From contig CANQBC010000015.1 of the NCBI GenBank assembly GCA_947589225.1, forward strand, positions 1 to 53,081: a stretch of 53,081 nt of DNA, in the 5' to 3' direction. This document shows, in pieces, positions 1-53,081 of the stretch; positions within the stretch are counted from its first letter, which is position 1, and every line of letters starts with the position of its first letter. The position numbers and the translations under genes are program-made. The notes beneath the pieces were generated by a model. The model searched no databases, was not told where the DNA came from, and saw only the letters and a program-made list of their open reading frames with translations. This DNA is from an uncultured Oscillospiraceae bacterium. GTDB lineage: Bacteria > Bacillota > Clostridia > Oscillospirales > Oscillospiraceae.

Positions 1-1758
<1,758 letters not shown>

Positions 1759-1771
1759 AAAATATAATAAA

Positions 1772-1810
1772 AAATTGCCGGAAAAGAGCGCCGCTCTTTT
1801 CCGGCAATTT
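1772..1810. terminator. Bidirectional Rho-independent terminator between thrS and tadA
   Basis: Nineteen-base arms (1772-1790 and 1792-1810) pair perfectly. The stem has a GC-rich core and AT-rich ends, giving T-runs on both strands. It lies between two convergent genes, so it probably serves both. Confidence 0.9.
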
Positions 1811-1812
1811 AA

Positions 1813-2256
1813 TTACCGCTTCCCTTTGAAAAACTCCGTCAGGACCTCCCGGCACTCCTCCTCCAGCACCCCGCCGTAGACCCTGACTTTCCTGTCCAGA
1901 GGCTCCATAAAGAGGTTGAAAAGCCCCCCGCAGGCCCCGGCGCGGGGGTCCCTCACGCCGTAGTAGACGGCGGAGAGCCGTGCGTTGTAGACCGCTCCGG
2001 CGCACATGGGGCAAGGCTCCATGGTCACATAGAGGCTGCACCCGTCAAGCCGCCAGGAGCCGAGATTCCTGGAGGCGTCCCGGATGGCCTCCACCTCGGC
2101 GTGAGCCGTGGCGTCAAGGGCCTCCGTCCGATTGCGCCCCCGGCCCACGATCCGGCCCTGCGGGTCCGCCACCACCGCCCCCACCGGCGTCTCGCCGCTT
2201 CGGGCGGCGGCCCGCGCCTCCTCAAGGGCCGCCCTCATGTACTCCTCCCGTTCCAT
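1813..2256 (-). CDS. tadA: tRNA-specific adenosine deaminase TadA
   Basis: Deaminates the wobble adenosine of tRNA-Arg(ACG) to inosine. The 147-aa protein has the zinc-deaminase signature: HAE at residues 52-54 (zinc ligand and proton-shuttling Glu) and PCPMC at 81-85 (two zinc ligands). Length is normal for the family. The ATG at 2256 is preferred over an upstream in-frame start because a good Shine-Dalgarno (AAGGAGG) lies just before it and a sigma-A promoter lies upstream at 2278-2306. The C-terminal helix ends KGKR. Convergent with thrS; apparently monocistronic. Confidence 0.95.
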   Translation of the reverse strand: MEREEYMRAALEEARAAARSGETPVGAVVADPQGRIVGRGRNRTEALDATAHAEVEAIRDASRNLGSWRLDGCSLYVTMEPCPMCAGAVYNARLSAVYYGVRDPRAGACGGLFNLFMEPLDRKVRVYGGVLEEECREVLTEFFKGKR

Positions 2257-2277
2257 GCGCCCGCCTCCTTTTTTCGC

Positions 2278-2306
2278 AGTATAACAGATAAATTTTCTCC
2301 CGGCAA
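2278..2306 (-). promoter_or_regulatory. Sigma-A promoter of tadA
   Basis: On the minus strand: TTGCCG (2306-2301), 17-bp spacer, TATACT (2283-2278), about 20 bp before the tadA start. Confidence 0.75.
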
Positions 2307-2370
2307 GAGGTATGATCCGCCCTCCCTCCGGCAACAATAAGGGCAGTGAGTAAAATTGGAGGGCGCGACA

Positions 2371-2799
2371 ATGAAAATTTCCGACATCATGAACCCCGAA
2401 CCCATCACCGTCTCCCCGGACGAGACGGCGGCGCTGGCCTCAAGGCTCCTCTCCCGCCACAACATCGGCTCCCTGCCCGTGTGCGGCGCGGACGGCCGCC
2501 TGCGGGGCGTGGTCACGGACCGGGACATCGTGGTCCGCTGCGTGGCCGCCGGGGAGGACCCGGAGAGCACGTCCGTCAGCGACGTGATGAGCCGCAGCGT
2601 CATCACCGTAAACCCGGAGGAGGACGTGAAGCGCGCCTCGGAGCTGATGGGGAAGGGCCAGGTGAGACGCCTGCCCGTCACCGAAAACGGCAAGCTGGTG
2701 GGCATCGTCTCCCTGGGGGACATCTCCAAAATCTCCGTCTGCGACATGGAGGCGGCGCACGCGCTGTGCGAGATCTCCATGAACGTCCGGGAGAGATAA
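2371..2799 (+). CDS. Stand-alone CBS-domain pair protein
   Basis: A 142-aa protein consisting almost entirely of two CBS motifs (about residues 5-60 and 70-125), which fold together as a Bateman module that usually binds adenine nucleotides. The second repeat has the typical pattern of an RRLPV strand followed by LVGIVSLGDI. No catalytic domain is fused, so the regulated partner is unknown. The ATG at 2371 follows GGAGG with an 8-base gap; an earlier in-frame TTG at 2356 would place that ribosome-binding site inside the gene. A shortened dispersed repeat follows the stop codon. Confidence 0.85.
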   Translation: MKISDIMNPEPITVSPDETAALASRLLSRHNIGSLPVCGADGRLRGVVTDRDIVVRCVAAGEDPESTSVSDVMSRSVITVNPEEDVKRASELMGKGQVRRLPVTENGKLVGIVSLGDISKISVCDMEAAHALCEISMNVRER

Positions 2800-2867
2800 G
2801 AGGGAAAATAAAAAAGAATATCTGCGCCGGAGGCGGGCCGAAAGGGTTCTTTCGACCCGCTTCAGCT

Positions 2868-2976
2868 TGTCAAAAAACTCAAATTGAGGTTTTTCCCGGC
2901 GGCACGCACGTCGGGAAAAAATCCTTTTGTTTTGCGGAGTGTGCGGTCTGGGGGACCCCGGCGGGCCGCAAATTTG
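2868..2976 (+). repeat. Dispersed structured repeat, copy A (right part missing)
   Basis: Starts with the block TGTCAAAAAACTCAAATTG, shared with copy C. Then comes the H1 hairpin, with arms TTTTTCCCG and CGGGAAAAA around a loop like GCGGCACGCACGT. A CCTTTTGT...GTGTG block follows, then the beginning of hairpin H2 (ACCCCGGCGGG), where similarity stops next to the radical SAM gene. Relative to copy C, the H1 stem gains one C and one matching G, so pairing is retained. The CTC...GAG piece followed by T-runs may also terminate the CBS gene. Confidence 0.7.
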
Positions 2977-2986
2977 ACCTGCCCGG

Positions 2987-3880
2987 CTATACCCCCGTCA
3001 GGTCAAATTCCGGGGTGTATTCCTCCCTGGCGGAGGAAAGCTCCTGATAAAACCCATCCTCGATGCCCCTCTCCTCCATGTACGCCACCGCCGCGCCGTA
3101 CTCCTCCTGGGTGAGACGGCGGTCGATCTCCGAAAACTCCGCCGCCCGGCCCATGGGCGTATACTGGCTCATGAGGGAGAAGAGGATCTGCCCCGGCGGG
3201 AAGGTGTCCGCTACCCAGTCGATGACCCCCCGCGTGTTCTCCGGGGCGTTGGGCAGAACAAGATGCCGGATGATAACGCCGGAGCGCAGCAGCCCGTCCT
3301 CCCCCAGTACGTACGGCCCCGTCTGGCGGACCATTTCAAGGATCGCCCGTTTCGCCGTCTCCGGGTAGCCGGGGGCGGAGGAATACCGCTCCGCCAGGGC
3401 GGGATCGGAGTACTTCATGTCGGGCAGGTAGATCTGAGCCTTCCCCTCCAGCGCCCGCAGGGCCGGGAGACTCTCGTACCCCGACGAGTTCCACACCACC
3501 GGCACCGGCAGGGGTTCCCGGAGGGACTCCAGCACCGCCGGGAGGAAGTGAGAGGCGGTGACGAGGCTGACGTTGTGAACGCCCTGCCCGATAAGCTCAA
3601 AATAGATCCCCCTCAGCCGCTCCGGCGTGACCCGCTTCCCCACGCCCCCGGCGGAGATGGCCGCGTTCTGGCAGTAGACGCATTTGAGATTGCACCCGGT
3701 AAAAAAGACCGTCCCGCTGCCCCGCGTCCCCGATATGGGCGGCTCCTCCCACAGATGGGGCGTGGCGCGGGCCACGCGGGCGTCCGACCCCTCCCCGCAA
3801 AAGCCGCCGCCCTCCTGGGGCCGGCGGAGCGCGCCGCATTTTCTGGGACACAGGCTGCAATAAAATGGCACAATATCCAT
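2987..3880 (-). CDS. Radical SAM protein, PflA-like (COG1313 family)
   Basis: About 297 aa. It has the radical SAM iron-sulfur motif CNLKCVYC (Cys63, 67, 70), which binds the 4Fe-4S cluster that cleaves S-adenosylmethionine. Four N-terminal cysteines (8, 11, 15, 28) could hold a second metal site. It resembles the uncharacterised PflX/AmmeMemoRadiSam-related group close to pyruvate formate-lyase activases; the substrate is unknown. The start is uncertain: the ATG at 3880 has little spacing to a ribosome-binding site, a TTG lies at 3889, and a GTG a few codons in is preceded by GGGAG at a good distance. It is divergent from the hydroxyacid dehydrogenase, with a short shared promoter region. 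Confidence 0.85.
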   Translation of the reverse strand: MDIVPFYCSLCPRKCGALRRPQEGGGFCGEGSDARVARATPHLWEEPPISGTRGSGTVFFTGCNLKCVYCQNAAISAGGVGKRVTPERLRGIYFELIGQGVHNVSLVTASHFLPAVLESLREPLPVPVVWNSSGYESLPALRALEGKAQIYLPDMKYSDPALAERYSSAPGYPETAKRAILEMVRQTGPYVLGEDGLLRSGVIIRHLVLPNAPENTRGVIDWVADTFPPGQILFSLMSQYTPMGRAAEFSEIDRRLTQEEYGAAVAYMEERGIEDGFYQELSSAREEYTPEFDLTGV

Positions 3881-3889
3881 CTCCCGCAA

Positions 3890-3917
3890 TTGACTTTTTC
3901 TTCATAAAGACTATAAT
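3890..3917 (+). promoter_or_regulatory. Sigma-A promoter of the hydroxyacid dehydrogenase
   Basis: TTGACT (3890-3895), 16-bp spacer, TATAAT (3912-3917). Transcription would begin about 30 bp before the ATG at 3953. Confidence 0.75.
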
Positions 3918-3952
3918 AAGGTTTTGAGAAAAAACTGTCAAGGAGGTTTGAC

Positions 3953-4921
3953 ATGAAGATCGTCGTTCTTGACGCCCACACGGAGAACCCCGGAGACCTG
4001 AGCTGGTCCGGCTTTGAGCAGCTGGGGGAGCTCACTATCTATGACCGCACGCCGAAATTTGACGACCGGGAGATCATCCGCCGCGTGGGCGACGCGGACA
4101 TGGTCATCACCAACAAGACCCCCGTTCGGGCCGCCGTTCTGGACGCCTGCCCCACGGTGAAGTACGTGGGCCTTCTCTCCACGGGCATCGACGTGTGCGA
4201 CTGCGCCTACGCCGCCCAAAAGGGGATCCCGGTGAGCAACATCCCGGCCTACTCCACCATGGCCGTGGCGCAGCACGCCATCGCCCTCCTGCTGGAGATC
4301 TGCTCCAAGGTGGGCGTCCACTCCCGGCTGGTTCACCAGGGCGACTGGCAGCGGTGCGAGGACTTTTGCTTCTGGGAGGCCCCGCTTATGGAGCTTTCGG
4401 GCCTGACCTTCGGCGTGGTGGGCTTCGGGCAGATCGGCCGCGCCGCGGGGCGCATCGCCAAAGCCCTGGGGATGCGCGTGCTGGCCGCCGGGTCCCGCCC
4501 CTGCCTGGAGGGGGAGACCATCGGTACATACACGGACCTGGACACCCTTCTACGGGAGTCGGACGTGGTCTCCCTCCACTGCCCCCTGAAGGACGAGACG
4601 CGCCGGCTCATCAACGCCGAGACCATCGCCCGGATGCGCGACGGCGCGATCCTCATCAACACGGGCCGGGGCGGGCTGGTGGACGAGGAGGCCCTGGCGC
4701 AGGCCCTCAAGTCCGGCAAGCTCTACGCCGCCGGGGTGGACGTGGTGTCCGTGGAGCCGATCCTGCCGGACAACCCGCTTCTGGGGTGCGAAAACTGCTT
4801 CATCACCCCCCACGTGGCCTGGACGCCCAAGACCTGCCGCCAGCGCGTCATGGACATCGCCGTCAGCAACGCCCGCGCCTTCCTGGCGGGCCGCCCGGAG
4901 AACGTGGTCAACGGGATTTGA
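3953..4921 (+). CDS. D-isomer 2-hydroxyacid dehydrogenase (glycerate dehydrogenase-like)
   Basis: NAD-dependent reduction of a 2-keto acid to the D-2-hydroxy acid. The 322-aa length suits the family. Seen: Rossmann motif GFGQIG near residue 157, and the catalytic triad Arg (NTGRGG, about 239), Glu (VSVEP, about 268) and His (PHVAW, about 287). The residues around the His-Trp pair and the DVVSVEP block are closest to HprA/glycerate dehydrogenase-like enzymes, but substrate cannot be read from sequence alone. AAGGAGG precedes the ATG with good spacing. Monocistronic. Confidence 0.88.
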   Translation: MKIVVLDAHTENPGDLSWSGFEQLGELTIYDRTPKFDDREIIRRVGDADMVITNKTPVRAAVLDACPTVKYVGLLSTGIDVCDCAYAAQKGIPVSNIPAYSTMAVAQHAIALLLEICSKVGVHSRLVHQGDWQRCEDFCFWEAPLMELSGLTFGVVGFGQIGRAAGRIAKALGMRVLAAGSRPCLEGETIGTYTDLDTLLRESDVVSLHCPLKDETRRLINAETIARMRDGAILINTGRGGLVDEEALAQALKSGKLYAAGVDVVSVEPILPDNPLLGCENCFITPHVAWTPKTCRQRVMDIAVSNARAFLAGRPENVVNGI

Positions 4922-5012
4922 CCCCGCAGAAAATTTCTTTCAAAAAATTTTCCTTTCCGCGCAATAAAATCCGCGTCTTGCGCATTACTTCATTGACAGG
5001 AGTTGAAAGACA

Positions 5013-5567
5013 ATGGAATCGGAGGAGATCATCGCCTCACCCGCTCCCGCGGCCGAACTCGAGCGGCTGCTGAAGGAGACGGCGGGGGGCGGGATGGACG
5101 CCCTGGCGGAGCTTTACAGGCGGACACGCGGCGCAGTCTACGCGCTGGCGCTCTCCATGACGGGGGACGCCTACATGGCCGAGGAACTCTGCCACGACGC
5201 CTACCTTCGCATCTGGGACTACGCGGGGAGCTACCGGGCAAAGGGGTCGCCCATGGCCTGGATCCTCGCCGTCACCCGGAACCTGTGCCTCATGGAGCTA
5301 CGCAAAGCCAAACGGACCGCGCACCTCACGGACGAGGAGTGGAACGCCATCCCCGCGGACACGGACGTGTCCGCCGAGGATCGGGCGGCCCTCCAGACGG
5401 CCCTCTCCCGGCTCAACGCCGGGGAGCGGCAGATCGTCCTCCTGCACGCCTCCTCCGGGCTTCGCCACCGGGAGATCGCAAAGCTCCTGGGCCTCCCTCT
5501 GGGGACCGTCCTGTCAAAATACCGCCGCGCGATGACCAAATTGCGTGAGACTATGGAAGGAGAGTGA
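5013..5567 (+). CDS. ECF-type RNA polymerase sigma factor
   Basis: A 184-aa sigma-70-family protein with only region 2 (about residues 30-95, with the helix ...AEELCHDAYLRIW) and region 4 (about 125-178, ending in the recognition helix ...LPLGTVLSKYRRA). It directs RNA polymerase to a dedicated promoter set. Its stop overlaps the next gene, an RsgI-like membrane protein expected to hold it inactive until a signal arrives. GGAG lies a few bases before the ATG. The 91-bp upstream gap contains an inverted repeat (GCGCAA...TTGCGC, about 4959-4984) that might be part of an autoregulated promoter; this is a guess. Confidence 0.9.
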   Translation: MESEEIIASPAPAAELERLLKETAGGGMDALAELYRRTRGAVYALALSMTGDAYMAEELCHDAYLRIWDYAGSYRAKGSPMAWILAVTRNLCLMELRKAKRTAHLTDEEWNAIPADTDVSAEDRAALQTALSRLNAGERQIVLLHASSGLRHREIAKLLGLPLGTVLSKYRRAMTKLRETMEGE

Positions 5568-5572
5568 GCCGC

Positions 5573-7315
5573 GTGACAGACAGGGACATCGAGCAGAGAC
5601 TGAGATCGGCCATTGACAACACGGCCCCCATGGGCCTGGACAGGCTCCTCTCCGACGTGGACATTCGGAAAGGAGAAAAGACCATGACAAACGAAAAAAG
5701 AACGCGCCGTTGGATCGGCCTTGCGGCCGCCTGCCTCGCCCTCGTCCTGCTGGCGGGCTTCGGCGGATTTTACTACGGACATAACTACACCGTGGCCACC
5801 ACGGTCTCCCTGGACGTGAACCCCAGCATCCAGATGGAGGTCAGCCGCGCGGAGAAGGTCATCTCCTGCGCGGGCCTCAACGACGAGGGCCGGGAGATCC
5901 TCGCCTCCATGAACGGCGGGGCCGATTTGAAGGGGGCCAAGCTCAACGTGGCTGTCAACGCCGTGGTGGGGGCCATCGTCAACGCCGGGTATCTGGACAG
6001 CCTCAGCTCCGCCATCCTCATCTCCGTGGAGGACAACGACCTTGCCCGGGGCGAGCGCCTTCAGGCCCAGCTTGTGGCCGAGGTGGACGGCATCCTCCAG
6101 ACCGCCGCCAACTCCGCCGGGGTCCTCAGCCAGTACATGACCGCCGACAAGGACCTCCAGGCCCAGGCCCAGCGCAGCAGCATCTCCACCGGCAAGGCCG
6201 CCCTGGTCAACCAGGTCATCGCCCTGAACCCCTCCCTGGATTTTACCAAGCTGGCCGAGCTCTCCGTTGAGGAGCTGCGGGACCTCATCCGCATCGGCGC
6301 GCCCGCCATGCCCATCGGGAAGGACGCCGCCGCCTGCGCCGCCGAGGAGTACGCCGGCGTCAATATTCTCGACTCCTATCTTGCCCAGTACACCGAGGTG
6401 GACCCGGAGCTGGACGACCTCACGCCCCACTATGACGTGGAGCTTAACTACAACGGCCGCGAGTACGACTATGAGATCGATGCCTTTACCGGCGAGGTCC
6501 TGCGGGGACTGAGCCGGATCGTAGGGGATAACCCCGGCGAACCCCTCCCCGAAGGGCCGGCCCTCACCGCCGACGAGGCCTTCAACGCCGCCGCCGCGTA
6601 TTTCGCGGCAAATCACCCGGAGCTTACGGGCAATTTCCTGAACATCAAGACGGAATACGACCGGGACGACGGTCACTACGACGTGGAGTTCTGGTGCTCC
6701 GGCTGCGAGTTCGACTACGACGTGGACGGCCAGACCGGCGCGGTCCTCCGGGAGGAGACGGACTACCTCTGCACGCTCCCCACCGTTCCCGATACCCCCG
6801 CCCCGGAAACCACCCCCACCACGCTCACCACTCCCTCCACCCCCGCCCAGACCGACATCGGGGCGGACGCGGCCAAGGCCGCGGCCCTGGCCCGCGCCGG
6901 CCTTGCCGATGATTCCTCCGTCACCTGGCTTAAATGCCAGCGGGAGTACGACGACGGAAGGCTGGAGTACGAGATCGAGTTCTATGCCGGTACCACCGAA
7001 TACGATGTCACCGTCCTGGCCGCCGACGGTACCGTCCTCAAATATGAGACGGAGAGGGCCAAATACAGCTCCGGCGGCGGAAACGCCGGCAGCGGGCAGT
7101 CCGGCGACGTGGGCGCGGACGCGGCCAAGGCCGCAGCCCTGGCCCACGCGGGCCTCACCGAGAGCCAGGTCACGCGCCTTAAATGCGAGCGCGACTACGA
7201 CGACGGCCGGATCGAGTACGAGGTCTCCTTCAAGTATAACGGCTATGAGTACGAGTATAAGCTGGACGCCGCCACCGGCTCCATCCTGGAGCACGAGCGC
7301 GACTGGGACGACTAA
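5573..7315 (+). CDS. RsgI-like transmembrane anti-sigma factor with PepSY-type repeats
   Basis: About 580 aa. A roughly 45-residue cytoplasmic tail presumably binds the neighbouring sigma factor. One membrane helix follows (about residues 46-68), then an RsgI-like extracellular middle domain beginning SLDVNPSIQMEV. The Asn-Pro in this motif is the autocleavage site known for RsgI proteins. The rest contains four PepSY-like units (about 250-310, 320-385, 430-490, 505-580) with recurring Y(D/E)VE...Y(D/E)Y and TG.VL patterns, and a Pro/Thr-rich linker near 400-425. A GTG at 5564 overlaps the sigma stop, but the GTG at 5573 is better spaced from GGAG. The canonical RsgI N-terminal domain is not obvious. 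Confidence 0.82.
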   Translation: MTDRDIEQRLRSAIDNTAPMGLDRLLSDVDIRKGEKTMTNEKRTRRWIGLAAACLALVLLAGFGGFYYGHNYTVATTVSLDVNPSIQMEVSRAEKVISCAGLNDEGREILASMNGGADLKGAKLNVAVNAVVGAIVNAGYLDSLSSAILISVEDNDLARGERLQAQLVAEVDGILQTAANSAGVLSQYMTADKDLQAQAQRSSISTGKAALVNQVIALNPSLDFTKLAELSVEELRDLIRIGAPAMPIGKDAAACAAEEYAGVNILDSYLAQYTEVDPELDDLTPHYDVELNYNGREYDYEIDAFTGEVLRGLSRIVGDNPGEPLPEGPALTADEAFNAAAAYFAANHPELTGNFLNIKTEYDRDDGHYDVEFWCSGCEFDYDVDGQTGAVLREETDYLCTLPTVPDTPAPETTPTTLTTPSTPAQTDIGADAAKAAALARAGLADDSSVTWLKCQREYDDGRLEYEIEFYAGTTEYDVTVLAADGTVLKYETERAKYSSGGGNAGSGQSGDVGADAAKAAALAHAGLTESQVTRLKCERDYDDGRIEYEVSFKYNGYEYEYKLDAATGSILEHERDWDD

Positions 7316-7334
7316 AAAACATCTTTTGCCTATT

Positions 7335-7360
7335 GGCCGCCGCCCCCAGGGGCGGCGGCC
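7335..7360 (+). terminator. Terminator after the sigma/anti-sigma operon
   Basis: GGCCGCCGCCCC and GGGCGGCGGCC form a very stable hairpin with a minimal loop, followed by TTTGCTG (a weak T-run). Confidence 0.75.
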
Positions 7361-7419
7361 TTTGCTGTCGAAAAAAACCTGAACGGAAGAGCGGATCGGA
7401 TGAAATCTGCCTTCGCCTC

Positions 7420-7448
7420 TTGCAATTGGCCCCGGCCCGTAGTATAAT
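7420..7448 (+). promoter_or_regulatory. Sigma-A promoter of the SCP2-like/aminotransferase operon
   Basis: TTGCAA (7420-7425), 17-bp spacer, TATAAT (7443-7448), 37 bp before the ATG at 7486. Confidence 0.82.
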
Positions 7449-7485
7449 ACCCATATCTATGCGAATTTGCCAAGGAGGCGGTTTT

Positions 7486-8238
7486 ATGGACGAGAGGACC
7501 CTGGCCTTTATCAATCTCCACGCGGTCCTGGGCGGGCTTTCCAAGCTTTGCGAGCTGGACGGAGAATGTAAAAAGCTCATCGAGGGCAAGGACATCGCCA
7601 TCGGCATCACCGTCAAGGGCGGGCCGGAGGCGACGATCCGCTTCTCCGGCGGGGCCTGTACGGTGACGCCCGGCGTGGACAAGTGCGACATCAAGCTTCC
7701 CTTTTCCTCCTGCAAAAAGTTCAACGGTCTCATCGACGGGACGGTGACGCCCATCCCCTCCAAGGGGTTCACCAAGATCGGCTTTTTGCTCCACGAGTTT
7801 ACGAAGCTGACGGACAAGCTCACGGCGTATCTCCGCCCGGCGGAGGGCGCGCTGGACGACCCGGAGTTCTTCCGCGTCAGCACCACCGTCATGTTCCACC
7901 TCATTCTGGACGCCATCGCCCAGATCGGCAACGAAGACAAGGTGGGCAGGGCCTCTGCCTCCTACATCGTCAACGGGGACATCCGCATGGGCATCGAGGG
8001 CGGTCCGGAGGGGTTCATCCACGCCCGCGACCACGTCCTCACCGCCGTCCACACCCCCTGCGAGCACCCCACAAGCTACATGATCTTCGCCTCCATGCGG
8101 GACGCCCGCGACCTCTTCGATGGCAAGGTCAACGGCGTGGTGTGCGTCGGGACCGGCAAGGTGCGCATGGGCGGCATGATCTCCATGGTGGACAATGTGA
8201 ACAGGATCCTGGACCGCGTGTCCATGTATCTGGCGTGA
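7486..8238 (+). CDS. Conserved protein with an SCP2-like C-terminal region
   Basis: A 250-aa soluble protein with no signal peptide or membrane segment. The last 50 residues (DARDLFDGKVNGVV...GKVRMGGMISM...) resemble the lipid-binding SCP2 (sterol carrier) fold, in which a DA..L..GK element is followed by GK(V/I)...G. The N-terminal 100 residues contain a similar pattern (IAIGITVKGGPEATIRFSGG), so two SCP2-like halves are possible. It is nine bases upstream of a class III aminotransferase and shares its promoter, so it may bind the hydrophobic substrate or product of that enzyme; this is inference. CAAGGAGG precedes the ATG, which rules out longer upstream starts. Confidence 0.6.
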   Translation: MDERTLAFINLHAVLGGLSKLCELDGECKKLIEGKDIAIGITVKGGPEATIRFSGGACTVTPGVDKCDIKLPFSSCKKFNGLIDGTVTPIPSKGFTKIGFLLHEFTKLTDKLTAYLRPAEGALDDPEFFRVSTTVMFHLILDAIAQIGNEDKVGRASASYIVNGDIRMGIEGGPEGFIHARDHVLTAVHTPCEHPTSYMIFASMRDARDLFDGKVNGVVCVGTGKVRMGGMISMVDNVNRILDRVSMYLA

Positions 8239-8247
8239 GGTGACAGT

Positions 8248-9498
8248 ATGAGAAAGGTTTACGAGTACCCCAAATCCAGGGCCGCCTTTGAGCGCGCCTG
8301 CAAGCTGATCCCCTCCGGCATCTACGGCCACCAGGGCCCCGCCGAAGGGTGCTACGTCCCTGTGGAGGCGTTCCCCCTCTACTCCAGCCGCGCCCAAGGG
8401 AGCTACCTCTGGGACCTGGACGGCAACAAATTCATCGACTACATGGCCGCCTACGGCCCCAACGTCTTAGGCTACAACGACCCGGACGTGGACGAGGCCG
8501 CGGCGCGTCAGCGGGCCATCTCCGACTGCACCACCCTGCCGAACCCCGTGATGGTGGACTTCGCGGACCTCTTAGTGGAGACGGTCGCCTGTGCCGACTG
8601 GGCCTTCTTCGCCAAAAACGGCAACGATGTCACCACCTGCGCCGTGATGACCGCCCGCGCCTACACCCACCGCAAGAAGATCGTCTTTTTCAAGGGCTAC
8701 TACCACGGCGTCTCCCCCTGGACCCAGAAGATCGACTACGCCGGGATTTTGGAGGAGGACGTTCAAAACAACCTCTACGTCACCTGGAACGACTTTGACG
8801 AGCTTCAGGAGGTTTTTGAGAAGAACAAGGGCCAGATCGCCTGCGTCATCGCCCAGCCCTATATGCACGGGAATTTCGCCGACAACGAGCTTCCCGCCGA
8901 GGGCTTCTGGAAGAAGGTTCGAAAGCTGTGCGACGACACGGGGACGGTGCTGATCATCGACGACGTGCGCGCCGGGTTCCGGCTGGACATCGCCGGATCC
9001 GACCACTACTTCGGCTTCAAGGCCGACCTCATCTGCTTCTGCAAGGCCCTGGCCAACGGCTACAACGTCTCCGCCCTGTGTGGGCGCGACTTCCTGAAAA
9101 ACGCCGTGTCCTCCCTGAGCTTCACCGGCTCCTACTGGATGAGCGCCGTGCCCTTCGCGGCCGGCATCGCCTGCATCCAGAAGATGAAGCGCCTTAACTG
9201 CCCCCAGCTTCTCATCGACAAGGGGACGAAGCTGAAAAACGGCCTCATCGCCACGGCCCTCAAGTACGGCTATGACCTGCACGTCTCCGGCGTGCCCAGC
9301 CTCTTCTATCTGCGCATCGCCGACGACCCCACGCTGATGCTCCATCAGGAGTGGATCGCCGAGTGCGTCAAGCGGGGCGTGTTCTTCACAAACCACCACA
9401 ACCACTTCATCAACGCATCCCTCACCGACGAGGACATCGAGGACACCCTTGAGATCGCGGACGAGGCCTTCATGGTGGTAAAGGACAGACATTCCTGA
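8248..9498 (+). CDS. Class III PLP-dependent aminotransferase (HemL-like)
   Basis: A 416-aa fold-type I enzyme related to glutamate-1-semialdehyde aminomutase and other class III aminotransferases. Seen: G-(D/N)-DVTTCAVM for phosphate binding near residue 130, the PLP-ring Asp in IIDDVRAGFR near 233, and the Schiff-base lysine in CFCKALANGY near 268. The partner gene and the absence of haem genes nearby argue against a role as HemL itself; the substrate is unknown. Second gene of a two-gene operon. A dispersed repeat (copy B) follows the stop codon. Confidence 0.82.
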   Translation: MRKVYEYPKSRAAFERACKLIPSGIYGHQGPAEGCYVPVEAFPLYSSRAQGSYLWDLDGNKFIDYMAAYGPNVLGYNDPDVDEAAARQRAISDCTTLPNPVMVDFADLLVETVACADWAFFAKNGNDVTTCAVMTARAYTHRKKIVFFKGYYHGVSPWTQKIDYAGILEEDVQNNLYVTWNDFDELQEVFEKNKGQIACVIAQPYMHGNFADNELPAEGFWKKVRKLCDDTGTVLIIDDVRAGFRLDIAGSDHYFGFKADLICFCKALANGYNVSALCGRDFLKNAVSSLSFTGSYWMSAVPFAAGIACIQKMKRLNCPQLLIDKGTKLKNGLIATALKYGYDLHVSGVPSLFYLRIADDPTLMLHQEWIAECVKRGVFFTNHHNHFINASLTDEDIEDTLEIADEAFMVVKDRHS

Positions 9499-9511
9499 AA
9501 ACTGTCTCCCA

Positions 9512-9801
9512 ACGGCTCAGTTTAAATTTTTTCCCGGCGGTATGTACGTCGGAAAAAACCCTGTTGTCACGCAAGTGTGCCTTTTAGGGATCCCCGGCGG
9601 ACAAAGCCCGCTGGGGGGAGGAGGAGCGATGCTAGCGCCTGAGGGCGACCGAAGGAAGCCCGAAGCAAAGCGGCTTCAGCGACGACGAGGGTGCGCGCAG
9701 CGTGACAGCAGGAACCATCTTTCTGAATTTCGCGGAATTCAGAAAGATGGTTCCGCACGTTACCCCCCTTGGCAGGAAAATGCCGTCAGGCATTTTCCGC
9801 C
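9512..9801 (+). repeat. Dispersed structured repeat, copy B (most complete plus-strand copy)
   Basis: Fills the 319-bp gap before pyrC. Four hairpins lie in order. H1 (9527-9558) has T6CC and GGA6 arms. H2 has C4GGCGG (9592-9600) pairing with CCGCTG4 (9608-9616). H3 is a perfect 19-bp stem, GGAACCATCTTTCTGAATT (9711-9729) with 9736-9754. H4 has GGAAAATGCC (9775-9784) with GGCATTTTCC (9789-9798). Between H2 and H3 runs the conserved block from GAGGAGGAGCGATG to GCGACGACGAGG, also present in copies C and D in whole or part. H4 sits 13 bases before the pyrC ribosome-binding site and could influence pyr expression. Confidence 0.8.
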
Positions 9802-9817
9802 AGCTTTTGGAGGATTT

Positions 9818-11095
9818 ATGAAATTCCTTTTAAAAAATCTCAACGTCTATTATGACCGCGCCTTTCAGAAGGCGGACATCTTGATAGTTGATGGCATCGT
9901 TGCCGCCATGGGCTCCGGCCTTTTAGTTGGCGGTGACGCTGCCGTTTTTGATTTTCACGGGGCTCACGCCCTCCCCGGTCTTGCCGACCCCCACGTCCAT
10001 CTGCGGGAGCCGGGCTTTGCCTGCAAGGAGACGATCCGCACCGGGACGCTGGCGGCGGCCCGCGGAGGGTACACCGCGGTGTGCTCCATGCCCAACCTAA
10101 AGCCCGTGCCGGATTCGCTGGAAGCGCTCAACGTCCAACTGGACATTATACGCCGGGACGCCGCCGTCGCCGTGCGCCCTTATGGGGCGATCACAAAGGG
10201 CGAGCGTGGCGCGGAGCTTGCCGACCTTGAGGCCATGGCCCCCTATGCCGCCGGCTTTTCCGACGACGGCCGGGGCGTGCAGTCGGAAGAGCTGATGCGC
10301 GCGGCGATGGAAAAGGCCCGTGACCTCGGAAAGCCTATCGTCGCCCACGCCGAGGACGAGAGCCTTCTCAAAAAAGGGTGGGCCGTCCACGACGGCACCT
10401 ACGCCCGCGCCCACGGCCTTGTGGGCAACGTCTCCGAGAGCGAGTGGCGGCAGGTGGAGCGGGATCTGGAGCTGGTGCGGGAGACGGGCTGCGCCTACCA
10501 CGTCTGTCACGTCTCCACCAAAGAGACCGTGGGCCTTGTGCGCCTTGCCAAATTCGAGGGCCTGGACGTCACCTGCGAGACCGCCCCCCACTACCTGACG
10601 CTGACGGACGCGGACCTTCGGGACTCCGGCGCATACCGCATGAACCCGCCCATACGGTCGGCTGAGGATCGGGACGCCCTCATCGAGGGGATCTGCGACG
10701 GGACGGTGGACATGATCGCCACCGACCACGCGCCCCACGCCAAAGAGGAGAAGTCCGGCGGTCTCGCCGGGAGCCTCAACGGCATCGTGGGCCTGGAGTG
10801 CGCTTTCCCGGTACTTTACACAAAGCTGGTTCTGGGCCGCGTCACGAGCCTGGAGCGGCTCATTGAGCTTATGAGCGCCGCCCCGGCAAGGCGCTTCGGC
10901 CTCCCCGGAGGCTCCATCGAGCTTGGAGGGGCGGCCAATATCGCGGTTTTCGACCTGAACCGGGAGTTTGCCATAGACCCGGCGGAATTTGCCTCCCTGG
11001 GCCGCGCCACCCCCTTTGAGGGCTGGAAGGTGCGGGGGCGGTGCCTTATGACCATATCCGGCGGGAAGATCGCCTGGAGGAACGACAATGCGTAA
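9818..11095 (+). CDS. pyrC: Dihydroorotase
   Basis: Cyclises N-carbamoyl-L-aspartate to dihydroorotate, the third step of UMP synthesis. A 425-aa type I (AllB/PyrC-like) amidohydrolase. Seen: metal ligands in DPHVHLREPG, HAED, HVSTKE and DHAPH. In place of the carbamylated Lys seen in some members, the region after GGYTAVCSMPN carries the substrate Asn. The ATG at 9818 follows TTTTGGAGG; a longer in-frame reading upstream runs through the dispersed repeat and is not credible. First gene of the pyr operon; its last 8 bases overlap pyrK. Confidence 0.95.
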   Translation: MKFLLKNLNVYYDRAFQKADILIVDGIVAAMGSGLLVGGDAAVFDFHGAHALPGLADPHVHLREPGFACKETIRTGTLAAARGGYTAVCSMPNLKPVPDSLEALNVQLDIIRRDAAVAVRPYGAITKGERGAELADLEAMAPYAAGFSDDGRGVQSEELMRAAMEKARDLGKPIVAHAEDESLLKKGWAVHDGTYARAHGLVGNVSESEWRQVERDLELVRETGCAYHVCHVSTKETVGLVRLAKFEGLDVTCETAPHYLTLTDADLRDSGAYRMNPPIRSAEDRDALIEGICDGTVDMIATDHAPHAKEEKSGGLAGSLNGIVGLECAFPVLYTKLVLGRVTSLERLIELMSAAPARRFGLPGGSIELGGAANIAVFDLNREFAIDPAEFASLGRATPFEGWKVRGRCLMTISGGKIAWRNDNA

Positions 11096-11813
11096 CGTAA
11101 AATTCAAGCTGACAGAGAATGAAGAAATCGCCAAAAATACCTTTGAGATGACGCTCTCGGGGGACACCTCCGGCATCGCGCCGGGGCAGTTCGTAAACCT
11201 CCGGCTGGACGGGTACTTTCTGCGCCGGCCCATCTCCGTGTGCGACTATACAGCCGACACCCTGAAGCTCATTTACAAGGTGGTGGGACACGGCACCGAG
11301 GCCATGTCGAAAATGCGCCCCGGCGCGGCGCTGGACGTCCTCACCGGCCTCGGAAACGGCTACGACACGTCCCTGTCCGGCGAAAAGCCCCTGCTCATCG
11401 GCGGCGGCGCGGGCGTCCCGCCTCTCTACGCCCTGGCGAAGAAGCTCCTGGCGGAGGGGAAGCATCCCGCCGCCATCCTGGGCTTCAACACGAAAAGCGA
11501 GGTCTTTTACGAGGACAGATTCCGCGCCCTGGGGCTGGAGACCTTTGTCGCCACCGCCGACGGCTCTTACGGGATCCGTGGCTTTGTGACAGAGGCCATG
11601 GACGTGGAGTACACCTATTTTTATACCTGCGGCCCGGAACCCATGCTGCGGGCGGTCTACGAGAGGTCCCGGACCTCCGGGCAGTTCAGCTTCGAGGAGC
11701 GCATGGGCTGCGGCTTCGGGGCCTGCATGGGATGTACCTGCAAGACGAAAACCGGCTACAAGCGCATCTGCAAGGACGGGCCGGTGCTGACAAAGGAGGA
11801 GATCGTATGGTGA
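11088..11813 (+). CDS. pyrK: Dihydroorotate dehydrogenase electron-transfer subunit
   Basis: The FAD and 2Fe-2S partner of PyrD type 1B; it passes electrons from dihydroorotate to NAD. The 241-aa protein has a ferredoxin-reductase FAD domain (RRPISVCDY near residue 45), a nucleotide-binding stretch (LLIGGGAGVPPLYALAKKL near 100), and a C-terminal cysteine cluster C-G-FGACMGCTCK...C for 2Fe-2S. It overlaps pyrC at its start and pyrD at its end, suggesting translational coupling that keeps the subunits in balance. Confidence 0.95.
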   Translation: MRNVKFKLTENEEIAKNTFEMTLSGDTSGIAPGQFVNLRLDGYFLRRPISVCDYTADTLKLIYKVVGHGTEAMSKMRPGAALDVLTGLGNGYDTSLSGEKPLLIGGGAGVPPLYALAKKLLAEGKHPAAILGFNTKSEVFYEDRFRALGLETFVATADGSYGIRGFVTEAMDVEYTYFYTCGPEPMLRAVYERSRTSGQFSFEERMGCGFGACMGCTCKTKTGYKRICKDGPVLTKEEIVW

Positions 11814-12724
11814 ATACGTCTGTCACCCTCTCAGGGCTGACCCTCTCGAACCCCGTGATCCCCGCCAGCGGCACCTTCGGCTACGGGTACGAGTTTGCGG
11901 AAATTTACGACATCAACTGTCTCGGTTCCTTCTCCTTCAAGGGCACCACCCGCGAGCCCCGCTTCGGCAACGAGCCGCCCCGCATCGCGGAGGCCCCCTC
12001 CGGGATGCTCAACGCCGTGGGCCTTCAAAATCCAGGCATCGACAAGGTGATAGCCGAGGAGCTTCCCAAATTGCGAAAGGTCTTTCACAAGCCCGTGGTG
12101 GCCAACATCAGCGGCTTTTCGATTGATGAATACGTGGAATGCTGCGGGCGCATCGATAAAGAGGAGGGCGTGGGCCTCATTGAGGTGAACATCTCCTGCC
12201 CCAACGTCCACAACGGCGGCATGAGCTTCGGGACAAGCCCTGAGTCGGCAGCCCAGGTGACGCGGGCCGTGAAGGCCGTGACGCGCAAGCCCGTCTATAT
12301 GAAGCTCTCCCCCAACGTCACCGACATCGCCGCCATCGCCCGCGCCTGCGAGGACGCGGGGGCCGACGGTATCAGTCTCATCAACACCCTCATGGGGATG
12401 CGGATCGATTTAAAGCGCCGCGCCCCGGTGATCCGCAACGTCACAGGGGGCCTCTCCGGCCCCGCCGTGTTCCCGGTGGCCCTTCGGATGGTGTGGCAGG
12501 TCTATGAGGCCGTGAACATCCCCATCATCGGCATGGGCGGGGTCACAACGGCGGAGGACGTGGTGGAAATGATGCTGGCCGGAGCCACGGCGGTGGAGGT
12601 GGGCGCCGCCAACTTAGTGGATCCCTTCGCCTCGAAGAAGATCGTGGAGGCCCTGCCCGCCGTCATGGAAAAATATCATATCGAAAATCTCACAGACATT
12701 ATTGGAGGTGCGCATCATGGGTAA
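11807..12724 (+). CDS. pyrD: Dihydroorotate dehydrogenase, type 1B catalytic subunit
   Basis: Oxidises dihydroorotate to orotate using FMN; with PyrK it is NAD-linked. The 305-aa protein has the class 1 catalytic cysteine in EVNISCPNV near residue 130, the FMN-binding [18 protein letters not shown] segment, and an N-terminal [16 protein letters not shown]. The ATG at 11807 overlaps the pyrK stop (ATGGTGA) and is preceded by AAAGGAGG. It overlaps pyrF by 8 bases. The presence of pyrK beside it supports type 1B over type 2. Confidence 0.96.
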
Positions 12725-13415
12725 GGACGTTATCGTGGCCTGCGACTTCGCCAGCGCCAGGCAGACAATGGAATTTCTGGACAAATTCGGATCGGCCCGG
12801 CCCTTTGTGAAGATCGGCATGGAGCTTTATTACGCCGAGGGGCCGGACATCGTGCGGAGGATCAAGGAGCGGGGCCATAAAATTTTCCTGGATCTGAAGC
12901 TCCACGACATCCCCAACACCGTCAAGAAGGCCATGGCGGTTCTCGCCGACCTTAACGTGGATATGACAAACCTCCACGCCGGCGGCGGGGTGGAGATGAT
13001 GAAGTACGCCCTGGAGGGCCTGACGCGCCCGGACGGCACCCGGCCCCTTCTCATCGCCGTCACCATGCTCACCAGCATCTCGGAGGAGGTCATGACAAAC
13101 GAGCTGGGCATCGGCGGCCGGCTTCCGAACACCGTCATTTGCTACGCCAAAAACGCCGCCTCCGCCGGGCTGGATGGGGTGGTCTGCTCCCCCTTGGAGG
13201 CCCAGGTGGTTCATGAAAACTGCGGCGCGGGCTTTGTCACCGTCACCCCCGGCGTGCGCTTTGCCGGCGGGGACGCGGGGGACCAGAAGCGCGTCATGAC
13301 ACCCGCCGAGGCAAGACGCATCGGCTCCGACTACATCGTGGTGGGCCGGCCCATCACCGCCGCCCCCGACCCGGAGGAGGCGTACCTTCGGTGTGTCCGG
13401 GAGTTTGTGGGCTGA
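12717..13415 (+). CDS. pyrF: Orotidine 5'-phosphate decarboxylase
   Basis: Last step to UMP: decarboxylates OMP. The 232-aa TIM barrel has the catalytic [11 protein letters not shown] near residue 60, the phosphate-loop segment VTPGVRF, and a terminal VVGRPI. Start at the ATG after GGAGGTG; the in-frame TTG at 12702 would bury that site. It overlaps the pyrD stop upstream and shares TGATG with the HAD gene downstream. Confidence 0.96.
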
Positions 13416-14059
13416 TGGGGTTCGAGTACGTCCTTTTCGACCTGGACGGCACCCTCACGGATCCCAGGGAGGGTATCACCAACTCCGCCGCCCACGCCCT
13501 GCGGCACTTCGGCATCCAGGCGGATCGGGACACCCTCACCTTCTTCATCGGCCCGCCGCTCTACGAGTCCTTTGAGCGGTTCTCCATCCCCGAAGAGCGG
13601 ATGGAGGAGGCCGTCGAAAAATTCCGGGAGTACTTCGAACCCCGGGGCTGGCTGGAAAATATGCCCTATCCCGGCATCGGGGAGACGCTGGAACGTCTCC
13701 AAAACGCGGGGTTAAAGCTCATCCTCGCCACCTCCAAGCCGGAGGAATTCGCCGTGCGCATCATGGAGCGGTTTGATCTTGCCAAATACTTCACCCTTCT
13801 GTGCGGCGCGCCCATGGACGAGCGCCGCGCCGGGAAGGCCGCCGTGGTGGCCCGGGCGCTCCGGGAGGCGGGCGTGTCCGATCTGTCCCGCGCCCTCATG
13901 GTGGGCGACCGCCGCCACGACGTGGAGGGCGCCCGTCAAAACGGTCTTGACACCGTCGGCGTCCTCTGGGGCTACGGCTCCCGGGAGGAGCTGGAGGGCG
14001 CCGGGGTCAGGTGTCTGGCGGGGAACCTTGCGGAGCTGGAGGAGATCCTTTTGCAATAA
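13415..14059 (+). CDS. HAD-superfamily phosphatase (phosphoglycolate phosphatase-like)
   Basis: A 214-aa hydrolase with motif I FDLDGTLTD (nucleophile Asp), motif II ATSKPE, and motifs III/IV in MVGDRRHDVEGARQNG. The cap is of the Gph/PpaX subtype. It starts inside the pyrF stop (TGATG), so translation is coupled to UMP synthesis. A nucleotide or nucleotide-derived phosphate is a plausible substrate, but nothing in the motifs proves it. A GTG at 13391 is a weaker start. Confidence 0.85.
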   Translation: MGFEYVLFDLDGTLTDPREGITNSAAHALRHFGIQADRDTLTFFIGPPLYESFERFSIPEERMEEAVEKFREYFEPRGWLENMPYPGIGETLERLQNAGLKLILATSKPEEFAVRIMERFDLAKYFTLLCGAPMDERRAGKAAVVARALREAGVSDLSRALMVGDRRHDVEGARQNGLDTVGVLWGYGSREELEGAGVRCLAGNLAELEEILLQ

Positions 14060-14117
14060 CCGCAAAACCCGGAGGTCGACGATAGGCGGGCCGTCAATAT
14101 TTACTCGGAGGTAAAAT

Positions 14118-14585
14118 ATGTGCTTCATTTGTGACAGGATCGAACAGATCAAAAACGGTACCAACCCGTATTTTGTGGCGGAGCTGGAGACGGGCTATGT
14201 GGTTCTGGGGGACAACCAGCATTTCCGGGGCTACACCCTGTTCCTCTACAAGCGCCACGAGGGGAAAACGGAGCTCTTCCATTTAGAGCCGGAGGAGCGG
14301 GCCAAATTCATGGAGGAGATGGTTCTGGTCTCCCAGGCCGTCAGCCGGGCCTTCGGGGCGGAGAAGATGAACTGCGAGCTTCTGGGCAACGGCGACGCCC
14401 ACCTGCACTGGCACCTGTTCCCCCGGGTCACCGGCGATATAGAGGCCTACGGCAATCACGGCCGCGGTCCCGTGTGGTGGTACCCTATGGAGAAGATGTA
14501 CGCCGAGGGCAACCGCCCGACGCCGGAGGACCTGGAGGACATGAAGCTAAGGCTCCGGGCGGAATTGGACAAACTCATAAAATAA
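14118..14585 (+). CDS. HIT-family nucleotide hydrolase or transferase
   Basis: A 155-aa protein with the histidine-triad motif HLHWHLFPR near residue 95, where the central His is the nucleophile in nucleotide-phosphate bond cleavage. N-terminal CFICDRI resembles zinc-binding HIT proteins such as Hint/Ap4A hydrolase relatives. It lies within the pyr operon after the HAD gene, with GGAGG upstream of its ATG. The 58-bp gap before it holds no clear promoter. Confidence 0.88.
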   Translation: MCFICDRIEQIKNGTNPYFVAELETGYVVLGDNQHFRGYTLFLYKRHEGKTELFHLEPEERAKFMEEMVLVSQAVSRAFGAEKMNCELLGNGDAHLHWHLFPRVTGDIEAYGNHGRGPVWWYPMEKMYAEGNRPTPEDLEDMKLRLRAELDKLIK

Positions 14586-14612
14586 CAACTGATCCACAGG
14601 AGGAACGAATAT

Positions 14613-15269
14613 ATGGAGACCTACAAGCACGAGTTTATTGAATTCCTGGAGTCCGCCGGGGTGCTGAAGTTCGGCGACTTCACCGCCAAGTCCGGGCGGA
14701 AGATCCCCTACTTCATCAACGCCGGGGACATCAAGACCGGGGAGCAGATCATGCGCCTGGGCCACTTCTACGCCCGGGCGTACCTCGATAACCTGGGGGA
14801 CAGGCGGACGGTCCTCTTCGGGCCGGCCTACAAGGGCATCCCCATCGCCGTGAGCGCGGCGGCTTCCCTGGCCAGGGAGGGCCTGGACCTGCCCTTCTGC
14901 TTCAACCGCAAGGAGGCCAAGGATCACGGCGAGGGCGGCGTGCTTGTGGGGTATAAGCCCCAGCCGGGGGAGGAGATCGTCATTACCGAGGACGTGATCA
15001 CCGCCGGCACCGCCATCCGGGAGAGCATGGAGATCCTCTCCGGCCTTGAGGGTGTGAAGGTCGCCGCCTGCCTCATCATGGTCAACCGTGGCGAAAAGGG
15101 CAGGACCGACAAGGGCGCCATGGAGGAGATCGAGGAGGAGTTCGGCTTCCCGGTCTACTCGGTGGTGGACGCCTGGGACATCATCGAGTACCTGGAGGAG
15201 AAGCCGGAGAACGCCGAGAACGTCCGGCGGATCCGCGACTACCTTGCGGTGAACGGAGCGAAAAAATGA
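14613..15269 (+). CDS. pyrE: Orotate phosphoribosyltransferase
   Basis: Joins orotate to PRPP to form OMP. The 218-aa type I phosphoribosyltransferase has the PRPP loop [15 protein letters not shown] (residues near 127-141) and the flexible-loop segment [13 protein letters not shown]. The PRPP it uses is made by Prs, encoded at 36 kb. Its last 4 bases overlap pyrB (ATGA). Confidence 0.95.
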
Positions 15270-16180
15270 GAAGTCTTATTGATATTGCGGATCTGTCCGT
15301 CTCCGAGATCGACGAGCTCATCGCCAAAGCCGAGGACATCATCGCAGACCCTGACAAATACGCCGAGAAATGCCGCCGCAAGAAGCTGGCCACCCTCTTT
15401 TACGAGCCGTCCACCAGGACGCGCCTGAGTTTTGAATCGGCCATGCTGGAGCTGGGGGGCCAGGTCATCGGCTTTTCCGAGGCCCAGTCCAGCTCCGCCT
15501 CCAAGGGGGAGAGCGTGGCGGACACCGCCCGGGTCATCAGCTGCTTTGCGGACATCATCGCCATGCGCCACCCCATGGAGGGCGCGCCGCTGGTGGCGGC
15601 CATGAACGCCTCCATCCCCGTGATCAACGCCGGGGACGGCGGCCACAACCACCCCACCCAGACCCTCACCGATCTTCTCACCATCAAGAGGGAAAAGGGA
15701 AGCCTCGACCACATGACCGTGGGCTGCTGCGGCGACCTCAAGTTCGGCCGCACCGTCCACTCCCTGATTGGCGCCATGAGCCGCTACGAGGACGTGGACT
15801 TTGTGCTGATCTCCCCGGAGGAGCTGCGCGTCCCGGAGCACGTGCGCACGGATATATTAAACGCCTCCGGCGTCAAATACCGGGAGACGGAATCCCTGCT
15901 TGACGCCATACCGCAGCTGGATATCCTATACATGACGAGAGTCCAGCGCGAGCGGTTCATCTCCGAGGCCGACTACGTGCGCCTGAAGGACACCTATATC
16001 CTCACCCCCGACAAGCTGGAGACGGCAAAGCCAGACCTCTCCATCCTGCACCCCCTGCCGCGTGTCAACGAGATCAGCGTCGCCATTGACAAAGACCCCC
16101 GGGCCTGCTACTTCAAGCAGGTTCTCAACGGCAAATACATCCGCATGGCCCTTATCATGAAGCTCCTGGAGGTGGAATAA
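15266..16180 (+). CDS. pyrB: Aspartate carbamoyltransferase catalytic chain
   Basis: Condenses carbamoyl phosphate and aspartate, the committed step of pyrimidine synthesis. The 304-aa protein has the carbamoyl-phosphate loop STRTR near 50, the 80s-loop SASKGES, HPTQT near 130 and HPLPR near 262, all standard for PyrB. It is followed after one base by pyrI, so the holoenzyme is probably the allosteric B6-I6 (E. coli-like) form. Confidence 0.97.
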
Positions 16181-16181
16181 G

Positions 16182-16598
16182 ATGGTAATCGGAACGATCG
16201 TGGACGGTATTGTCATCGACCACATCCCCGCCGGGCGGGGCATGGAGCTATACCGCTATCTCCAGCTGGATAAGCTCAGCTGCGAGGTGGCCCTCATCAA
16301 GAACGCACCCAGCGGCAAACGGGGGAAGAAGGACATCCTGAAGATCAACGAGGTCATTGACCTCAACTTTGACCTTCTGGGCTATATCGACCCCCACATC
16401 ACCGTCAATATTATTAAAAACGGACAGCGTGTGGAAAAACGTCACCCGGCCCTCCCGGAGGAGATCCACGGCGTCATCAAGTGCAAAAACCCCCGGTGCA
16501 TCACCGCCGTGGAGCAGGAGATCGAGCACATCTTCAGGCTCACCGACCGGGAAAACCGCGTCTACCGCTGCGTCTACTGCGACACGCGGGCGAAGTAA
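16182..16598 (+). CDS. pyrI: Aspartate carbamoyltransferase regulatory chain
   Basis: Binds CTP/ATP and links catalytic trimers through a zinc domain. The 138-aa protein has an N-terminal nucleotide-binding fold (GIVIDHIPAGRG) and four zinc cysteines (CKNPRC ... CVYC). It is slightly shorter than the 153-aa E. coli subunit. Last gene of the operon. Confidence 0.95.
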   Translation: MVIGTIVDGIVIDHIPAGRGMELYRYLQLDKLSCEVALIKNAPSGKRGKKDILKINEVIDLNFDLLGYIDPHITVNIIKNGQRVEKRHPALPEEIHGVIKCKNPRCITAVEQEIEHIFRLTDRENRVYRCVYCDTRAK

Positions 16599-16601
16599 AC
16601 C

Positions 16602-16629
16602 GTCGGAAAATGGCCTGCGGCCGTTTTCC
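16602..16629 (+). terminator. Hairpin after pyrI, similar to H4 of the dispersed repeat
   Basis: GGAAAATGGCC and GGCCGTTTTCC form a stem with one mismatch, preceded by GTC exactly as in the last hairpin of copy C (GTCGGAAAAGGCC). A second small stem, CCAAGG...CCTTGG, follows (about 16628-16645). There is no strong T-run after it, so termination efficiency is uncertain. Confidence 0.5.
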
Positions 16630-16733
16630 AAGGCGCGTGTCCTTGGGAAAAATATTGACGATTAGATTTTTGGGAGGCTTGTACCCTGAAAAAGCCGACT
16701 TTTCCGGGGTGCAACTGTTGGTTGCGGAAGTTC

Positions 16734-16766
16734 AAAGCGCCGGTTTACAGACAACCCGGCGCTTTT
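16734..16766 (+). terminator. Terminator-like hairpin upstream of the HTH-membrane gene
   Basis: AAAGCGCCGG (16734-16743) pairs with CCGGCGCTTT (16756-16765) and is followed by TTCT. It lies 33 bp before the HTH gene and could end pyr read-through or act as an attenuator. Confidence 0.5.
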
Positions 16767-16798
16767 CTGATAAGATAAGGGCGAAAGGGGGCTATGGA

Positions 16799-17722
16799 AT
16801 GAGTCTTGGAACGAATTTGTATACCCTCCGCCAGCGGGCTGGACTGTCCCAGGACGCCCTGGCGGAGAAGCTGGAGGTGTCGCGGCAGTCGGTTTCAAAG
16901 TGGGAGACGGACGCCTCGGTGCCGGAGCTGGAGAAGCTCATCCGGCTTGCGGAGATGTTCAACGTGACCCTGGACGAGCTTATACGCGGCGATGCAACGG
17001 CGTCCTCCCCGCCGGAGGAAACCCCGGAAGGGGGGATCCCGGAACCCGTGCCGGAGATCCCGGACGTGGAGACATCAGGGAAATCCCCAAATCGCCCGCC
17101 GGCGCCCTCCCAGCCGTATTGGACGGGAAAGCGCGTGGCGGGTGTGGTGCTTTTGAGTCTGGGCGGACTCATATTGGTGGCACTCATCTTACTTGGCGGA
17201 TTTGGAACGGGACTTTTTCTGTCGTCCGTGTTTTTCGCCTGCGGGATCATATTCCTCAAGTGTCCCAAGCGGCCGGGGCTGTGGTGTGCCTGGGCGGTGT
17301 TCATATTCCTGTACGCGTACCTTTCGGCGTTCATCGGGATCAGCTCCACCCTCGTTTTGACGCCCTTACTGCCCTGGTACGTCAATGTGCTCCCGCTGAG
17401 CGAGATGACGCGACAGCTCATCACCTCGGGCGCGATTCTGGCGGCACTGCTGGCAATGACGGGGTGGACGTTGTGGTCATTTTGGAGGACGCCGTTTCCC
17501 CGGACAAGGAAAAACATTTTGACGGTGGTGATTTTGTGGATAGTCCGCATCGCGCTGGTGCAGATAATGGGCAGGCTGGTCCTTCCGACGCTGTCTATGG
17601 GTGATCCCGGCGCGTGGACCTATTCCCTGCTGACCCCAGCGATGGTGCTGGATAACGTCGGGTGCGACCTTCTGACCGCGGCGGCGGTGGTCACAACAAT
17701 TAAATTGGCAAAAAGGGCGTAA
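16799..17722 (+). CDS. XRE-family HTH regulator fused to a multi-pass membrane domain
   Basis: A 307-aa protein. Residues 1-65 are a Cro/C1-type helix-turn-helix (LRQRAGLSQDALAEKLEVSR, then QSVSKWE). A Glu/Pro-rich linker (about 66-105) follows, then five to six hydrophobic helices to the C terminus. The layout suggests a membrane-bound regulator that responds to an envelope or ion signal; no ligand-binding motif is visible. The ATG at 16799 overlaps a three-codon ATG-GAA-TGA frame starting at 16794, which may affect initiation. The 200-bp region before it holds two hairpins and no clear promoter. Confidence 0.8.
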   Translation: MSLGTNLYTLRQRAGLSQDALAEKLEVSRQSVSKWETDASVPELEKLIRLAEMFNVTLDELIRGDATASSPPEETPEGGIPEPVPEIPDVETSGKSPNRPPAPSQPYWTGKRVAGVVLLSLGGLILVALILLGGFGTGLFLSSVFFACGIIFLKCPKRPGLWCAWAVFIFLYAYLSAFIGISSTLVLTPLLPWYVNVLPLSEMTRQLITSGAILAALLAMTGWTLWSFWRTPFPRTRKNILTVVILWIVRIALVQIMGRLVLPTLSMGDPGAWTYSLLTPAMVLDNVGCDLLTAAAVVTTIKLAKRA

Positions 17723-17810
17723 GCCCTTTGCCGGAAAAGGCGTATATGTTGACAGCTTTCAAACAAGCCCTGGTACAGTCGTTACGTTTTTTATTAAAAA
17801 TTTTTCAAAA

Positions 17811-17884
17811 ACTACTGGAGTAGTATTGACAAGACGGCACGACGGTGGTAGAATGATTTTAATCTAAAACTACCGCAGTAGTTT
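17811..17884 (+). promoter_or_regulatory. blaI promoter with two palindromic operators
   Basis: Operator 1, ACTACTGGAGTAGT (17811-17824), ends one base before the -35 TTGACA (17826-17831). A 17-bp spacer leads to TAGAAT (17849-17854). Operator 2, AAACTAC-CGCA-GTAGTTT (17867-17884), overlaps the expected start of transcription. The two share CTAC-N4-GTAG or close variants, as expected for a dimeric BlaI/MecI-type repressor. Their placement predicts autorepression. Confidence 0.85.
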
Positions 17885-17901
17885 GAAAGGGGAAGGGTCT
17901 T

Positions 17902-18261
17902 ATGGACATCAAGTTGTTTGATTCGGAAATCAAGGTGATGAATGTGCTCTGGCGAGAGGGCGACGCCACGGCAAAACGGATCTCGGATATTTTAAAGGTT
18001 GAGGTCGGTTGGAACATGAACACGACCTACACTCTTATCAAGCGATGTATCAACAAGGGCGCTATTGAGCGTTCGGAGCCCAACTTTATGTGCCATGCGC
18101 TGATCCCCAGGGAGGAGGTGCAGGCGGCGGAAACAAATGAACTGATCGACAAAATATACGACGGCTCTGCCAATAATCTGTTTGCCGCCCTGTTGGGCAA
18201 AAAGAAGCTCACATCCGGGCAGATTGAGCGGTTAAAGGAAATCGTTAAGGAATGGGAGTGA
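17902..18261 (+). CDS. BlaI/MecI-family transcriptional repressor
   Basis: A 119-aa winged-helix repressor: N-terminal HTH (DSEIKVMNVLWREGDATAKRI), then the wing and a C-terminal dimerisation helix pair. BlaI repressors are cleaved when the partner BlaR1-type protease is activated. The target promoter is probably its own, given the two palindromes upstream. No beta-lactamase lies in the window. Codons are AT-richer than in the flanking genes, which suggests horizontal acquisition together with the next gene. Confidence 0.9.
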   Translation: MDIKLFDSEIKVMNVLWREGDATAKRISDILKVEVGWNMNTTYTLIKRCINKGAIERSEPNFMCHALIPREEVQAAETNELIDKIYDGSANNLFAALLGKKKLTSGQIERLKEIVKEWE

Positions 18262-18262
18262 G

Positions 18263-19804
18263 GTGGCGGCTGTGGACTTGTTGCAAAGGAGCTTGTCCGG
18301 GGCGGTTTTGATTTTGATTATCGCAGTTATCAGAGTGATCGCCGTCAACAAGCTTCCAAAAAGACCTTTTTTGGTTCTGTGGGATGTTGCCCTTGCCCGT
18401 CTGCTCCTGCCTGTGGTTATTCCAATCCCGGCGGGCATCTATTCACAGACGCGCGCGCACATTACCGCGCTTGACGCCGTTGGAAACAGATTGACGAATT
18501 TCGCGGGCGAGATTTTGAAAAATCCGCCGGACAACATCGAAATGAGCGCCCAACAGGTATTACAGGGCGGGACGTCAAAAGTACCTGTACTTTTAAGTGT
18601 CTGGGCGCTTGGAGCCGCCTCCCTCTCGATATTTTTCCTCGCTTCCTGGCTCAGATGCCGACGGGAGTTTCAAACCTCACTCCCCATCCAAAACGATTTT
18701 GTCAGCGGATGGCTTCGGACACATCCCCTTCGGCGAACGATAGAGGTGCGTGAACTTGCGGGGCTTTCCACTCCGCTTACCTACGGGGCCGTTTGTCCGG
18801 TGATCCTCGTACCTAAAGACATGGATTGGAATAACCAACGCCGGGCGCGCTATATGCTGTTCCACGAATATGTGCATATTCGTCATTTCGACACGGTCGG
18901 AAAAGTGGTTGTCACAATAGCTTTATGTGTCCATTGGTTTAATCCGCTGGCGTGGGTGATGTATATTCTCTTTAACAGGGATATTGAATTGGCCTGTGAT
19001 GAATCCGTAATTCGGCATTTTGGCGGAGGGGATCGAAAAAGCTACGCCATGACACTGATCAGTATGGAGGAACAGCGGAGCGGCCTTGCCCCATTCAGCA
19101 GTTATTTTGGTAAAAGCGCCGCCGAGGAAAGGATAAATGCGATCATGAAAACCAACAAAATATCATTACCCGCCTTAATCTTGACGACGCTTCTTGTTGC
19201 CGTCGTTACAACGGCGGCTTTTACCGCCCGTTCAAAATCTGAAAGCGTCACTTTGAATAAGGTTTTGAAAGGAGAAACGGAATTTCTCTTTGTATCGGGG
19301 GGAACTCCCGTCGCCTTAACAATCGAGAATGTACCGGCTCTGTTTGATCCGGATCATGCATATTACACAAAAATCTGGAATTTTACTTCTCTGGATCTAG
19401 ACAGAGATGGAGAAAACGAGGTTGTGCTCTCTGTGTTTGGCGCGGCGGGCGATATAGGCGGTCAACTGATTCTGCACCAAATAGGGGATCAAATTTACGG
19501 CTATAAGACAGACAGTCGAACTCTTACGGATCTAAAAACGGACGGCACCGGAAGCTACTCGGATCCCACGGGGGTCGCGGAGGTTGGCATTTGTGCTATC
19601 AACGGCTTTACCACAACGGGTTATACTCTGAAAAAGATTTCTTATGCCACCGGGACCTACCGGGGATCGGATAATTTTGTGGTTAATGAGCGGCCAGCCA
19701 CGGAGCGGGAGTATCTATCCGCGAGTGAAGAGCAGATGAGCAAAACAGATGTTATATGGTATGAGTTTTCAATTGAAAACATCAAAGAGAGCGCCAATAA
19801 ATAG
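18263..19804 (+). CDS. BlaR1-like M56 membrane metallopeptidase with a non-PBP sensor domain
   Basis: A 513-aa integral membrane protease. N-terminal helices (about residues 10-35, 35-60 and 110-135) precede the M56 zinc site HEYVH (about 203-207) and the downstream ELACDE glutamate. A further helix lies near 305-325. The C-terminal 190 residues are extracellular and lack the SxxK penicillin-binding motif of true BlaR1; instead they carry a DLDRDGENEVVLSVFG segment like a calcium-binding FG-GAP/VCBS blade. It would sense an unknown ligand and inactivate the BlaI partner. The start may be the GTG at 18263 or at 18272. One base separates it from blaI. Confidence 0.85.
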   Translation: MAAVDLLQRSLSGAVLILIIAVIRVIAVNKLPKRPFLVLWDVALARLLLPVVIPIPAGIYSQTRAHITALDAVGNRLTNFAGEILKNPPDNIEMSAQQVLQGGTSKVPVLLSVWALGAASLSIFFLASWLRCRREFQTSLPIQNDFVSGWLRTHPLRRTIEVRELAGLSTPLTYGAVCPVILVPKDMDWNNQRRARYMLFHEYVHIRHFDTVGKVVVTIALCVHWFNPLAWVMYILFNRDIELACDESVIRHFGGGDRKSYAMTLISMEEQRSGLAPFSSYFGKSAAEERINAIMKTNKISLPALILTTLLVAVVTTAAFTARSKSESVTLNKVLKGETEFLFVSGGTPVALTIENVPALFDPDHAYYTKIWNFTSLDLDRDGENEVVLSVFGAAGDIGGQLILHQIGDQIYGYKTDSRTLTDLKTDGTGSYSDPTGVAEVGICAINGFTTTGYTLKKISYATGTYRGSDNFVVNERPATEREYLSASEEQMSKTDVIWYEFSIENIKESANK

Positions 19805-19917
19805 AGATGTTTATAAAACGTCCAACAGACAGCGCGATTTCTGATTACATTGCGGAGATTGCCGCGCTTCCGCTTTGACCGCCGAAAACCGAATATAGGA
19901 GCGCCCGCGTGCGGGGG

Positions 19918-19957
19918 AGAGCAGGAGATCGCAAAACGATTTCCCGCTCTTCTTTTT
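19918..19957 (+). terminator. Terminator after the BlaI/BlaR1 operon
   Basis: AGAGC, GG and ATCG segments pair with CGAT, TCC and GCTCT around a CAAAA loop, followed by TCTTTTT. The rest of the 317-bp gap (19,805-20,121) is GC-rich, includes a run of ten G near 20,021-20,030, and holds no gene that I can support. Confidence 0.75.
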
Positions 19958-20121
19958 GCCGGGGGCGCCCGCGATGCCCCGTCCGCCGTCGCGGCGCCCG
20001 GACAGCGGCATGCCCGGCGCGGGGGGGGGGCGCGGACTGGCTACCCTCCATGGCGGAAGTGATGGGAGCGCTGACAAAGCCGCCACGGCTCACTCGCGTG
20101 CCGATAGAACCGCCGGCCCGC

Positions 20122-22011
20122 TCAGCTGATCGCCGACAGCGTAAAGCCGCCGGCGCCGTCGAGGGACAGGCTGTACAACCTGCCCGTTTCAAAGCCGCCT
20201 CCGGCCGTGACCGCGTCGAGAGCGGCGAGCGTCTCGTCGGAGCAGCTCTTTACAAAGAGGTAATGGGATCTTCTCCCCTCCGCCCCGCCGGCGATGGCGG
20301 AGAGGTCCTGCCCGGCGTCGCCGGAGAGGTACACCGTGCCGAAGGCCGCCGGGGATGCGGCGTTGACAATGACGGGGTTTACGTCCTCCCCGAATACGGC
20401 CAGCGTCACCGTGGAGTACGCCTCCTTGTACGGGAGGTTGGCGAGGGCGTCGAGAAAGCCCGCGAAATCGCTCTCCAGAGTCTCCCGCGTCTCCATGCGG
20501 CGGGGGTTCAGATCGTCACGGATGAACCTGCGCCAGATCTCGGTATAGGCCGCCGAGGACAGGACAAAGCACCCCGCCAGCGCCGCGGCCGCGAAAGCGC
20601 GGTTCCCGGCGCGGGCCTTTCCGTCCTCCCTCCACCCGCACAGGGAGAAGAGGAGCATCATCGCGCCCACGTGGGCGGGGCTTGCGTAGCGGGACATGAG
20701 CGTCACGGCCCGCAGGGGCTCAAGGTACTGGGTCTCGTCGTAGAACATGGTCATCTGTCCTATGCCCACCACCGCGTAGATGATGAGGAGGGTGACGCCC
20801 AGAAAGACGTTCAGCACCCGGTATTTGCGCCTGTCCACATGGCCGGCCTTGCGAAGGAGCAGGGCGAAGAGGAAGAGGAGAACGAGAAGCGGCGCGGTGG
20901 AGATGTCCAGCGCCGGGGTGAGTTCCCGGTGCAGAGGCTCAAAGAGGAAGGCGCGGCCATAAGAGGTGATGTAGCCCCAGTTGTTCCCGGCGGAGAAAAA
21001 CGTCCCGTTCAGCACCTCCCGCACACGCTGGGCGGCGTTGACGGCGAAGCTTGAGGACAGATACGTGCTGCGGCCGCAGATCCGGCAGAAAACGATCCAG
21101 GAGAGGGCGGCGGCCGCCACGCCCGCGCCAGTGAGAAGCGTAAAGCGCAGGGGGCGTGACTCTCTGTGCCACAGGACGTAGAAGAGAAGCGCCAGGGCGG
21201 CCCACATGGCGCCGATGGACTTGACAAGGGTGAGGGTCAGGAGGTAGACGCCTATCCGCGCTTTCCAAAAGCCCGGGTGGCGCTCATCCCTGTGCGCGAT
21301 CTCCGCCAGGGCCGCGCCGAAAAGGAAGCTCATCCACGGATCCACGCACAGCGCCCGGTACCAGGCGGTGTCCGCCACCCCCGGCAGGAGCAGCGCGGTA
21401 AGGCAGATGAACGCCTCCCACAGGAGGTTCTTACTCCGGGGAAGAAGGTCGGCGACCGAAAAGAGCAGTACTACCCCGAAGGTGTAGTAGACCTGGAAGA
21501 TGGCGCTCTCGCTGTAACGGCCCGTCAGATGGCTGCCCCAGGCCCAGAGGAGCTGCCCCATGGGCGTGTAGGTGCCGTAGCCGGAGGCGGGGTTGCTGTA
21601 TGGGGCGGCGTAGCCGTCCCGGAAGTAGATGGCCTTTGTGCTGGGGCCCCAGAAGTTATAGCCGTCCCACTCCAGAATGAGCATGTCCCGCATGAGGAAC
21701 ACCACGGCCGCCACGGTGAGAAGGCACAGCCAGAGCCGTGGGTCGAAAAACTGACGTTTGAGCTCTGCCTTCAGGGCGGACACGCCCTCCCTGCGGGTGC
21801 GGAGGGCCATCCACACAAGGGCGGCAAGCCCCAGGACGATCAGGATCCAGTCGATGGCGGAGAGGGCGTTTACAAAGCCCAGTACATAGAGCGCAAGGCC
21901 CACGCCGCAGAGCGCCATGGGGAGGACGCCGAGCCATCGCTGCTCAAAGCACCAGCAGAGGGCGATGATAATAAGCGTAAGTCCCAGTATGGAGGCAATG
22001 GGTATCGCCAC
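20122..22011 (-). CDS. Multi-pass membrane protein, probable GT-C-fold glycosyltransferase
   Basis: A 629-aa protein with about 12 membrane helices and a C-terminal extracytoplasmic domain of about 130 residues. The first long loop, after helix 4, has LEWDGYNFWGPSTKAIYF, an acidic loop like those of polyprenyl-phosphate-dependent (GT-C) glycosyltransferases. The substrate is unknown. The GTG start follows GGAAGGTGA inside the end of the MATE gene, with one base between the genes, so the two are one operon. A transport-plus-glycosylation link is possible but not shown. Confidence 0.55.
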   Translation of the reverse strand: MAIPIASILGLTLIIIALCWCFEQRWLGVLPMALCGVGLALYVLGFVNALSAIDWILIVLGLAALVWMALRTRREGVSALKAELKRQFFDPRLWLCLLTVAAVVFLMRDMLILEWDGYNFWGPSTKAIYFRDGYAAPYSNPASGYGTYTPMGQLLWAWGSHLTGRYSESAIFQVYYTFGVVLLFSVADLLPRSKNLLWEAFICLTALLLPGVADTAWYRALCVDPWMSFLFGAALAEIAHRDERHPGFWKARIGVYLLTLTLVKSIGAMWAALALLFYVLWHRESRPLRFTLLTGAGVAAAALSWIVFCRICGRSTYLSSSFAVNAAQRVREVLNGTFFSAGNNWGYITSYGRAFLFEPLHRELTPALDISTAPLLVLLFLFALLLRKAGHVDRRKYRVLNVFLGVTLLIIYAVVGIGQMTMFYDETQYLEPLRAVTLMSRYASPAHVGAMMLLFSLCGWREDGKARAGNRAFAAAALAGCFVLSSAAYTEIWRRFIRDDLNPRRMETRETLESDFAGFLDALANLPYKEAYSTVTLAVFGEDVNPVIVNAASPAAFGTVYLSGDAGQDLSAIAGGAEGRRSHYLFVKSCSDETLAALDAVTAGGGFETGRLYSLSLDGAGGFTLSAIS

Positions 22012-22012
22012 G

Positions 22013-23401
22013 TCAGTTCACCTTCCCAAGTTCATTTTCGCTGTCCCGGAGCATCTTCCGCACAGTGAATACCATGGCCGTAAAGCAGGCCACGCCGCCC
22101 ACGAAGTTTGATATTGGCTCGGCCAGAAAGACCCCCTTGACCCCAAGACCCGCCACGGAGGGCAGGAGCATGGTGAGGGGTATGACAATGAACGCCTTGC
22201 GCAGGAGGGAGAAGAACACCGCCTGACGGGATTTTCCCAGCGCCACGAAGGTGGACTGTCCGGAAAACTGAAGCGCCATCATAAAGATGCCGAAGAAGTA
22301 GATGTGAAGCGCCGGGACGCCGGCGGCGATAAGCTCCTCCCCGCTGTTGAAAAGCCGGATGAAGGGCTCCGGGAGGAGGAAAAGGACGAGCCACATGGCG
22401 CAGGTAAAGACGATACACACGACGGTGATAAATTTTATCGACTCCACCACCCGGCCGTATTTTTTCGCCCCGTAGTTAAAGCTCATCACATGCTGCGCCC
22501 CGCCCGTCAGCCCCTGAACGGGGAGGGTGATGATCTCCCGCACGGAGTTGATGACGGTCATCACGCCCACGTAGAGGTCGCCCATGTCCCCGCCCACCCG
22601 CTTTAAGGTGGCGTTGCAGATGATCTGCACGGAGCCGTTGGTCACCGCCATAATGAAGCCGGAGAGACCCAGCGCGCAGATCTGGCCGACGGCGCGGGCG
22701 TCAAAGCGGATGCGGCTGACCGAGAGGGGAATGACCGCCCGGCGGCTTGAGAGGAAGAGGTAGACCCACACCGCGGAGACTCCCTGGCTGATGACCGTGG
22801 CGAGGGCCGCACCATGCACGCCCAGTCCCAGTACGAAAATAAATATGGGGTCGAGTATGAGATTCAGCACCGCCCCGATCAGCACCGTCAGCATCCCCAT
22901 AAGGCCGAAGCCCTGGGCGTTGACAAAGAAATTCATGCCGAGGCTCGTCATCACGAAGAGCGTGCCCAGAAGGTAGACGGAGATGTAGGCGTCCGCGTAG
23001 GGGTACGTGTCCTCACTGGCGCCGAAGAGAAAGAGAATGTCCCGCCGGAAAACAAAACAGAGGACGGAAAGCGCAAGGCCGGAGAGGATCAGCATGGCAA
23101 AGGAGAGGCCCATGATCTTCTCCGCCCGCCGGTCGTCCCCCGCGCCCCGGGCCATGGAGAAAAGCGGCGCGCCGCCGGCCCCGAAGAGCTGCGTAAAGGC
23201 GGAGATAATGGTGATGATGGGCAGGCACAGCCCCACGCCCGTCAGCGCGGTGGTGCCTACGCCCTCGATGTGGCCGATGTAGACCCGGTCGACAATATTG
23301 TAAAGTACGTTTATAAGCTGCGCCAGGGTCATGGGAAGGGCAATGCGAAGTATGTTCCTCTTGACGCTTCCCGCGCCGAAGTCCGCCAAGTTAACGTTCA
23401 A
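22013..23401 (-). CDS. MATE-family multidrug/cation exporter
   Basis: A sodium- or proton-coupled exporter with 12 predicted helices in two homologous halves; the N-terminal half contains LPMTLAQLINVLYNIVDRVYIGH and the second half has a matching element near residue 235. About 462 aa. The start is taken as the TTG at 23401, preceded by AAGAAGGTG, because the promoter -10 (23432-23427) would place the mRNA 5' end within the upstream ATG at 23422, which could be used only if the mRNA is leaderless. Confidence 0.88.
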   Translation of the reverse strand: MNVNLADFGAGSVKRNILRIALPMTLAQLINVLYNIVDRVYIGHIEGVGTTALTGVGLCLPIITIISAFTQLFGAGGAPLFSMARGAGDDRRAEKIMGLSFAMLILSGLALSVLCFVFRRDILFLFGASEDTYPYADAYISVYLLGTLFVMTSLGMNFFVNAQGFGLMGMLTVLIGAVLNLILDPIFIFVLGLGVHGAALATVISQGVSAVWVYLFLSSRRAVIPLSVSRIRFDARAVGQICALGLSGFIMAVTNGSVQIICNATLKRVGGDMGDLYVGVMTVINSVREIITLPVQGLTGGAQHVMSFNYGAKKYGRVVESIKFITVVCIVFTCAMWLVLFLLPEPFIRLFNSGEELIAAGVPALHIYFFGIFMMALQFSGQSTFVALGKSRQAVFFSLLRKAFIVIPLTMLLPSVAGLGVKGVFLAEPISNFVGGVACFTAMVFTVRKMLRDSENELGKVN

Positions 23402-23426
23402 TTTCCACACCTTCTTTAGCATATGT

Positions 23427-23455
23427 ATTATACAACCTCCCGGGCCATAATTCAA
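23427..23455 (-). promoter_or_regulatory. Sigma-A promoter of the MATE/GT-C operon
   Basis: On the minus strand: TTGAAT (23455-23450), 17-bp spacer, TATAAT (23432-23427). Transcription should begin about base 23420. Confidence 0.75.
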
Positions 23456-23489
23456 GCCGCCCCGGATACACGGCACATGGAAAAATAGC

Positions 23490-23518
23490 TTGACATTTCG
23501 TCTTTTTGACGGTAAAAT
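23490..23518 (+). promoter_or_regulatory. Sigma-A promoter of rny
   Basis: TTGACA (23490-23495), 17-bp spacer, TAAAAT (23513-23518). It predicts a leader of about 140 bases before rny. Confidence 0.8.
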
Positions 23519-23548
23519 AAAGGATGGTATTTTTTCAAGATGCTATAC

Positions 23549-23599
23549 TACCGTGTATCGTACGGTATTTACCATAATGATCCCGCGTCATACACGGTA
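23549..23599 (+). promoter_or_regulatory. Inverted repeat in the rny leader
   Basis: TACCGTGTAT (23549-23558) pairs perfectly with ATACACGGTA (23590-23599) around a 31-base loop that itself contains GGTATTTACC. A related ATACACGG lies upstream near 23466. It may be a regulatory RNA structure or a binding site; the function is unknown. Confidence 0.5.
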
Positions 23600-23664
23600 T
23601 TTTGGTGTTTCGGAATCGTATCGAAATTTATTACTTTTCAGAAAGGGAGGTGTTTTATCTCTAC

Positions 23665-25209
23665 ATGTTTTGGTACGTACTGTCAGCCCTGCTGGGCGTT
23701 ATCGTGGGAGCGGGCGTTATGTTCGCCCTCGTAAAGGCAAAGCGGAAACGCGACGAAAAGACGATCGTGGACGCCGAGGCAGAGGCATTACGAATCAAGA
23801 ATGACGCCATTAAGGCCGCCGAGAGCAAGAAGCGGGAGGCCATGCTCGAGGCGAAAGAGGAGATCCACCGGGAACGCGCCGAGTATGAGCGCGAGGTAAA
23901 GGAACGCCGGGCCGAGCTTTCAAAGCAGGAGCGCCGCCTTCAGCAGAAGGAGGAGACCCTGGACAAGAAAACCGAGGCCGTTGAGAAGAAGAACGAGCAG
24001 GTTCAGAGGAAGCTCAACGAACTTGACGCGGCAAAGGAAGAGGTAGCGCTGATCAAGCGCGGACAGCTGGAGATGCTTGAAAAGATCTCCGGCTACACCG
24101 TTGACGAGGCGAAGAGTTATCTCATCAAGAACGTGGAGGCCGAGTGTACCCACGAGGCCGCCATGAAGATCAAGGAGATCGAGACCCGTTACAAGGAGGA
24201 GGCCGACGAGAAGGCCCGGGAGATCATCACCCTCGCCATTCAGCGCTGCGCCGCCGACCACGTGGCCGAGGCCACCGTTTCCGTGGTGCCGCTGCCCAAC
24301 GACGAGATGAAGGGCCGCATCATCGGCCGCGAGGGGCGCAACATTCGCTCCATCGAAAATCTCACCGGCGTCGACCTCATTATCGACGACACGCCGGAGG
24401 CCATCACCGTGTCCAGCTTTGACCCGGTGCGCCGGGAGATCGCCCGCCTCGCCCTGGAGAAGCTCATTCAGGACGGCCGCATCCATCCCACCCGCATCGA
24501 GGAGATGGTGGAGAAGGCCCGCCGGGAGGTGGACGCCACCATCAAGGCCGAGGGCGAGCGCGCCGTCTTTGAGACGGGGGTGCGCGGCCTGCACCCGGAG
24601 CTCGTCAAGCTCCTGGGCCGTCAGAAATACCGCACCAGCTACGGTCAGAACGTTCTCAACCACTCCAAGGAGGTCGCCTACATCGCGGGGCTCTTGGCCT
24701 CCGAGCTGGGTGTGGACGTGGCCACCGCCAAGCGCGCGGGACTTCTCCACGACCTGGGCAAGTCCGTGGATCACGAGATGGAGGGAAGCCACGTCCAGCT
24801 GGGCGTGGAGCTTGCCCGCCGTTACCGGGAGTCCGAGGAGGTCATCCACGCCATCGAGGCCCATCACGGCGATGTGGAGCCCCACACTATCATCGCCTGC
24901 CTCGTCCAGGCGGCGGACACCATCTCCGCCGCGCGTCCCGGCGCCCGCCGCGAGAACATCGAGAACTACATCAAGCGGCTGGAGAAGCTGGAGGAGCTCA
25001 CCTCCTCCTTCAAGGGCGTGGAGACCAGCTACGCCATCCAGGCCGGCCGCGAGATCCGCATCATGGTCAAGCCCGAGGAGGTCTCCGAGGACGAGATGGT
25101 TCTTCTGGCCCGGGACATCGCCCGCAAGATCGAGCAGGAGCTGGAGTACCCCGGACAGATCAAGGTCAACCTCTTCCGGGAGACAAAAGCGGTCGAATAC
25201 GCCAAGTGA
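23665..25209 (+). CDS. rny: Ribonuclease Y
   Basis: The main membrane-bound endoribonuclease for mRNA turnover in many Firmicutes. The 514-aa protein has an N-terminal membrane helix (residues 3-22), a long charged coiled coil (about 30-190), a KH RNA-binding domain ([20 protein letters not shown] near 215), and the HD phosphohydrolase domain with LLHDLGK and VDHE near 355. Length matches the family (about 520). The ATG at 23665 follows GGGAGGTG with a slightly long gap. A strong terminator follows. Confidence 0.96.
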
Positions 25210-25225
25210 CAATAACAAAAAGAGA

Positions 25226-25263
25226 CAAAGATCCCGTCCGCGCATTTGCGGACGGGATCTTTG
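25226..25263 (+). terminator. rny terminator
   Basis: CAAAGATCCCGTCCGC and GCGGACGGGATCTTTG form a perfect 16-bp stem with a 6-base loop and a following T-rich end. Confidence 0.92.
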
Positions 25264-25270
25264 TTAACCT

Positions 25271-25662
25271 GTCGAAAAAGGCCTTTGGCCTTTTCCGACA
25301 AAGGGGAACGTGCGGGAAACTCCGCGTGAATTTTGCGAAATTCACGCGGAATTTCCCTGCTGTCGCCCTGCGTGCCTCGTCGTCGCGGATGCCGCTTAAC
25401 CTCGCCTCATCGTCCTCACACGAGCCGCTTTGCTTCGGGCTCCCTTCGGTCGCCCTCAGACGCTGGCTCGGTTCGTCCTCTCCCCAACAGGCTTTGCCTG
25501 TCGGGGGCCCCTTATCGAGGCTCAGGCGCTATCATCGCTCCTCCTCTCCCCACGCAATCTCCGATTGCGCGGGGACTCCATCGCGACACACTTGGGCGAC
25601 AAAAGGTATTTTTTCCGACGTACATACCGCCGGAAAGAATACTCAATTTGAGTTTTTTGACA
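25271..25662 (-). repeat. Dispersed structured repeat, copy C (longest copy)
   Basis: Read on the minus strand, it starts TGTCAAAAAACTCAAATTG and runs as H1 (25638-25609), a CCTTTTGTC...GTGTG block, and H2 CCCCGCGCAATC/GATTGCGTGGGG (25574-25548). A second, diverged H2 unit, CCCCGACAGGC/GCCTGTTGGGG, follows at 25507-25482. Next come the GAAGCAAAGCGGCT and GCGACGACGAGG blocks, H3 (25357-25314) and H4 GTCGGAAAAGGCC/GGCCTTTTTCGAC (25299-25271). The H2 duplication suggests internal expansion. The region contains no gene. Confidence 0.8.
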
Positions 25663-25667
25663 ATCTG

Positions 25668-25697
25668 AAAAAGCTGTGCGGAGACGCACAGCTTTTT
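25668..25697 (+). terminator. Isolated terminator
   Basis: AAAAAGCTGTGCG and CGCACAGCTTTTT around a GAGA loop, a classic Rho-independent hairpin lying between copy C and the MATE promoter. No plus-strand gene immediately precedes it, so it may back up the rny terminator. Confidence 0.8.
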
Positions 25698-25772
25698 GCG
25701 TGGATGGATCCGCCCCTGCCGGCTTTTTTGAGAAAAGGGAGAACGAGGGCGGATTTTCGCAAGCTTCGCAAC

Positions 25773-25801
25773 TTGACAAAGGAGGGAAAGGATTATAGAA
25801 T
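25773..25801 (+). promoter_or_regulatory. Sigma-A promoter of the second MATE gene
   Basis: TTGACA (25773-25778), 17-bp spacer, TAGAAT (25796-25801), 40 bp before the ATG. Confidence 0.82.
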
Positions 25802-25841
25802 AGTCAGGCCGCAATGGCGCGGCAGGGGAGACGAGATAGGA

Positions 25842-27242
25842 ATGGAAGCCAAAAGAAGGATGACCGAGGGGCCGATTGCCGGACACATACTGCGCTTTGC
25901 CTGGCCCATTCTGCTGGGAAACGTGTTCCAGCAGCTCTATAACGTGGCGGACACGCTGATCGTGGGCAATCTGCTGGGGAATAAGGCGCTGGCGGCGGTA
26001 AGCTCCACGGGAAGCCTTGTCTTTTTGATGATCAGCCTTTTCAGCGGCATCTCCCTGGGGGCGGGCGTGGTCATATCCCGGTATTTCGGCGCCAGGGAGA
26101 CAAAGAATATGCGCCTGGCCGTCCACACCGACCTGTGCTTCGGCTTGGCAGCCGGGGTGTTCCTCACCGTCGCCGGGACGCTTTTGACGCCGAAGATCCT
26201 CGTCCTCATGGACACCCCCGCCGACGTGATGGAGCTGTCGGTGGCCTATTTGCAGACCTACTACGCCGGGGCCGTCGGCCTTGTCATGTACAACACCTGT
26301 ACGGGCATCATGCAGGCGGTGGGCGACAGCCGCCACCCCCTGCAGTACCTCATCATTTCCTCCTGCCTCAACGTGGTGCTGGACATCGTGATGATCACGG
26401 TCTTTCATCTGGGCGTCCGAGGCGCGGCCCTGGCCACCATTATGGCACAATTCGTGAGCGTGGTTCTGTGCCTTATACGCCTTCTCCGGGTGCGGGAGGA
26501 GTACCGCGTCTCAGTGAAGGAGCTGCGGGTGGATCGGGGGATGCTGAAGACCATCCTGCGCTTCGGCCTGCCCTCCGGGCTTCAAAACTCCATTATCGCC
26601 ATTGCCAACGTGGTCGTCCAGTCGAACATTAACTACTTCGGCGAGATGGCCATGGCCGGCTGCGGGGCGTACAGCAAGGTGGAGGGTTTCGGCTTTTTGC
26701 CCATCAACAGCTTCACCATGGCCCTGACCACCTTCGTCGGCCAGAACCTTGGGGCGGGGGAGTACGACCGGGCAAAGCGCGGCGCCAGATTTGGGCTTCT
26801 GTGCTGCATCCTCTCCGCCGAGGTCATCGGCGGCGCCATATACCTCCTGTCGCCGACCCTTATTCGAGCCTTCACCGACGAGCCGGAGGCCATCGCCATC
26901 GGCGTCCAGCGGGCGCACGTCTGTTCGCTCTTCTACTGCCTCCTGGCGTGCAGTCACGCCGTCTCCGCCGTCCTGCGCGGCGCGGGAAAGGCCGTGGTGC
27001 CCATGGTCACGATGCTGGCCTTCTGGTGCGTCGTCCGCGTCGCGACCCTGGAGATCCTGACCCCCATTTTTCAGAATGTGGCCGTCACCCACTGGGTCTA
27101 CCCCTTCACCTGGAGCCTCAGCACCGTCGCCCTGCTCCTCTATTACTTCAAGGCCGACTGGCTCCACGGGTTCAACAGCAAAAAGACGGGCAGGCTCCAC
27201 CTCCCCCACCTCCACCACGGACACGCGGTGGGGATAAAATAA
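25842..27242 (+). CDS. Second MATE-family exporter
   Basis: A 466-aa MATE transporter with 12 predicted helices. It opens with a typical GPIAGHILRFAWPILLGNVFQ segment ending in LYNVADTLIVG, and the second half repeats the fold (ILRFGLPSGLQNSI). It belongs to a different MATE branch from the one at 22-23.4 kb. Its own promoter lies upstream. A longer reading frame upstream runs through the rny terminator and copy C and was discarded. Confidence 0.88.
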   Translation: MEAKRRMTEGPIAGHILRFAWPILLGNVFQQLYNVADTLIVGNLLGNKALAAVSSTGSLVFLMISLFSGISLGAGVVISRYFGARETKNMRLAVHTDLCFGLAAGVFLTVAGTLLTPKILVLMDTPADVMELSVAYLQTYYAGAVGLVMYNTCTGIMQAVGDSRHPLQYLIISSCLNVVLDIVMITVFHLGVRGAALATIMAQFVSVVLCLIRLLRVREEYRVSVKELRVDRGMLKTILRFGLPSGLQNSIIAIANVVVQSNINYFGEMAMAGCGAYSKVEGFGFLPINSFTMALTTFVGQNLGAGEYDRAKRGARFGLLCCILSAEVIGGAIYLLSPTLIRAFTDEPEAIAIGVQRAHVCSLFYCLLACSHAVSAVLRGAGKAVVPMVTMLAFWCVVRVATLEILTPIFQNVAVTHWVYPFTWSLSTVALLLYYFKADWLHGFNSKKTGRLHLPHLHHGHAVGIK

Positions 27243-27250
27243 GAAAAACG

Positions 27251-27271
27251 GCCTCCCGTAAACCGGGAGGC
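27251..27271 (-). terminator. Terminator of hpf (possibly bidirectional)
   Basis: GCCTCCCG and CGGGAGGC form a perfect stem; on the minus strand it is followed by GTTTTTC. It lies between the convergent MATE and hpf genes. Confidence 0.75.
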
Positions 27272-27319
27272 TGTCGATTATCTCATATATTTGTCGATGT
27301 CGTTTTGCTCCTGTCAGGC

Positions 27320-27856
27320 TCAGTCGCTTTCAATAAGTCCGTAACCGCCGCTCTTGCGCTTGTAGACAACGGCGAACCTGTCCTCGTCGTCCTGATTCTT
27401 AAAGACGAAGAACTCGTGATCCAGGAGGTTCATCTGCAAAATGGCCTCTTCCACGGTCATGGGCTTGATGGGGAAGCGCTTGGTGCGCACCACCTCAAAT
27501 TCGCCCTCCTCCTCGTCGTCCTCCGGGACGGGGGGTACCGATATCTCACGCTCAAAGGCGCCGTCGCGCAGGCGTTTTTCGAGACGTGTCTTGTTCTTGC
27601 GGATCTGCCGCTCAATGGAAGCGGCGGCGGAATCAATTGAGGCGTACATATCCCCCGTGGTCTCCGTAACGCGGTAGATCATGCCCCCGGCCCGCAGCGT
27701 GGCCTCAACGATGAAGCGCCCGCGCTCCATGGAGAAGGTCACCGAGGCGTCCGCCTCGCTCTTGAAAAGCCGGTCAAGCTTTCCCAGCTTCTTCTCGGCG
27801 TACGCCCTCACATCAGCGGAGACCGGCAGCTTCTTCTCGGTAAAAGTAAACCTCAT
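27320..27856 (-). CDS. hpf: Ribosome hibernation promoting factor, long form
   Basis: Dimerises 70S ribosomes into inactive 100S particles during slow growth. The 178-aa protein has an N-terminal S30AE/YfiA domain (residues 1-100; FTEKKLPVSADVRAYAEKKL), an acidic linker (PEDDEEEGEFE), and the C-terminal dimerisation domain of long HPF (RTKRFPIKPMTVEEAILQM). AAAGGAG precedes the ATG. The upstream region has a TATAAT on the same strand and a 7-bp palindrome in the leader. Confidence 0.95.
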   Translation of the reverse strand: MRFTFTEKKLPVSADVRAYAEKKLGKLDRLFKSEADASVTFSMERGRFIVEATLRAGGMIYRVTETTGDMYASIDSAAASIERQIRKNKTRLEKRLRDGAFEREISVPPVPEDDEEEGEFEVVRTKRFPIKPMTVEEAILQMNLLDHEFFVFKNQDDEDRFAVVYKRKSGGYGLIESD

Positions 27857-27879
27857 TGTCGTCAGCTCCTTTCTGTATG

Positions 27880-27908
27880 CGGGAATTTATTCCCGTACAA
27901 GCATTATA
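27880..27908 (-). promoter_or_regulatory. hpf promoter -10 and leader palindrome
   Basis: On the minus strand there is TATAAT (27908-27903) with no good -35, which suggests either an activated promoter or another sigma factor contacting the upstream region. Downstream, CGGGAAT-TT-ATTCCCG (27880-27895) is a perfect inverted repeat in the leader. Confidence 0.5.
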
Positions 27909-27986
27909 GCATACTTTGTATAAAAAATGAACAAAAATTTTTGCATAAATCGAAAAATTTTCTGAAAGTTAACGAACCGTCCCCGA

Positions 27987-28829
27987 TTACAGGGTCACGG
28001 TGGCGTGGCGGGTGACGTGACAGCCGATGTTGACGACGCACGCCGTCCCCGCGATGTGGGCGGCATAGGCGTTGATGTTCACGGCCAGGGCCGTGGTGCG
28101 GCCGCCGAAGCCCTGGGGGCCGATGCCCAGGCGGTTTATTTTCTCCAGAACGCGCTTTTCCATGTCCGCGTAAAATTCGTCCTCATTTCGCCGGTCGATA
28201 GGGCGGGTCAGGGCCAGCTTCGCCATCATGGCGGCCTTCTCCACCGTCCCGCCGATGCCGACGCCCACCACCACCGGCGGGCAGGGGTCGGCTCCGGCAA
28301 TCTCCACCGTCTCCACGATAAAGTCCACAAAGGCGTCCGGCTTTGCCGAGGGCAGAAACATCTTCATGCGGCTCTTGTTCTCGCTGCCGAAGCCCTTGGG
28401 GGCCACCGTGAGGGTGAGGGCGTCGCCGGGGACGAGCCTCGTCCAGAGGACGGGCGGGGTGTTGTCGTTGGTATTCACCCGCCGAAAGGGGTCGGCCACC
28501 ACGGATTTTCTGAGATACCCGTTTACATATCCCCGGCGGACGCCCTCGGCCACGGCCGCCTCGAAGTCCCCGCCGACGATGTGGATGTCCTGGCCCACAT
28601 CGGCAAAGACCACCGCCATGCCGGTGTCCTGGCAGATGGGCAGACCGTCCGCGGCGGCGCATTTGAAGTTGGCCGCCATGTCGCAAAGCGCCGCGCGGCC
28701 GGCCTCCGAGGGTTCGGAGACGGCGGCGGCCTCGATGGCCGCGCAAAGATCCGGCGTCAGCACCGTGGCGGCGCGGATACAGAGCTTTTCCACGGCGTCA
28801 GTGATCTGGGAGCAAAGTATCTCTCTCAT
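27987..28829 (-). CDS. Class I fumarase/tartrate dehydratase alpha subunit
   Basis: Alpha subunit of an oxygen-sensitive 4Fe-4S hydro-lyase that interconverts fumarate and malate (or acts on tartrate). The 280-aa protein has ICQDTG near residue 65 (cluster cysteine), a second conserved Cys in GADPCPPVVVGVGIGG, and a C-terminal NIGCHVTRHATV segment. The beta subunit that normally follows is not here: hpf is the next gene on the strand and nothing like it occurs elsewhere in the window. AAAGGAG precedes the ATG. Fumarase and tartrate dehydratase cannot be told apart from sequence alone. Confidence 0.88.
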   Translation of the reverse strand: MREILCSQITDAVEKLCIRAATVLTPDLCAAIEAAAVSEPSEAGRAALCDMAANFKCAAADGLPICQDTGMAVVFADVGQDIHIVGGDFEAAVAEGVRRGYVNGYLRKSVVADPFRRVNTNDNTPPVLWTRLVPGDALTLTVAPKGFGSENKSRMKMFLPSAKPDAFVDFIVETVEIAGADPCPPVVVGVGIGGTVEKAAMMAKLALTRPIDRRNEDEFYADMEKRVLEKINRLGIGPQGFGGRTTALAVNINAYAAHIAGTACVVNIGCHVTRHATVTL

Positions 28830-28856
28830 AGCGGTTCTCCTTTGGGGTCGAAAAAA

Positions 28857-28912
28857 ATTATATTATCTGCTGTACAGATAGTATATCATATCTCGGCCTT
28901 ATGTGGTATAAT
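28857..28912. promoter_or_regulatory. Divergent -10 elements between fumarase alpha and a small gene
   Basis: TATAAT occurs on the minus strand (28862-28857) toward the fumarase gene and on the plus strand (28907-28912) toward the gene at 28941. Neither has a clear -35. ATCTG-CTGTA-CAGAT lies between them and could be an operator. Confidence 0.45.
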
Positions 28913-28940
28913 GATTTTAAAAGTTTTCAGGGGGGCGCGT

Positions 28941-29327
28941 ATGTTTTGCCGTTTTAGGGATCAGGATGAACGCCGCGCCTTCGGAGACGGGGATTTTTAC
29001 GAGCTGCAATTTTGCCGCTACCCCGCCGGGACACCCATCAAGCGGATCGTGGACGGGGCGGAGCGCTGGCGGGACGACTCCCTCTATATCCCCGGTGACG
29101 ATATGGCACTTTTTGACCGGGAATACGGCGGCATCTTCACCGGCGGGACCTACGCCAATCTCCAAACCGGCCCCTGGGACTGGTGCGGGATCAACTATTA
29201 TGACCCCGCCCTGACGGAGAGGATCATCGCGGAGGTTTGGGAGCGGAAGCCCCTGGAGTCCACAAAGCTTCTTTTGTGGCTCTACGAGGCCAGAAATTGT
29301 AACGGTTTTTACCTTCTGGGGGTTTAA
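28941..29327 (+). CDS. Hypothetical protein (128 aa)
   Basis: A soluble 128-aa protein with no motif I recognise. It is rich in aromatic residues and acidic patches and contains WDWCGINYYDPALTERI in the middle. The start is the ATG at 28941, 28 bases after a TATAAT; the long frame upstream is antisense to the fumarase gene and is not real. A 9-base gap separates it from the TtcA-like gene, so the two are probably co-transcribed. Confidence 0.7.
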   Translation: MFCRFRDQDERRAFGDGDFYELQFCRYPAGTPIKRIVDGAERWRDDSLYIPGDDMALFDREYGGIFTGGTYANLQTGPWDWCGINYYDPALTERIIAEVWERKPLESTKLLLWLYEARNCNGFYLLGV

Positions 29328-29336
29328 GGGGGAGCT

Positions 29337-30173
29337 ATGGCGAGAGAATTGTCACGCGCGGGGGAGATCGAGCGGAGCATCATCAAGAAATACCGCAAGG
29401 AGCTTTGGAACCCGTTTACCTACGCGGTGAACCACTACGAGCTTATAAAGCCGGGGGACAATATCGCGGTGTGCGTCTCCGGGGGCAAGGACTCCATGCT
29501 CCTTGCAAAGCTGATGCAGGAGCTTCACCGCCACACCGTCGTGCCCTTTGAGGTGCGGTATATCTCCATGGATCCCGGCTACGCCCCGGAGAACCGGGCG
29601 AAGATCCAGGAGAACGCCGCTCTGCTGGAGGTCCCCCTTCAGATTTTTGAGAGCGATGTGTTCGCCGTGGCGAACGCCCAGGAGAAGAACCCCTGCTATC
29701 TGTGCGCCAGGATGCGGCGCGGGTATCTGTACGCCAGGGCGCGGGAGCTGGGGTGCAACAAGATCGCCCTGGGGCACCACTTCAACGACGTCATCGAGAC
29801 CACCGTTATGGCCATGTTCTTCGGCGCGCAGCTCCAGGGGATGATGCCGAAGCTCCACAGCACCAATTTCCCCGGTATGGAGCTTATCCGGCCCCTCTAC
29901 TGCGTCCACGAGGAGGACATCATCGCCTGGACCCGCTATAACGGCCTCTCCTTCATCCGCTGTGCCTGCCGCTTCACCGAGGGGCTGGAGACAGGGGAGC
30001 TGACGGGGAAGCGCCGGGAGACGAAGGAGCTTATCGCCGCCCTCAAAAAGACCAACCCCAACATCGAAAAATCCATCTTCAACGCCATCCACGAGCTGAG
30101 CCTGGACACCTTCCCCGCCTACAAGACCAGGGGCGTGGAGCACTCCTTCCTGGAGTGGTACGACGAGAGGTGA
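29337..30173 (+). CDS. TtcA-like PP-loop tRNA-thiolation enzyme
   Basis: An ATP-dependent enzyme of the TtcA/TIGR00269-type family, which inserts sulfur into tRNA (2-thiocytidine in TtcA). The 278-aa protein has the PP-loop SGGKDS near residue 49, then CYLCARMRRG (CxxC) near 118 and a third Cys in CACRF near 213, the three ligands of the 4Fe-4S cluster in this group. The modified position is not certain from sequence. It is transcribed with the small gene upstream. Confidence 0.85.
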   Translation: MARELSRAGEIERSIIKKYRKELWNPFTYAVNHYELIKPGDNIAVCVSGGKDSMLLAKLMQELHRHTVVPFEVRYISMDPGYAPENRAKIQENAALLEVPLQIFESDVFAVANAQEKNPCYLCARMRRGYLYARARELGCNKIALGHHFNDVIETTVMAMFFGAQLQGMMPKLHSTNFPGMELIRPLYCVHEEDIIAWTRYNGLSFIRCACRFTEGLETGELTGKRRETKELIAALKKTNPNIEKSIFNAIHELSLDTFPAYKTRGVEHSFLEWYDER

Positions 30174-30200
30174 ACCCGCCCTCTTTTCCCCGGTTCCCCC

Positions 30201-30250
30201 TTGATTTTTCCGTCCGAGTATGGTATTCTCAAACAGGAATCATTCCTGTT
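30201..30250 (+). promoter_or_regulatory. perR promoter with a 9-1-9 palindromic operator
   Basis: TTGATT (30201-30206), 17-bp spacer, TATTCT (30224-30229). Directly after it is AACAGGAAT-C-ATTCCTGTT (30232-30250), a perfect inverted repeat with the 1-base centre typical of Fur-family boxes but with a different sequence from the classic Per box. It covers the expected transcription start, so autorepression is likely. Confidence 0.8.
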
Positions 30251-30264
30251 AGGGAGGGACGCCT

Positions 30265-30660
30265 GTGGCGGCTGAGAGGAAAAGCGTAAAGCGCGACGCC
30301 ATACTGGCCCTGCTGCGCGGCGTCCGCTGTCACCCCAGCGCCGAGTGGGTATACAATGAGCTGCGCAGGACGTACCCCGGACTGAGCCTGGGTACCGTCT
30401 ATCGGAACCTCCGCCGCCTTACGGAGAGCGGCCTTATCCGCAGCGTGGGCGTGGTGGACGGACAGGAGCGGTTTGACGGCAATCTCTCCGCCCACGGACA
30501 CTTCGTCTGCCAGGGATGCGGGGCCGTGCTGGATGTGGAGCTCCCGAAGAACGGGCTTGACGCCCTGGCCGGAGGCGGCCCCCACGGTCACGTCACAGGC
30601 GTCGAGGTGCGCCTGACCGGCCTTTGCAGGGATTGTCTTGACAAGGATATACGGGCCTGA
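30265..30660 (+). CDS. perR: PerR-like peroxide-sensing Fur-family repressor
   Basis: A 131-aa metalloregulator. Structural zinc cysteines are CQGC and CRDC. The regulatory metal ligands match PerR: a His in the N-terminal helix (CHPSAEW), Asp in RFD, two His in AHGHF, and an Asp in the following strand. In PerR, the Asp-type site permits iron-catalysed oxidation by peroxide. Start GTG, following GGGAGGG. The neighbour is a rubrerythrin, a common PerR target, 47 bases downstream and probably in the same transcript. Confidence 0.88.
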
Positions 30661-30707
30661 CGGCCCTGTATATACATTTTTACATTTTACTTATGGAGGT
30701 AAACAAT

Positions 30708-31295
30708 ATGAAAAAGTGGGTCTGCCCCGTATGCGGTTATGTCTATGAGGGGGAGAATCCTCCCGAAGCCTGCCCAGTCTGCAAGGTCCCCGGCAGCAAG
30801 TTCACCGAGATGAAAGAGGACGCGAAGCTGGCCGCCGAGCATGAGTTCGGCGTCTACGCCAAGACCGTGAAGAACAACGCCGACATCAGCGACGCCGACA
30901 AGAAGTACATCCACGAGCAGCTGATGGCCAATTTCCAGGGCGAGTGCTCCGAGGTGGGCATGTATCTGTGCATGGCCCGCATCGCCCACCGCGAGGGCTA
31001 TCCCGAGATCGGCCTTTACTGGGAGAAGGCGGCCTTCGAGGAGGCCGAGCACGCCGCGAAGTTTGCCGAGCTTCTGGGGTCCGACCTGGAGCCCAACATG
31101 ACCGACTCCACCAAGAAGAACCTGGCGTGGCGCGTTGACTGCGAGTTCGGCGCGACTCAGGGCAAGTTCGACCTGGCCGCCTGCGCCAAGAAGAACGGCC
31201 TGGACGCCATCCACGACACCGTCCACGAGATGGCTCGCGACGAGGCCCGTCACGGCAAGGCCCTGAAGGGACTGCTTGAGAGGTACTTCAAATAA
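30708..31295 (+). CDS. rbr: Reverse rubrerythrin
   Basis: A 195-aa peroxide- and oxygen-reducing non-haem iron protein of anaerobes. The rubredoxin-like FeS4 domain is at the N terminus ([20 protein letters not shown]), followed by the ferritin-like diiron domain ([28 protein letters not shown] motifs). The order is reversed relative to classical rubrerythrin. GGAGGT precedes the ATG at 30708; an ATG at 30693 would place that site inside the gene. It probably belongs to the PerR regulon. Confidence 0.95.
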
Positions 31296-31315
31296 AGGAT
31301 CTTATCTGGGGCCTC

Positions 31316-31861
31316 ATGCGGAGGATCAAGCGGCTCTTTTTCCCGGCTGAGCACACGGTGGTCGGCCGCTTCTGGCGGCGGCGCGGGTATATCCTTCACG
31401 GCACCGGCCTGCGGCGGCTCATGAAGCCCCTCTATATGCTCCAAAACAGCCGCACGCTGGTGCGCTGCAACGCCAGCATCCCCACGACGGACGCCATCGC
31501 CCATTTTACGGCGCCCCACGGCTTTTCGGGGATCTACATCTCCGCCGCGGCGCGCGTGGGCGAGGGGTGCGTCATCTTCCACCAGGTGACCATCGGCTCC
31601 AACACGCTCAGGGACAGCGCCGGAGCGGGCGCGCCCACGCTGGGGAAGAACGTATACGTCGGCGCGGGCGCCAAGATCATCGGGGGCGTGACCGTGGGCG
31701 ACAACGCCAGGATCGGGGCCAACTGTGTGGTGACGTGCGATGTCCCGGCCAACGCCACCGTGGTGCTCCCCGCCCCCAGGATCATCCTCCACAATGAGCC
31801 GAGGGACAACACCTTCGAGGCCATGCCCCTTTCGCCCCTTCCCGACAGGCGGAGAGGCTGA
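31316..31861 (+). CDS. Left-handed beta-helix acyltransferase (serine acetyltransferase-like)
   Basis: A 181-aa enzyme with hexapeptide repeats from about residue 70 (I-G-x-N, V-G-x-G-A, I-G-A-N patterns). The acetyl-CoA site segment GVTVGDNARIGANCVVTCDVPA resembles CysE-like O-acetyltransferases, and a probable catalytic His is in the FHQVTIG segment. The acceptor is unknown; polysaccharide or amino-acid acetylation is possible. It follows the rubrerythrin gene by 20 bases. Confidence 0.8.
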   Translation: MRRIKRLFFPAEHTVVGRFWRRRGYILHGTGLRRLMKPLYMLQNSRTLVRCNASIPTTDAIAHFTAPHGFSGIYISAAARVGEGCVIFHQVTIGSNTLRDSAGAGAPTLGKNVYVGAGAKIIGGVTVGDNARIGANCVVTCDVPANATVVLPAPRIILHNEPRDNTFEAMPLSPLPDRRRG

Positions 31862-31924
31862 GCATGGCTGATATGCCGTAAAGCCGCCGGCTTTATGGTT
31901 TCAAAAACAGAGAGGAGAATTGAC

Positions 31925-32596
31925 ATGGTTTGCCCAAGATGCGGCGCGACCCTTCCGGAGGGGACTAATTTCTGTCCGGTGTGCGGCAGTAATCTCAACG
32001 CCTCCGCCCGGACGAACAGCGGCCAGCCGGGCTGGCAGCAGCCCGGTTATTCACAAAGCAATTACCAGCAGCCGGGCTGGCAGCAGTCCGGTTATCCTCA
32101 GAACAACAACCAGCAGCCGGGCTGGCGGCAAAGCTCCTACCAGCAGCCGGGCTGGCAGACGCCGCAGCCTGGCTACCAGTACGGTCAGAACCAGCGCCCC
32201 TATGCGGCCAACATGCCCATGAGCTGGTACAAATTTCTGATCTACTTTGCCCTGTGGGCCGGCGGCATACTGAACATTCTCGGATCCGTCAACTACTTCA
32301 GCTCCCCGGCGCTTCTCAATATCCTCTATGGCCTTGTCTGCGTCGCCGCCGGGGCCTTTGCCATTTACACCCGGTACAGGCTGGCTCAGTTCAGGACGGA
32401 CGGCCCCATGTGCCTGTACATAACATACGGTATTCAGGGAGCCGCGCCCCTGGCTTACGCCGTTCTTTTTGCGCTTTTCTACTATCCCAGCTCCAGTCTC
32501 TTTGCCAGCGCGATCGGGGCGGTCGTCGGTTCGGGGATCATGGTCGCGCTCAACCACATCTATTTCCAAAAGCGCGCCCGCCTTTTCGTCAACTGA
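31925..32596 (+). CDS. Zinc-ribbon membrane protein with QPGW repeats
   Basis: A 223-aa protein: an N-terminal zinc ribbon (CPRCGATLPEGTNFCPVCG) and a Gln/Pro/Gly/Trp/Tyr-rich linker with five loose repeats of Q-PGW-Q (about residues 35-90). Four hydrophobic helices follow to the C terminus. Similar 'zinc ribbon plus disordered linker plus membrane helices' proteins are common in Clostridia and are of unknown role. The ATG at 31925 follows GAGAGGAG. Confidence 0.7.
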   Translation: MVCPRCGATLPEGTNFCPVCGSNLNASARTNSGQPGWQQPGYSQSNYQQPGWQQSGYPQNNNQQPGWRQSSYQQPGWQTPQPGYQYGQNQRPYAANMPMSWYKFLIYFALWAGGILNILGSVNYFSSPALLNILYGLVCVAAGAFAIYTRYRLAQFRTDGPMCLYITYGIQGAAPLAYAVLFALFYYPSSSLFASAIGAVVGSGIMVALNHIYFQKRARLFVN

Positions 32597-32631
32597 GCGC
32601 TCCTTCAAACGCAATTCGCCTACGGACAAGT

Positions 32632-32664
32632 AAGCGGAGGGCCGTAAGACCGGCTCTCCGCTTT
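32632..32664 (+). terminator. Terminator between the zinc-ribbon gene and murC
   Basis: AAGCGGAGGGCCG and CGGCTCTCCGCTT form a near-perfect stem (one G.U), followed by TTCTCATTTTTT. Confidence 0.88.
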
Positions 32665-32696
32665 TCTCATTTTTTGTTGACTGTCCGCGTTCGGCC

Positions 32697-34073
32697 TCAC
32701 TCGCAAAGTCCGTCGCAGATGGTGTAGATGTTCCCCGCTCCCACGGTGAGGATCACGTCCCCGGGCTTTGCCTCCCGCCTCAGGTTTTCCGTAAGCTCCG
32801 GGAAGGTGGGGCAGAAAACCGCGCCGGGAATGGCGGCGGCCAGATCTTTGGAGGAGATGCCGATGGTGTTGCTCTCCCGGGCGGCGTAGATCTCCGCAAG
32901 GTACACCTTGTCCGCGCGGGAAAGCTCCCTGGCGAAGTCGTCGAAGAGCGCCTTGGTGCGGGAGTAGGTGTGGGGCTGGAAGGCCAGCACCACACGCCCG
33001 TCGGATATGGAGCGCACGGCGTCCAGAAGGGCGTGGAGCTCCCCGGGGTGGTGGGCGTAGTCGTCGTAGACCCGCGCGCCGTTGACAGAACCCTTGAACT
33101 CAAAGCGCCTGGCCGCGCCCCGGAAGGCCGCGAGCCCCCGGGCCACCGCCTCGCCGGGGATGCCCAGCTCAATGGCCGCCGCCGCGGCGGCAAGGGCGTT
33201 TTTCACGTTGTGGCGGCCGGGGATCGCCAGCTCTATGTGGCAGTAGGGCTTCATTTTATAGATCACGTCGAACTTGCTGACGCCGTTCTCCACGGTGAGG
33301 TTTTTGGCCCGGATGTCCGCCGCGGGAGAAAAGCCGAAGGTGACCACCCGCCGGCGGATGCCGTCGATAGCGTCCATGGTGTTTTCGTCGTCGATGTTGG
33401 CGATGACCACGCCGTCCGGCACGGGCACCAGGTTGGCGAAGGCCCGGAAGGATCTTTTCACGTCCTCCAGATCCTTGAAGAAGTCCAGATGATCGGCCTC
33501 CACGTCCAGAATGACGGCGATAGTGGGGAAGAAGCTCAAAAAGGAGTTATAATATTCGCAGGATTCCAAAACGATGGTGTCTCCCTTGCCCACCCGGTAG
33601 CCGGAGTGCAGCAGGGCCAGGGTCCCGCCGATCATGACGGTGGGATCCATCCGCGCCGCCATGAGGATGTGGGTACACATGGACGTGGTGGTGGTCTTTC
33701 CGTGGGTGCCGGAGATACAAAGGGCGTTTTTGTAGTGCCGCATCAGGCACCCCCACGCCTCGGCGCGTTCAAAGACGGGTATGCCGTTGTCCCGGGCGTA
33801 CTCCACCTCCGGATTGTCCTCGTGGGCGGCGGCGGTGCGGATGACAAAAGCCGCGCCCAGCACGTTCTCGCTCCTGTGGCCGATGTGGATGGTGATGCCC
33901 TGATCCCGAAGCTCCCTGACCGCGTCGCTGTCGTTGATGTCGGAGCCCGAGACCGGCACGCCCCGGTCAAACAGCACCTTCGCCAGCGGAGACATGGAGA
34001 CGCCGCCGATCCCGATCAGGTGGCACCGGCGTTTTTCAAGTATCAGCTTTTCAAGCTCAGCAATTCTGTCCAT
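32697..34073 (-). CDS. murC: UDP-N-acetylmuramate-L-alanine ligase
   Basis: Adds the first amino acid (L-Ala) to UDP-MurNAc in peptidoglycan synthesis. The 458-aa Mur ligase has the N-terminal UDP-binding GIGGVSMSPLA, the ATP P-loop GTHGKTTTTSM near residue 120, central EADHLD, and the C-terminal YDDYAHHP. A typical length. GGAG precedes the ATG. Divergent from cca, with a short AT-rich gap. Confidence 0.97.
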   Translation of the reverse strand: MDRIAELEKLILEKRRCHLIGIGGVSMSPLAKVLFDRGVPVSGSDINDSDAVRELRDQGITIHIGHRSENVLGAAFVIRTAAAHEDNPEVEYARDNGIPVFERAEAWGCLMRHYKNALCISGTHGKTTTTSMCTHILMAARMDPTVMIGGTLALLHSGYRVGKGDTIVLESCEYYNSFLSFFPTIAVILDVEADHLDFFKDLEDVKRSFRAFANLVPVPDGVVIANIDDENTMDAIDGIRRRVVTFGFSPAADIRAKNLTVENGVSKFDVIYKMKPYCHIELAIPGRHNVKNALAAAAAAIELGIPGEAVARGLAAFRGAARRFEFKGSVNGARVYDDYAHHPGELHALLDAVRSISDGRVVLAFQPHTYSRTKALFDDFARELSRADKVYLAEIYAARESNTIGISSKDLAAAIPGAVFCPTFPELTENLRREAKPGDVILTVGAGNIYTICDGLCE

Positions 34074-34179
34074 ATTCGCTCCGATACATATTGATTTTAA
34101 GGTTTCGACTAATTATAATACAAAGGCGATACAAATACAACAGAAATTTCATGTTTTAAGAAAAAAGGGGGCGGCGCCG

Positions 34180-35331
34180 GTGCCGGAATATGTCCGAAAA
34201 ATCATAATGCGGTTGAAGTCCGCCGGTTTTTCCGCCTTCGCCGTAGGCGGCTGCGTGCGGGATACACTGCTTGGCCGTAAGCCCCACGACTGGGACGTGA
34301 CAACCTCCGCCGGTACGGACGATGTGACGGCTCTCTTTGAAAATGCCGTCCCCACCGGCGTCAGGTACGGTACCGTCACCGTCGTCATGGACGGCGCCGC
34401 CGTGGAGGTCACCACCTTCCGGCGGGACGGGGAGTACAGGGACGCCCGAAAGCCGGAGAGCGTGGAGTTCGTCTCCGACTTGGGGGAGGATCTCTCCCGC
34501 CGGGACTTCACCGTGAACGCCATGGCGATGGACGAGACGGGGGCGATAACCGACCTCTTCGGGGGGCGGGAGGATCTGAAAAACCGCGTCATCCGCTGCG
34601 TGGGCGATCCGGAGCGGCGCTTTTCCGAGGACGCGCTGCGGATGCTCAGGGCCGTGCGCTTCTCGGCGCAGCTCGACTTTGCGCTGGCGCCCGAGACCCT
34701 CGCGGCCCTCAGGAGACTGGCCCCGCTTTGCGAAAGGCTCTCCGCCCAGCGGGTGCTGAGCGAGCTTCAAAAGACGCTGGCGTCCCCCGACCCTTCGCGG
34801 GTGTGGGACATGATAGAATATGGGCTTCTGGAGCGCTTTTTCACCGGGAGGGCCGCCGCCCTCCCCCTTGACCGCCTGAGAGACGTTCCCGCGGAGCTTC
34901 GCCTCCCGGCGCTGGCGGTCATGACCTCCAAGGCCGGATACAGCGCCGGCGCCGGGGAGCTTATGCGATCCCTCCAAACTACCGCCGCCTGCGCCGCCTG
35001 CGCTGAGCGGGCGGAAAAGGTGTACGGGGATCTCGCCCCCGCGCCGGACGAAAGGAGGATACGTCTCGCCCTGTGCGAAAATAAGCCGGAGGCCGTCGCC
35101 GCCGCCTGCGCTGCCCTGGGCGCGTACCCTCTGGCGGAGCGGGAGATCGCCGCGAAGCGGTACGTCCGCCCCCGCGACCTCAGGGTGTCGGGCCGCGACG
35201 CCGCGTCACTGGGGCTTGAGGGCAGTGAGATCTCCCGCGCCCTCCTGCGCCTTGCCCGCGCGGCGACTTTGGGAGAGACGGAAAATGACCGGGAAAAGCT
35301 TCTGAAAATGCTGAAAACGCTGAAAGAATAA
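34180..35331 (+). CDS. cca: CCA-adding enzyme or tRNA nucleotidyltransferase family protein
   Basis: Adds or repairs the CCA end of tRNAs. The 383-aa protein has GGCVRDTLLGRKPHDWDVTT (class II nucleotidyltransferase GGxVRD and DxD), then RRDFTVNAMA, and the RNA-contact segment RFSEDALRMLRAVRF. It could instead be a poly(A)-polymerase-like paralogue; the length and 'head' motifs favour CCA-adding. Start GTG after AAAGGGGG; no ATG suits it. A terminator overlaps its stop. Confidence 0.9.
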   Translation: MPEYVRKIIMRLKSAGFSAFAVGGCVRDTLLGRKPHDWDVTTSAGTDDVTALFENAVPTGVRYGTVTVVMDGAAVEVTTFRRDGEYRDARKPESVEFVSDLGEDLSRRDFTVNAMAMDETGAITDLFGGREDLKNRVIRCVGDPERRFSEDALRMLRAVRFSAQLDFALAPETLAALRRLAPLCERLSAQRVLSELQKTLASPDPSRVWDMIEYGLLERFFTGRAAALPLDRLRDVPAELRLPALAVMTSKAGYSAGAGELMRSLQTTAACAACAERAEKVYGDLAPAPDERRIRLALCENKPEAVAAACAALGAYPLAEREIAAKRYVRPRDLRVSGRDAASLGLEGSEISRALLRLARAATLGETENDREKLLKMLKTLKE

Positions 35332-35357
35332 CCCCCTCCCGGTGGGAGAGGGTTATT
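35327..35357. terminator. Bidirectional terminator between cca and pth
   Basis: AATAACCC(C)CTCCC and GGGAG(A)GGGTTATT with a GGT loop, followed by CTTT. Convergent genes share it. Confidence 0.88.
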
Positions 35358-35418
35358 CTTTAAAGGGTCAAGTAAAAACACTTTATAGACACTTCGAATA
35401 TCGCCGCGCCATCCTTAA

Positions 35419-36006
35419 CTAGCCGTTGAATCTGTTCATAGCCTCGTCGACGCCGCGGGCCATCAGGCACTCCAGCGCCTGGGCGGCGCGGGAGGCGGCC
35501 CGGAGTATGTCCTCCGCGTCCTGATTGCGGAACACGCTGAGCACCCAGTCCGCCTGATCCCAACCGGGAGGCACGGCGCCCACGCCCACGCGCACCCGGG
35601 GAAAGCTCTCCCCGCCGCACTTGGCGATGATGTCCCGGAGCCCGTTGTGGCCCCCGGCGGAGCCGGAGGGACGCAGGCGAAGCCTGCCCAGATCCAGGTG
35701 AATGTCGTCGGACACCACCGCGACATGGTCAAGCGGGATCTTGTAAAACCGCATGGCGTCGGAGACGGCGTCGCCGGACAGGTTCATGAAGGTCTGGGGC
35801 TTCATCAGGAGCGCCTTCTGCCCTCCTACGTCGCATACGGCCGTCAGGGCATGATGCTTTGAGCGGTCAAGCTTCACGCCGTGGGCATCCGCAAACGCGT
35901 CGGAGACGAGAAACCCGGCGTTATGCCGGGTCATCTCATACTTTGAACCGGGATTGCCCAGAAAGGCGACGATCCAGTCCAGATTCGGTTTCTTCTGAAA
36001 AAGCAT
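35419..36006 (-). CDS. pth: Peptidyl-tRNA hydrolase
   Basis: Frees tRNA from peptidyl-tRNA that drops off the ribosome. The 195-aa protein has GNPGSKYEMTRHNAGF with the catalytic His, FMNLSG, the Asp of VVSDDIHLDLG, and SGSAGGHNGL. The start codon lies one base after the prs stop, with no separate promoter, so it is co-transcribed with prs. The longer frame upstream is an antisense-type shadow within prs. Confidence 0.96.
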   Translation of the reverse strand: MLFQKKPNLDWIVAFLGNPGSKYEMTRHNAGFLVSDAFADAHGVKLDRSKHHALTAVCDVGGQKALLMKPQTFMNLSGDAVSDAMRFYKIPLDHVAVVSDDIHLDLGRLRLRPSGSAGGHNGLRDIIAKCGGESFPRVRVGVGAVPPGWDQADWVLSVFRNQDAEDILRAASRAAQALECLMARGVDEAMNRFNG

Positions 36007-36007
36007 C

Positions 36008-36967
36008 TTACTTATAGAGGGTGGACATGGAGACCTCTTCGTAGACCCGGTCAATGGCCTCGGCAAACATGGGGGCGACGGAGAGGAAGCTGATCCTGTC
36101 GGACTTCTTGGACTCGATCTCGGGAATGGAGTCCAAAAGCACCAGCTCCTTGATGCAGCTTGCGTTGATGCGCTCGATGGCGGGGCCGGAGAGGACGGCG
36201 TGGGAGGCGCAGGCGTATACGTTCTTCGCCCCGCCGATCTCCACAAGGGCCTTGGCGGCGCCGCACAGGCTTCCGGCGGTGTCCACCATGTCGTCGAAGA
36301 GGATTACGTCCATGCCCTCCACCTGGCCGATGATGTTCATGACCTCGGACTGGTTGGCCCTCTCCCGGCGCTTGTCCACAATGGCAAGATTCAGGCCCAG
36401 CCGATGGGCAAAATTGCGGGCGCGGGCCACGGAGCCCACGTCGGGGGAGACCACCATCACGCCGGGGTTGTTCTCGCCGAATTTTTTGGCGTAATACTCG
36501 GCAAAAATAGGCGCCCCGGCCAGATTGTCCACGGGAATGTCAAAAAATCCCTGGATCTGGGGGGCGTGAAGATCCATCGTCAGCACCCGGTCGGCACCGG
36601 CGGAGGTGATGAGATTGGCAACAAGCTTTGCGGAGATGGGGTCGTGGCTCTTGGCCTTGCGGTCCTGACGGGCATAGCCGAAGTAGGGCATCACGGCGGT
36701 GATGCGTCCGGCGGAGGCGCGGCGGCAGGCGTCGATCATCACCAGAAGCTCCATCAGGTTGTCGTTTACGGGCGCGCAGGTGGACTGCACAAGGAACACG
36801 TCGGAACCGCGGACCGTCTCGTAGAGGGACAGCGACACCTCGCCGTCGGAGAAGTGGGAGACGGTCATGTCGCCGAGACGCGTGCCCATGTTGCGGCAGA
36901 TGGCGTCGGCCAGCGTCCTGTTGGAATTGCCTGAAAAAATCTTGATATCCTTGCCATGTGAGATCAT
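36008..36967 (-). CDS. prs: Ribose-phosphate pyrophosphokinase (PRPP synthetase)
   Basis: Makes PRPP from ribose 5-phosphate and ATP, the donor used by PyrE and other transferases. The 319-aa class I enzyme has the metal/PRPP signature LTMDLHAPQIQGFFDIPVDN near residue 128, VSPDVGSVARA, and DDMVDTAGS for the ribose 5-phosphate loop. GGAGG lies 9 bases before the ATG at 36967; an in-frame extension upstream of this is rejected. First gene of a prs-pth operon. Confidence 0.97.
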   Translation of the reverse strand: MISHGKDIKIFSGNSNRTLADAICRNMGTRLGDMTVSHFSDGEVSLSLYETVRGSDVFLVQSTCAPVNDNLMELLVMIDACRRASAGRITAVMPYFGYARQDRKAKSHDPISAKLVANLITSAGADRVLTMDLHAPQIQGFFDIPVDNLAGAPIFAEYYAKKFGENNPGVMVVSPDVGSVARARNFAHRLGLNLAIVDKRRERANQSEVMNIIGQVEGMDVILFDDMVDTAGSLCGAAKALVEIGGAKNVYACASHAVLSGPAIERINASCIKELVLLDSIPEIESKKSDRISFLSVAPMFAEAIDRVYEEVSMSTLYK

Positions 36968-37081
36968 AGGTTTTTCCTCCGGTAATTTTGGTACTTCTAT
37001 CTTAGCACAAACGGGGAGGAAAGTGGTGACAAAAAAGAGAGAAAGTTTCGACATTTTTCGGTCAAAAACGCCCATGAGAAT

Positions 37082-37771
37082 TTACAGGACTAAAATGTCA
37101 AAGACGCGCAGTGTCCCGTTCGAGACACGAAAGCGCACGTCGAAGCCCCCGTAGCTGAGCCCGTACTCCCGCCCGGGATCGTGCTGATAGGAGGGGCGGG
37201 GGTCGTGGGACAGGATGTCCAGGAGCGCCAGGTACTTCTCCTCCGGGAGACGGGCGGCGAGAGAGGCGGGGAAGTCCACGGTCAGGCGCCTTTCCGGGAG
37301 GGCGTCCGTATAGCCGCCCACGGCGTCGGGATGGGAGTCGGCGTAGGGCAGATAGGGCTTTATGTCAAAGACCGGCGTCATATCCGTCATGTCGGCGCCC
37401 GCCACCACCAGCGCGGGGCCGTCGGGGGCGTCCCGCTCCACCCGGACGAGCTTTACACAGGAGAGGCCCACCGGGTTGGGGCGGTATGGCGAACGGGTGG
37501 CAAAGACGCCCACGCGCTCGTTGCCGCCCAGCCGGGGCGGGCGTACCGTGGGGGACCAGCCGGTCTTGCGCACCCGGTCAAAGCCCCATATGAGCCACAG
37601 GTGTGAAAACCCCTCGATGCCGCGAAGGGCGTCGGGATTCCGAAACTCCGGCTCAAACACCACCCGCGAGGTCACGTGTTCGGCCAGGCCCGCCTGGCGC
37701 GGAATGCCGAATTTGTCCGTAAAGTCGCACCGAAGGCGCGCGACGACTTTCATGAACACGCTTTCAGACAT
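37082..37771 (-). CDS. trmO: TrmO-like tRNA (t6A37) methyltransferase
   Basis: A 229-aa protein of the TsaA/TrmO family, which methylates N6-threonylcarbamoyladenosine at position 37 of tRNA-Thr with SAM. Seen: HLWLIWGFDR, the VGVFATRSPYRPNPVGLS core, and DIKPYLPYADS, the characteristic blocks. The start could be the ATG at 37771 (GGTGA nearby) or TTG at 37789. The upstream region is unusual, with two inverted repeats. Confidence 0.9.
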   Translation of the reverse strand: MSESVFMKVVARLRCDFTDKFGIPRQAGLAEHVTSRVVFEPEFRNPDALRGIEGFSHLWLIWGFDRVRKTGWSPTVRPPRLGGNERVGVFATRSPYRPNPVGLSCVKLVRVERDAPDGPALVVAGADMTDMTPVFDIKPYLPYADSHPDAVGGYTDALPERRLTVDFPASLAARLPEEKYLALLDILSHDPRPSYQHDPGREYGLSYGGFDVRFRVSNGTLRVFDILVL

Positions 37772-37850
37772 ACGATCACCGTCCGTCAAAGGGAAATGAG
37801 AGCAAGGTCATTATACCGTCCTCGCATTGCGGGGATGGTATATTCGCCGT

Positions 37851-37886
37851 GTTTTTCGGTTCCCGGCGCAAGCCGGGGAGAAAAAC
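37851..37886. promoter_or_regulatory. Stem-loop in the trmO upstream region
   Basis: GTTTTTC and CCCGGC pair with GCCGGG and GAAAAAC, with a small internal loop (GGTT opposite GA) and a GCAA tetraloop. It would lie in a trmO leader if transcription begins at the -10 near 37,941. It looks like a terminator-type hairpin and might act as an attenuator. Confidence 0.45.
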
Positions 37887-37898
37887 GGCTGAAAATAA

Positions 37899-37943
37899 GG
37901 TATAATATCCGCGAATGCGGTATACATACGCGGATATTATACC
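37899..37943. promoter_or_regulatory. 15-bp perfect inverted repeat with -10 hexamers on both strands
   Basis: GGTATAATATCCGCG (37899-37913) and CGCGGATATTATACC (37929-37943) around a 15-base spacer. Each arm contains TATAAT reading outward on its own strand. The minus-strand copy has TGGACA 17 bp upstream (37964-37959), a good promoter for trmO; the plus-strand copy has no -35. It could also be an operator. Confidence 0.65.
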
Positions 37944-37993
37944 CCGGACGATTCCGTTTGTCCAGAGAAGAGCGCCGTTTGTCCGCCCCGCTC

Positions 37994-38022
37994 TTGCCAA
38001 TCGGGGAAAGATGGCTTATAAT
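37994..38022 (+). promoter_or_regulatory. Sigma-A promoter of the two-gene FAD protein operon
   Basis: TTGCCA (37994-37999), 17-bp spacer, TATAAT (38017-38022), 32 bp before the ATG. Confidence 0.82.
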
Positions 38023-38054
38023 TCAAGGCAAAGGTAAAGGTAAGGGGGGAGACC

Positions 38055-39254
38055 ATGGATATACTGATCGTGGGCGGGGGCGCGTCCGGCCTCGCCGCCG
38101 CCATAGAGGCGGCAAAATACGGTAATGTGACCGTCCTGGAGCGGGCCGGGCGCGTGGGGCGCAAGCTGGCCGTCACCGGGAACGGGCGGTGCAACCTCAC
38201 CAATCTTTCCGTGGGCCAGGAGCATTACCACGGCGGGGAGCCGGGGTTTTCGCGCTATGCCCTGGAGCGGTTCGGCCCGGAGGAGACGCGGGAATTTTTC
38301 CGCGGCCTGGGCCTTGTGACGGTGGCGGAGCCGTCGGGGCGGGTCTACCCCCACTCCGACCAGGCGGGGAGCGTGGTGGACGTGCTGCGTCTGACCGCCG
38401 CCGGGCGGGGCGTGAAGCTCCAGTGCGGCGTGGAGGTTCGCCGGATCCGGCGGGAGCAGGGGGGCTTCGCGGCGGAGACGGACGCGGGGCTTTTCCGGGC
38501 GGACAGGGTCATCGTGGCCGCCGGCGGCGCGGCATCGCCCCGGGTCGGCGGCTCGGAGGCGGGCTACCGCCTTTTGGAGGGACTGGGACACACGCGCACA
38601 AGGCTTACCCCGTCTCTTGTCCAGCTCAAAACGGAGAACGCCTTCACCCGCCCGCTGAAGGGCGTCCGCGCCGACGCGGGGGTGGAGGTGGAGCGCGGCG
38701 GCAGGACCGTGGCGGCCAGCGCCGGAGAGGTGCAGTTTACGGACTACGGCCTGTCGGGCCCCGCGATCTTTGAGGTCTCCCGCGACGCGGCCCGGTCTCC
38801 GGGGTGCGTCATAAGGCTTGACCTTCTGCGTCAGGTGGGGCTTTCCGAGCTTGTCTCCATGCTCGGACAGCGCCGGGACATGGGGCTTACCAACGAAAAC
38901 CTCTTCACCGGCATCCTCCACAACAAGGTGGGCCGCACCCTGGTCACCGGGCTGGGCTGGCCCCTGGCCGCGCCCGTCTCCGCCCTTACGGAGGAGGACC
39001 TTCTGCGGGCGGCGCGGGCGGTCAAGGGGGTGACGCTGCGCGTCACCGGGAGCATGGGCATGGAGGGCGCTCAGGTCACCGCCGGGGGCGTGAGGACGGA
39101 GGAATTTGACCCGGAGACCATGGAAAGCCGCCTTGTGCCGGGGCTTTTCGCCTGCGGCGAGGTGCTGGACGTGGACGGGGACTGCGGCGGCTACAACCTC
39201 CAGTGGGCGTGGAGCTCCGGGAGGCTGGCCGGGAAGCTGGGGGCGTTGAGATGA
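38055..39254 (+). CDS. BaiN/YhiN-family flavoprotein
   Basis: A 399-aa HI0933-like FAD protein. Seen: the dinucleotide motif IVGGGASGLAAAIEAAK at the N terminus, GRKLAVTGNGRCNLTN near residue 38, and a C-terminal ACGEVLDVDGDCGGYNLQWAW. Relatives include BaiN, linked to bile-acid dehydroxylation in some clostridia, and widespread proteins of unknown role; assigning a bile-acid role here would be speculation. Its stop overlaps the next FAD gene (ATGA). Confidence 0.88.
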   Translation: MDILIVGGGASGLAAAIEAAKYGNVTVLERAGRVGRKLAVTGNGRCNLTNLSVGQEHYHGGEPGFSRYALERFGPEETREFFRGLGLVTVAEPSGRVYPHSDQAGSVVDVLRLTAAGRGVKLQCGVEVRRIRREQGGFAAETDAGLFRADRVIVAAGGAASPRVGGSEAGYRLLEGLGHTRTRLTPSLVQLKTENAFTRPLKGVRADAGVEVERGGRTVAASAGEVQFTDYGLSGPAIFEVSRDAARSPGCVIRLDLLRQVGLSELVSMLGQRRDMGLTNENLFTGILHNKVGRTLVTGLGWPLAAPVSALTEEDLLRAARAVKGVTLRVTGSMGMEGAQVTAGGVRTEEFDPETMESRLVPGLFACGEVLDVDGDCGGYNLQWAWSSGRLAGKLGALR

Positions 39255-40828
39255 TCCGGGTGCGCGATATTGCCCTGCCCGCCCGCGAGGACGGCGCGGA
39301 GGTCTTGAAAAGGGCGGCGGCCCGTAAGCTCGGCGTCCCGGCGGGGGAGCTGACGGAGCTGAAAATACGCCGCCGCTCGGTGGACGCCAGAAAAAAGAGC
39401 GACGTGCGCGTCATTTACACCGTGGACGCGGCTCTGGCCGGGAGCGAGGAGGCGGCGCTGAGGCGCTGCCGCGGCGACCGGGTGTCAAAAGCGGCGGATG
39501 AAATCTACGCCCCGCCCACAGGCGGGGAGCGACTGGAAAAGCGCCCGGTGGTCGCGGGCTTCGGCCCGGCGGGGATGTTCGCGGGGCTGGTGCTGGCGAT
39601 GGCCGGAGCGCGGCCCCTAATCCTGGAGCGGGGGCGGGACGTGGAGACCAGGGGGCGGGACGTGGAGCGCTTCTGGCAGACGGGCGTTCTGGACCCGGCC
39701 TCCAACGTCCAGTTCGGCGAGGGCGGCGCCGGGGCCTTCTCCGACGGGAAGCTCAACACCGGCATCAAAAATCCCCGGATCCAGTGGGTGCTGGATCGCT
39801 TCGTGGAATTTGGCGCCAGGGAGGACGTGGCCTATGAGGCCCGGCCCCATGTGGGCACCGACAGGCTGAAGATCGTGGTGAAGAATCTGCGGGAGCGGAT
39901 CCTCGCCCTGGGCGGCCAGGTTCGCTTTGAGTCGGCGGTGACGGGGATCGTAACGGACGGCGGGCGCGTCGCGGGGGCCGTGGTCAACGGCGCGGAGGAG
40001 ATAAAGTGCGACGCGCTGATCCTGGCCGCCGGACACAGTGCGCGGGACACCTTCGCCTGGCTTGACGCCCTGGGCGTGCCCATGGAGCCGAAGCCCTTCG
40101 CCATGGGCGTTCGGATAGAGCACAGGCAAAGCGAGCTGGACCGCTGCCAGTACGGCGGCTTTGCGGGGCTGCGCGCCCTGGGCGCGGCGGACTACCGGCT
40201 GGCGGTCCACACCCCGCGCGGCTCGGCCTACACCTTCTGCATGTGCCCCGGCGGCTACGTGGTGGCCGCCGCCTCGGAAGCCGGGGGCGTTTGCACCAAC
40301 GGCATGAGCTACTCCGGGAGAAGCGGGGAGAACGCCAACTCCGCCCTGCTTGTGGGGCTGGATGCGTCCGATTTCCCCTATCCCGGCGCGCTGGGGGGCG
40401 TGGCGTGGCAGCGGGAGCTGGAAAAGCGCGCCTTTGAGGCCGCGGGCGGGGACTACGCCGCCCCGGCCCAGACGGTGGGGGACTTCCTTGGAACGCCCGC
40501 GTCGCCGGGCGTGGAGCCCACGTACAGGCCGGGGGTGAGGTTCATGGATATGCACCGGATTCTGCCGGGGCGGATCACCTCGGCGCTGGAGCTGGCCCTG
40601 CCGGAGCTTGGAAGGAAGCTGCCTCTCTTTCAGGACATGGGAGCGGTGATGACGGGGCCGGAGACGCGAAGCTCGTCCCCGGTGCGCATCCTCCGGGACG
40701 CAAGCCGCCAGTCCCCCCTCCTCCGGGGCCTCTGGCCCTGCGGCGAGGGCGCGGGCTACGCCGGCGGCATCACCTCTGCGGCGGTGGACGGGATAATGAC
40801 CGCCGAGGCGGTGCTGGGCGTTCAATAA
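39251..40828 (+). CDS. FAD-dependent dehydrogenase family protein (COG2509-type)
   Basis: A 525-aa flavoprotein. Residues 1-85 form a small N-terminal domain with an RRRSVDARKKSDVRVIYTVD segment typical of this group. FAD binding follows with VAGFGPAGMFAGLVLA near 97, and a C-terminal PCGEGAGYAGGITSAAVDG. The substrate is unknown. It is translationally coupled to the preceding flavoprotein. Part of its 3' end is repeated downstream at 40912-40948. Confidence 0.85.
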   Translation: MIRVRDIALPAREDGAEVLKRAAARKLGVPAGELTELKIRRRSVDARKKSDVRVIYTVDAALAGSEEAALRRCRGDRVSKAADEIYAPPTGGERLEKRPVVAGFGPAGMFAGLVLAMAGARPLILERGRDVETRGRDVERFWQTGVLDPASNVQFGEGGAGAFSDGKLNTGIKNPRIQWVLDRFVEFGAREDVAYEARPHVGTDRLKIVVKNLRERILALGGQVRFESAVTGIVTDGGRVAGAVVNGAEEIKCDALILAAGHSARDTFAWLDALGVPMEPKPFAMGVRIEHRQSELDRCQYGGFAGLRALGAADYRLAVHTPRGSAYTFCMCPGGYVVAAASEAGGVCTNGMSYSGRSGENANSALLVGLDASDFPYPGALGGVAWQRELEKRAFEAAGGDYAAPAQTVGDFLGTPASPGVEPTYRPGVRFMDMHRILPGRITSALELALPELGRKLPLFQDMGAVMTGPETRSSSPVRILRDASRQSPLLRGLWPCGEGAGYAGGITSAAVDGIMTAEAVLGVQ

Positions 40829-40859
40829 AGTAGAAACGTATGGTCGGAGGGAGGGGATG

Positions 40860-40888
40860 GGAAGGGGAACCGTCAGGGTTCCCCTTCC
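40860..40888 (+). terminator. Terminator after the FAD protein operon
   Basis: GGAAGGGGAACC and GGTTCCCCTTCC, a perfect 12-bp stem with a 5-base loop. The following tract is AATTC, not a T-run. A second stem, CCCGTCGC/GCGACGGG (40899-40917), follows. Confidence 0.7.
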
Positions 40889-40911
40889 AATTCAATCACC
40901 CGTCGCAAAGC

Positions 40912-40948
40912 GACGGGATGCTGACCGCCGAGGCGGTGCTGGGACGTT
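40912..40948 (+). repeat. Partial duplication of the 3' end of the FAD gene
   Basis: About 37 bases match 40787-40822 (GACGGGAT..TGACCGCCGAGG and onward to CGTT) with two substitutions and one extra base. The copies are 125 bp apart and enclose the terminator hairpins. It may be a target duplication or a replication-slippage product. It borders copy D. Confidence 0.75.
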
Positions 40949-40969
40949 GACGGTATGCTCCCCTCCGGC

Positions 40970-41088
40970 CCTCGTCGTCGCGGATGCCGCTTAACCTCCG
41001 CCTGTGCGCAAGCGCAAAGGCTCAGGCGCTATCATCGCTCCTCCTCTCCCCACGCAATCTACGATTGCGCGGGGACCCCTTTTTTGAC
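40970..41088 (-). repeat. Dispersed structured repeat, copy D (H1, H3 and H4 lost)
   Basis: Read on the minus strand: TGTCAAAAAA joins directly to GGGGTCCCC, so H1 is deleted. Then come H2 CCCCGCGCAATC/GATTGCGTGGGG, GAGAGGAGGAGCGATGATAG and CGCCTGAG, a short hairpin CCTTTGCGC/GCGCACAGG, and GAGGTTAAGCGGCATCCGCG with ACGACGAGG. The last block is identical to copy C. The rest of the 356-bp gap (40,829-41,184) has only the hairpins described above and no gene. Confidence 0.78.
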
Positions 41089-41184
41089 AGCTCCCCTCAG
41101 AGAGTGGCGCCAAAGGGTGCGCCCGGAAGCGGGGTAATCCGCTATTTCAGCCCTTCATTCGCTTTCCCGCATTTTTCACGACGA

Positions 41185-42681
41185 TCAACCCTTCTCCATC
41201 CTTATTACCTTTGTGGCGATGCGCTCCGTGAACGCCCGGTCGTGCTCCACAAAGAGCATGGTGGGGCGATAGCGGGCCAGAAGCTCCTCAATCTGGATGC
41301 GGGAGATGACGTCCACGTAGTTGAGAGGCTCGTCCCAGATGTAGAGGTGCGCCCGCTCCGAGAGGCTGCGGGCCAGGAGCGCCTTCTTTTTCTGCCCCTG
41401 GGACCAGTCCTCCAGGGGCTTTTCAAACTGGATCCGCTCAAAGCCCAGCTTGCGAAGGATGGACTGAAAGACGGCGCGATCCAGGTCGAACCCGGCGGCG
41501 TAGTCCTCCAGCGAGCCGCGCAGGGCGGAAGCGTCCTGGCCGACGTAGGAGACGACGAGGTCCGAGACCTTTCGTATTTCCCCCGTGTGGGGGACGTCCT
41601 CCCCTAAAATCAGCCGGAGGAGGCTCGTTTTGCCGCAGCCGTTTGGCCCGGAGAGGGCGGCGCGGTCGCCGGGGGAGAGGTCGAAGGAGATATGGGCGCA
41701 GACGGGCCTGCCCCCGTAGGAGACGGAGACATCCCGGAGGGTGACCAGCTTCCCCGCCCGGTGGGCGAGGGGGACAAGCTTGATGTCCTCGTCACGCTCC
41801 AGGTTGTGAAGGAGCTTGGACTTCTCCTCCACCGCCCGCTCCCGGCGCTGGGCGATGGCGACGGCTCTGCGCTGCTGCTTGGCGGCTTTGGCGGCCTGCG
41901 CCGGCGCCCAGCCCTTTTTTGACTCGGCTTTGTCGGTATGGGAGACGTATTTGGCCCGTTCGGCCCTGTCAGACCACTGGGCGTGTTCCCGGGCCGCGTC
42001 GTTGAGCCGCGCGATCTCGCCTCGTAGCTTCTCGTTCTCGGAAAGCTCGTAGGCGTCCTGGCGCTTTTTGTTCTCCCACCAGGTGGAAAAGGAACCGCGT
42101 GTCACTTCGATATTCGCGCGGTTGATGCTCAGCGTGTGGTCGGTGCAGGCGTCCAGAAGCGCCCGGTCGTGGCTCACCAGGATGAAGCCGGACTTGCGGG
42201 CGAGGTAATCGCCCACCAGCGCGCGGGCGGCCATGTCCAGGTGGTTGGTGGGTTCGTCGATGAGGGGAAAGACGTCCTCGCGGGCGAAAAGCGCCGCCAG
42301 GGCGGCCCTGGTCTGCTCCCCGCCGGAGAGGGTGCGAAAGGGCCGGGAGAGCATCTCCCCGTCGATGCCCAGCTTGGCAAGCTCCCGCGTCAGCCGCCAC
42401 TCCTCGATCCCCGGAAGGGAGGCCGCAAGCGCGTCAAGCGTGGGGAGGGAGGGGTCCTCCACCCGGACGGGGAAATAGGCAAAGACGAGGCCGGGCGCGG
42501 AAATGGAGCCGGAATAGGGAAGCTCCCCCATGAGGCATCGGAGGAACGTGGTCTTGCCCCGCCCGTTGCGCCCGGTGAAGCCCAGCCGCCACGCCGAGTC
42601 CAGGCGGAAGGAGACACGTTCAAAGATGTTGTCGTGACTGCCCTCATAGGCAAATGAAAAATCTGTTACGTCGATAAGCAT
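41185..42681 (-). CDS. ABC-F ribosomal protection protein, Lsa-like
   Basis: A cytoplasmic tandem ATPase without membrane helices that frees ribosomes from bound antibiotics. The 498-aa length equals typical Lsa proteins. Seen: Walker A GRNGRGKTT and GPNGCGKTS, signatures LSGGEQTRA and WSQGQKKKA, Walker B FPLIDEPTNHLD and LYIWDEPLNYVD, and a charged linker rich in Lys/Arg/Ala (about 215-305). DEPLNYVDVISRIQIEELL closely resembles the Lsa/CplR group, which acts against lincosamides, streptogramin A and pleuromutilins; the actual spectrum is unknown. GGAGG precedes the ATG at 42681. Regulation is by an attenuator described separately. Confidence 0.88.
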   Translation of the reverse strand: MLIDVTDFSFAYEGSHDNIFERVSFRLDSAWRLGFTGRNGRGKTTFLRCLMGELPYSGSISAPGLVFAYFPVRVEDPSLPTLDALAASLPGIEEWRLTRELAKLGIDGEMLSRPFRTLSGGEQTRAALAALFAREDVFPLIDEPTNHLDMAARALVGDYLARKSGFILVSHDRALLDACTDHTLSINRANIEVTRGSFSTWWENKKRQDAYELSENEKLRGEIARLNDAAREHAQWSDRAERAKYVSHTDKAESKKGWAPAQAAKAAKQQRRAVAIAQRRERAVEEKSKLLHNLERDEDIKLVPLAHRAGKLVTLRDVSVSYGGRPVCAHISFDLSPGDRAALSGPNGCGKTSLLRLILGEDVPHTGEIRKVSDLVVSYVGQDASALRGSLEDYAAGFDLDRAVFQSILRKLGFERIQFEKPLEDWSQGQKKKALLARSLSERAHLYIWDEPLNYVDVISRIQIEELLARYRPTMLFVEHDRAFTERIATKVIRMEKG

Positions 42682-42752
42682 AATAACGCCTCCAATCAAA
42701 AAATGAAAATGAGCCGCGGGAAAGGATCCCACAGCTCATAAAAGGCGTTATT
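42682..42752 (-). promoter_or_regulatory. Attenuator terminator and RBS-pairing arms before the ABC-F gene
   Basis: In the mRNA, GAGCTGTGGGA and TCCCGCGGCTC (42737-42711) form an 11-bp stem with a short loop and are followed by ATTTTCATTTTTT, a Rho-independent terminator inside the leader. AATAACGCC (42752-42744) is exactly complementary to GGCGTTATT (42690-42682), which borders the ABC-F ribosome-binding site. The terminator lies between these arms. Read-through would be needed for expression. Confidence 0.82.
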
Positions 42753-42836
42753 GGCCCCATGAGAGTGAACGGACAGATTTTCCTTCCCGCTTACGGCGCT
42801 GAGGGCGCACCTCGCCCCTTGAACGCGCCTTTTTTG

Positions 42837-42857
42837 TTAAGCGAGATAGAAATTCAT
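42837..42857 (-). CDS. Six-residue leader peptide MNFYLA
   Basis: ATG-AAT-TTC-TAT-CTC-GCT-TAA, preceded by GGAGGTGA at ideal spacing and 28 bases after the -10 of a strong promoter. Too short for ordinary gene finders. Antibiotic-resistance ABC-F and erm genes often carry such peptides: ribosome stalling on the peptide in the presence of drug prevents the downstream terminator from forming. The arrangement here matches that plan, though stalling has not been shown for this peptide. Confidence 0.75.
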   Translation of the reverse strand: MNFYLA

Positions 42858-42884
42858 CCTTTCACCTCCGAATTTGATAGGGAG

Positions 42885-42913
42885 AGTATAACAGCCCCGG
42901 CGGGATTTGTCAA
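42885..42913 (-). promoter_or_regulatory. Sigma-A promoter of the ABC-F leader
   Basis: On the minus strand: TTGACA (42913-42908), 17-bp spacer, TATACT (42890-42885). It almost abuts the divergent promoter of the NYN gene. Confidence 0.85.
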
Positions 42914-42918
42914 GGGGG

Positions 42919-42947
42919 TTGAAACCAAAAGGGGAACGTGCTATAAT
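42919..42947 (+). promoter_or_regulatory. Sigma-A promoter of the NYN-LOTUS gene
   Basis: TTGAAA (42919-42924), 17-bp spacer, TATAAT (42942-42947). It predicts a leader of about 165 bases. Confidence 0.8.
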
Positions 42948-42955
42948 TATTAAAA

Positions 42956-43078
42956 CGGCAATTAAATTTTGCCGATTTAATAAAAGATTAAAACGCCGTT
43001 TTGTTCGCCGCTGTGCGGCGGCCGACAAATATAGGCGATATGACTCCCACAATCATTTGATCGCCGGAGTCATATCGC
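42956..43078 (+). promoter_or_regulatory. Structured leader of the NYN-LOTUS gene
   Basis: Three hairpins: CGGCAA/TTGCCG (about 42956-42974); a CCGC/GCGG stem (about 43010-43022); and a perfect 13-bp stem, GCGATATGACTCC (43035-43047) with GGAGTCATATCGC (43066-43078), around an 18-base loop. No known riboswitch class is recognised. No open reading frame is supported here. Confidence 0.55.
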
Positions 43079-43116
43079 GGCTTATCATGATCCTGATCTA
43101 CAAAGGAGGGAACAGC

Positions 43117-43896
43117 TTGCCGATCGTTCCGAATATCGCGGACAACAAGCGCCTGGCGGTGCTCATCGACGCGGACAACGTGCCCAGGGGGACGCTGGCC
43201 GGTATCATCCAGGAGGTGGCCATCTACGGCACCCCCACCGTCAAGCGCATCTACGGGGACTGGACGGGGCCCCACATCGCGGGGTGGAAGAACGCCCTTT
43301 TGGAGAACGCTGTGACGCCCATCCAGCAGTACAGCTACACCACCGGCAAAAACTCCACCGACTCGGCTATGATCATCGACGCCATGGACATCCTCTACTC
43401 TGAGCAGGTGGACGGGTTTGTGCTGGTGTCCTCCGATTCAGACTTTACGCGCCTGGCCATCCGCCTCCGGGAGGCGGGCATGACGGTCTTTGGCATCGGG
43501 GAGAAAAAGACGCCGGAGCCCTTCCGGGTGGCCTGCGACAAATTCATCTATATCGAGAACATCAAGCAGCCGGACGACGCCGCCCAGCAGGAGGAGACGA
43601 AGCCCGCCCGCGACAAGCGGGCAAAGCCGGCGGCCCAGAACGACAACCGCATCCCCAAATCCCTGGTGAGGCTCATCGCCCAGTCCGTGGCGGATCTGTC
43701 CGACGGGGAGGACGCGGTGTACATGGGGGAGCTGGGGAACCTCATTATGAAGAAGAAGCCGGACTTCGACTGCCGCAATTACGGCTTTAAGTCCCTTTCC
43801 GCCCTTATAAAATCCCTCGACCGGTTCGAGGTGGACTTCCGCCAGACGGCGGATCCCAACGTCAAGCACCCGTATGTACGGGACAAGGAGGCATAG
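43117..43896 (+). CDS. NYN-domain nuclease with C-terminal LOTUS/OST-HTH domain
   Basis: A 259-aa protein. The NYN domain (residues 8-145, PIN-like) has acidic residues in LIDADNVP, DSAMIIDAMDILY and SSDSDFTRL, the metal-binding set of RNA nucleases. A basic, Gln-rich linker follows, then a LOTUS/OST-HTH domain (about 180-245), expected to bind RNA. Probably an RNA-processing or decay enzyme. The start is TTG at 43117, 6 bases after AAAGGAGGG; the ATG at 43087 lacks such a site. The long structured leader hints at post-transcriptional control. Confidence 0.85.
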   Translation: MPIVPNIADNKRLAVLIDADNVPRGTLAGIIQEVAIYGTPTVKRIYGDWTGPHIAGWKNALLENAVTPIQQYSYTTGKNSTDSAMIIDAMDILYSEQVDGFVLVSSDSDFTRLAIRLREAGMTVFGIGEKKTPEPFRVACDKFIYIENIKQPDDAAQQEETKPARDKRAKPAAQNDNRIPKSLVRLIAQSVADLSDGEDAVYMGELGNLIMKKKPDFDCRNYGFKSLSALIKSLDRFEVDFRQTADPNVKHPYVRDKEA

Positions 43897-43907
43897 TACA
43901 GGCCCTT

Positions 43908-44756
43908 ATGGAGCGAAAACCCCGAAAAAAACGGAGATTCTTTCTTGTCCTTCTCGTCCTTATCCTGATTTTCGGCGTCATTGTCTATGACGGCAACACG
44001 CGCATTGTCACCGACGAATACGCGCTGGGCAACGCCCGCCTGCCGGAGAGCTTCGAGGGTTTCAGGATCGTCCAGCTCAGCGACGTCCACGCCGCCGTCT
44101 TTGGGAAGGACAACGCGGAGCTTTTTGCCGCCGTCCGGGAGGCAAAGCCCGACCTCATCTGCGTTACCGGCGATCTGGTGGACAGCGCCCGGGAGCAACA
44201 GGAGGCGTGGGTGAGGGAGTTTATCCCGAGGCTCACGGCCATCGCGCCGGTTCTTTATGTCTCCGGCAACCACGAGTGGGCAAGCGGATGGCCCAGGGAG
44301 CTTTTTGAGCTGCTGGAGAGCCTGGGCGTCACCGTGCTGAGAAACGAATATGTGACCTGGGGACGGGGGGACGAGACCATCGTCATTGCCGGCGTGGACG
44401 ACCCCAACGGGCCGGCGGATCAGAAGACGCCGGAGGAGCTTATGGAGGAGATCCGGGCCGGGCAGCCGGGAAAATACGTGCTCATGCTGGCCCACCGGGA
44501 CACGGAGCTTGCCATGTGGAGCGAGCTGGGCGTGGACGCGGTGCTCTGCGGACACGCCCACGGGGGACTTGTGAGGCTGCCCTTCACCGACGGACTGATC
44601 GCGCCGGGGCAGGGCTTTTTCCCCACCTGGACGGCGGGGGTGTACACCCAGGGCGGCACGCAGATGCTGGTCTCCAGGGGTATCGGCGGAACCCACGGCC
44701 TGCCCAGGATCTTTAATAACCCCGAGGTCGTATCCATTACGCTGACGAGAGGTTGA
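43908..44756 (+). CDS. Membrane-anchored metallophosphoesterase
   Basis: A 282-aa protein. A basic N terminus precedes one membrane helix (about residues 10-27), and the calcineurin-like domain is outside the membrane. Metal ligands: SDVHA, TGDLVDS, SGNHEW, AHRD and GHAHGG, in the usual order. Related to YkuE/YaeI-type phosphodiesterases, which act on lipids or cyclic nucleotides; the substrate is unknown. It follows the NYN gene by 11 bases and is probably co-transcribed. Confidence 0.9.
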   Translation: MERKPRKKRRFFLVLLVLILIFGVIVYDGNTRIVTDEYALGNARLPESFEGFRIVQLSDVHAAVFGKDNAELFAAVREAKPDLICVTGDLVDSAREQQEAWVREFIPRLTAIAPVLYVSGNHEWASGWPRELFELLESLGVTVLRNEYVTWGRGDETIVIAGVDDPNGPADQKTPEELMEEIRAGQPGKYVLMLAHRDTELAMWSELGVDAVLCGHAHGGLVRLPFTDGLIAPGQGFFPTWTAGVYTQGGTQMLVSRGIGGTHGLPRIFNNPEVVSITLTRG

Positions 44757-44834
44757 CTTATGTGAATTTTAAATGAATAGTTTTTCCCGTCCCGCATAAG
44801 ATGATATGTATATCGTTTTGTGGGAGGGAGATTT

Positions 44835-44924
44835 ATGAAGGATAAAAACGAAAGACCCGCGCCGAAGCCGGATATTGACGATTTGATCTTCGGCGGCGAG
44901 GACGGGGGCCATTCGGAACGATAG
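44835..44924 (+). CDS. Possible 29-residue peptide upstream of prfB
   Basis: An ORF with GGGAGG ahead of its ATG encodes a charged, proline-rich peptide with a PDIDDLIFGGEDGG core. No membrane segment. It may be a small protein of the type often found next to housekeeping genes, or chance. It lies 39 bases before prfB and could be translationally linked to it. Codon use is like that of its neighbours. Confidence 0.45.
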   Translation: MKDKNERPAPKPDIDDLIFGGEDGGHSER

Positions 44925-44963
44925 AGGCGCGGCCCTTACATACTTAAGAAGGATTGAGTGAAC

Positions 44964-46073
44964 ATGATCGTTGAATACGAGGATTACAAGACGAAGATCG
45001 GGGCGCTGAAGCCCCAGCTGGAGACCATCCGCAGAGCCATGAAGCTGGACGAGGTCTCCGACGAGATCGGCAGGCTCCAGGCCGAGTCCGAGGCGGACGG
45101 GTTCTGGAACGACCAGAAGAACTCCCAAAAGGTGCTTCAAAGGCTCAAACAGCTGAAAAACAAGAGGGAGAGTTTCACAAAGCTGGAGGGCCGCTATGAC
45201 GATCTGGGGGCCCTTTGCGACATGGCCATCGAGGAGGACGACATCTCGCTTCTGCCGGAGCTTGAGGGGGAGTATACCTCCTTCGCCGCCGACTTGGAGA
45301 CGACGCGCCTTTCCACCATGCTCTCCGGCGAGTATGACGCCTCCAACGCCATTTTGAGCTTTCACGCCGGAGCCGGCGGGACGGAGGCCCAGGACTGGAC
45401 GGAGATGCTCTACCGCATGTACACCCGGTGGGCGGAGCGCCACGGATACAAATACACGATCCTCGACTACCTGGACGGCGAGGAGGCGGGCATCAAGTCC
45501 GCCACCATCAAAATAGACGGCGACAACGCATATGGATATCTCAAGAGCGAGAGCGGCATCCACCGGCTGGTGCGCGTCTCCCCCTTTGACGCCTCGGGCC
45601 GCCGCCACACCTCCTTCGCCGCCGTGGAGGTCATGCCGGAGATCACCGACGACAGCGACATCGAGATCCGCGAGGAGGACATCGAGATGCAGGTGTTCCG
45701 CTCCTCCGGCGCTGGAGGGCAGAAGGTCAACAAGACATCCTCCGCCGTGCGCCTCATCCACAAGCCCACGGGGATCGTGGTCTCCTGCCAGGTGGAGCGC
45801 AGCCAGTTTCAGAACAGGGACAGCTGCATGACCATGCTGAAGGCGCGCTTGGCCGAGATCAAGGAGCGCGAGCACCTGGAGAAAATCGAGGACATCAAGG
45901 GCGTGCAGATGAAGATCGAGTGGGGCAGCCAAATCCGCTCCTACGTATTCATGCCCTATACTCTTGCGAAGGATCACCGCACGGGCTTTGAAAACGCGAA
46001 TATCAACGCGGTCATGGACGGGGATCTGGACGGGTTCATCAACGCGTATCTGGCGATGAAGGCGGAGGCGTGA
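44964..46073 (+). CDS. prfB: Peptide chain release factor 2
   Basis: Ends translation at UGA and UAA. The 369-aa protein has the stop-codon-reading SPF tripeptide ([16 protein letters not shown]), the catalytic GGQ ([12 protein letters not shown]), and an N-terminal helical domain with SEADGFWND. In many bacteria prfB needs a +1 frameshift early in the gene; here the frame is continuous from the start, with no in-frame UGA, so that autoregulation is absent. ATG 44964 suits AAGGA better than GTG 44958. Confidence 0.96.
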
Positions 46074-46089
46074 CAGCAAAAAGAGAATT

Positions 46090-46115
46090 GCCCCGGCGGG
46101 ATCTTCTGCCGGGGC
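46090..46115 (+). terminator. prfB terminator
   Basis: GCCCCGGC and GCCGGGGC around a GGGATCTTCT loop, followed by GTTCTT. Confidence 0.85.
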
Positions 46116-46146
46116 GTTCTTAAATACGAAATACGGAGGGGATAAA

Positions 46147-47859
46147 ATGGAGCTTTCCGCGATCTGCCATTACGCGGACAAGAGATATTGCTTCGCGCTG
46201 GACAGGGACAGATTCCTCTTTCGGATACGTGTCAAACGGGGGGATATGGCGCGGGTCACCCTCCACTGCCAGGACAAGTATCTGCCTTTGAAGTTCAAAG
46301 ACACACGCCGGGCCATACGGATGGAGCTTGCCTGCCGGGATCGGGTCAGCGACTGGTTTGAGGCGGTGGCGGAGTTCCATGTGGTGTGTCTGCGGTACTG
46401 GTTCGAGCTCGAGGACATGGCGGGTGAGAAGGTATATTACGGGAATTACGAATTCCGCCGGACGCCCTTCAGCGACATTGAGCGGATGTTCGACTGCCCG
46501 CAGAACCTGCGGGAGGAGGAGAGGCTAACCGTTCCCGGGTGGGCGAAAAACAAGGTGGTGTATCAGGTGTTTCCGGCGAGCTTTGCGCCGACGGGGCCGT
46601 TGAAGCGCGGCTGGTACGCCGCGCCGGTGGACTCTCGAAAGGATCTGGGCGGTACGCTGCGCGGGGTGATAGACAGGCTGGATCACATCAGGGAGCTGGG
46701 AGCGGATGTGATATACATGACCCCGGTTTTCCGGGCCGCAACGGTACATAAGTATGACACCATAGATTACTATGAGGTGGATCCGGCGCTTGGAACAAAA
46801 GAGGATCTGAGAGAGCTCGTGGACAAGGCCCACGGGATGGGCCTCCGCGTGGTGTTGGACGCGGTTTTCAACCACTCCTCACGGGAGTTCTTCGCTTTCA
46901 GGGACATCATGGAAAATGGGGAGAGCTCGGGCTATCTCGACTGGTACTTCATCGAGGGCTTCCCGCTGAGAGCCGCCTGGGGGCAAAAGCCCAATTACAA
47001 GACCTTCAGTTACTTTGGAGGAATGCCGAAGCTCAATCTGAGGAACCCGGCTGTGGAGAGGTATTTCATCGACGTTGCCCTGTACTGGCTCCGGGAGACG
47101 GACATCGACGGCTGGCGGCTGGACGTGGCCGACGAGGTCGGACACCGGTTCTGGCGGAATTTCCGGGACGCTGTGAAGGCGGAAAAGCCCGACGCGCTGA
47201 TCGTGGGTGAGGAGTGGCATTTCGGCGGAGATTTCCTGGAGGGGGATCAGTGGGACAGCGTTATGAACTACCCCTTTTACAACGCCGTCATGGATCTGAC
47301 GGCGCGGGAGAGCATCACCGTAACGGAGTTTTTTGACGCTCTGGGGTTCCTGCGGGGGAACCTTCACACGCGGACATACCCGGTGCTTTGGAATCTCATA
47401 GGCTCCCACGACACCGTGCGGTTCATCCGCGAGGCGGGAGGAAATCGGGGCAAGCTGAAAATGGCGGCGGCGCTGCAAATGCTGCTGCCGGGGATGCCCA
47501 TGATCTACTACGGCGACGAGTACGCCATGGACGGCGGCCCCGGCGGCGACTGCCGAAGGGGGATGGTTTGGGACAAAGACAGACAGGACGGGGATATGTT
47601 TGACTGGTACAAGCGGCTCGCCGGTTTGCGCCACACCCATCCGTGCCTGACGGAGGGGAAGGTCACCGGCTTTGAAACCGACGATGAAACGGGTACGGCG
47701 GTGGTCACCCGCAAACTCGGCGGGGAAACGCTGACCGTTCTGCTGCACTGTAAGAGCGGAAGGGTCGAGCTTCCGAAGTTTGCCGGAAAGGCCGAGCTGA
47801 CGGCGGGAGAGACGTTTAAGGGCTTTCTAGGGCCGTGGGAGGCGGCGGTGGTGGGATGA
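46147..47859 (+). CDS. GH13 alpha-glycosidase, neopullulanase/cyclomaltodextrinase-like
   Basis: A 570-aa cytoplasmic enzyme (no signal peptide) that cleaves alpha-1,4-glucans or cyclodextrins. The N-terminal CBM34-like domain (residues 1-120) is followed by a TIM barrel: DAVFNH region I, GWRLDVADEV (nucleophile Asp), VGEEWH (acid/base Glu) and GSHDTVRF (transition-state Asp). The arrangement matches subfamily GH13_20. GGAGGG precedes the ATG. It seems to stand alone; the intracellular location suggests use of imported maltodextrins. Confidence 0.93.
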   Translation: MELSAICHYADKRYCFALDRDRFLFRIRVKRGDMARVTLHCQDKYLPLKFKDTRRAIRMELACRDRVSDWFEAVAEFHVVCLRYWFELEDMAGEKVYYGNYEFRRTPFSDIERMFDCPQNLREEERLTVPGWAKNKVVYQVFPASFAPTGPLKRGWYAAPVDSRKDLGGTLRGVIDRLDHIRELGADVIYMTPVFRAATVHKYDTIDYYEVDPALGTKEDLRELVDKAHGMGLRVVLDAVFNHSSREFFAFRDIMENGESSGYLDWYFIEGFPLRAAWGQKPNYKTFSYFGGMPKLNLRNPAVERYFIDVALYWLRETDIDGWRLDVADEVGHRFWRNFRDAVKAEKPDALIVGEEWHFGGDFLEGDQWDSVMNYPFYNAVMDLTARESITVTEFFDALGFLRGNLHTRTYPVLWNLIGSHDTVRFIREAGGNRGKLKMAAALQMLLPGMPMIYYGDEYAMDGGPGGDCRRGMVWDKDRQDGDMFDWYKRLAGLRHTHPCLTEGKVTGFETDDETGTAVVTRKLGGETLTVLLHCKSGRVELPKFAGKAELTAGETFKGFLGPWEAAVVG

Positions 47860-48030
47860 CCCCCCGCGTTCATATCCATCCGCTCGGACTTCGGCTCGGC
47901 GTCCCCGGCAAGCCCAGGGCCATGAGCGCCGGGAAAGGCAGTTAAAATCCCGCTTTTGCTATACCGGGTTTTTAGAAGTGAACGTATCTGAGGAGGGGAT
48001 CCGTCGGGGCTCCTCTCAGATTGAAACCGC

Positions 48031-48080
48031 ACCGGCGCCAGGAAAGGCAGCCCCAAAGGGCTGCCTTTCCTGGCGCCGGT
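48031..48080. repeat. Long perfect hairpin (23-bp stem)
   Basis: Left arm 48031-48053, loop CAAA, right arm 48058-48080, all bases paired; it starts ACCGGCGCC. A shorter similar sequence (GCGCCGGGAAAGGCAG) occurs at about 47927, and another imperfect stem, ATCTGAG/CTCAGAT, lies at 47986-48021. It may be a terminator or a mobile-element remnant. The 263-bp gap here (47,860-48,122) holds no gene. Confidence 0.7.
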
Positions 48081-48122
48081 TATTCATAAGGGATTTCGTA
48101 GAATATCAGAATTGAGAAATAT

Positions 48123-48320
48123 ATGGATAACGTAAACGGCGCCGATGTGCAAGCCCCGAAAAACCCGACGCAGCTCAAAGCAAATTTCGGACTTCTGAAA
48201 TTTATCCTTCTTTCAGCGTTGACCTTTGGAATTTACAGTATTTATTCATACTCGAAGGTGGGAGATACCCTCAATATCGTCGTGGGGAGGTATGATGGGA
48301 AAAAGACCATGAGCTTTTGA
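48123..48320 (+). pseudogene. Truncated small membrane protein fragment
   Basis: 65 aa with one hydrophobic segment (FILLSALTFGIYSIYSYSKV) resembling the first helix of DUF4234-type membrane proteins, ending abruptly at GRYDGKKTMSF. Members of this kind continue with further helices, so this is probably a 5' fragment cut by rearrangement. The ATG has no clear ribosome-binding site. Confidence 0.45.
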
Positions 48321-48493
48321 GCAGGGCTTATAGGATTTTAACCCGCGATTCTGGAATAAATATTCGTAATCACCCGGAATACTATGGACTAATCCGACAA
48401 GCCGGATCCGCTTTTCTTATTAAAATCTTCAATTTTTATCATCCTTTTTCGCCTCCTGCTGCGTTATACTATCAGAGACAGGGTGGTGAGCCA

Positions 48494-48967
48494 GTGGAGT
48501 ACACCGATTATGATTTGGTACGCGGAGTGAAAGCCGGGGACAAAAGTGCGCTGGATATTTTAGTTCGGCGCTGGTATCCGCGCATTTATGGATATATCTT
48601 CAAATTAATGGAACAAGAACAGGACGCCTATGATCTGACCCAGGATGTCTTTATCGCCATGATGCAGAATATTCCGAACTATCATCCATGGAAAAAGTTC
48701 GACAATTGGCTCTTTACCATCGCGCACAACAAGTGTATGGACTTCTTTCGGATGCAAAAAAGGACCATGTTGGCAGCTGAGAACCATCCAGATCAACAGG
48801 TATCGATTCCCCCCTTTGAGGAAACGGCGGCGGTTTCTTTTACAGTCCGGAGTGCGTTGGCGAAATTGCCCACCGCACAGCGGGAGGCCGTGATTCTGCA
48901 TTACTTTTATCAGCTCACCGCGAACGAAATTGCCGAGCGAACAAACACCCCGTTGAGACCTTTTTGA
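48494..48967 (+). pseudogene. ECF sigma factor truncated in region 4
   Basis: 157 aa. Region 2 (DAYDLTQDVFIAMMQNI, then NWLFTIAHNKCMDFFR) and the first half of region 4 (PTAQREAVILHYFYQLTANEIAERTNTPL) are normal. The recognition helix that should follow is replaced by RPF and a stop at the point where the next module begins, so DNA binding at -35 is probably lost. Start GTG 48494 after GGTGAG. The 170 bp before it contain a TATACT with no clear partner. Confidence 0.65.
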
Positions 48968-49026
48968 GTTTCATGCGACTAATAAGTGGAAGGGGTTAAT
49001 GCCACCCTTTCAGAAAGGAGAAAGTC

Positions 49027-49581
49027 ATGGATAACGGTGCAAGTAGCTACCGCCGTTTCCTTGATGGTGATGACAAAGGATTAGCTGAAATCGTTGAAAA
49101 CTATAAGGATGGTCTTATCCTTTATTTGAACGGTTATGTCAACAATGTTTTCATTGCCGAGGAATTGACGGAAGATACTTTTTTTCGGTTAATCATCAAG
49201 AAACCACGATATTTCGGAAAAAGTACATTTAAGTCTTGGCTGTATGCAATCGGGCGAAATGTGGCGATTGATTTTGTAAGGCATAATTCCAAGCAGCTTA
49301 ACACTCCTATTGAAGATATGGAGAACTATTTAAGCGAGGAACAGAGTCTTGAACAATCCTACATAAAGGAAGAAAGAAAAATCGCAGTTCATAAAGCGTT
49401 GTCTAAACTTCCCAACGATTACAGAACAGTCCTTTGGCTTGTGTTCTTTGAAGGATTTTCCAACAAAGAAGCGGCAATTGTCTTAAAGAAAAACGAACGT
49501 CAAGTAAGAAATCTCCTATATAGGGCAAAGCAGTCTTTGAAATCAAAACTTGAAGAAGAGGGGTTTGTTTATGAAGAATAG
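49027..49581 (+). CDS. Second ECF-type sigma factor (accessory, low GC)
   Basis: A 184-aa protein with region 2 (AEELTEDTFFRLI...SWLYAIGRNVAIDF) and region 4 (PNDYRTVLWLVFFEGFSNKEAAIVL...ERQVRNLLYRAKQSL). AGAAAGGAG precedes the ATG. Codon use is markedly AT-richer than in the core genes. It overlaps the next gene, a membrane protein, by 11 bases in a sigma/anti-sigma arrangement. The leader just upstream (about 48960-49010) has an AAGGG/CCCTTT stem. Confidence 0.88.
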   Translation: MDNGASSYRRFLDGDDKGLAEIVENYKDGLILYLNGYVNNVFIAEELTEDTFFRLIIKKPRYFGKSTFKSWLYAIGRNVAIDFVRHNSKQLNTPIEDMENYLSEEQSLEQSYIKEERKIAVHKALSKLPNDYRTVLWLVFFEGFSNKEAAIVLKKNERQVRNLLYRAKQSLKSKLEEEGFVYEE

Positions 49582-50656
49582 TAATGAAATGTTTAACAGC
49601 CTGTTGGAACGTAGGGATCGGTATATTGCCGGGCAGAGGAAAAAGAGAAAGGCAGTCATCCGCACAGCAACTCCTGTGTGCTGCCTGTGTCTTGCTGTGA
49701 TGCTTGGTGTTGGCATTTGGCGATCCGGTTTATTAGAGCAGCCTGATGTTCCCATTCAAGGAGATACGTCGGGTCAGATTGGCGGCTCCGTTGGCGGCAC
49801 ATCCGATACCCAGAGTCCTTCTTTCCCTGCCAAAGGAGATGAGCCGGGTCAGAATTCCGGTTCTGTAGGCGGTGCATCCGCTGCTCAGAGTCCTTCTTCG
49901 TCGGCAAAGGACGAATACGCGGTTTATACTGACTCTGTCAAGCTGCCGGAAAATACTTCGGACGTGGCAATGGACATGATTGGCTGCCTTGTATATAAGG
50001 GAAAAGTTTATACGCAATCGGTTTATGTCAATGGTATTGATTCTGCGATTGCCGAAAAATTAGTTGGCGAATATGTCGGAGAAGCAAAAGGTACATTGGA
50101 TGAATGGTCATCGCAGGAGGAATATGCAACAGAATTTGCTTCTACCTATTCTGGTTCTGTATATAAGGTCAACGGATACAGCGAGGATTTTCGCCTTTGC
50201 ATCTATGTGGATTTCGGTGACGAGCAAGTGCTGCAGTTCCTGGATAATTACGACGGGATCGGATTGAATACGGGAGCGGATCTTTTTGAGAAACGTCTCC
50301 ATGTCACAGGCAATGTGGAAAGTGTGACCTATCGCACACATTCCGATTGGAATAAGGGCGTATATTGGAATAAGCGCGTATCTAGCTATCAGGATTTAGT
50401 CAGCGTTACCGAGGAACAATTTGAACAATTTCTGACCGAGCTTTGCGAAAGTCCGTTTGAACGAATCGACTATGAGAACAATAAGGGCTTTTACAACGCT
50501 GAAACACAAGGTCACTTGTATCTGAACATGAAAGACGGAACTGTTATTGAGTTGAGATTGATTGAAGGCGGATATGTAGGCTGCCATGGCCTTGGTTGGA
50601 TCTTCGTAAAAATGCCAGGTGAACTTTTTGATTTAGTACTTGGAGCTTGTCAATAA
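49571..50656 (+). CDS. Membrane protein, probable anti-sigma factor
   Basis: 361 aa. A cytoplasmic, basic N terminus (about residues 1-32) is followed by one membrane helix (TPVCCLCLAVMLGVGIW), then an extracellular linker with two copies of a roughly 26-residue unit (GD..GQ.GGSVGG.S..QSPS...K). A globular domain of about 240 residues with no recognised fold ends the protein. Overlap with the sigma gene supports an anti-sigma role; the signal is unknown. The start is ATG 49571. Confidence 0.7.
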   Translation: MKNSNEMFNSLLERRDRYIAGQRKKRKAVIRTATPVCCLCLAVMLGVGIWRSGLLEQPDVPIQGDTSGQIGGSVGGTSDTQSPSFPAKGDEPGQNSGSVGGASAAQSPSSSAKDEYAVYTDSVKLPENTSDVAMDMIGCLVYKGKVYTQSVYVNGIDSAIAEKLVGEYVGEAKGTLDEWSSQEEYATEFASTYSGSVYKVNGYSEDFRLCIYVDFGDEQVLQFLDNYDGIGLNTGADLFEKRLHVTGNVESVTYRTHSDWNKGVYWNKRVSSYQDLVSVTEEQFEQFLTELCESPFERIDYENNKGFYNAETQGHLYLNMKDGTVIELRLIEGGYVGCHGLGWIFVKMPGELFDLVLGACQ

Positions 50657-50726
50657 ACAGGTATAGATATTTATGATTAGGTAATACCCAAATTCACATT
50701 TATCAGGGAATTGTAAACCGAATACA

Positions 50727-50763
50727 CAAAAGCGTCCAAGCGTAAAAACTTGGGCGCTTTTTT
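50727..50763 (+). terminator. Terminator of the second ECF module
   Basis: AAAAGCGTCCAAG and CTTGGGCGCTTTT with one G.U pair, followed by TTCTTCC. Confidence 0.88.
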
Positions 50764-50885
50764 CTTCCCCAAACGCTCCATTTTAGCGTATGGCTACAAC
50801 TGAATACGAATACATAGCCCTTGCTTTCAGAGGCGGTTACAGAGGAGCAAATGCCCCATAATCGCCCCGAGAATTAACGGAAAGC

Positions 50886-51026
50886 AAAGCCATTTATGTC
50901 CGCCGTGACTATGAGATAAGCATAGAGTTCAACGTCTCCTTTGAGGAGTTTCAACAGCTCTATCTTGAAAAGGAGACAGAGGAAAACAAAATGCCAGGAG
51001 CAGAAACACTCCTGACATTCGTATGA
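50886..51026 (+). pseudogene. Duplicated 3' end of a serine recombinase gene
   Basis: 141 bases almost identical (a handful of substitutions) to 52885-53025, encoding the same last 46 residues (AIYVRRDYEISIEFNVSFEE..). The rest of the gene is missing here. The 120 bases before it (50,764-50,885) hold no recognisable feature. Confidence 0.9.
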
Positions 51027-51152
51027 AATTGGGGCCCCCGCGCGATCCTGAATCGCGTGGGGAGAGGAGGAGCAAAGTCAGCGAGTGAGAAAGAAGGCAG
51101 ACGCCTTAAGCGACTGCCTTCTTTCGAGCCATCGCGACTTTAAGCGACGACG
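51027..51152 (+). repeat. Dispersed structured repeat, copy E, with an unoccupied counterpart at 53,025
   Basis: H2: C4GCGCGAT with ATCGCGTG4, then GAGAGGAGGAGC. A second hairpin, GAAAGAAGGCAG (51089-51100) with CTGCCTTCTTTC (51114-51125), sits where H3 lies in other copies. The end has TTTAAGCGACGACG. In the duplicate at 53,025/53,026 the recombinase stop joins directly to the tRNA sequence, so this 126-bp segment looks inserted. Confidence 0.75.
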
Positions 51153-51211
51153 TGGTGGACCCAAAGGGACTCGAACCCTCGACCTCTCGGATGCGAACCG
51201 AACGCTCTACC
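51153..51211 (-). pseudogene. 3' part of a tRNA-Ala(CGC) gene (truncated)
   Basis: Minus strand: from the D-stem GAGC through anticodon loop TTCGCAT, T arm GAGGG-TTCGAGT-CCCTT and acceptor TGGGTCC-A-CCA. The anticodon reads CGC and position 70 is U, as in tRNA-Ala. The expected 5' acceptor and D arm are absent; sequence diverges after GGTAGAGC. It is a duplicated attachment-site remnant, not a functional tRNA. Confidence 0.75.
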
Positions 51212-51462
51212 GTTTGGGGCGGTTCTATTCCACCAAAAACGGATAGAAAAAAGACGAAAGATAAAGAAAAAATAAGCAATAAATGGGATAATGTTATTGT
51301 ACCACATGGCGAATCTCACGTCAACCATTTTTCCGGGTGCTATCTACACCTCCTTGGGCGTGTAATTCGCTTGGCGTCCATTCTGTTCACACCCCACAAC
51401 GGAAAAAGTAAGTTTATCGTCGAATTTCAGGCGGGATGTTCGCATCCCACATCTTGGTTAAA
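51212..51462. other. Gene-free stretch
   Basis: Low-GC sequence with no supported gene. A plus-strand frame through 51152-51466 is a tRNA-derived artefact. Confidence 0.7.
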
Positions 51463-51786
51463 TTAGAATGGTAAATCATCTTCTTCCGTTTCTTCCGTAT
51501 CTTGGTCTGGGACAGTGTAGTTACCATCACCGAGAATAAATTTTGCTCTTTCTAAAAGCTCATCGAAAGTTATTATTTCTGGGTTTCGTAGTTCACGGCG
51601 AAATCTCTCAAAAGAGTTGGCCTTATCACGATTACTTAGTTGAGAGGTTCTTCCAACTATAATAATGCCCTTTGGCGATACCGTGTAGATACCTTGAAGC
51701 TGATCTCGATTTCGGTCTGTTCTGCTTCCCTCATTTTCCCACTCAGCACAATTAACTTGGACCTGTGCCACAGCACCCGATAACTC
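51463..51786 (-). pseudogene. C-terminal fragment of a Shedu-like (DUF4263) defence nuclease
   Basis: About 107 codons on the minus strand, from ELSGAVAQVQ through SRTDRNRDQLQGIYTVSPKG, then IIIVGRTSQL, and RNPEIITFDELLERAKFIL. This order matches the C-terminal part of SduA-type proteins, whose PD-(D/E)xK nuclease core lies upstream. Here that upstream part is lost at the join with the recombinase fragment (51791). A GTG at 51771 could start a 102-aa product, but it would lack catalytic residues. Confidence 0.6.
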
Positions 51787-51790
51787 AGAG

Positions 51791-52501
51791 CTAATACCCC
51801 ATAAGCTCCTGCGCCCGCTGGAATGTGGCCTCGTCGATGATTTGAAGCTCCGGGATCAGCTCGGAGGTGCAGTCGCCGTTGTGGATAACGCCGGTGTAGA
51901 GAGGATTCTTGATGATACGGTTGATGGACGTGGTCGGAATGTTCCGGCCTTTTTTGTTTTTGACGCCCTGCTCCGTGAGAAATTTGCATATTCTCTGCGC
52001 TCCGTAGCCCTCGGTGACGTACTTCTCAAAAATGAGCCTTACGACCTCCGCCTCGTCCGGCTCCACGGCCAGGTCGCCCACGGCCTGGTTCTTCTTGTTG
52101 AGCCGCCCCTTTTTCTCCAGCCGGTAGCCGTAGGGGACGATGCCGCCGGTGTAGTGTCCCTCCTGTGTCAGCTGTTCCATGCGGGTCTTGACTCGCATGG
52201 AGGTCTTGATGCTCTCGCCGGAGGCTTGCCAGTAGCGTATGTAGTTCAGGAGCTTGTCAACGTGGGTATCAAATCTCTGCTGGCCCTCCATGGCGCTCCA
52301 GACCTCGATGCCGTTCTTGACGAACCACTCCACCACAAAAGGCGTCTCATCGTCCCGGCGGCCCAGACGGTCAAACATGAACACAAGCAGTACGTCGAAG
52401 GCATGGGCCAGCGCCGCACGTTGGATCTCCTGAATGGCATCCCGGTCCTTGGCTGAGACCTTGAAGCCGGACACGCCTTTTTCCGAAAACTCCTTGACGA
52501 T
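51791..52501 (-). pseudogene. Large serine recombinase, middle fragment (inverted)
   Basis: About 236 codons on the minus strand. They start within the resolvase domain (IVKEFSEKGVSGFKVSAKDRD), continue through FMFDRLGRRDDE, and include the Recombinase domain (GGIVPYGYRLEKKGRL...RIIKNPLYTGVI), ending QRAQELMGY and a stop. Missing: the N-terminal 40 or so residues with the catalytic Ser, and the zinc ribbon and coiled coil. Its continuation is on the opposite strand at 52585. Confidence 0.8.
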
Positions 52502-52588
52502 TTATAAAAAGGACACGTCCTGCGGTAGAGGCGGCGTTTATGGAGTGGGTCACCATCAGTATCGTTTGCCCAACTCGGTTGACTTCAG
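52502..52588 (-). pseudogene. Fragment of an ABC transporter ATPase (C-terminal scrap)
   Basis: On the minus strand about 29 codons read VGQTILMVTHSINAASTAGR and VLFIN. VTHS is the switch-His loop of BceA/YvcR-type ATPases. No other part of that gene is present. It lies exactly between the two oppositely oriented recombinase pieces. Confidence 0.6.
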
Positions 52589-53025
52589 AAAAAAGCCAGT
52601 ACGAGGAAAAGCAAAAGGAATACCAAGCCCTCCGCGCTGAGACAGTAAAGGTGATACAAGGTCTGAGCAAGCTCAATGTGGACCTGCTGAACAGTCTGCT
52701 GACCGAGACGGAGGAGCAGATACACCTCCTCGAACACCAAATCGACGAGGCCGAGGCGGGACTTGTGACCCTGGCGAATGGCGCTGACCAAATCAAAAAG
52801 GAGTACGAAAAGCTCATAACCTGGGCCGACCTCTATGACAACTGCACCTTTGAGGCCAAGAAAATGCTCATAGCGCAGTTTGTGAAAGCCATCTATGTCC
52901 GCCGTGACTATGAGATAAGCATAGAGTTCAACGTCTCCTTTGAGGAGTTCCAACAGCTCTATCTCGAAAAGGAGACAGAGGAAAACAAAATGCCAGGAGC
53001 AGAAACACTCCTGACATTTGCCTGA
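52585..53025 (+). pseudogene. Large serine recombinase, C-terminal fragment
   Basis: 146 codons on the plus strand: a coiled coil (EKSQYEEKQKEYQALRAETV and on) followed by the C-terminal tail (FEAKKMLIAQFVKAIYVRRD) and a stop immediately before the tRNA-Ala 3' end. It is the missing end of the family to which the minus-strand fragment belongs. An ATG at 52540 precedes it, but those first codons are antisense to the ABC scrap. Confidence 0.8.
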
Positions 53026-53081
53026 TGGTGGACCCAAAGGGATTCGAACCCTCGACCTCTCGGATGCGAACCGAACGCTCT
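53026..53081 (-). tRNA. tRNA-Ala(CGC), partial (cut by window end)
   Basis: Minus strand: the 3' 56 bases including CCA, T arm (GAGGG-TTCGAAT-CCCTT) and anticodon loop TTCGCAT. The 5' part lies beyond the window. It differs from the fragment at 51153 at one T-loop base. It may be the intact gene into which the recombinase element inserted. Confidence 0.7.

What the first reader, a model, noticed from the sequence alone, without database searches (positions are those of the whole stretch)
2868..51152. A family of dispersed, structured repeats with covarying hairpins
Five intergenic copies (2868-2976 +, 9512-9801 +, 25271-25662 -, 40970-41088 -, 51027-51152 +) share blocks such as GAGAGGAGGAGC, GCGATGATAGCGCCTGAG and GCGACGACGAGG, separated by up to four hairpins. 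The stems change from copy to copy but pairing stays: H2 is C4GCGCAATC/GATTGCGTG4 in C and D, C4GCGCGAT/ATCGCGTG4 in E, C4GGCGG/CCGCTG4 in B, and C4GACAGGC/GCCTGTTG4 in the extra unit of C. In each, the fifth pair is G opposite T in the same orientation, which is expected if an RNA form is selected. H3 and H4 show the same behaviour. I do not recognise this family; a noncoding RNA, a MITE, or a REP-like element are all possible.
Basis: partly seen in the sequence, partly recalled or inferred. Interest (0 to 1): 0.82.

Follow-up and report, generated by a model that had tools for sequence, protein, structure and literature searches.

The report
Structured repeat that colonises RNA genes
The scattered repeats in this stretch are two nested elements, a small transposon that lands on DNA hairpins and an unnamed self-folding RNA cassette often carried inside it; the cassette also sits inside the bacterium's own RNase P ribozyme, which gives a clear view of a repeat whose RNA shape is kept by selection.

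Summary
(1) MITE-1 is a ~190-bp palindromic element with IS1182-type ends. In 7 of 29 copies a direct repeat of a whole hairpin flanks it, beyond all 812 controls. In 7 of 10 transposase loci from congeners similar ends abut hairpin duplications. (2) Cassette X (~110 nt, GAGAGGAGGAGC...GCGACGACG) lacks terminal inverted repeats. It sits in the MITE-1 loop in either orientation, in other hairpin elements, in itself, and alone. X has 77 matches here, occurs in 50 of 295 genomes of the order, and no Rfam match was found. Its fold covaries: 96.4% of cells paired, 232 double changes against 60 shuffled. It holds three near-invariant tandem G.A motifs, and wobbles favour one strand. X forms helix P12 of RNase P RNA in 7 of 26 genus loci, this genome included, on the sense strand. 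It lies 1-4 nt from the tmRNA 5' end in 14 of 24 genomes and abuts some tRNA 3' ends. RNA-level selection is therefore supported; how solitary X moves is unresolved. Copy A has no X core.

The parts
2861..2955 (+). Copy A: truncated left half of MITE-1/Y (end, first hairpin, left arm of the long stem) followed by a short stretch like the start of X's first hairpin; no X core
   Evidence: read directly; match to copy C left end 2861-2930; Y model hit 2889-3011; no X model hit
9512..9801 (+). Copy B: MITE-1/Y with one X in its loop, sense orientation; left end degraded
   Evidence: Y model hit 9527-9763; X model hit 9584-9687
9584..9687 (+). Cassette X of copy B
   Evidence: X model 91.4 bits
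25271..25680 (-). Copy C: full MITE-1 unit carrying an X that itself carries a second X unit in place of its apical hairpin H3; four other copies at 95-97% identity in the genome
   Evidence: read against L093
25411..25514 (-). Inner X unit of copy C (GAGGACGAAC variant)
   Evidence: X model 94.1 bits
25533..25582 (-). 5' part (first hairpin and GAGAGGAGGAGC) of the outer X unit of copy C
   Evidence: X model 42.7 bits
40973..41082 (-). Copy D: solitary X
   Evidence: X model 107 bits
51028..51152 (+). Copy E: solitary X whose 3' end abuts a tRNA-like sequence on the other strand (ARAGORN calls no tRNA there)
   Evidence: X model 94.4 bits; sequence; ARAGORN

Best explanation
Two nested elements. 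MITE-1 is a non-autonomous transposon of the IS1182 family. That family's transposase, found at full length in congeners, recognises a palindrome in the target, probably extruded as a hairpin, and joins the element at its feet, so the whole hairpin (often terminator-like) is duplicated on both sides. X is a selfish, non-autonomous cassette that folds by itself into a rod: a GC-rich hairpin, then a helix of single G-C pairs alternating with tandem G.A pairs, a variable stem, and an apical hairpin. X spreads partly as cargo in the MITE-1 loop. It also settles alone, several times at hairpin tips or where a sister genome has a hairpin: the apical hairpin of X itself, P12 of RNase P RNA, loops of other hairpin elements, and beside tRNA and tmRNA genes. 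Because it is transcribed inside host RNAs at least in some places, copies are tolerated when they keep a self-contained fold, which yields the compensatory changes. Shown here: the composite structure, the ends, the hairpin duplications, the covariation, the strand asymmetry, the residence in RNase P RNA genes. Inferred: cruciform recognition, tolerance as the cause of selection, transcription, and how solitary X moves.
For: Hairpin duplication: 7 of 29 MITE-1 copies beyond all 812 control pairs. Similar ends and 22-31-bp hairpin duplications at 7 of the 10 fetched transposase loci above the NF033551 cut-off. X fold: 96.4% of cells paired, 19 of 30 pairs with double changes, 232 double-change cells against 59.9 shuffled and at most 55 slid. 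G.A columns 53-55 of 55 (GAGGAGGAGC/GCGACGACG helix) and 50-52 of 55 (third motif); G.U 92 against A.C 7. RNase P: 17 loci with X at P12, 17 of 17 on the sense strand, 22 of 30 pairs with double changes. Plain, X-bearing and otherwise extended P12 within single genera. X at tmRNA in 14 of 24 genomes. X within X replacing H3. MITE-2 with and without X.
Against: No enzyme and no consistent target duplication was found for solitary X. X is not enriched as a gene leader (6 against 9 mirrored of 64). Only 8 of 54 solitary sites outside MITE-1 and RNA genes have enclosing stems stronger than the control's 5th percentile, and MITE-1 (43) and RNA-gene sites (10) do not differ from their controls. Compensatory changes between the two duplicated target hairpins of L073 show that palindromes here can change in concert without any X function. 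At tRNA genes X lies on the strand opposite to the tRNA. Two of five measures are weaker for the tmRNA and P12 subsets: further pair types reach 46 of 500 and 263 of 500 shuffles. The own genome has only three weak IS1182 fragments.
Confidence: 0.62

Rival explanations
1. X is a functional RNA domain, for example a binding site for a host protein that recognises tandem G.A or kink-turn-like helices, recruited to stabilise or process host RNAs; its spread is secondary.
For: Near-invariant G.A helix across 55 diverged copies; kept position at tmRNA in 14 of 24 genomes and, by eye, in the tRNA-Arg spacer in 14 of 23 readable loci.
Against: Copy number runs from 0 to 86 within one genus; X is missing at tmRNA in 10 of 24 and at P12 in 19 of 26 genus loci; no bias towards gene leaders; both orientations inside MITE-1.
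Confidence: 0.2
2. The compensatory changes arise at the DNA level: replication template switching corrects one palindrome arm by the other, and no RNA is selected.
For: The two copies of the duplicated target hairpin in L073 differ by paired changes; the long hairpin of MITE-1 changes almost completely while staying paired.
Against: G.U far exceeds A.C on the modelled strand in X (92 to 7; 19 to 7 without the two dominant columns) and in MITE-1 (118 to 6; 33 to 6), whereas arm correction gives Watson-Crick pairs on both strands; the tandem G.A mismatches are conserved, not corrected; X is in the sense strand of RNase P RNA.
Confidence: 0.08
3. X never moves by itself: all solitary copies are relics of MITE-1 or other carriers whose ends have decayed, plus vertical inheritance.
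For: Window copy C and four 95-97% identical copies of the whole MITE-1+X unit show carriage; many X lie in carriers (43 of 107 classed as MITE-1).
Against: At P12, the tRNA-Arg spacer and tmRNA no carrier remnants were seen by eye; G048, G071 and G273 have X matches but do not appear among the genomes with a Y match (the search used strict filters).
Confidence: 0.1

Closest known systems
IS1182-family insertion sequences, in particular IS1272 of Staphylococcus (Wan et al. 2017, PMC5678879; passages and part 1 of 2 of the Discussion seen)
   Same: The target is recognised as an inverted repeat or stem-loop of unrelated sequence; the transposase family is the one found with matching ends in congeners.
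   Different: IS1272 replaces the stem-loop and leaves no duplication; here the whole hairpin is duplicated, which the authors drew as an alternative pathway (Fig. 13, pathway b). MITE-1 has no transposase gene.
BOX elements of Streptococcus (PMC3049150; passages seen)
   Same: Modular, interspersed, nested in one another, with a predicted RNA fold.
   Different: No sequence comparison with BOX was made; X is additionally part of RNase P RNA and lies beside tmRNA and tRNA genes.
STRR repeats in helix P12 of cyanobacterial RNase P RNA (recalled; only a mention in PMC2858038 was matched, not read)
   Same: A repeat found elsewhere in the genome enlarges P12.
   Different: STRR are short tandem repeats; X is a defined ~110-nt fold with compensatory changes.
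REP/RAYT palindromes and Rickettsia palindromic elements (recalled)
   Same: Dispersed elements with hairpins that settle in or near genes.
   Different: X is asymmetric with a multi-helix fold; association with a RAYT was not tested.

Membership tests
IS1182-family MITE (for MITE-1) | Terminal inverted repeats shared with a transposase-bearing element | tested here: met
   MITE-1 left end TCAGNNTGTCAAAAAACTC against CAGTYTGTCAAAAAAC-type ends at L220-L223 and L225; L218 and L219 have a GACAAA variant. The MITE-1 right end matches less well.
IS1182-family MITE (for MITE-1) | Target is a hairpin and is duplicated | tested here: met
   7 of 29 copies beyond all 812 control pairs; two more at or just above the 99th percentile; 7 of 10 transposase loci
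IS1182-family MITE (for MITE-1) | Active transposase in the same genome | tested here: not met
   Three weak fragments in the own genome, none over the cut-off; congeners have full-length genes. A MITE can outlive its transposase in one strain, and the assembly is in 72 contigs.
MITE (for X) | Terminal inverted repeats | tested here: not met
   5' end GGGGNCCCC and 3' end GCGACGACG show no inverted match (alignment A1; read by eye)
MITE (for X) | Target-site duplication | tested here: inconclusive
   6 of 107 copies above the control's 99th percentile, one (L166) above its maximum; none at the MITE-2 sites compared
Known Rfam family | Match at or above gathering score | tested here: not met
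   Window; permissive scans of nine loci with X or Y gave only matches below gathering score
Structured RNA | Compensatory changes above controls, on one strand | tested here: met
Structured RNA | Transcription | not testable with these tools
   No RNA-seq; inferred from sense-strand residence in the only RNase P RNA match of the own genome
BOX element | Modular composition with interchangeable internal units | tested here: met
   MITE-1 loops hold small hairpins, X forward, X inverted, or X in X
BOX element | boxA/boxB/boxC sequence similarity | not tested
   no BOX sequences were fetched

The most novel reading that the evidence does not exclude
X is a mobile RNA domain that moves between RNAs by structure-dependent replacement of hairpins, possibly through an RNA intermediate, and has repeatedly become the P12 domain of RNase P and the leader of tmRNA: a transposable piece of RNA architecture that an essential ribozyme accepts as a working part.
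Probability: 0.2. Interest if true: 0.92.

Novelty: new variant of a known kind. Interest (0 to 1): 0.72.

Why it matters
It supplies natural cases of whole-hairpin duplication by IS1182-type transposons, a pathway drawn as a possibility by Wan et al. 2017. It also adds an unnamed structured element, found in several families of the order, whose fold is under strand-specific selection and which is part of RNase P RNA in four genera (g1, g29, g10, g55). How repeats colonise essential RNA genes without killing the host becomes testable by comparing sister genomes with and without X at P12.

Tried and rejected
One family of five copies: rejected (copy A lacks the X core; D and E lack MITE-1). X as a 5'-leader regulator: not supported (6 sense starts against 9 mirrored among 64 solitary X). 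X on plasmids or phages: no match for copy D in either collection in 'distant' mode. General flank duplication around X: not seen (6 of 107 above the 99th percentile). Enclosing stems at all X sites: no, 8 of 54. Intact IS1182 transposase in the own genome: not found. Range of Y: the Y model matches 41 of 295 genomes, but of 20 distant loci printed the right-arm motif CGCACGT is in 0 and AAGTGTG in 7, and at least three loci on short contigs (L377, L378, L396) were cut at the wrong place by my script, so Y's range is uncertain. Pattern-based screening of tmRNA loci missed some X that the model found; I use the model's count. The literature searches on MITE and IS1182 terms gave mostly unrelated papers. 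R-scape and RNA-seq were not available.

Full report
What was checked. The window is contig C15 of an unnamed 2.41-Mb genome in 72 contigs. Copies E and C were searched against that genome: 43 and 99 matches, self-matches included. The match clusters were fetched and printed. Relatives with names are mostly uncultured Oscillospiraceae MAGs labelled 'Lapin'; 99 stretches hold the exact 20-mer CGTGGGGAGAGGAGGAGCGA (80 rows shown).

Anatomy. The repeats are a composite. MITE-1 (its interior is called Y) runs from a TCAGNNTGTCAAAAAACTC end through a hairpin CCGGCGGCATGTACGTCGG, a long stem (GTCGCCC...GGGCGAC and covarying versions such as GTTTTGC/GCAAAAC and GTCACGC/GCGTGAC), a near-perfect hairpin of changing sequence, and a terminator-like right end. 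The loop of the long stem holds a small hairpin, or X in the sense orientation (for example L093), or X inverted (L100, L074, L077, L106, L113), or X within X (window copy C and four copies at 95-97% identity). In copy C the second X unit stands where the simple X of L093 has its apical hairpin. X alone is copies D and E and many others. X also sits inside a second MITE: L079, L083 and L086 have it, L128 and L223 do not.

MITE-1 lands on hairpins. For 29 MITE-1 copies the left and right flanks were aligned and compared with 812 mismatched pairs. Seven of 29 exceed every control (scores 33-58, control maximum 25); each repeat is a hairpin of 19-37 bp flush with the element ends. Two more (L082, L093) lie at or just above the 99th percentile; 20 of 29 show no such repeat, among them window copies A, B and C. 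In L074 the target is the first hairpin of an X copy. The IS1182 transposase model (NF033551) finds three weak fragments in the own genome, none over the cut-off; 25 of 60 genomes, the own included, have matches and 10 of 60 exceed the cut-off. Of the 10 fetched loci above the cut-off, seven (L218, L219, L220, L221, L222, L223, L225) have CAGNYTGTC-type ends, with one base changed at one end of L218 and L219, abutting hairpin duplications of 22-31 bp; at L216, L217 and L224 the same alignment found none. Wan et al. 2017 (PMC5678879; passages, part 1 of 2 of the Discussion) found that IS1272 of this family replaces stem-loops, and drew duplication of the stem-loop as an alternative pathway.

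X is a structured RNA-like cassette. From 107 simple copies found by pattern, 55 diverse ones were aligned. RNAalifold gave 30 pairs, 19 with compensatory changes. Counts: 96.4% of cells paired (shuffled 80.1%), 232 double-change cells (shuffled 59.9; slid at most 55), covariation score 0.431 (shuffled 0.143). The blocks GAGGAGGAGC and GCGACGACG face each other as G-C pairs separated by tandem G.A pairs; the four G.A columns are 55, 55, 53 and 55 of 55, and a third tandem G.A has 52 and 50 of 55. G.U cells number 92 and A.C cells 7 (19 and 7 without the two columns where G.U dominates), so one strand is favoured. MITE-1, in 26 copies without X, shows the same: 97.3% paired, 32 of 50 pairs with double changes, G.U 118 against A.C 6 (33 against 6 without dominant columns). 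Paired changes between the two copies of one target hairpin (L073) warn that palindromes here can also change in concert.

Distribution. With the X covariance model, 32 of 34 genus genomes match, with 1-86 matches each (own genome 77; none in G006 and G020), and 50 of 295 genomes of the order (strict filters). A Y model matches 41 of 295, less surely. Rfam gave nothing for either. Copy D has no match in the plasmid or phage collections.

X in RNase P RNA. In five genomes of other genera X lies inside the RNase P RNA gene (RF00010). In genus g29, among 14 loci read, P12 is an ordinary hairpin in G330 and G344, a shorter one in G334, G333, G343 and G338, X in G248, G120, G339, G329 and G332, and an unrelated structure of about 100 nt in G174, G335 and G090. 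In genus g10 G101 has a plain P12, G066 and G129 one X, G042 and G084 two X in tandem. In the own genus 7 of 26 loci have X at P12, the window's own genome included. In all 17 X-bearing loci X is on the sense strand of the gene. In the 19 X sequences of these loci 22 of 30 pairs show double changes, now including the G-C pairs of the G.A helix; the measure 'further pair types' does not exceed shuffles there (263 of 500). G000 has a single RNase P RNA match, so the X-bearing ribozyme is presumably the working one.

X beside other RNAs. X ends 1-4 nt upstream of mature tmRNA in 14 of 24 genus genomes with a full tmRNA match, with covariation among those copies; G030 and G027 have MITE-1/Y there, as does G106 of another genus. 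Of 107 X copies, 8 abut a tRNA 3' end (gap -1 to 3), all from the opposite strand. In the tRNA-Arg spacer of the genus, by eye 14 of 23 readable loci have X or a variant and 9 do not; in L371 and L372 the same place holds an ordinary hairpin.

Limits. X is not enriched as a gene leader (6 against 9 mirrored of 64). Of 54 solitary sites outside MITE-1 and RNA genes 8 have enclosing stems stronger than the control's 5th percentile (about 3 expected); sites in MITE-1 and beside RNA genes do not differ from their controls. Flank repeats around X exceed the control's 99th percentile in 6 of 107 copies and its maximum in one, L166. No enzyme for solitary X was found. Transcription is inferred, not measured.

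Literature. Searches of the held library found no description of X: on RNase P, tmRNA, structured RNA and repeat terms; some searches concerned IS1182 and MITEs. PMC3049150, PMC2858038, PMC8172020 and PMC8040213 were seen in passages only. Novelty is therefore claimed only against those searches and Rfam 15.

Noticed in passing
L277, L279, L280 (P12 of RNase P RNA, genus g29): P12 is enlarged by a different structure of about 100 nt, unrelated in sequence to X, in G174, G335 and G090: P12 seems to accept more than one kind of insert.
   Followed up: no
window 41185-42732 (-): ABC-F protein passing the general ribosomal-protection model (427 bits, cut-off 380) but not the Lsa model (605 bits, cut-off 750); copy D lies just downstream of it.
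   Followed up: no
L079, L083, L086, L096, L109, L128, L223: A second MITE with ends like TATACTAATAYYNNATTAAA, with or without X inside; one IS1182 element (L222) is inserted in its hairpin.
   Followed up: partly
L167, L179, L183, L200, L208: A hairpin element GGGACGG(T)n...AACCGTCCC in MAG loci that carries X in its loop; unnamed here.
   Followed up: partly
L239 and L245 (genomes of two families): X between the same two genes in unrelated families, with a flanking reading frame ending LADVLGYD by my own reading; this may point to spread on a conjugative element.
   Followed up: no
window 51153-51230: A tRNA-like sequence beside copy E that ARAGORN does not call; possibly a decayed tRNA gene.
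   Followed up: no
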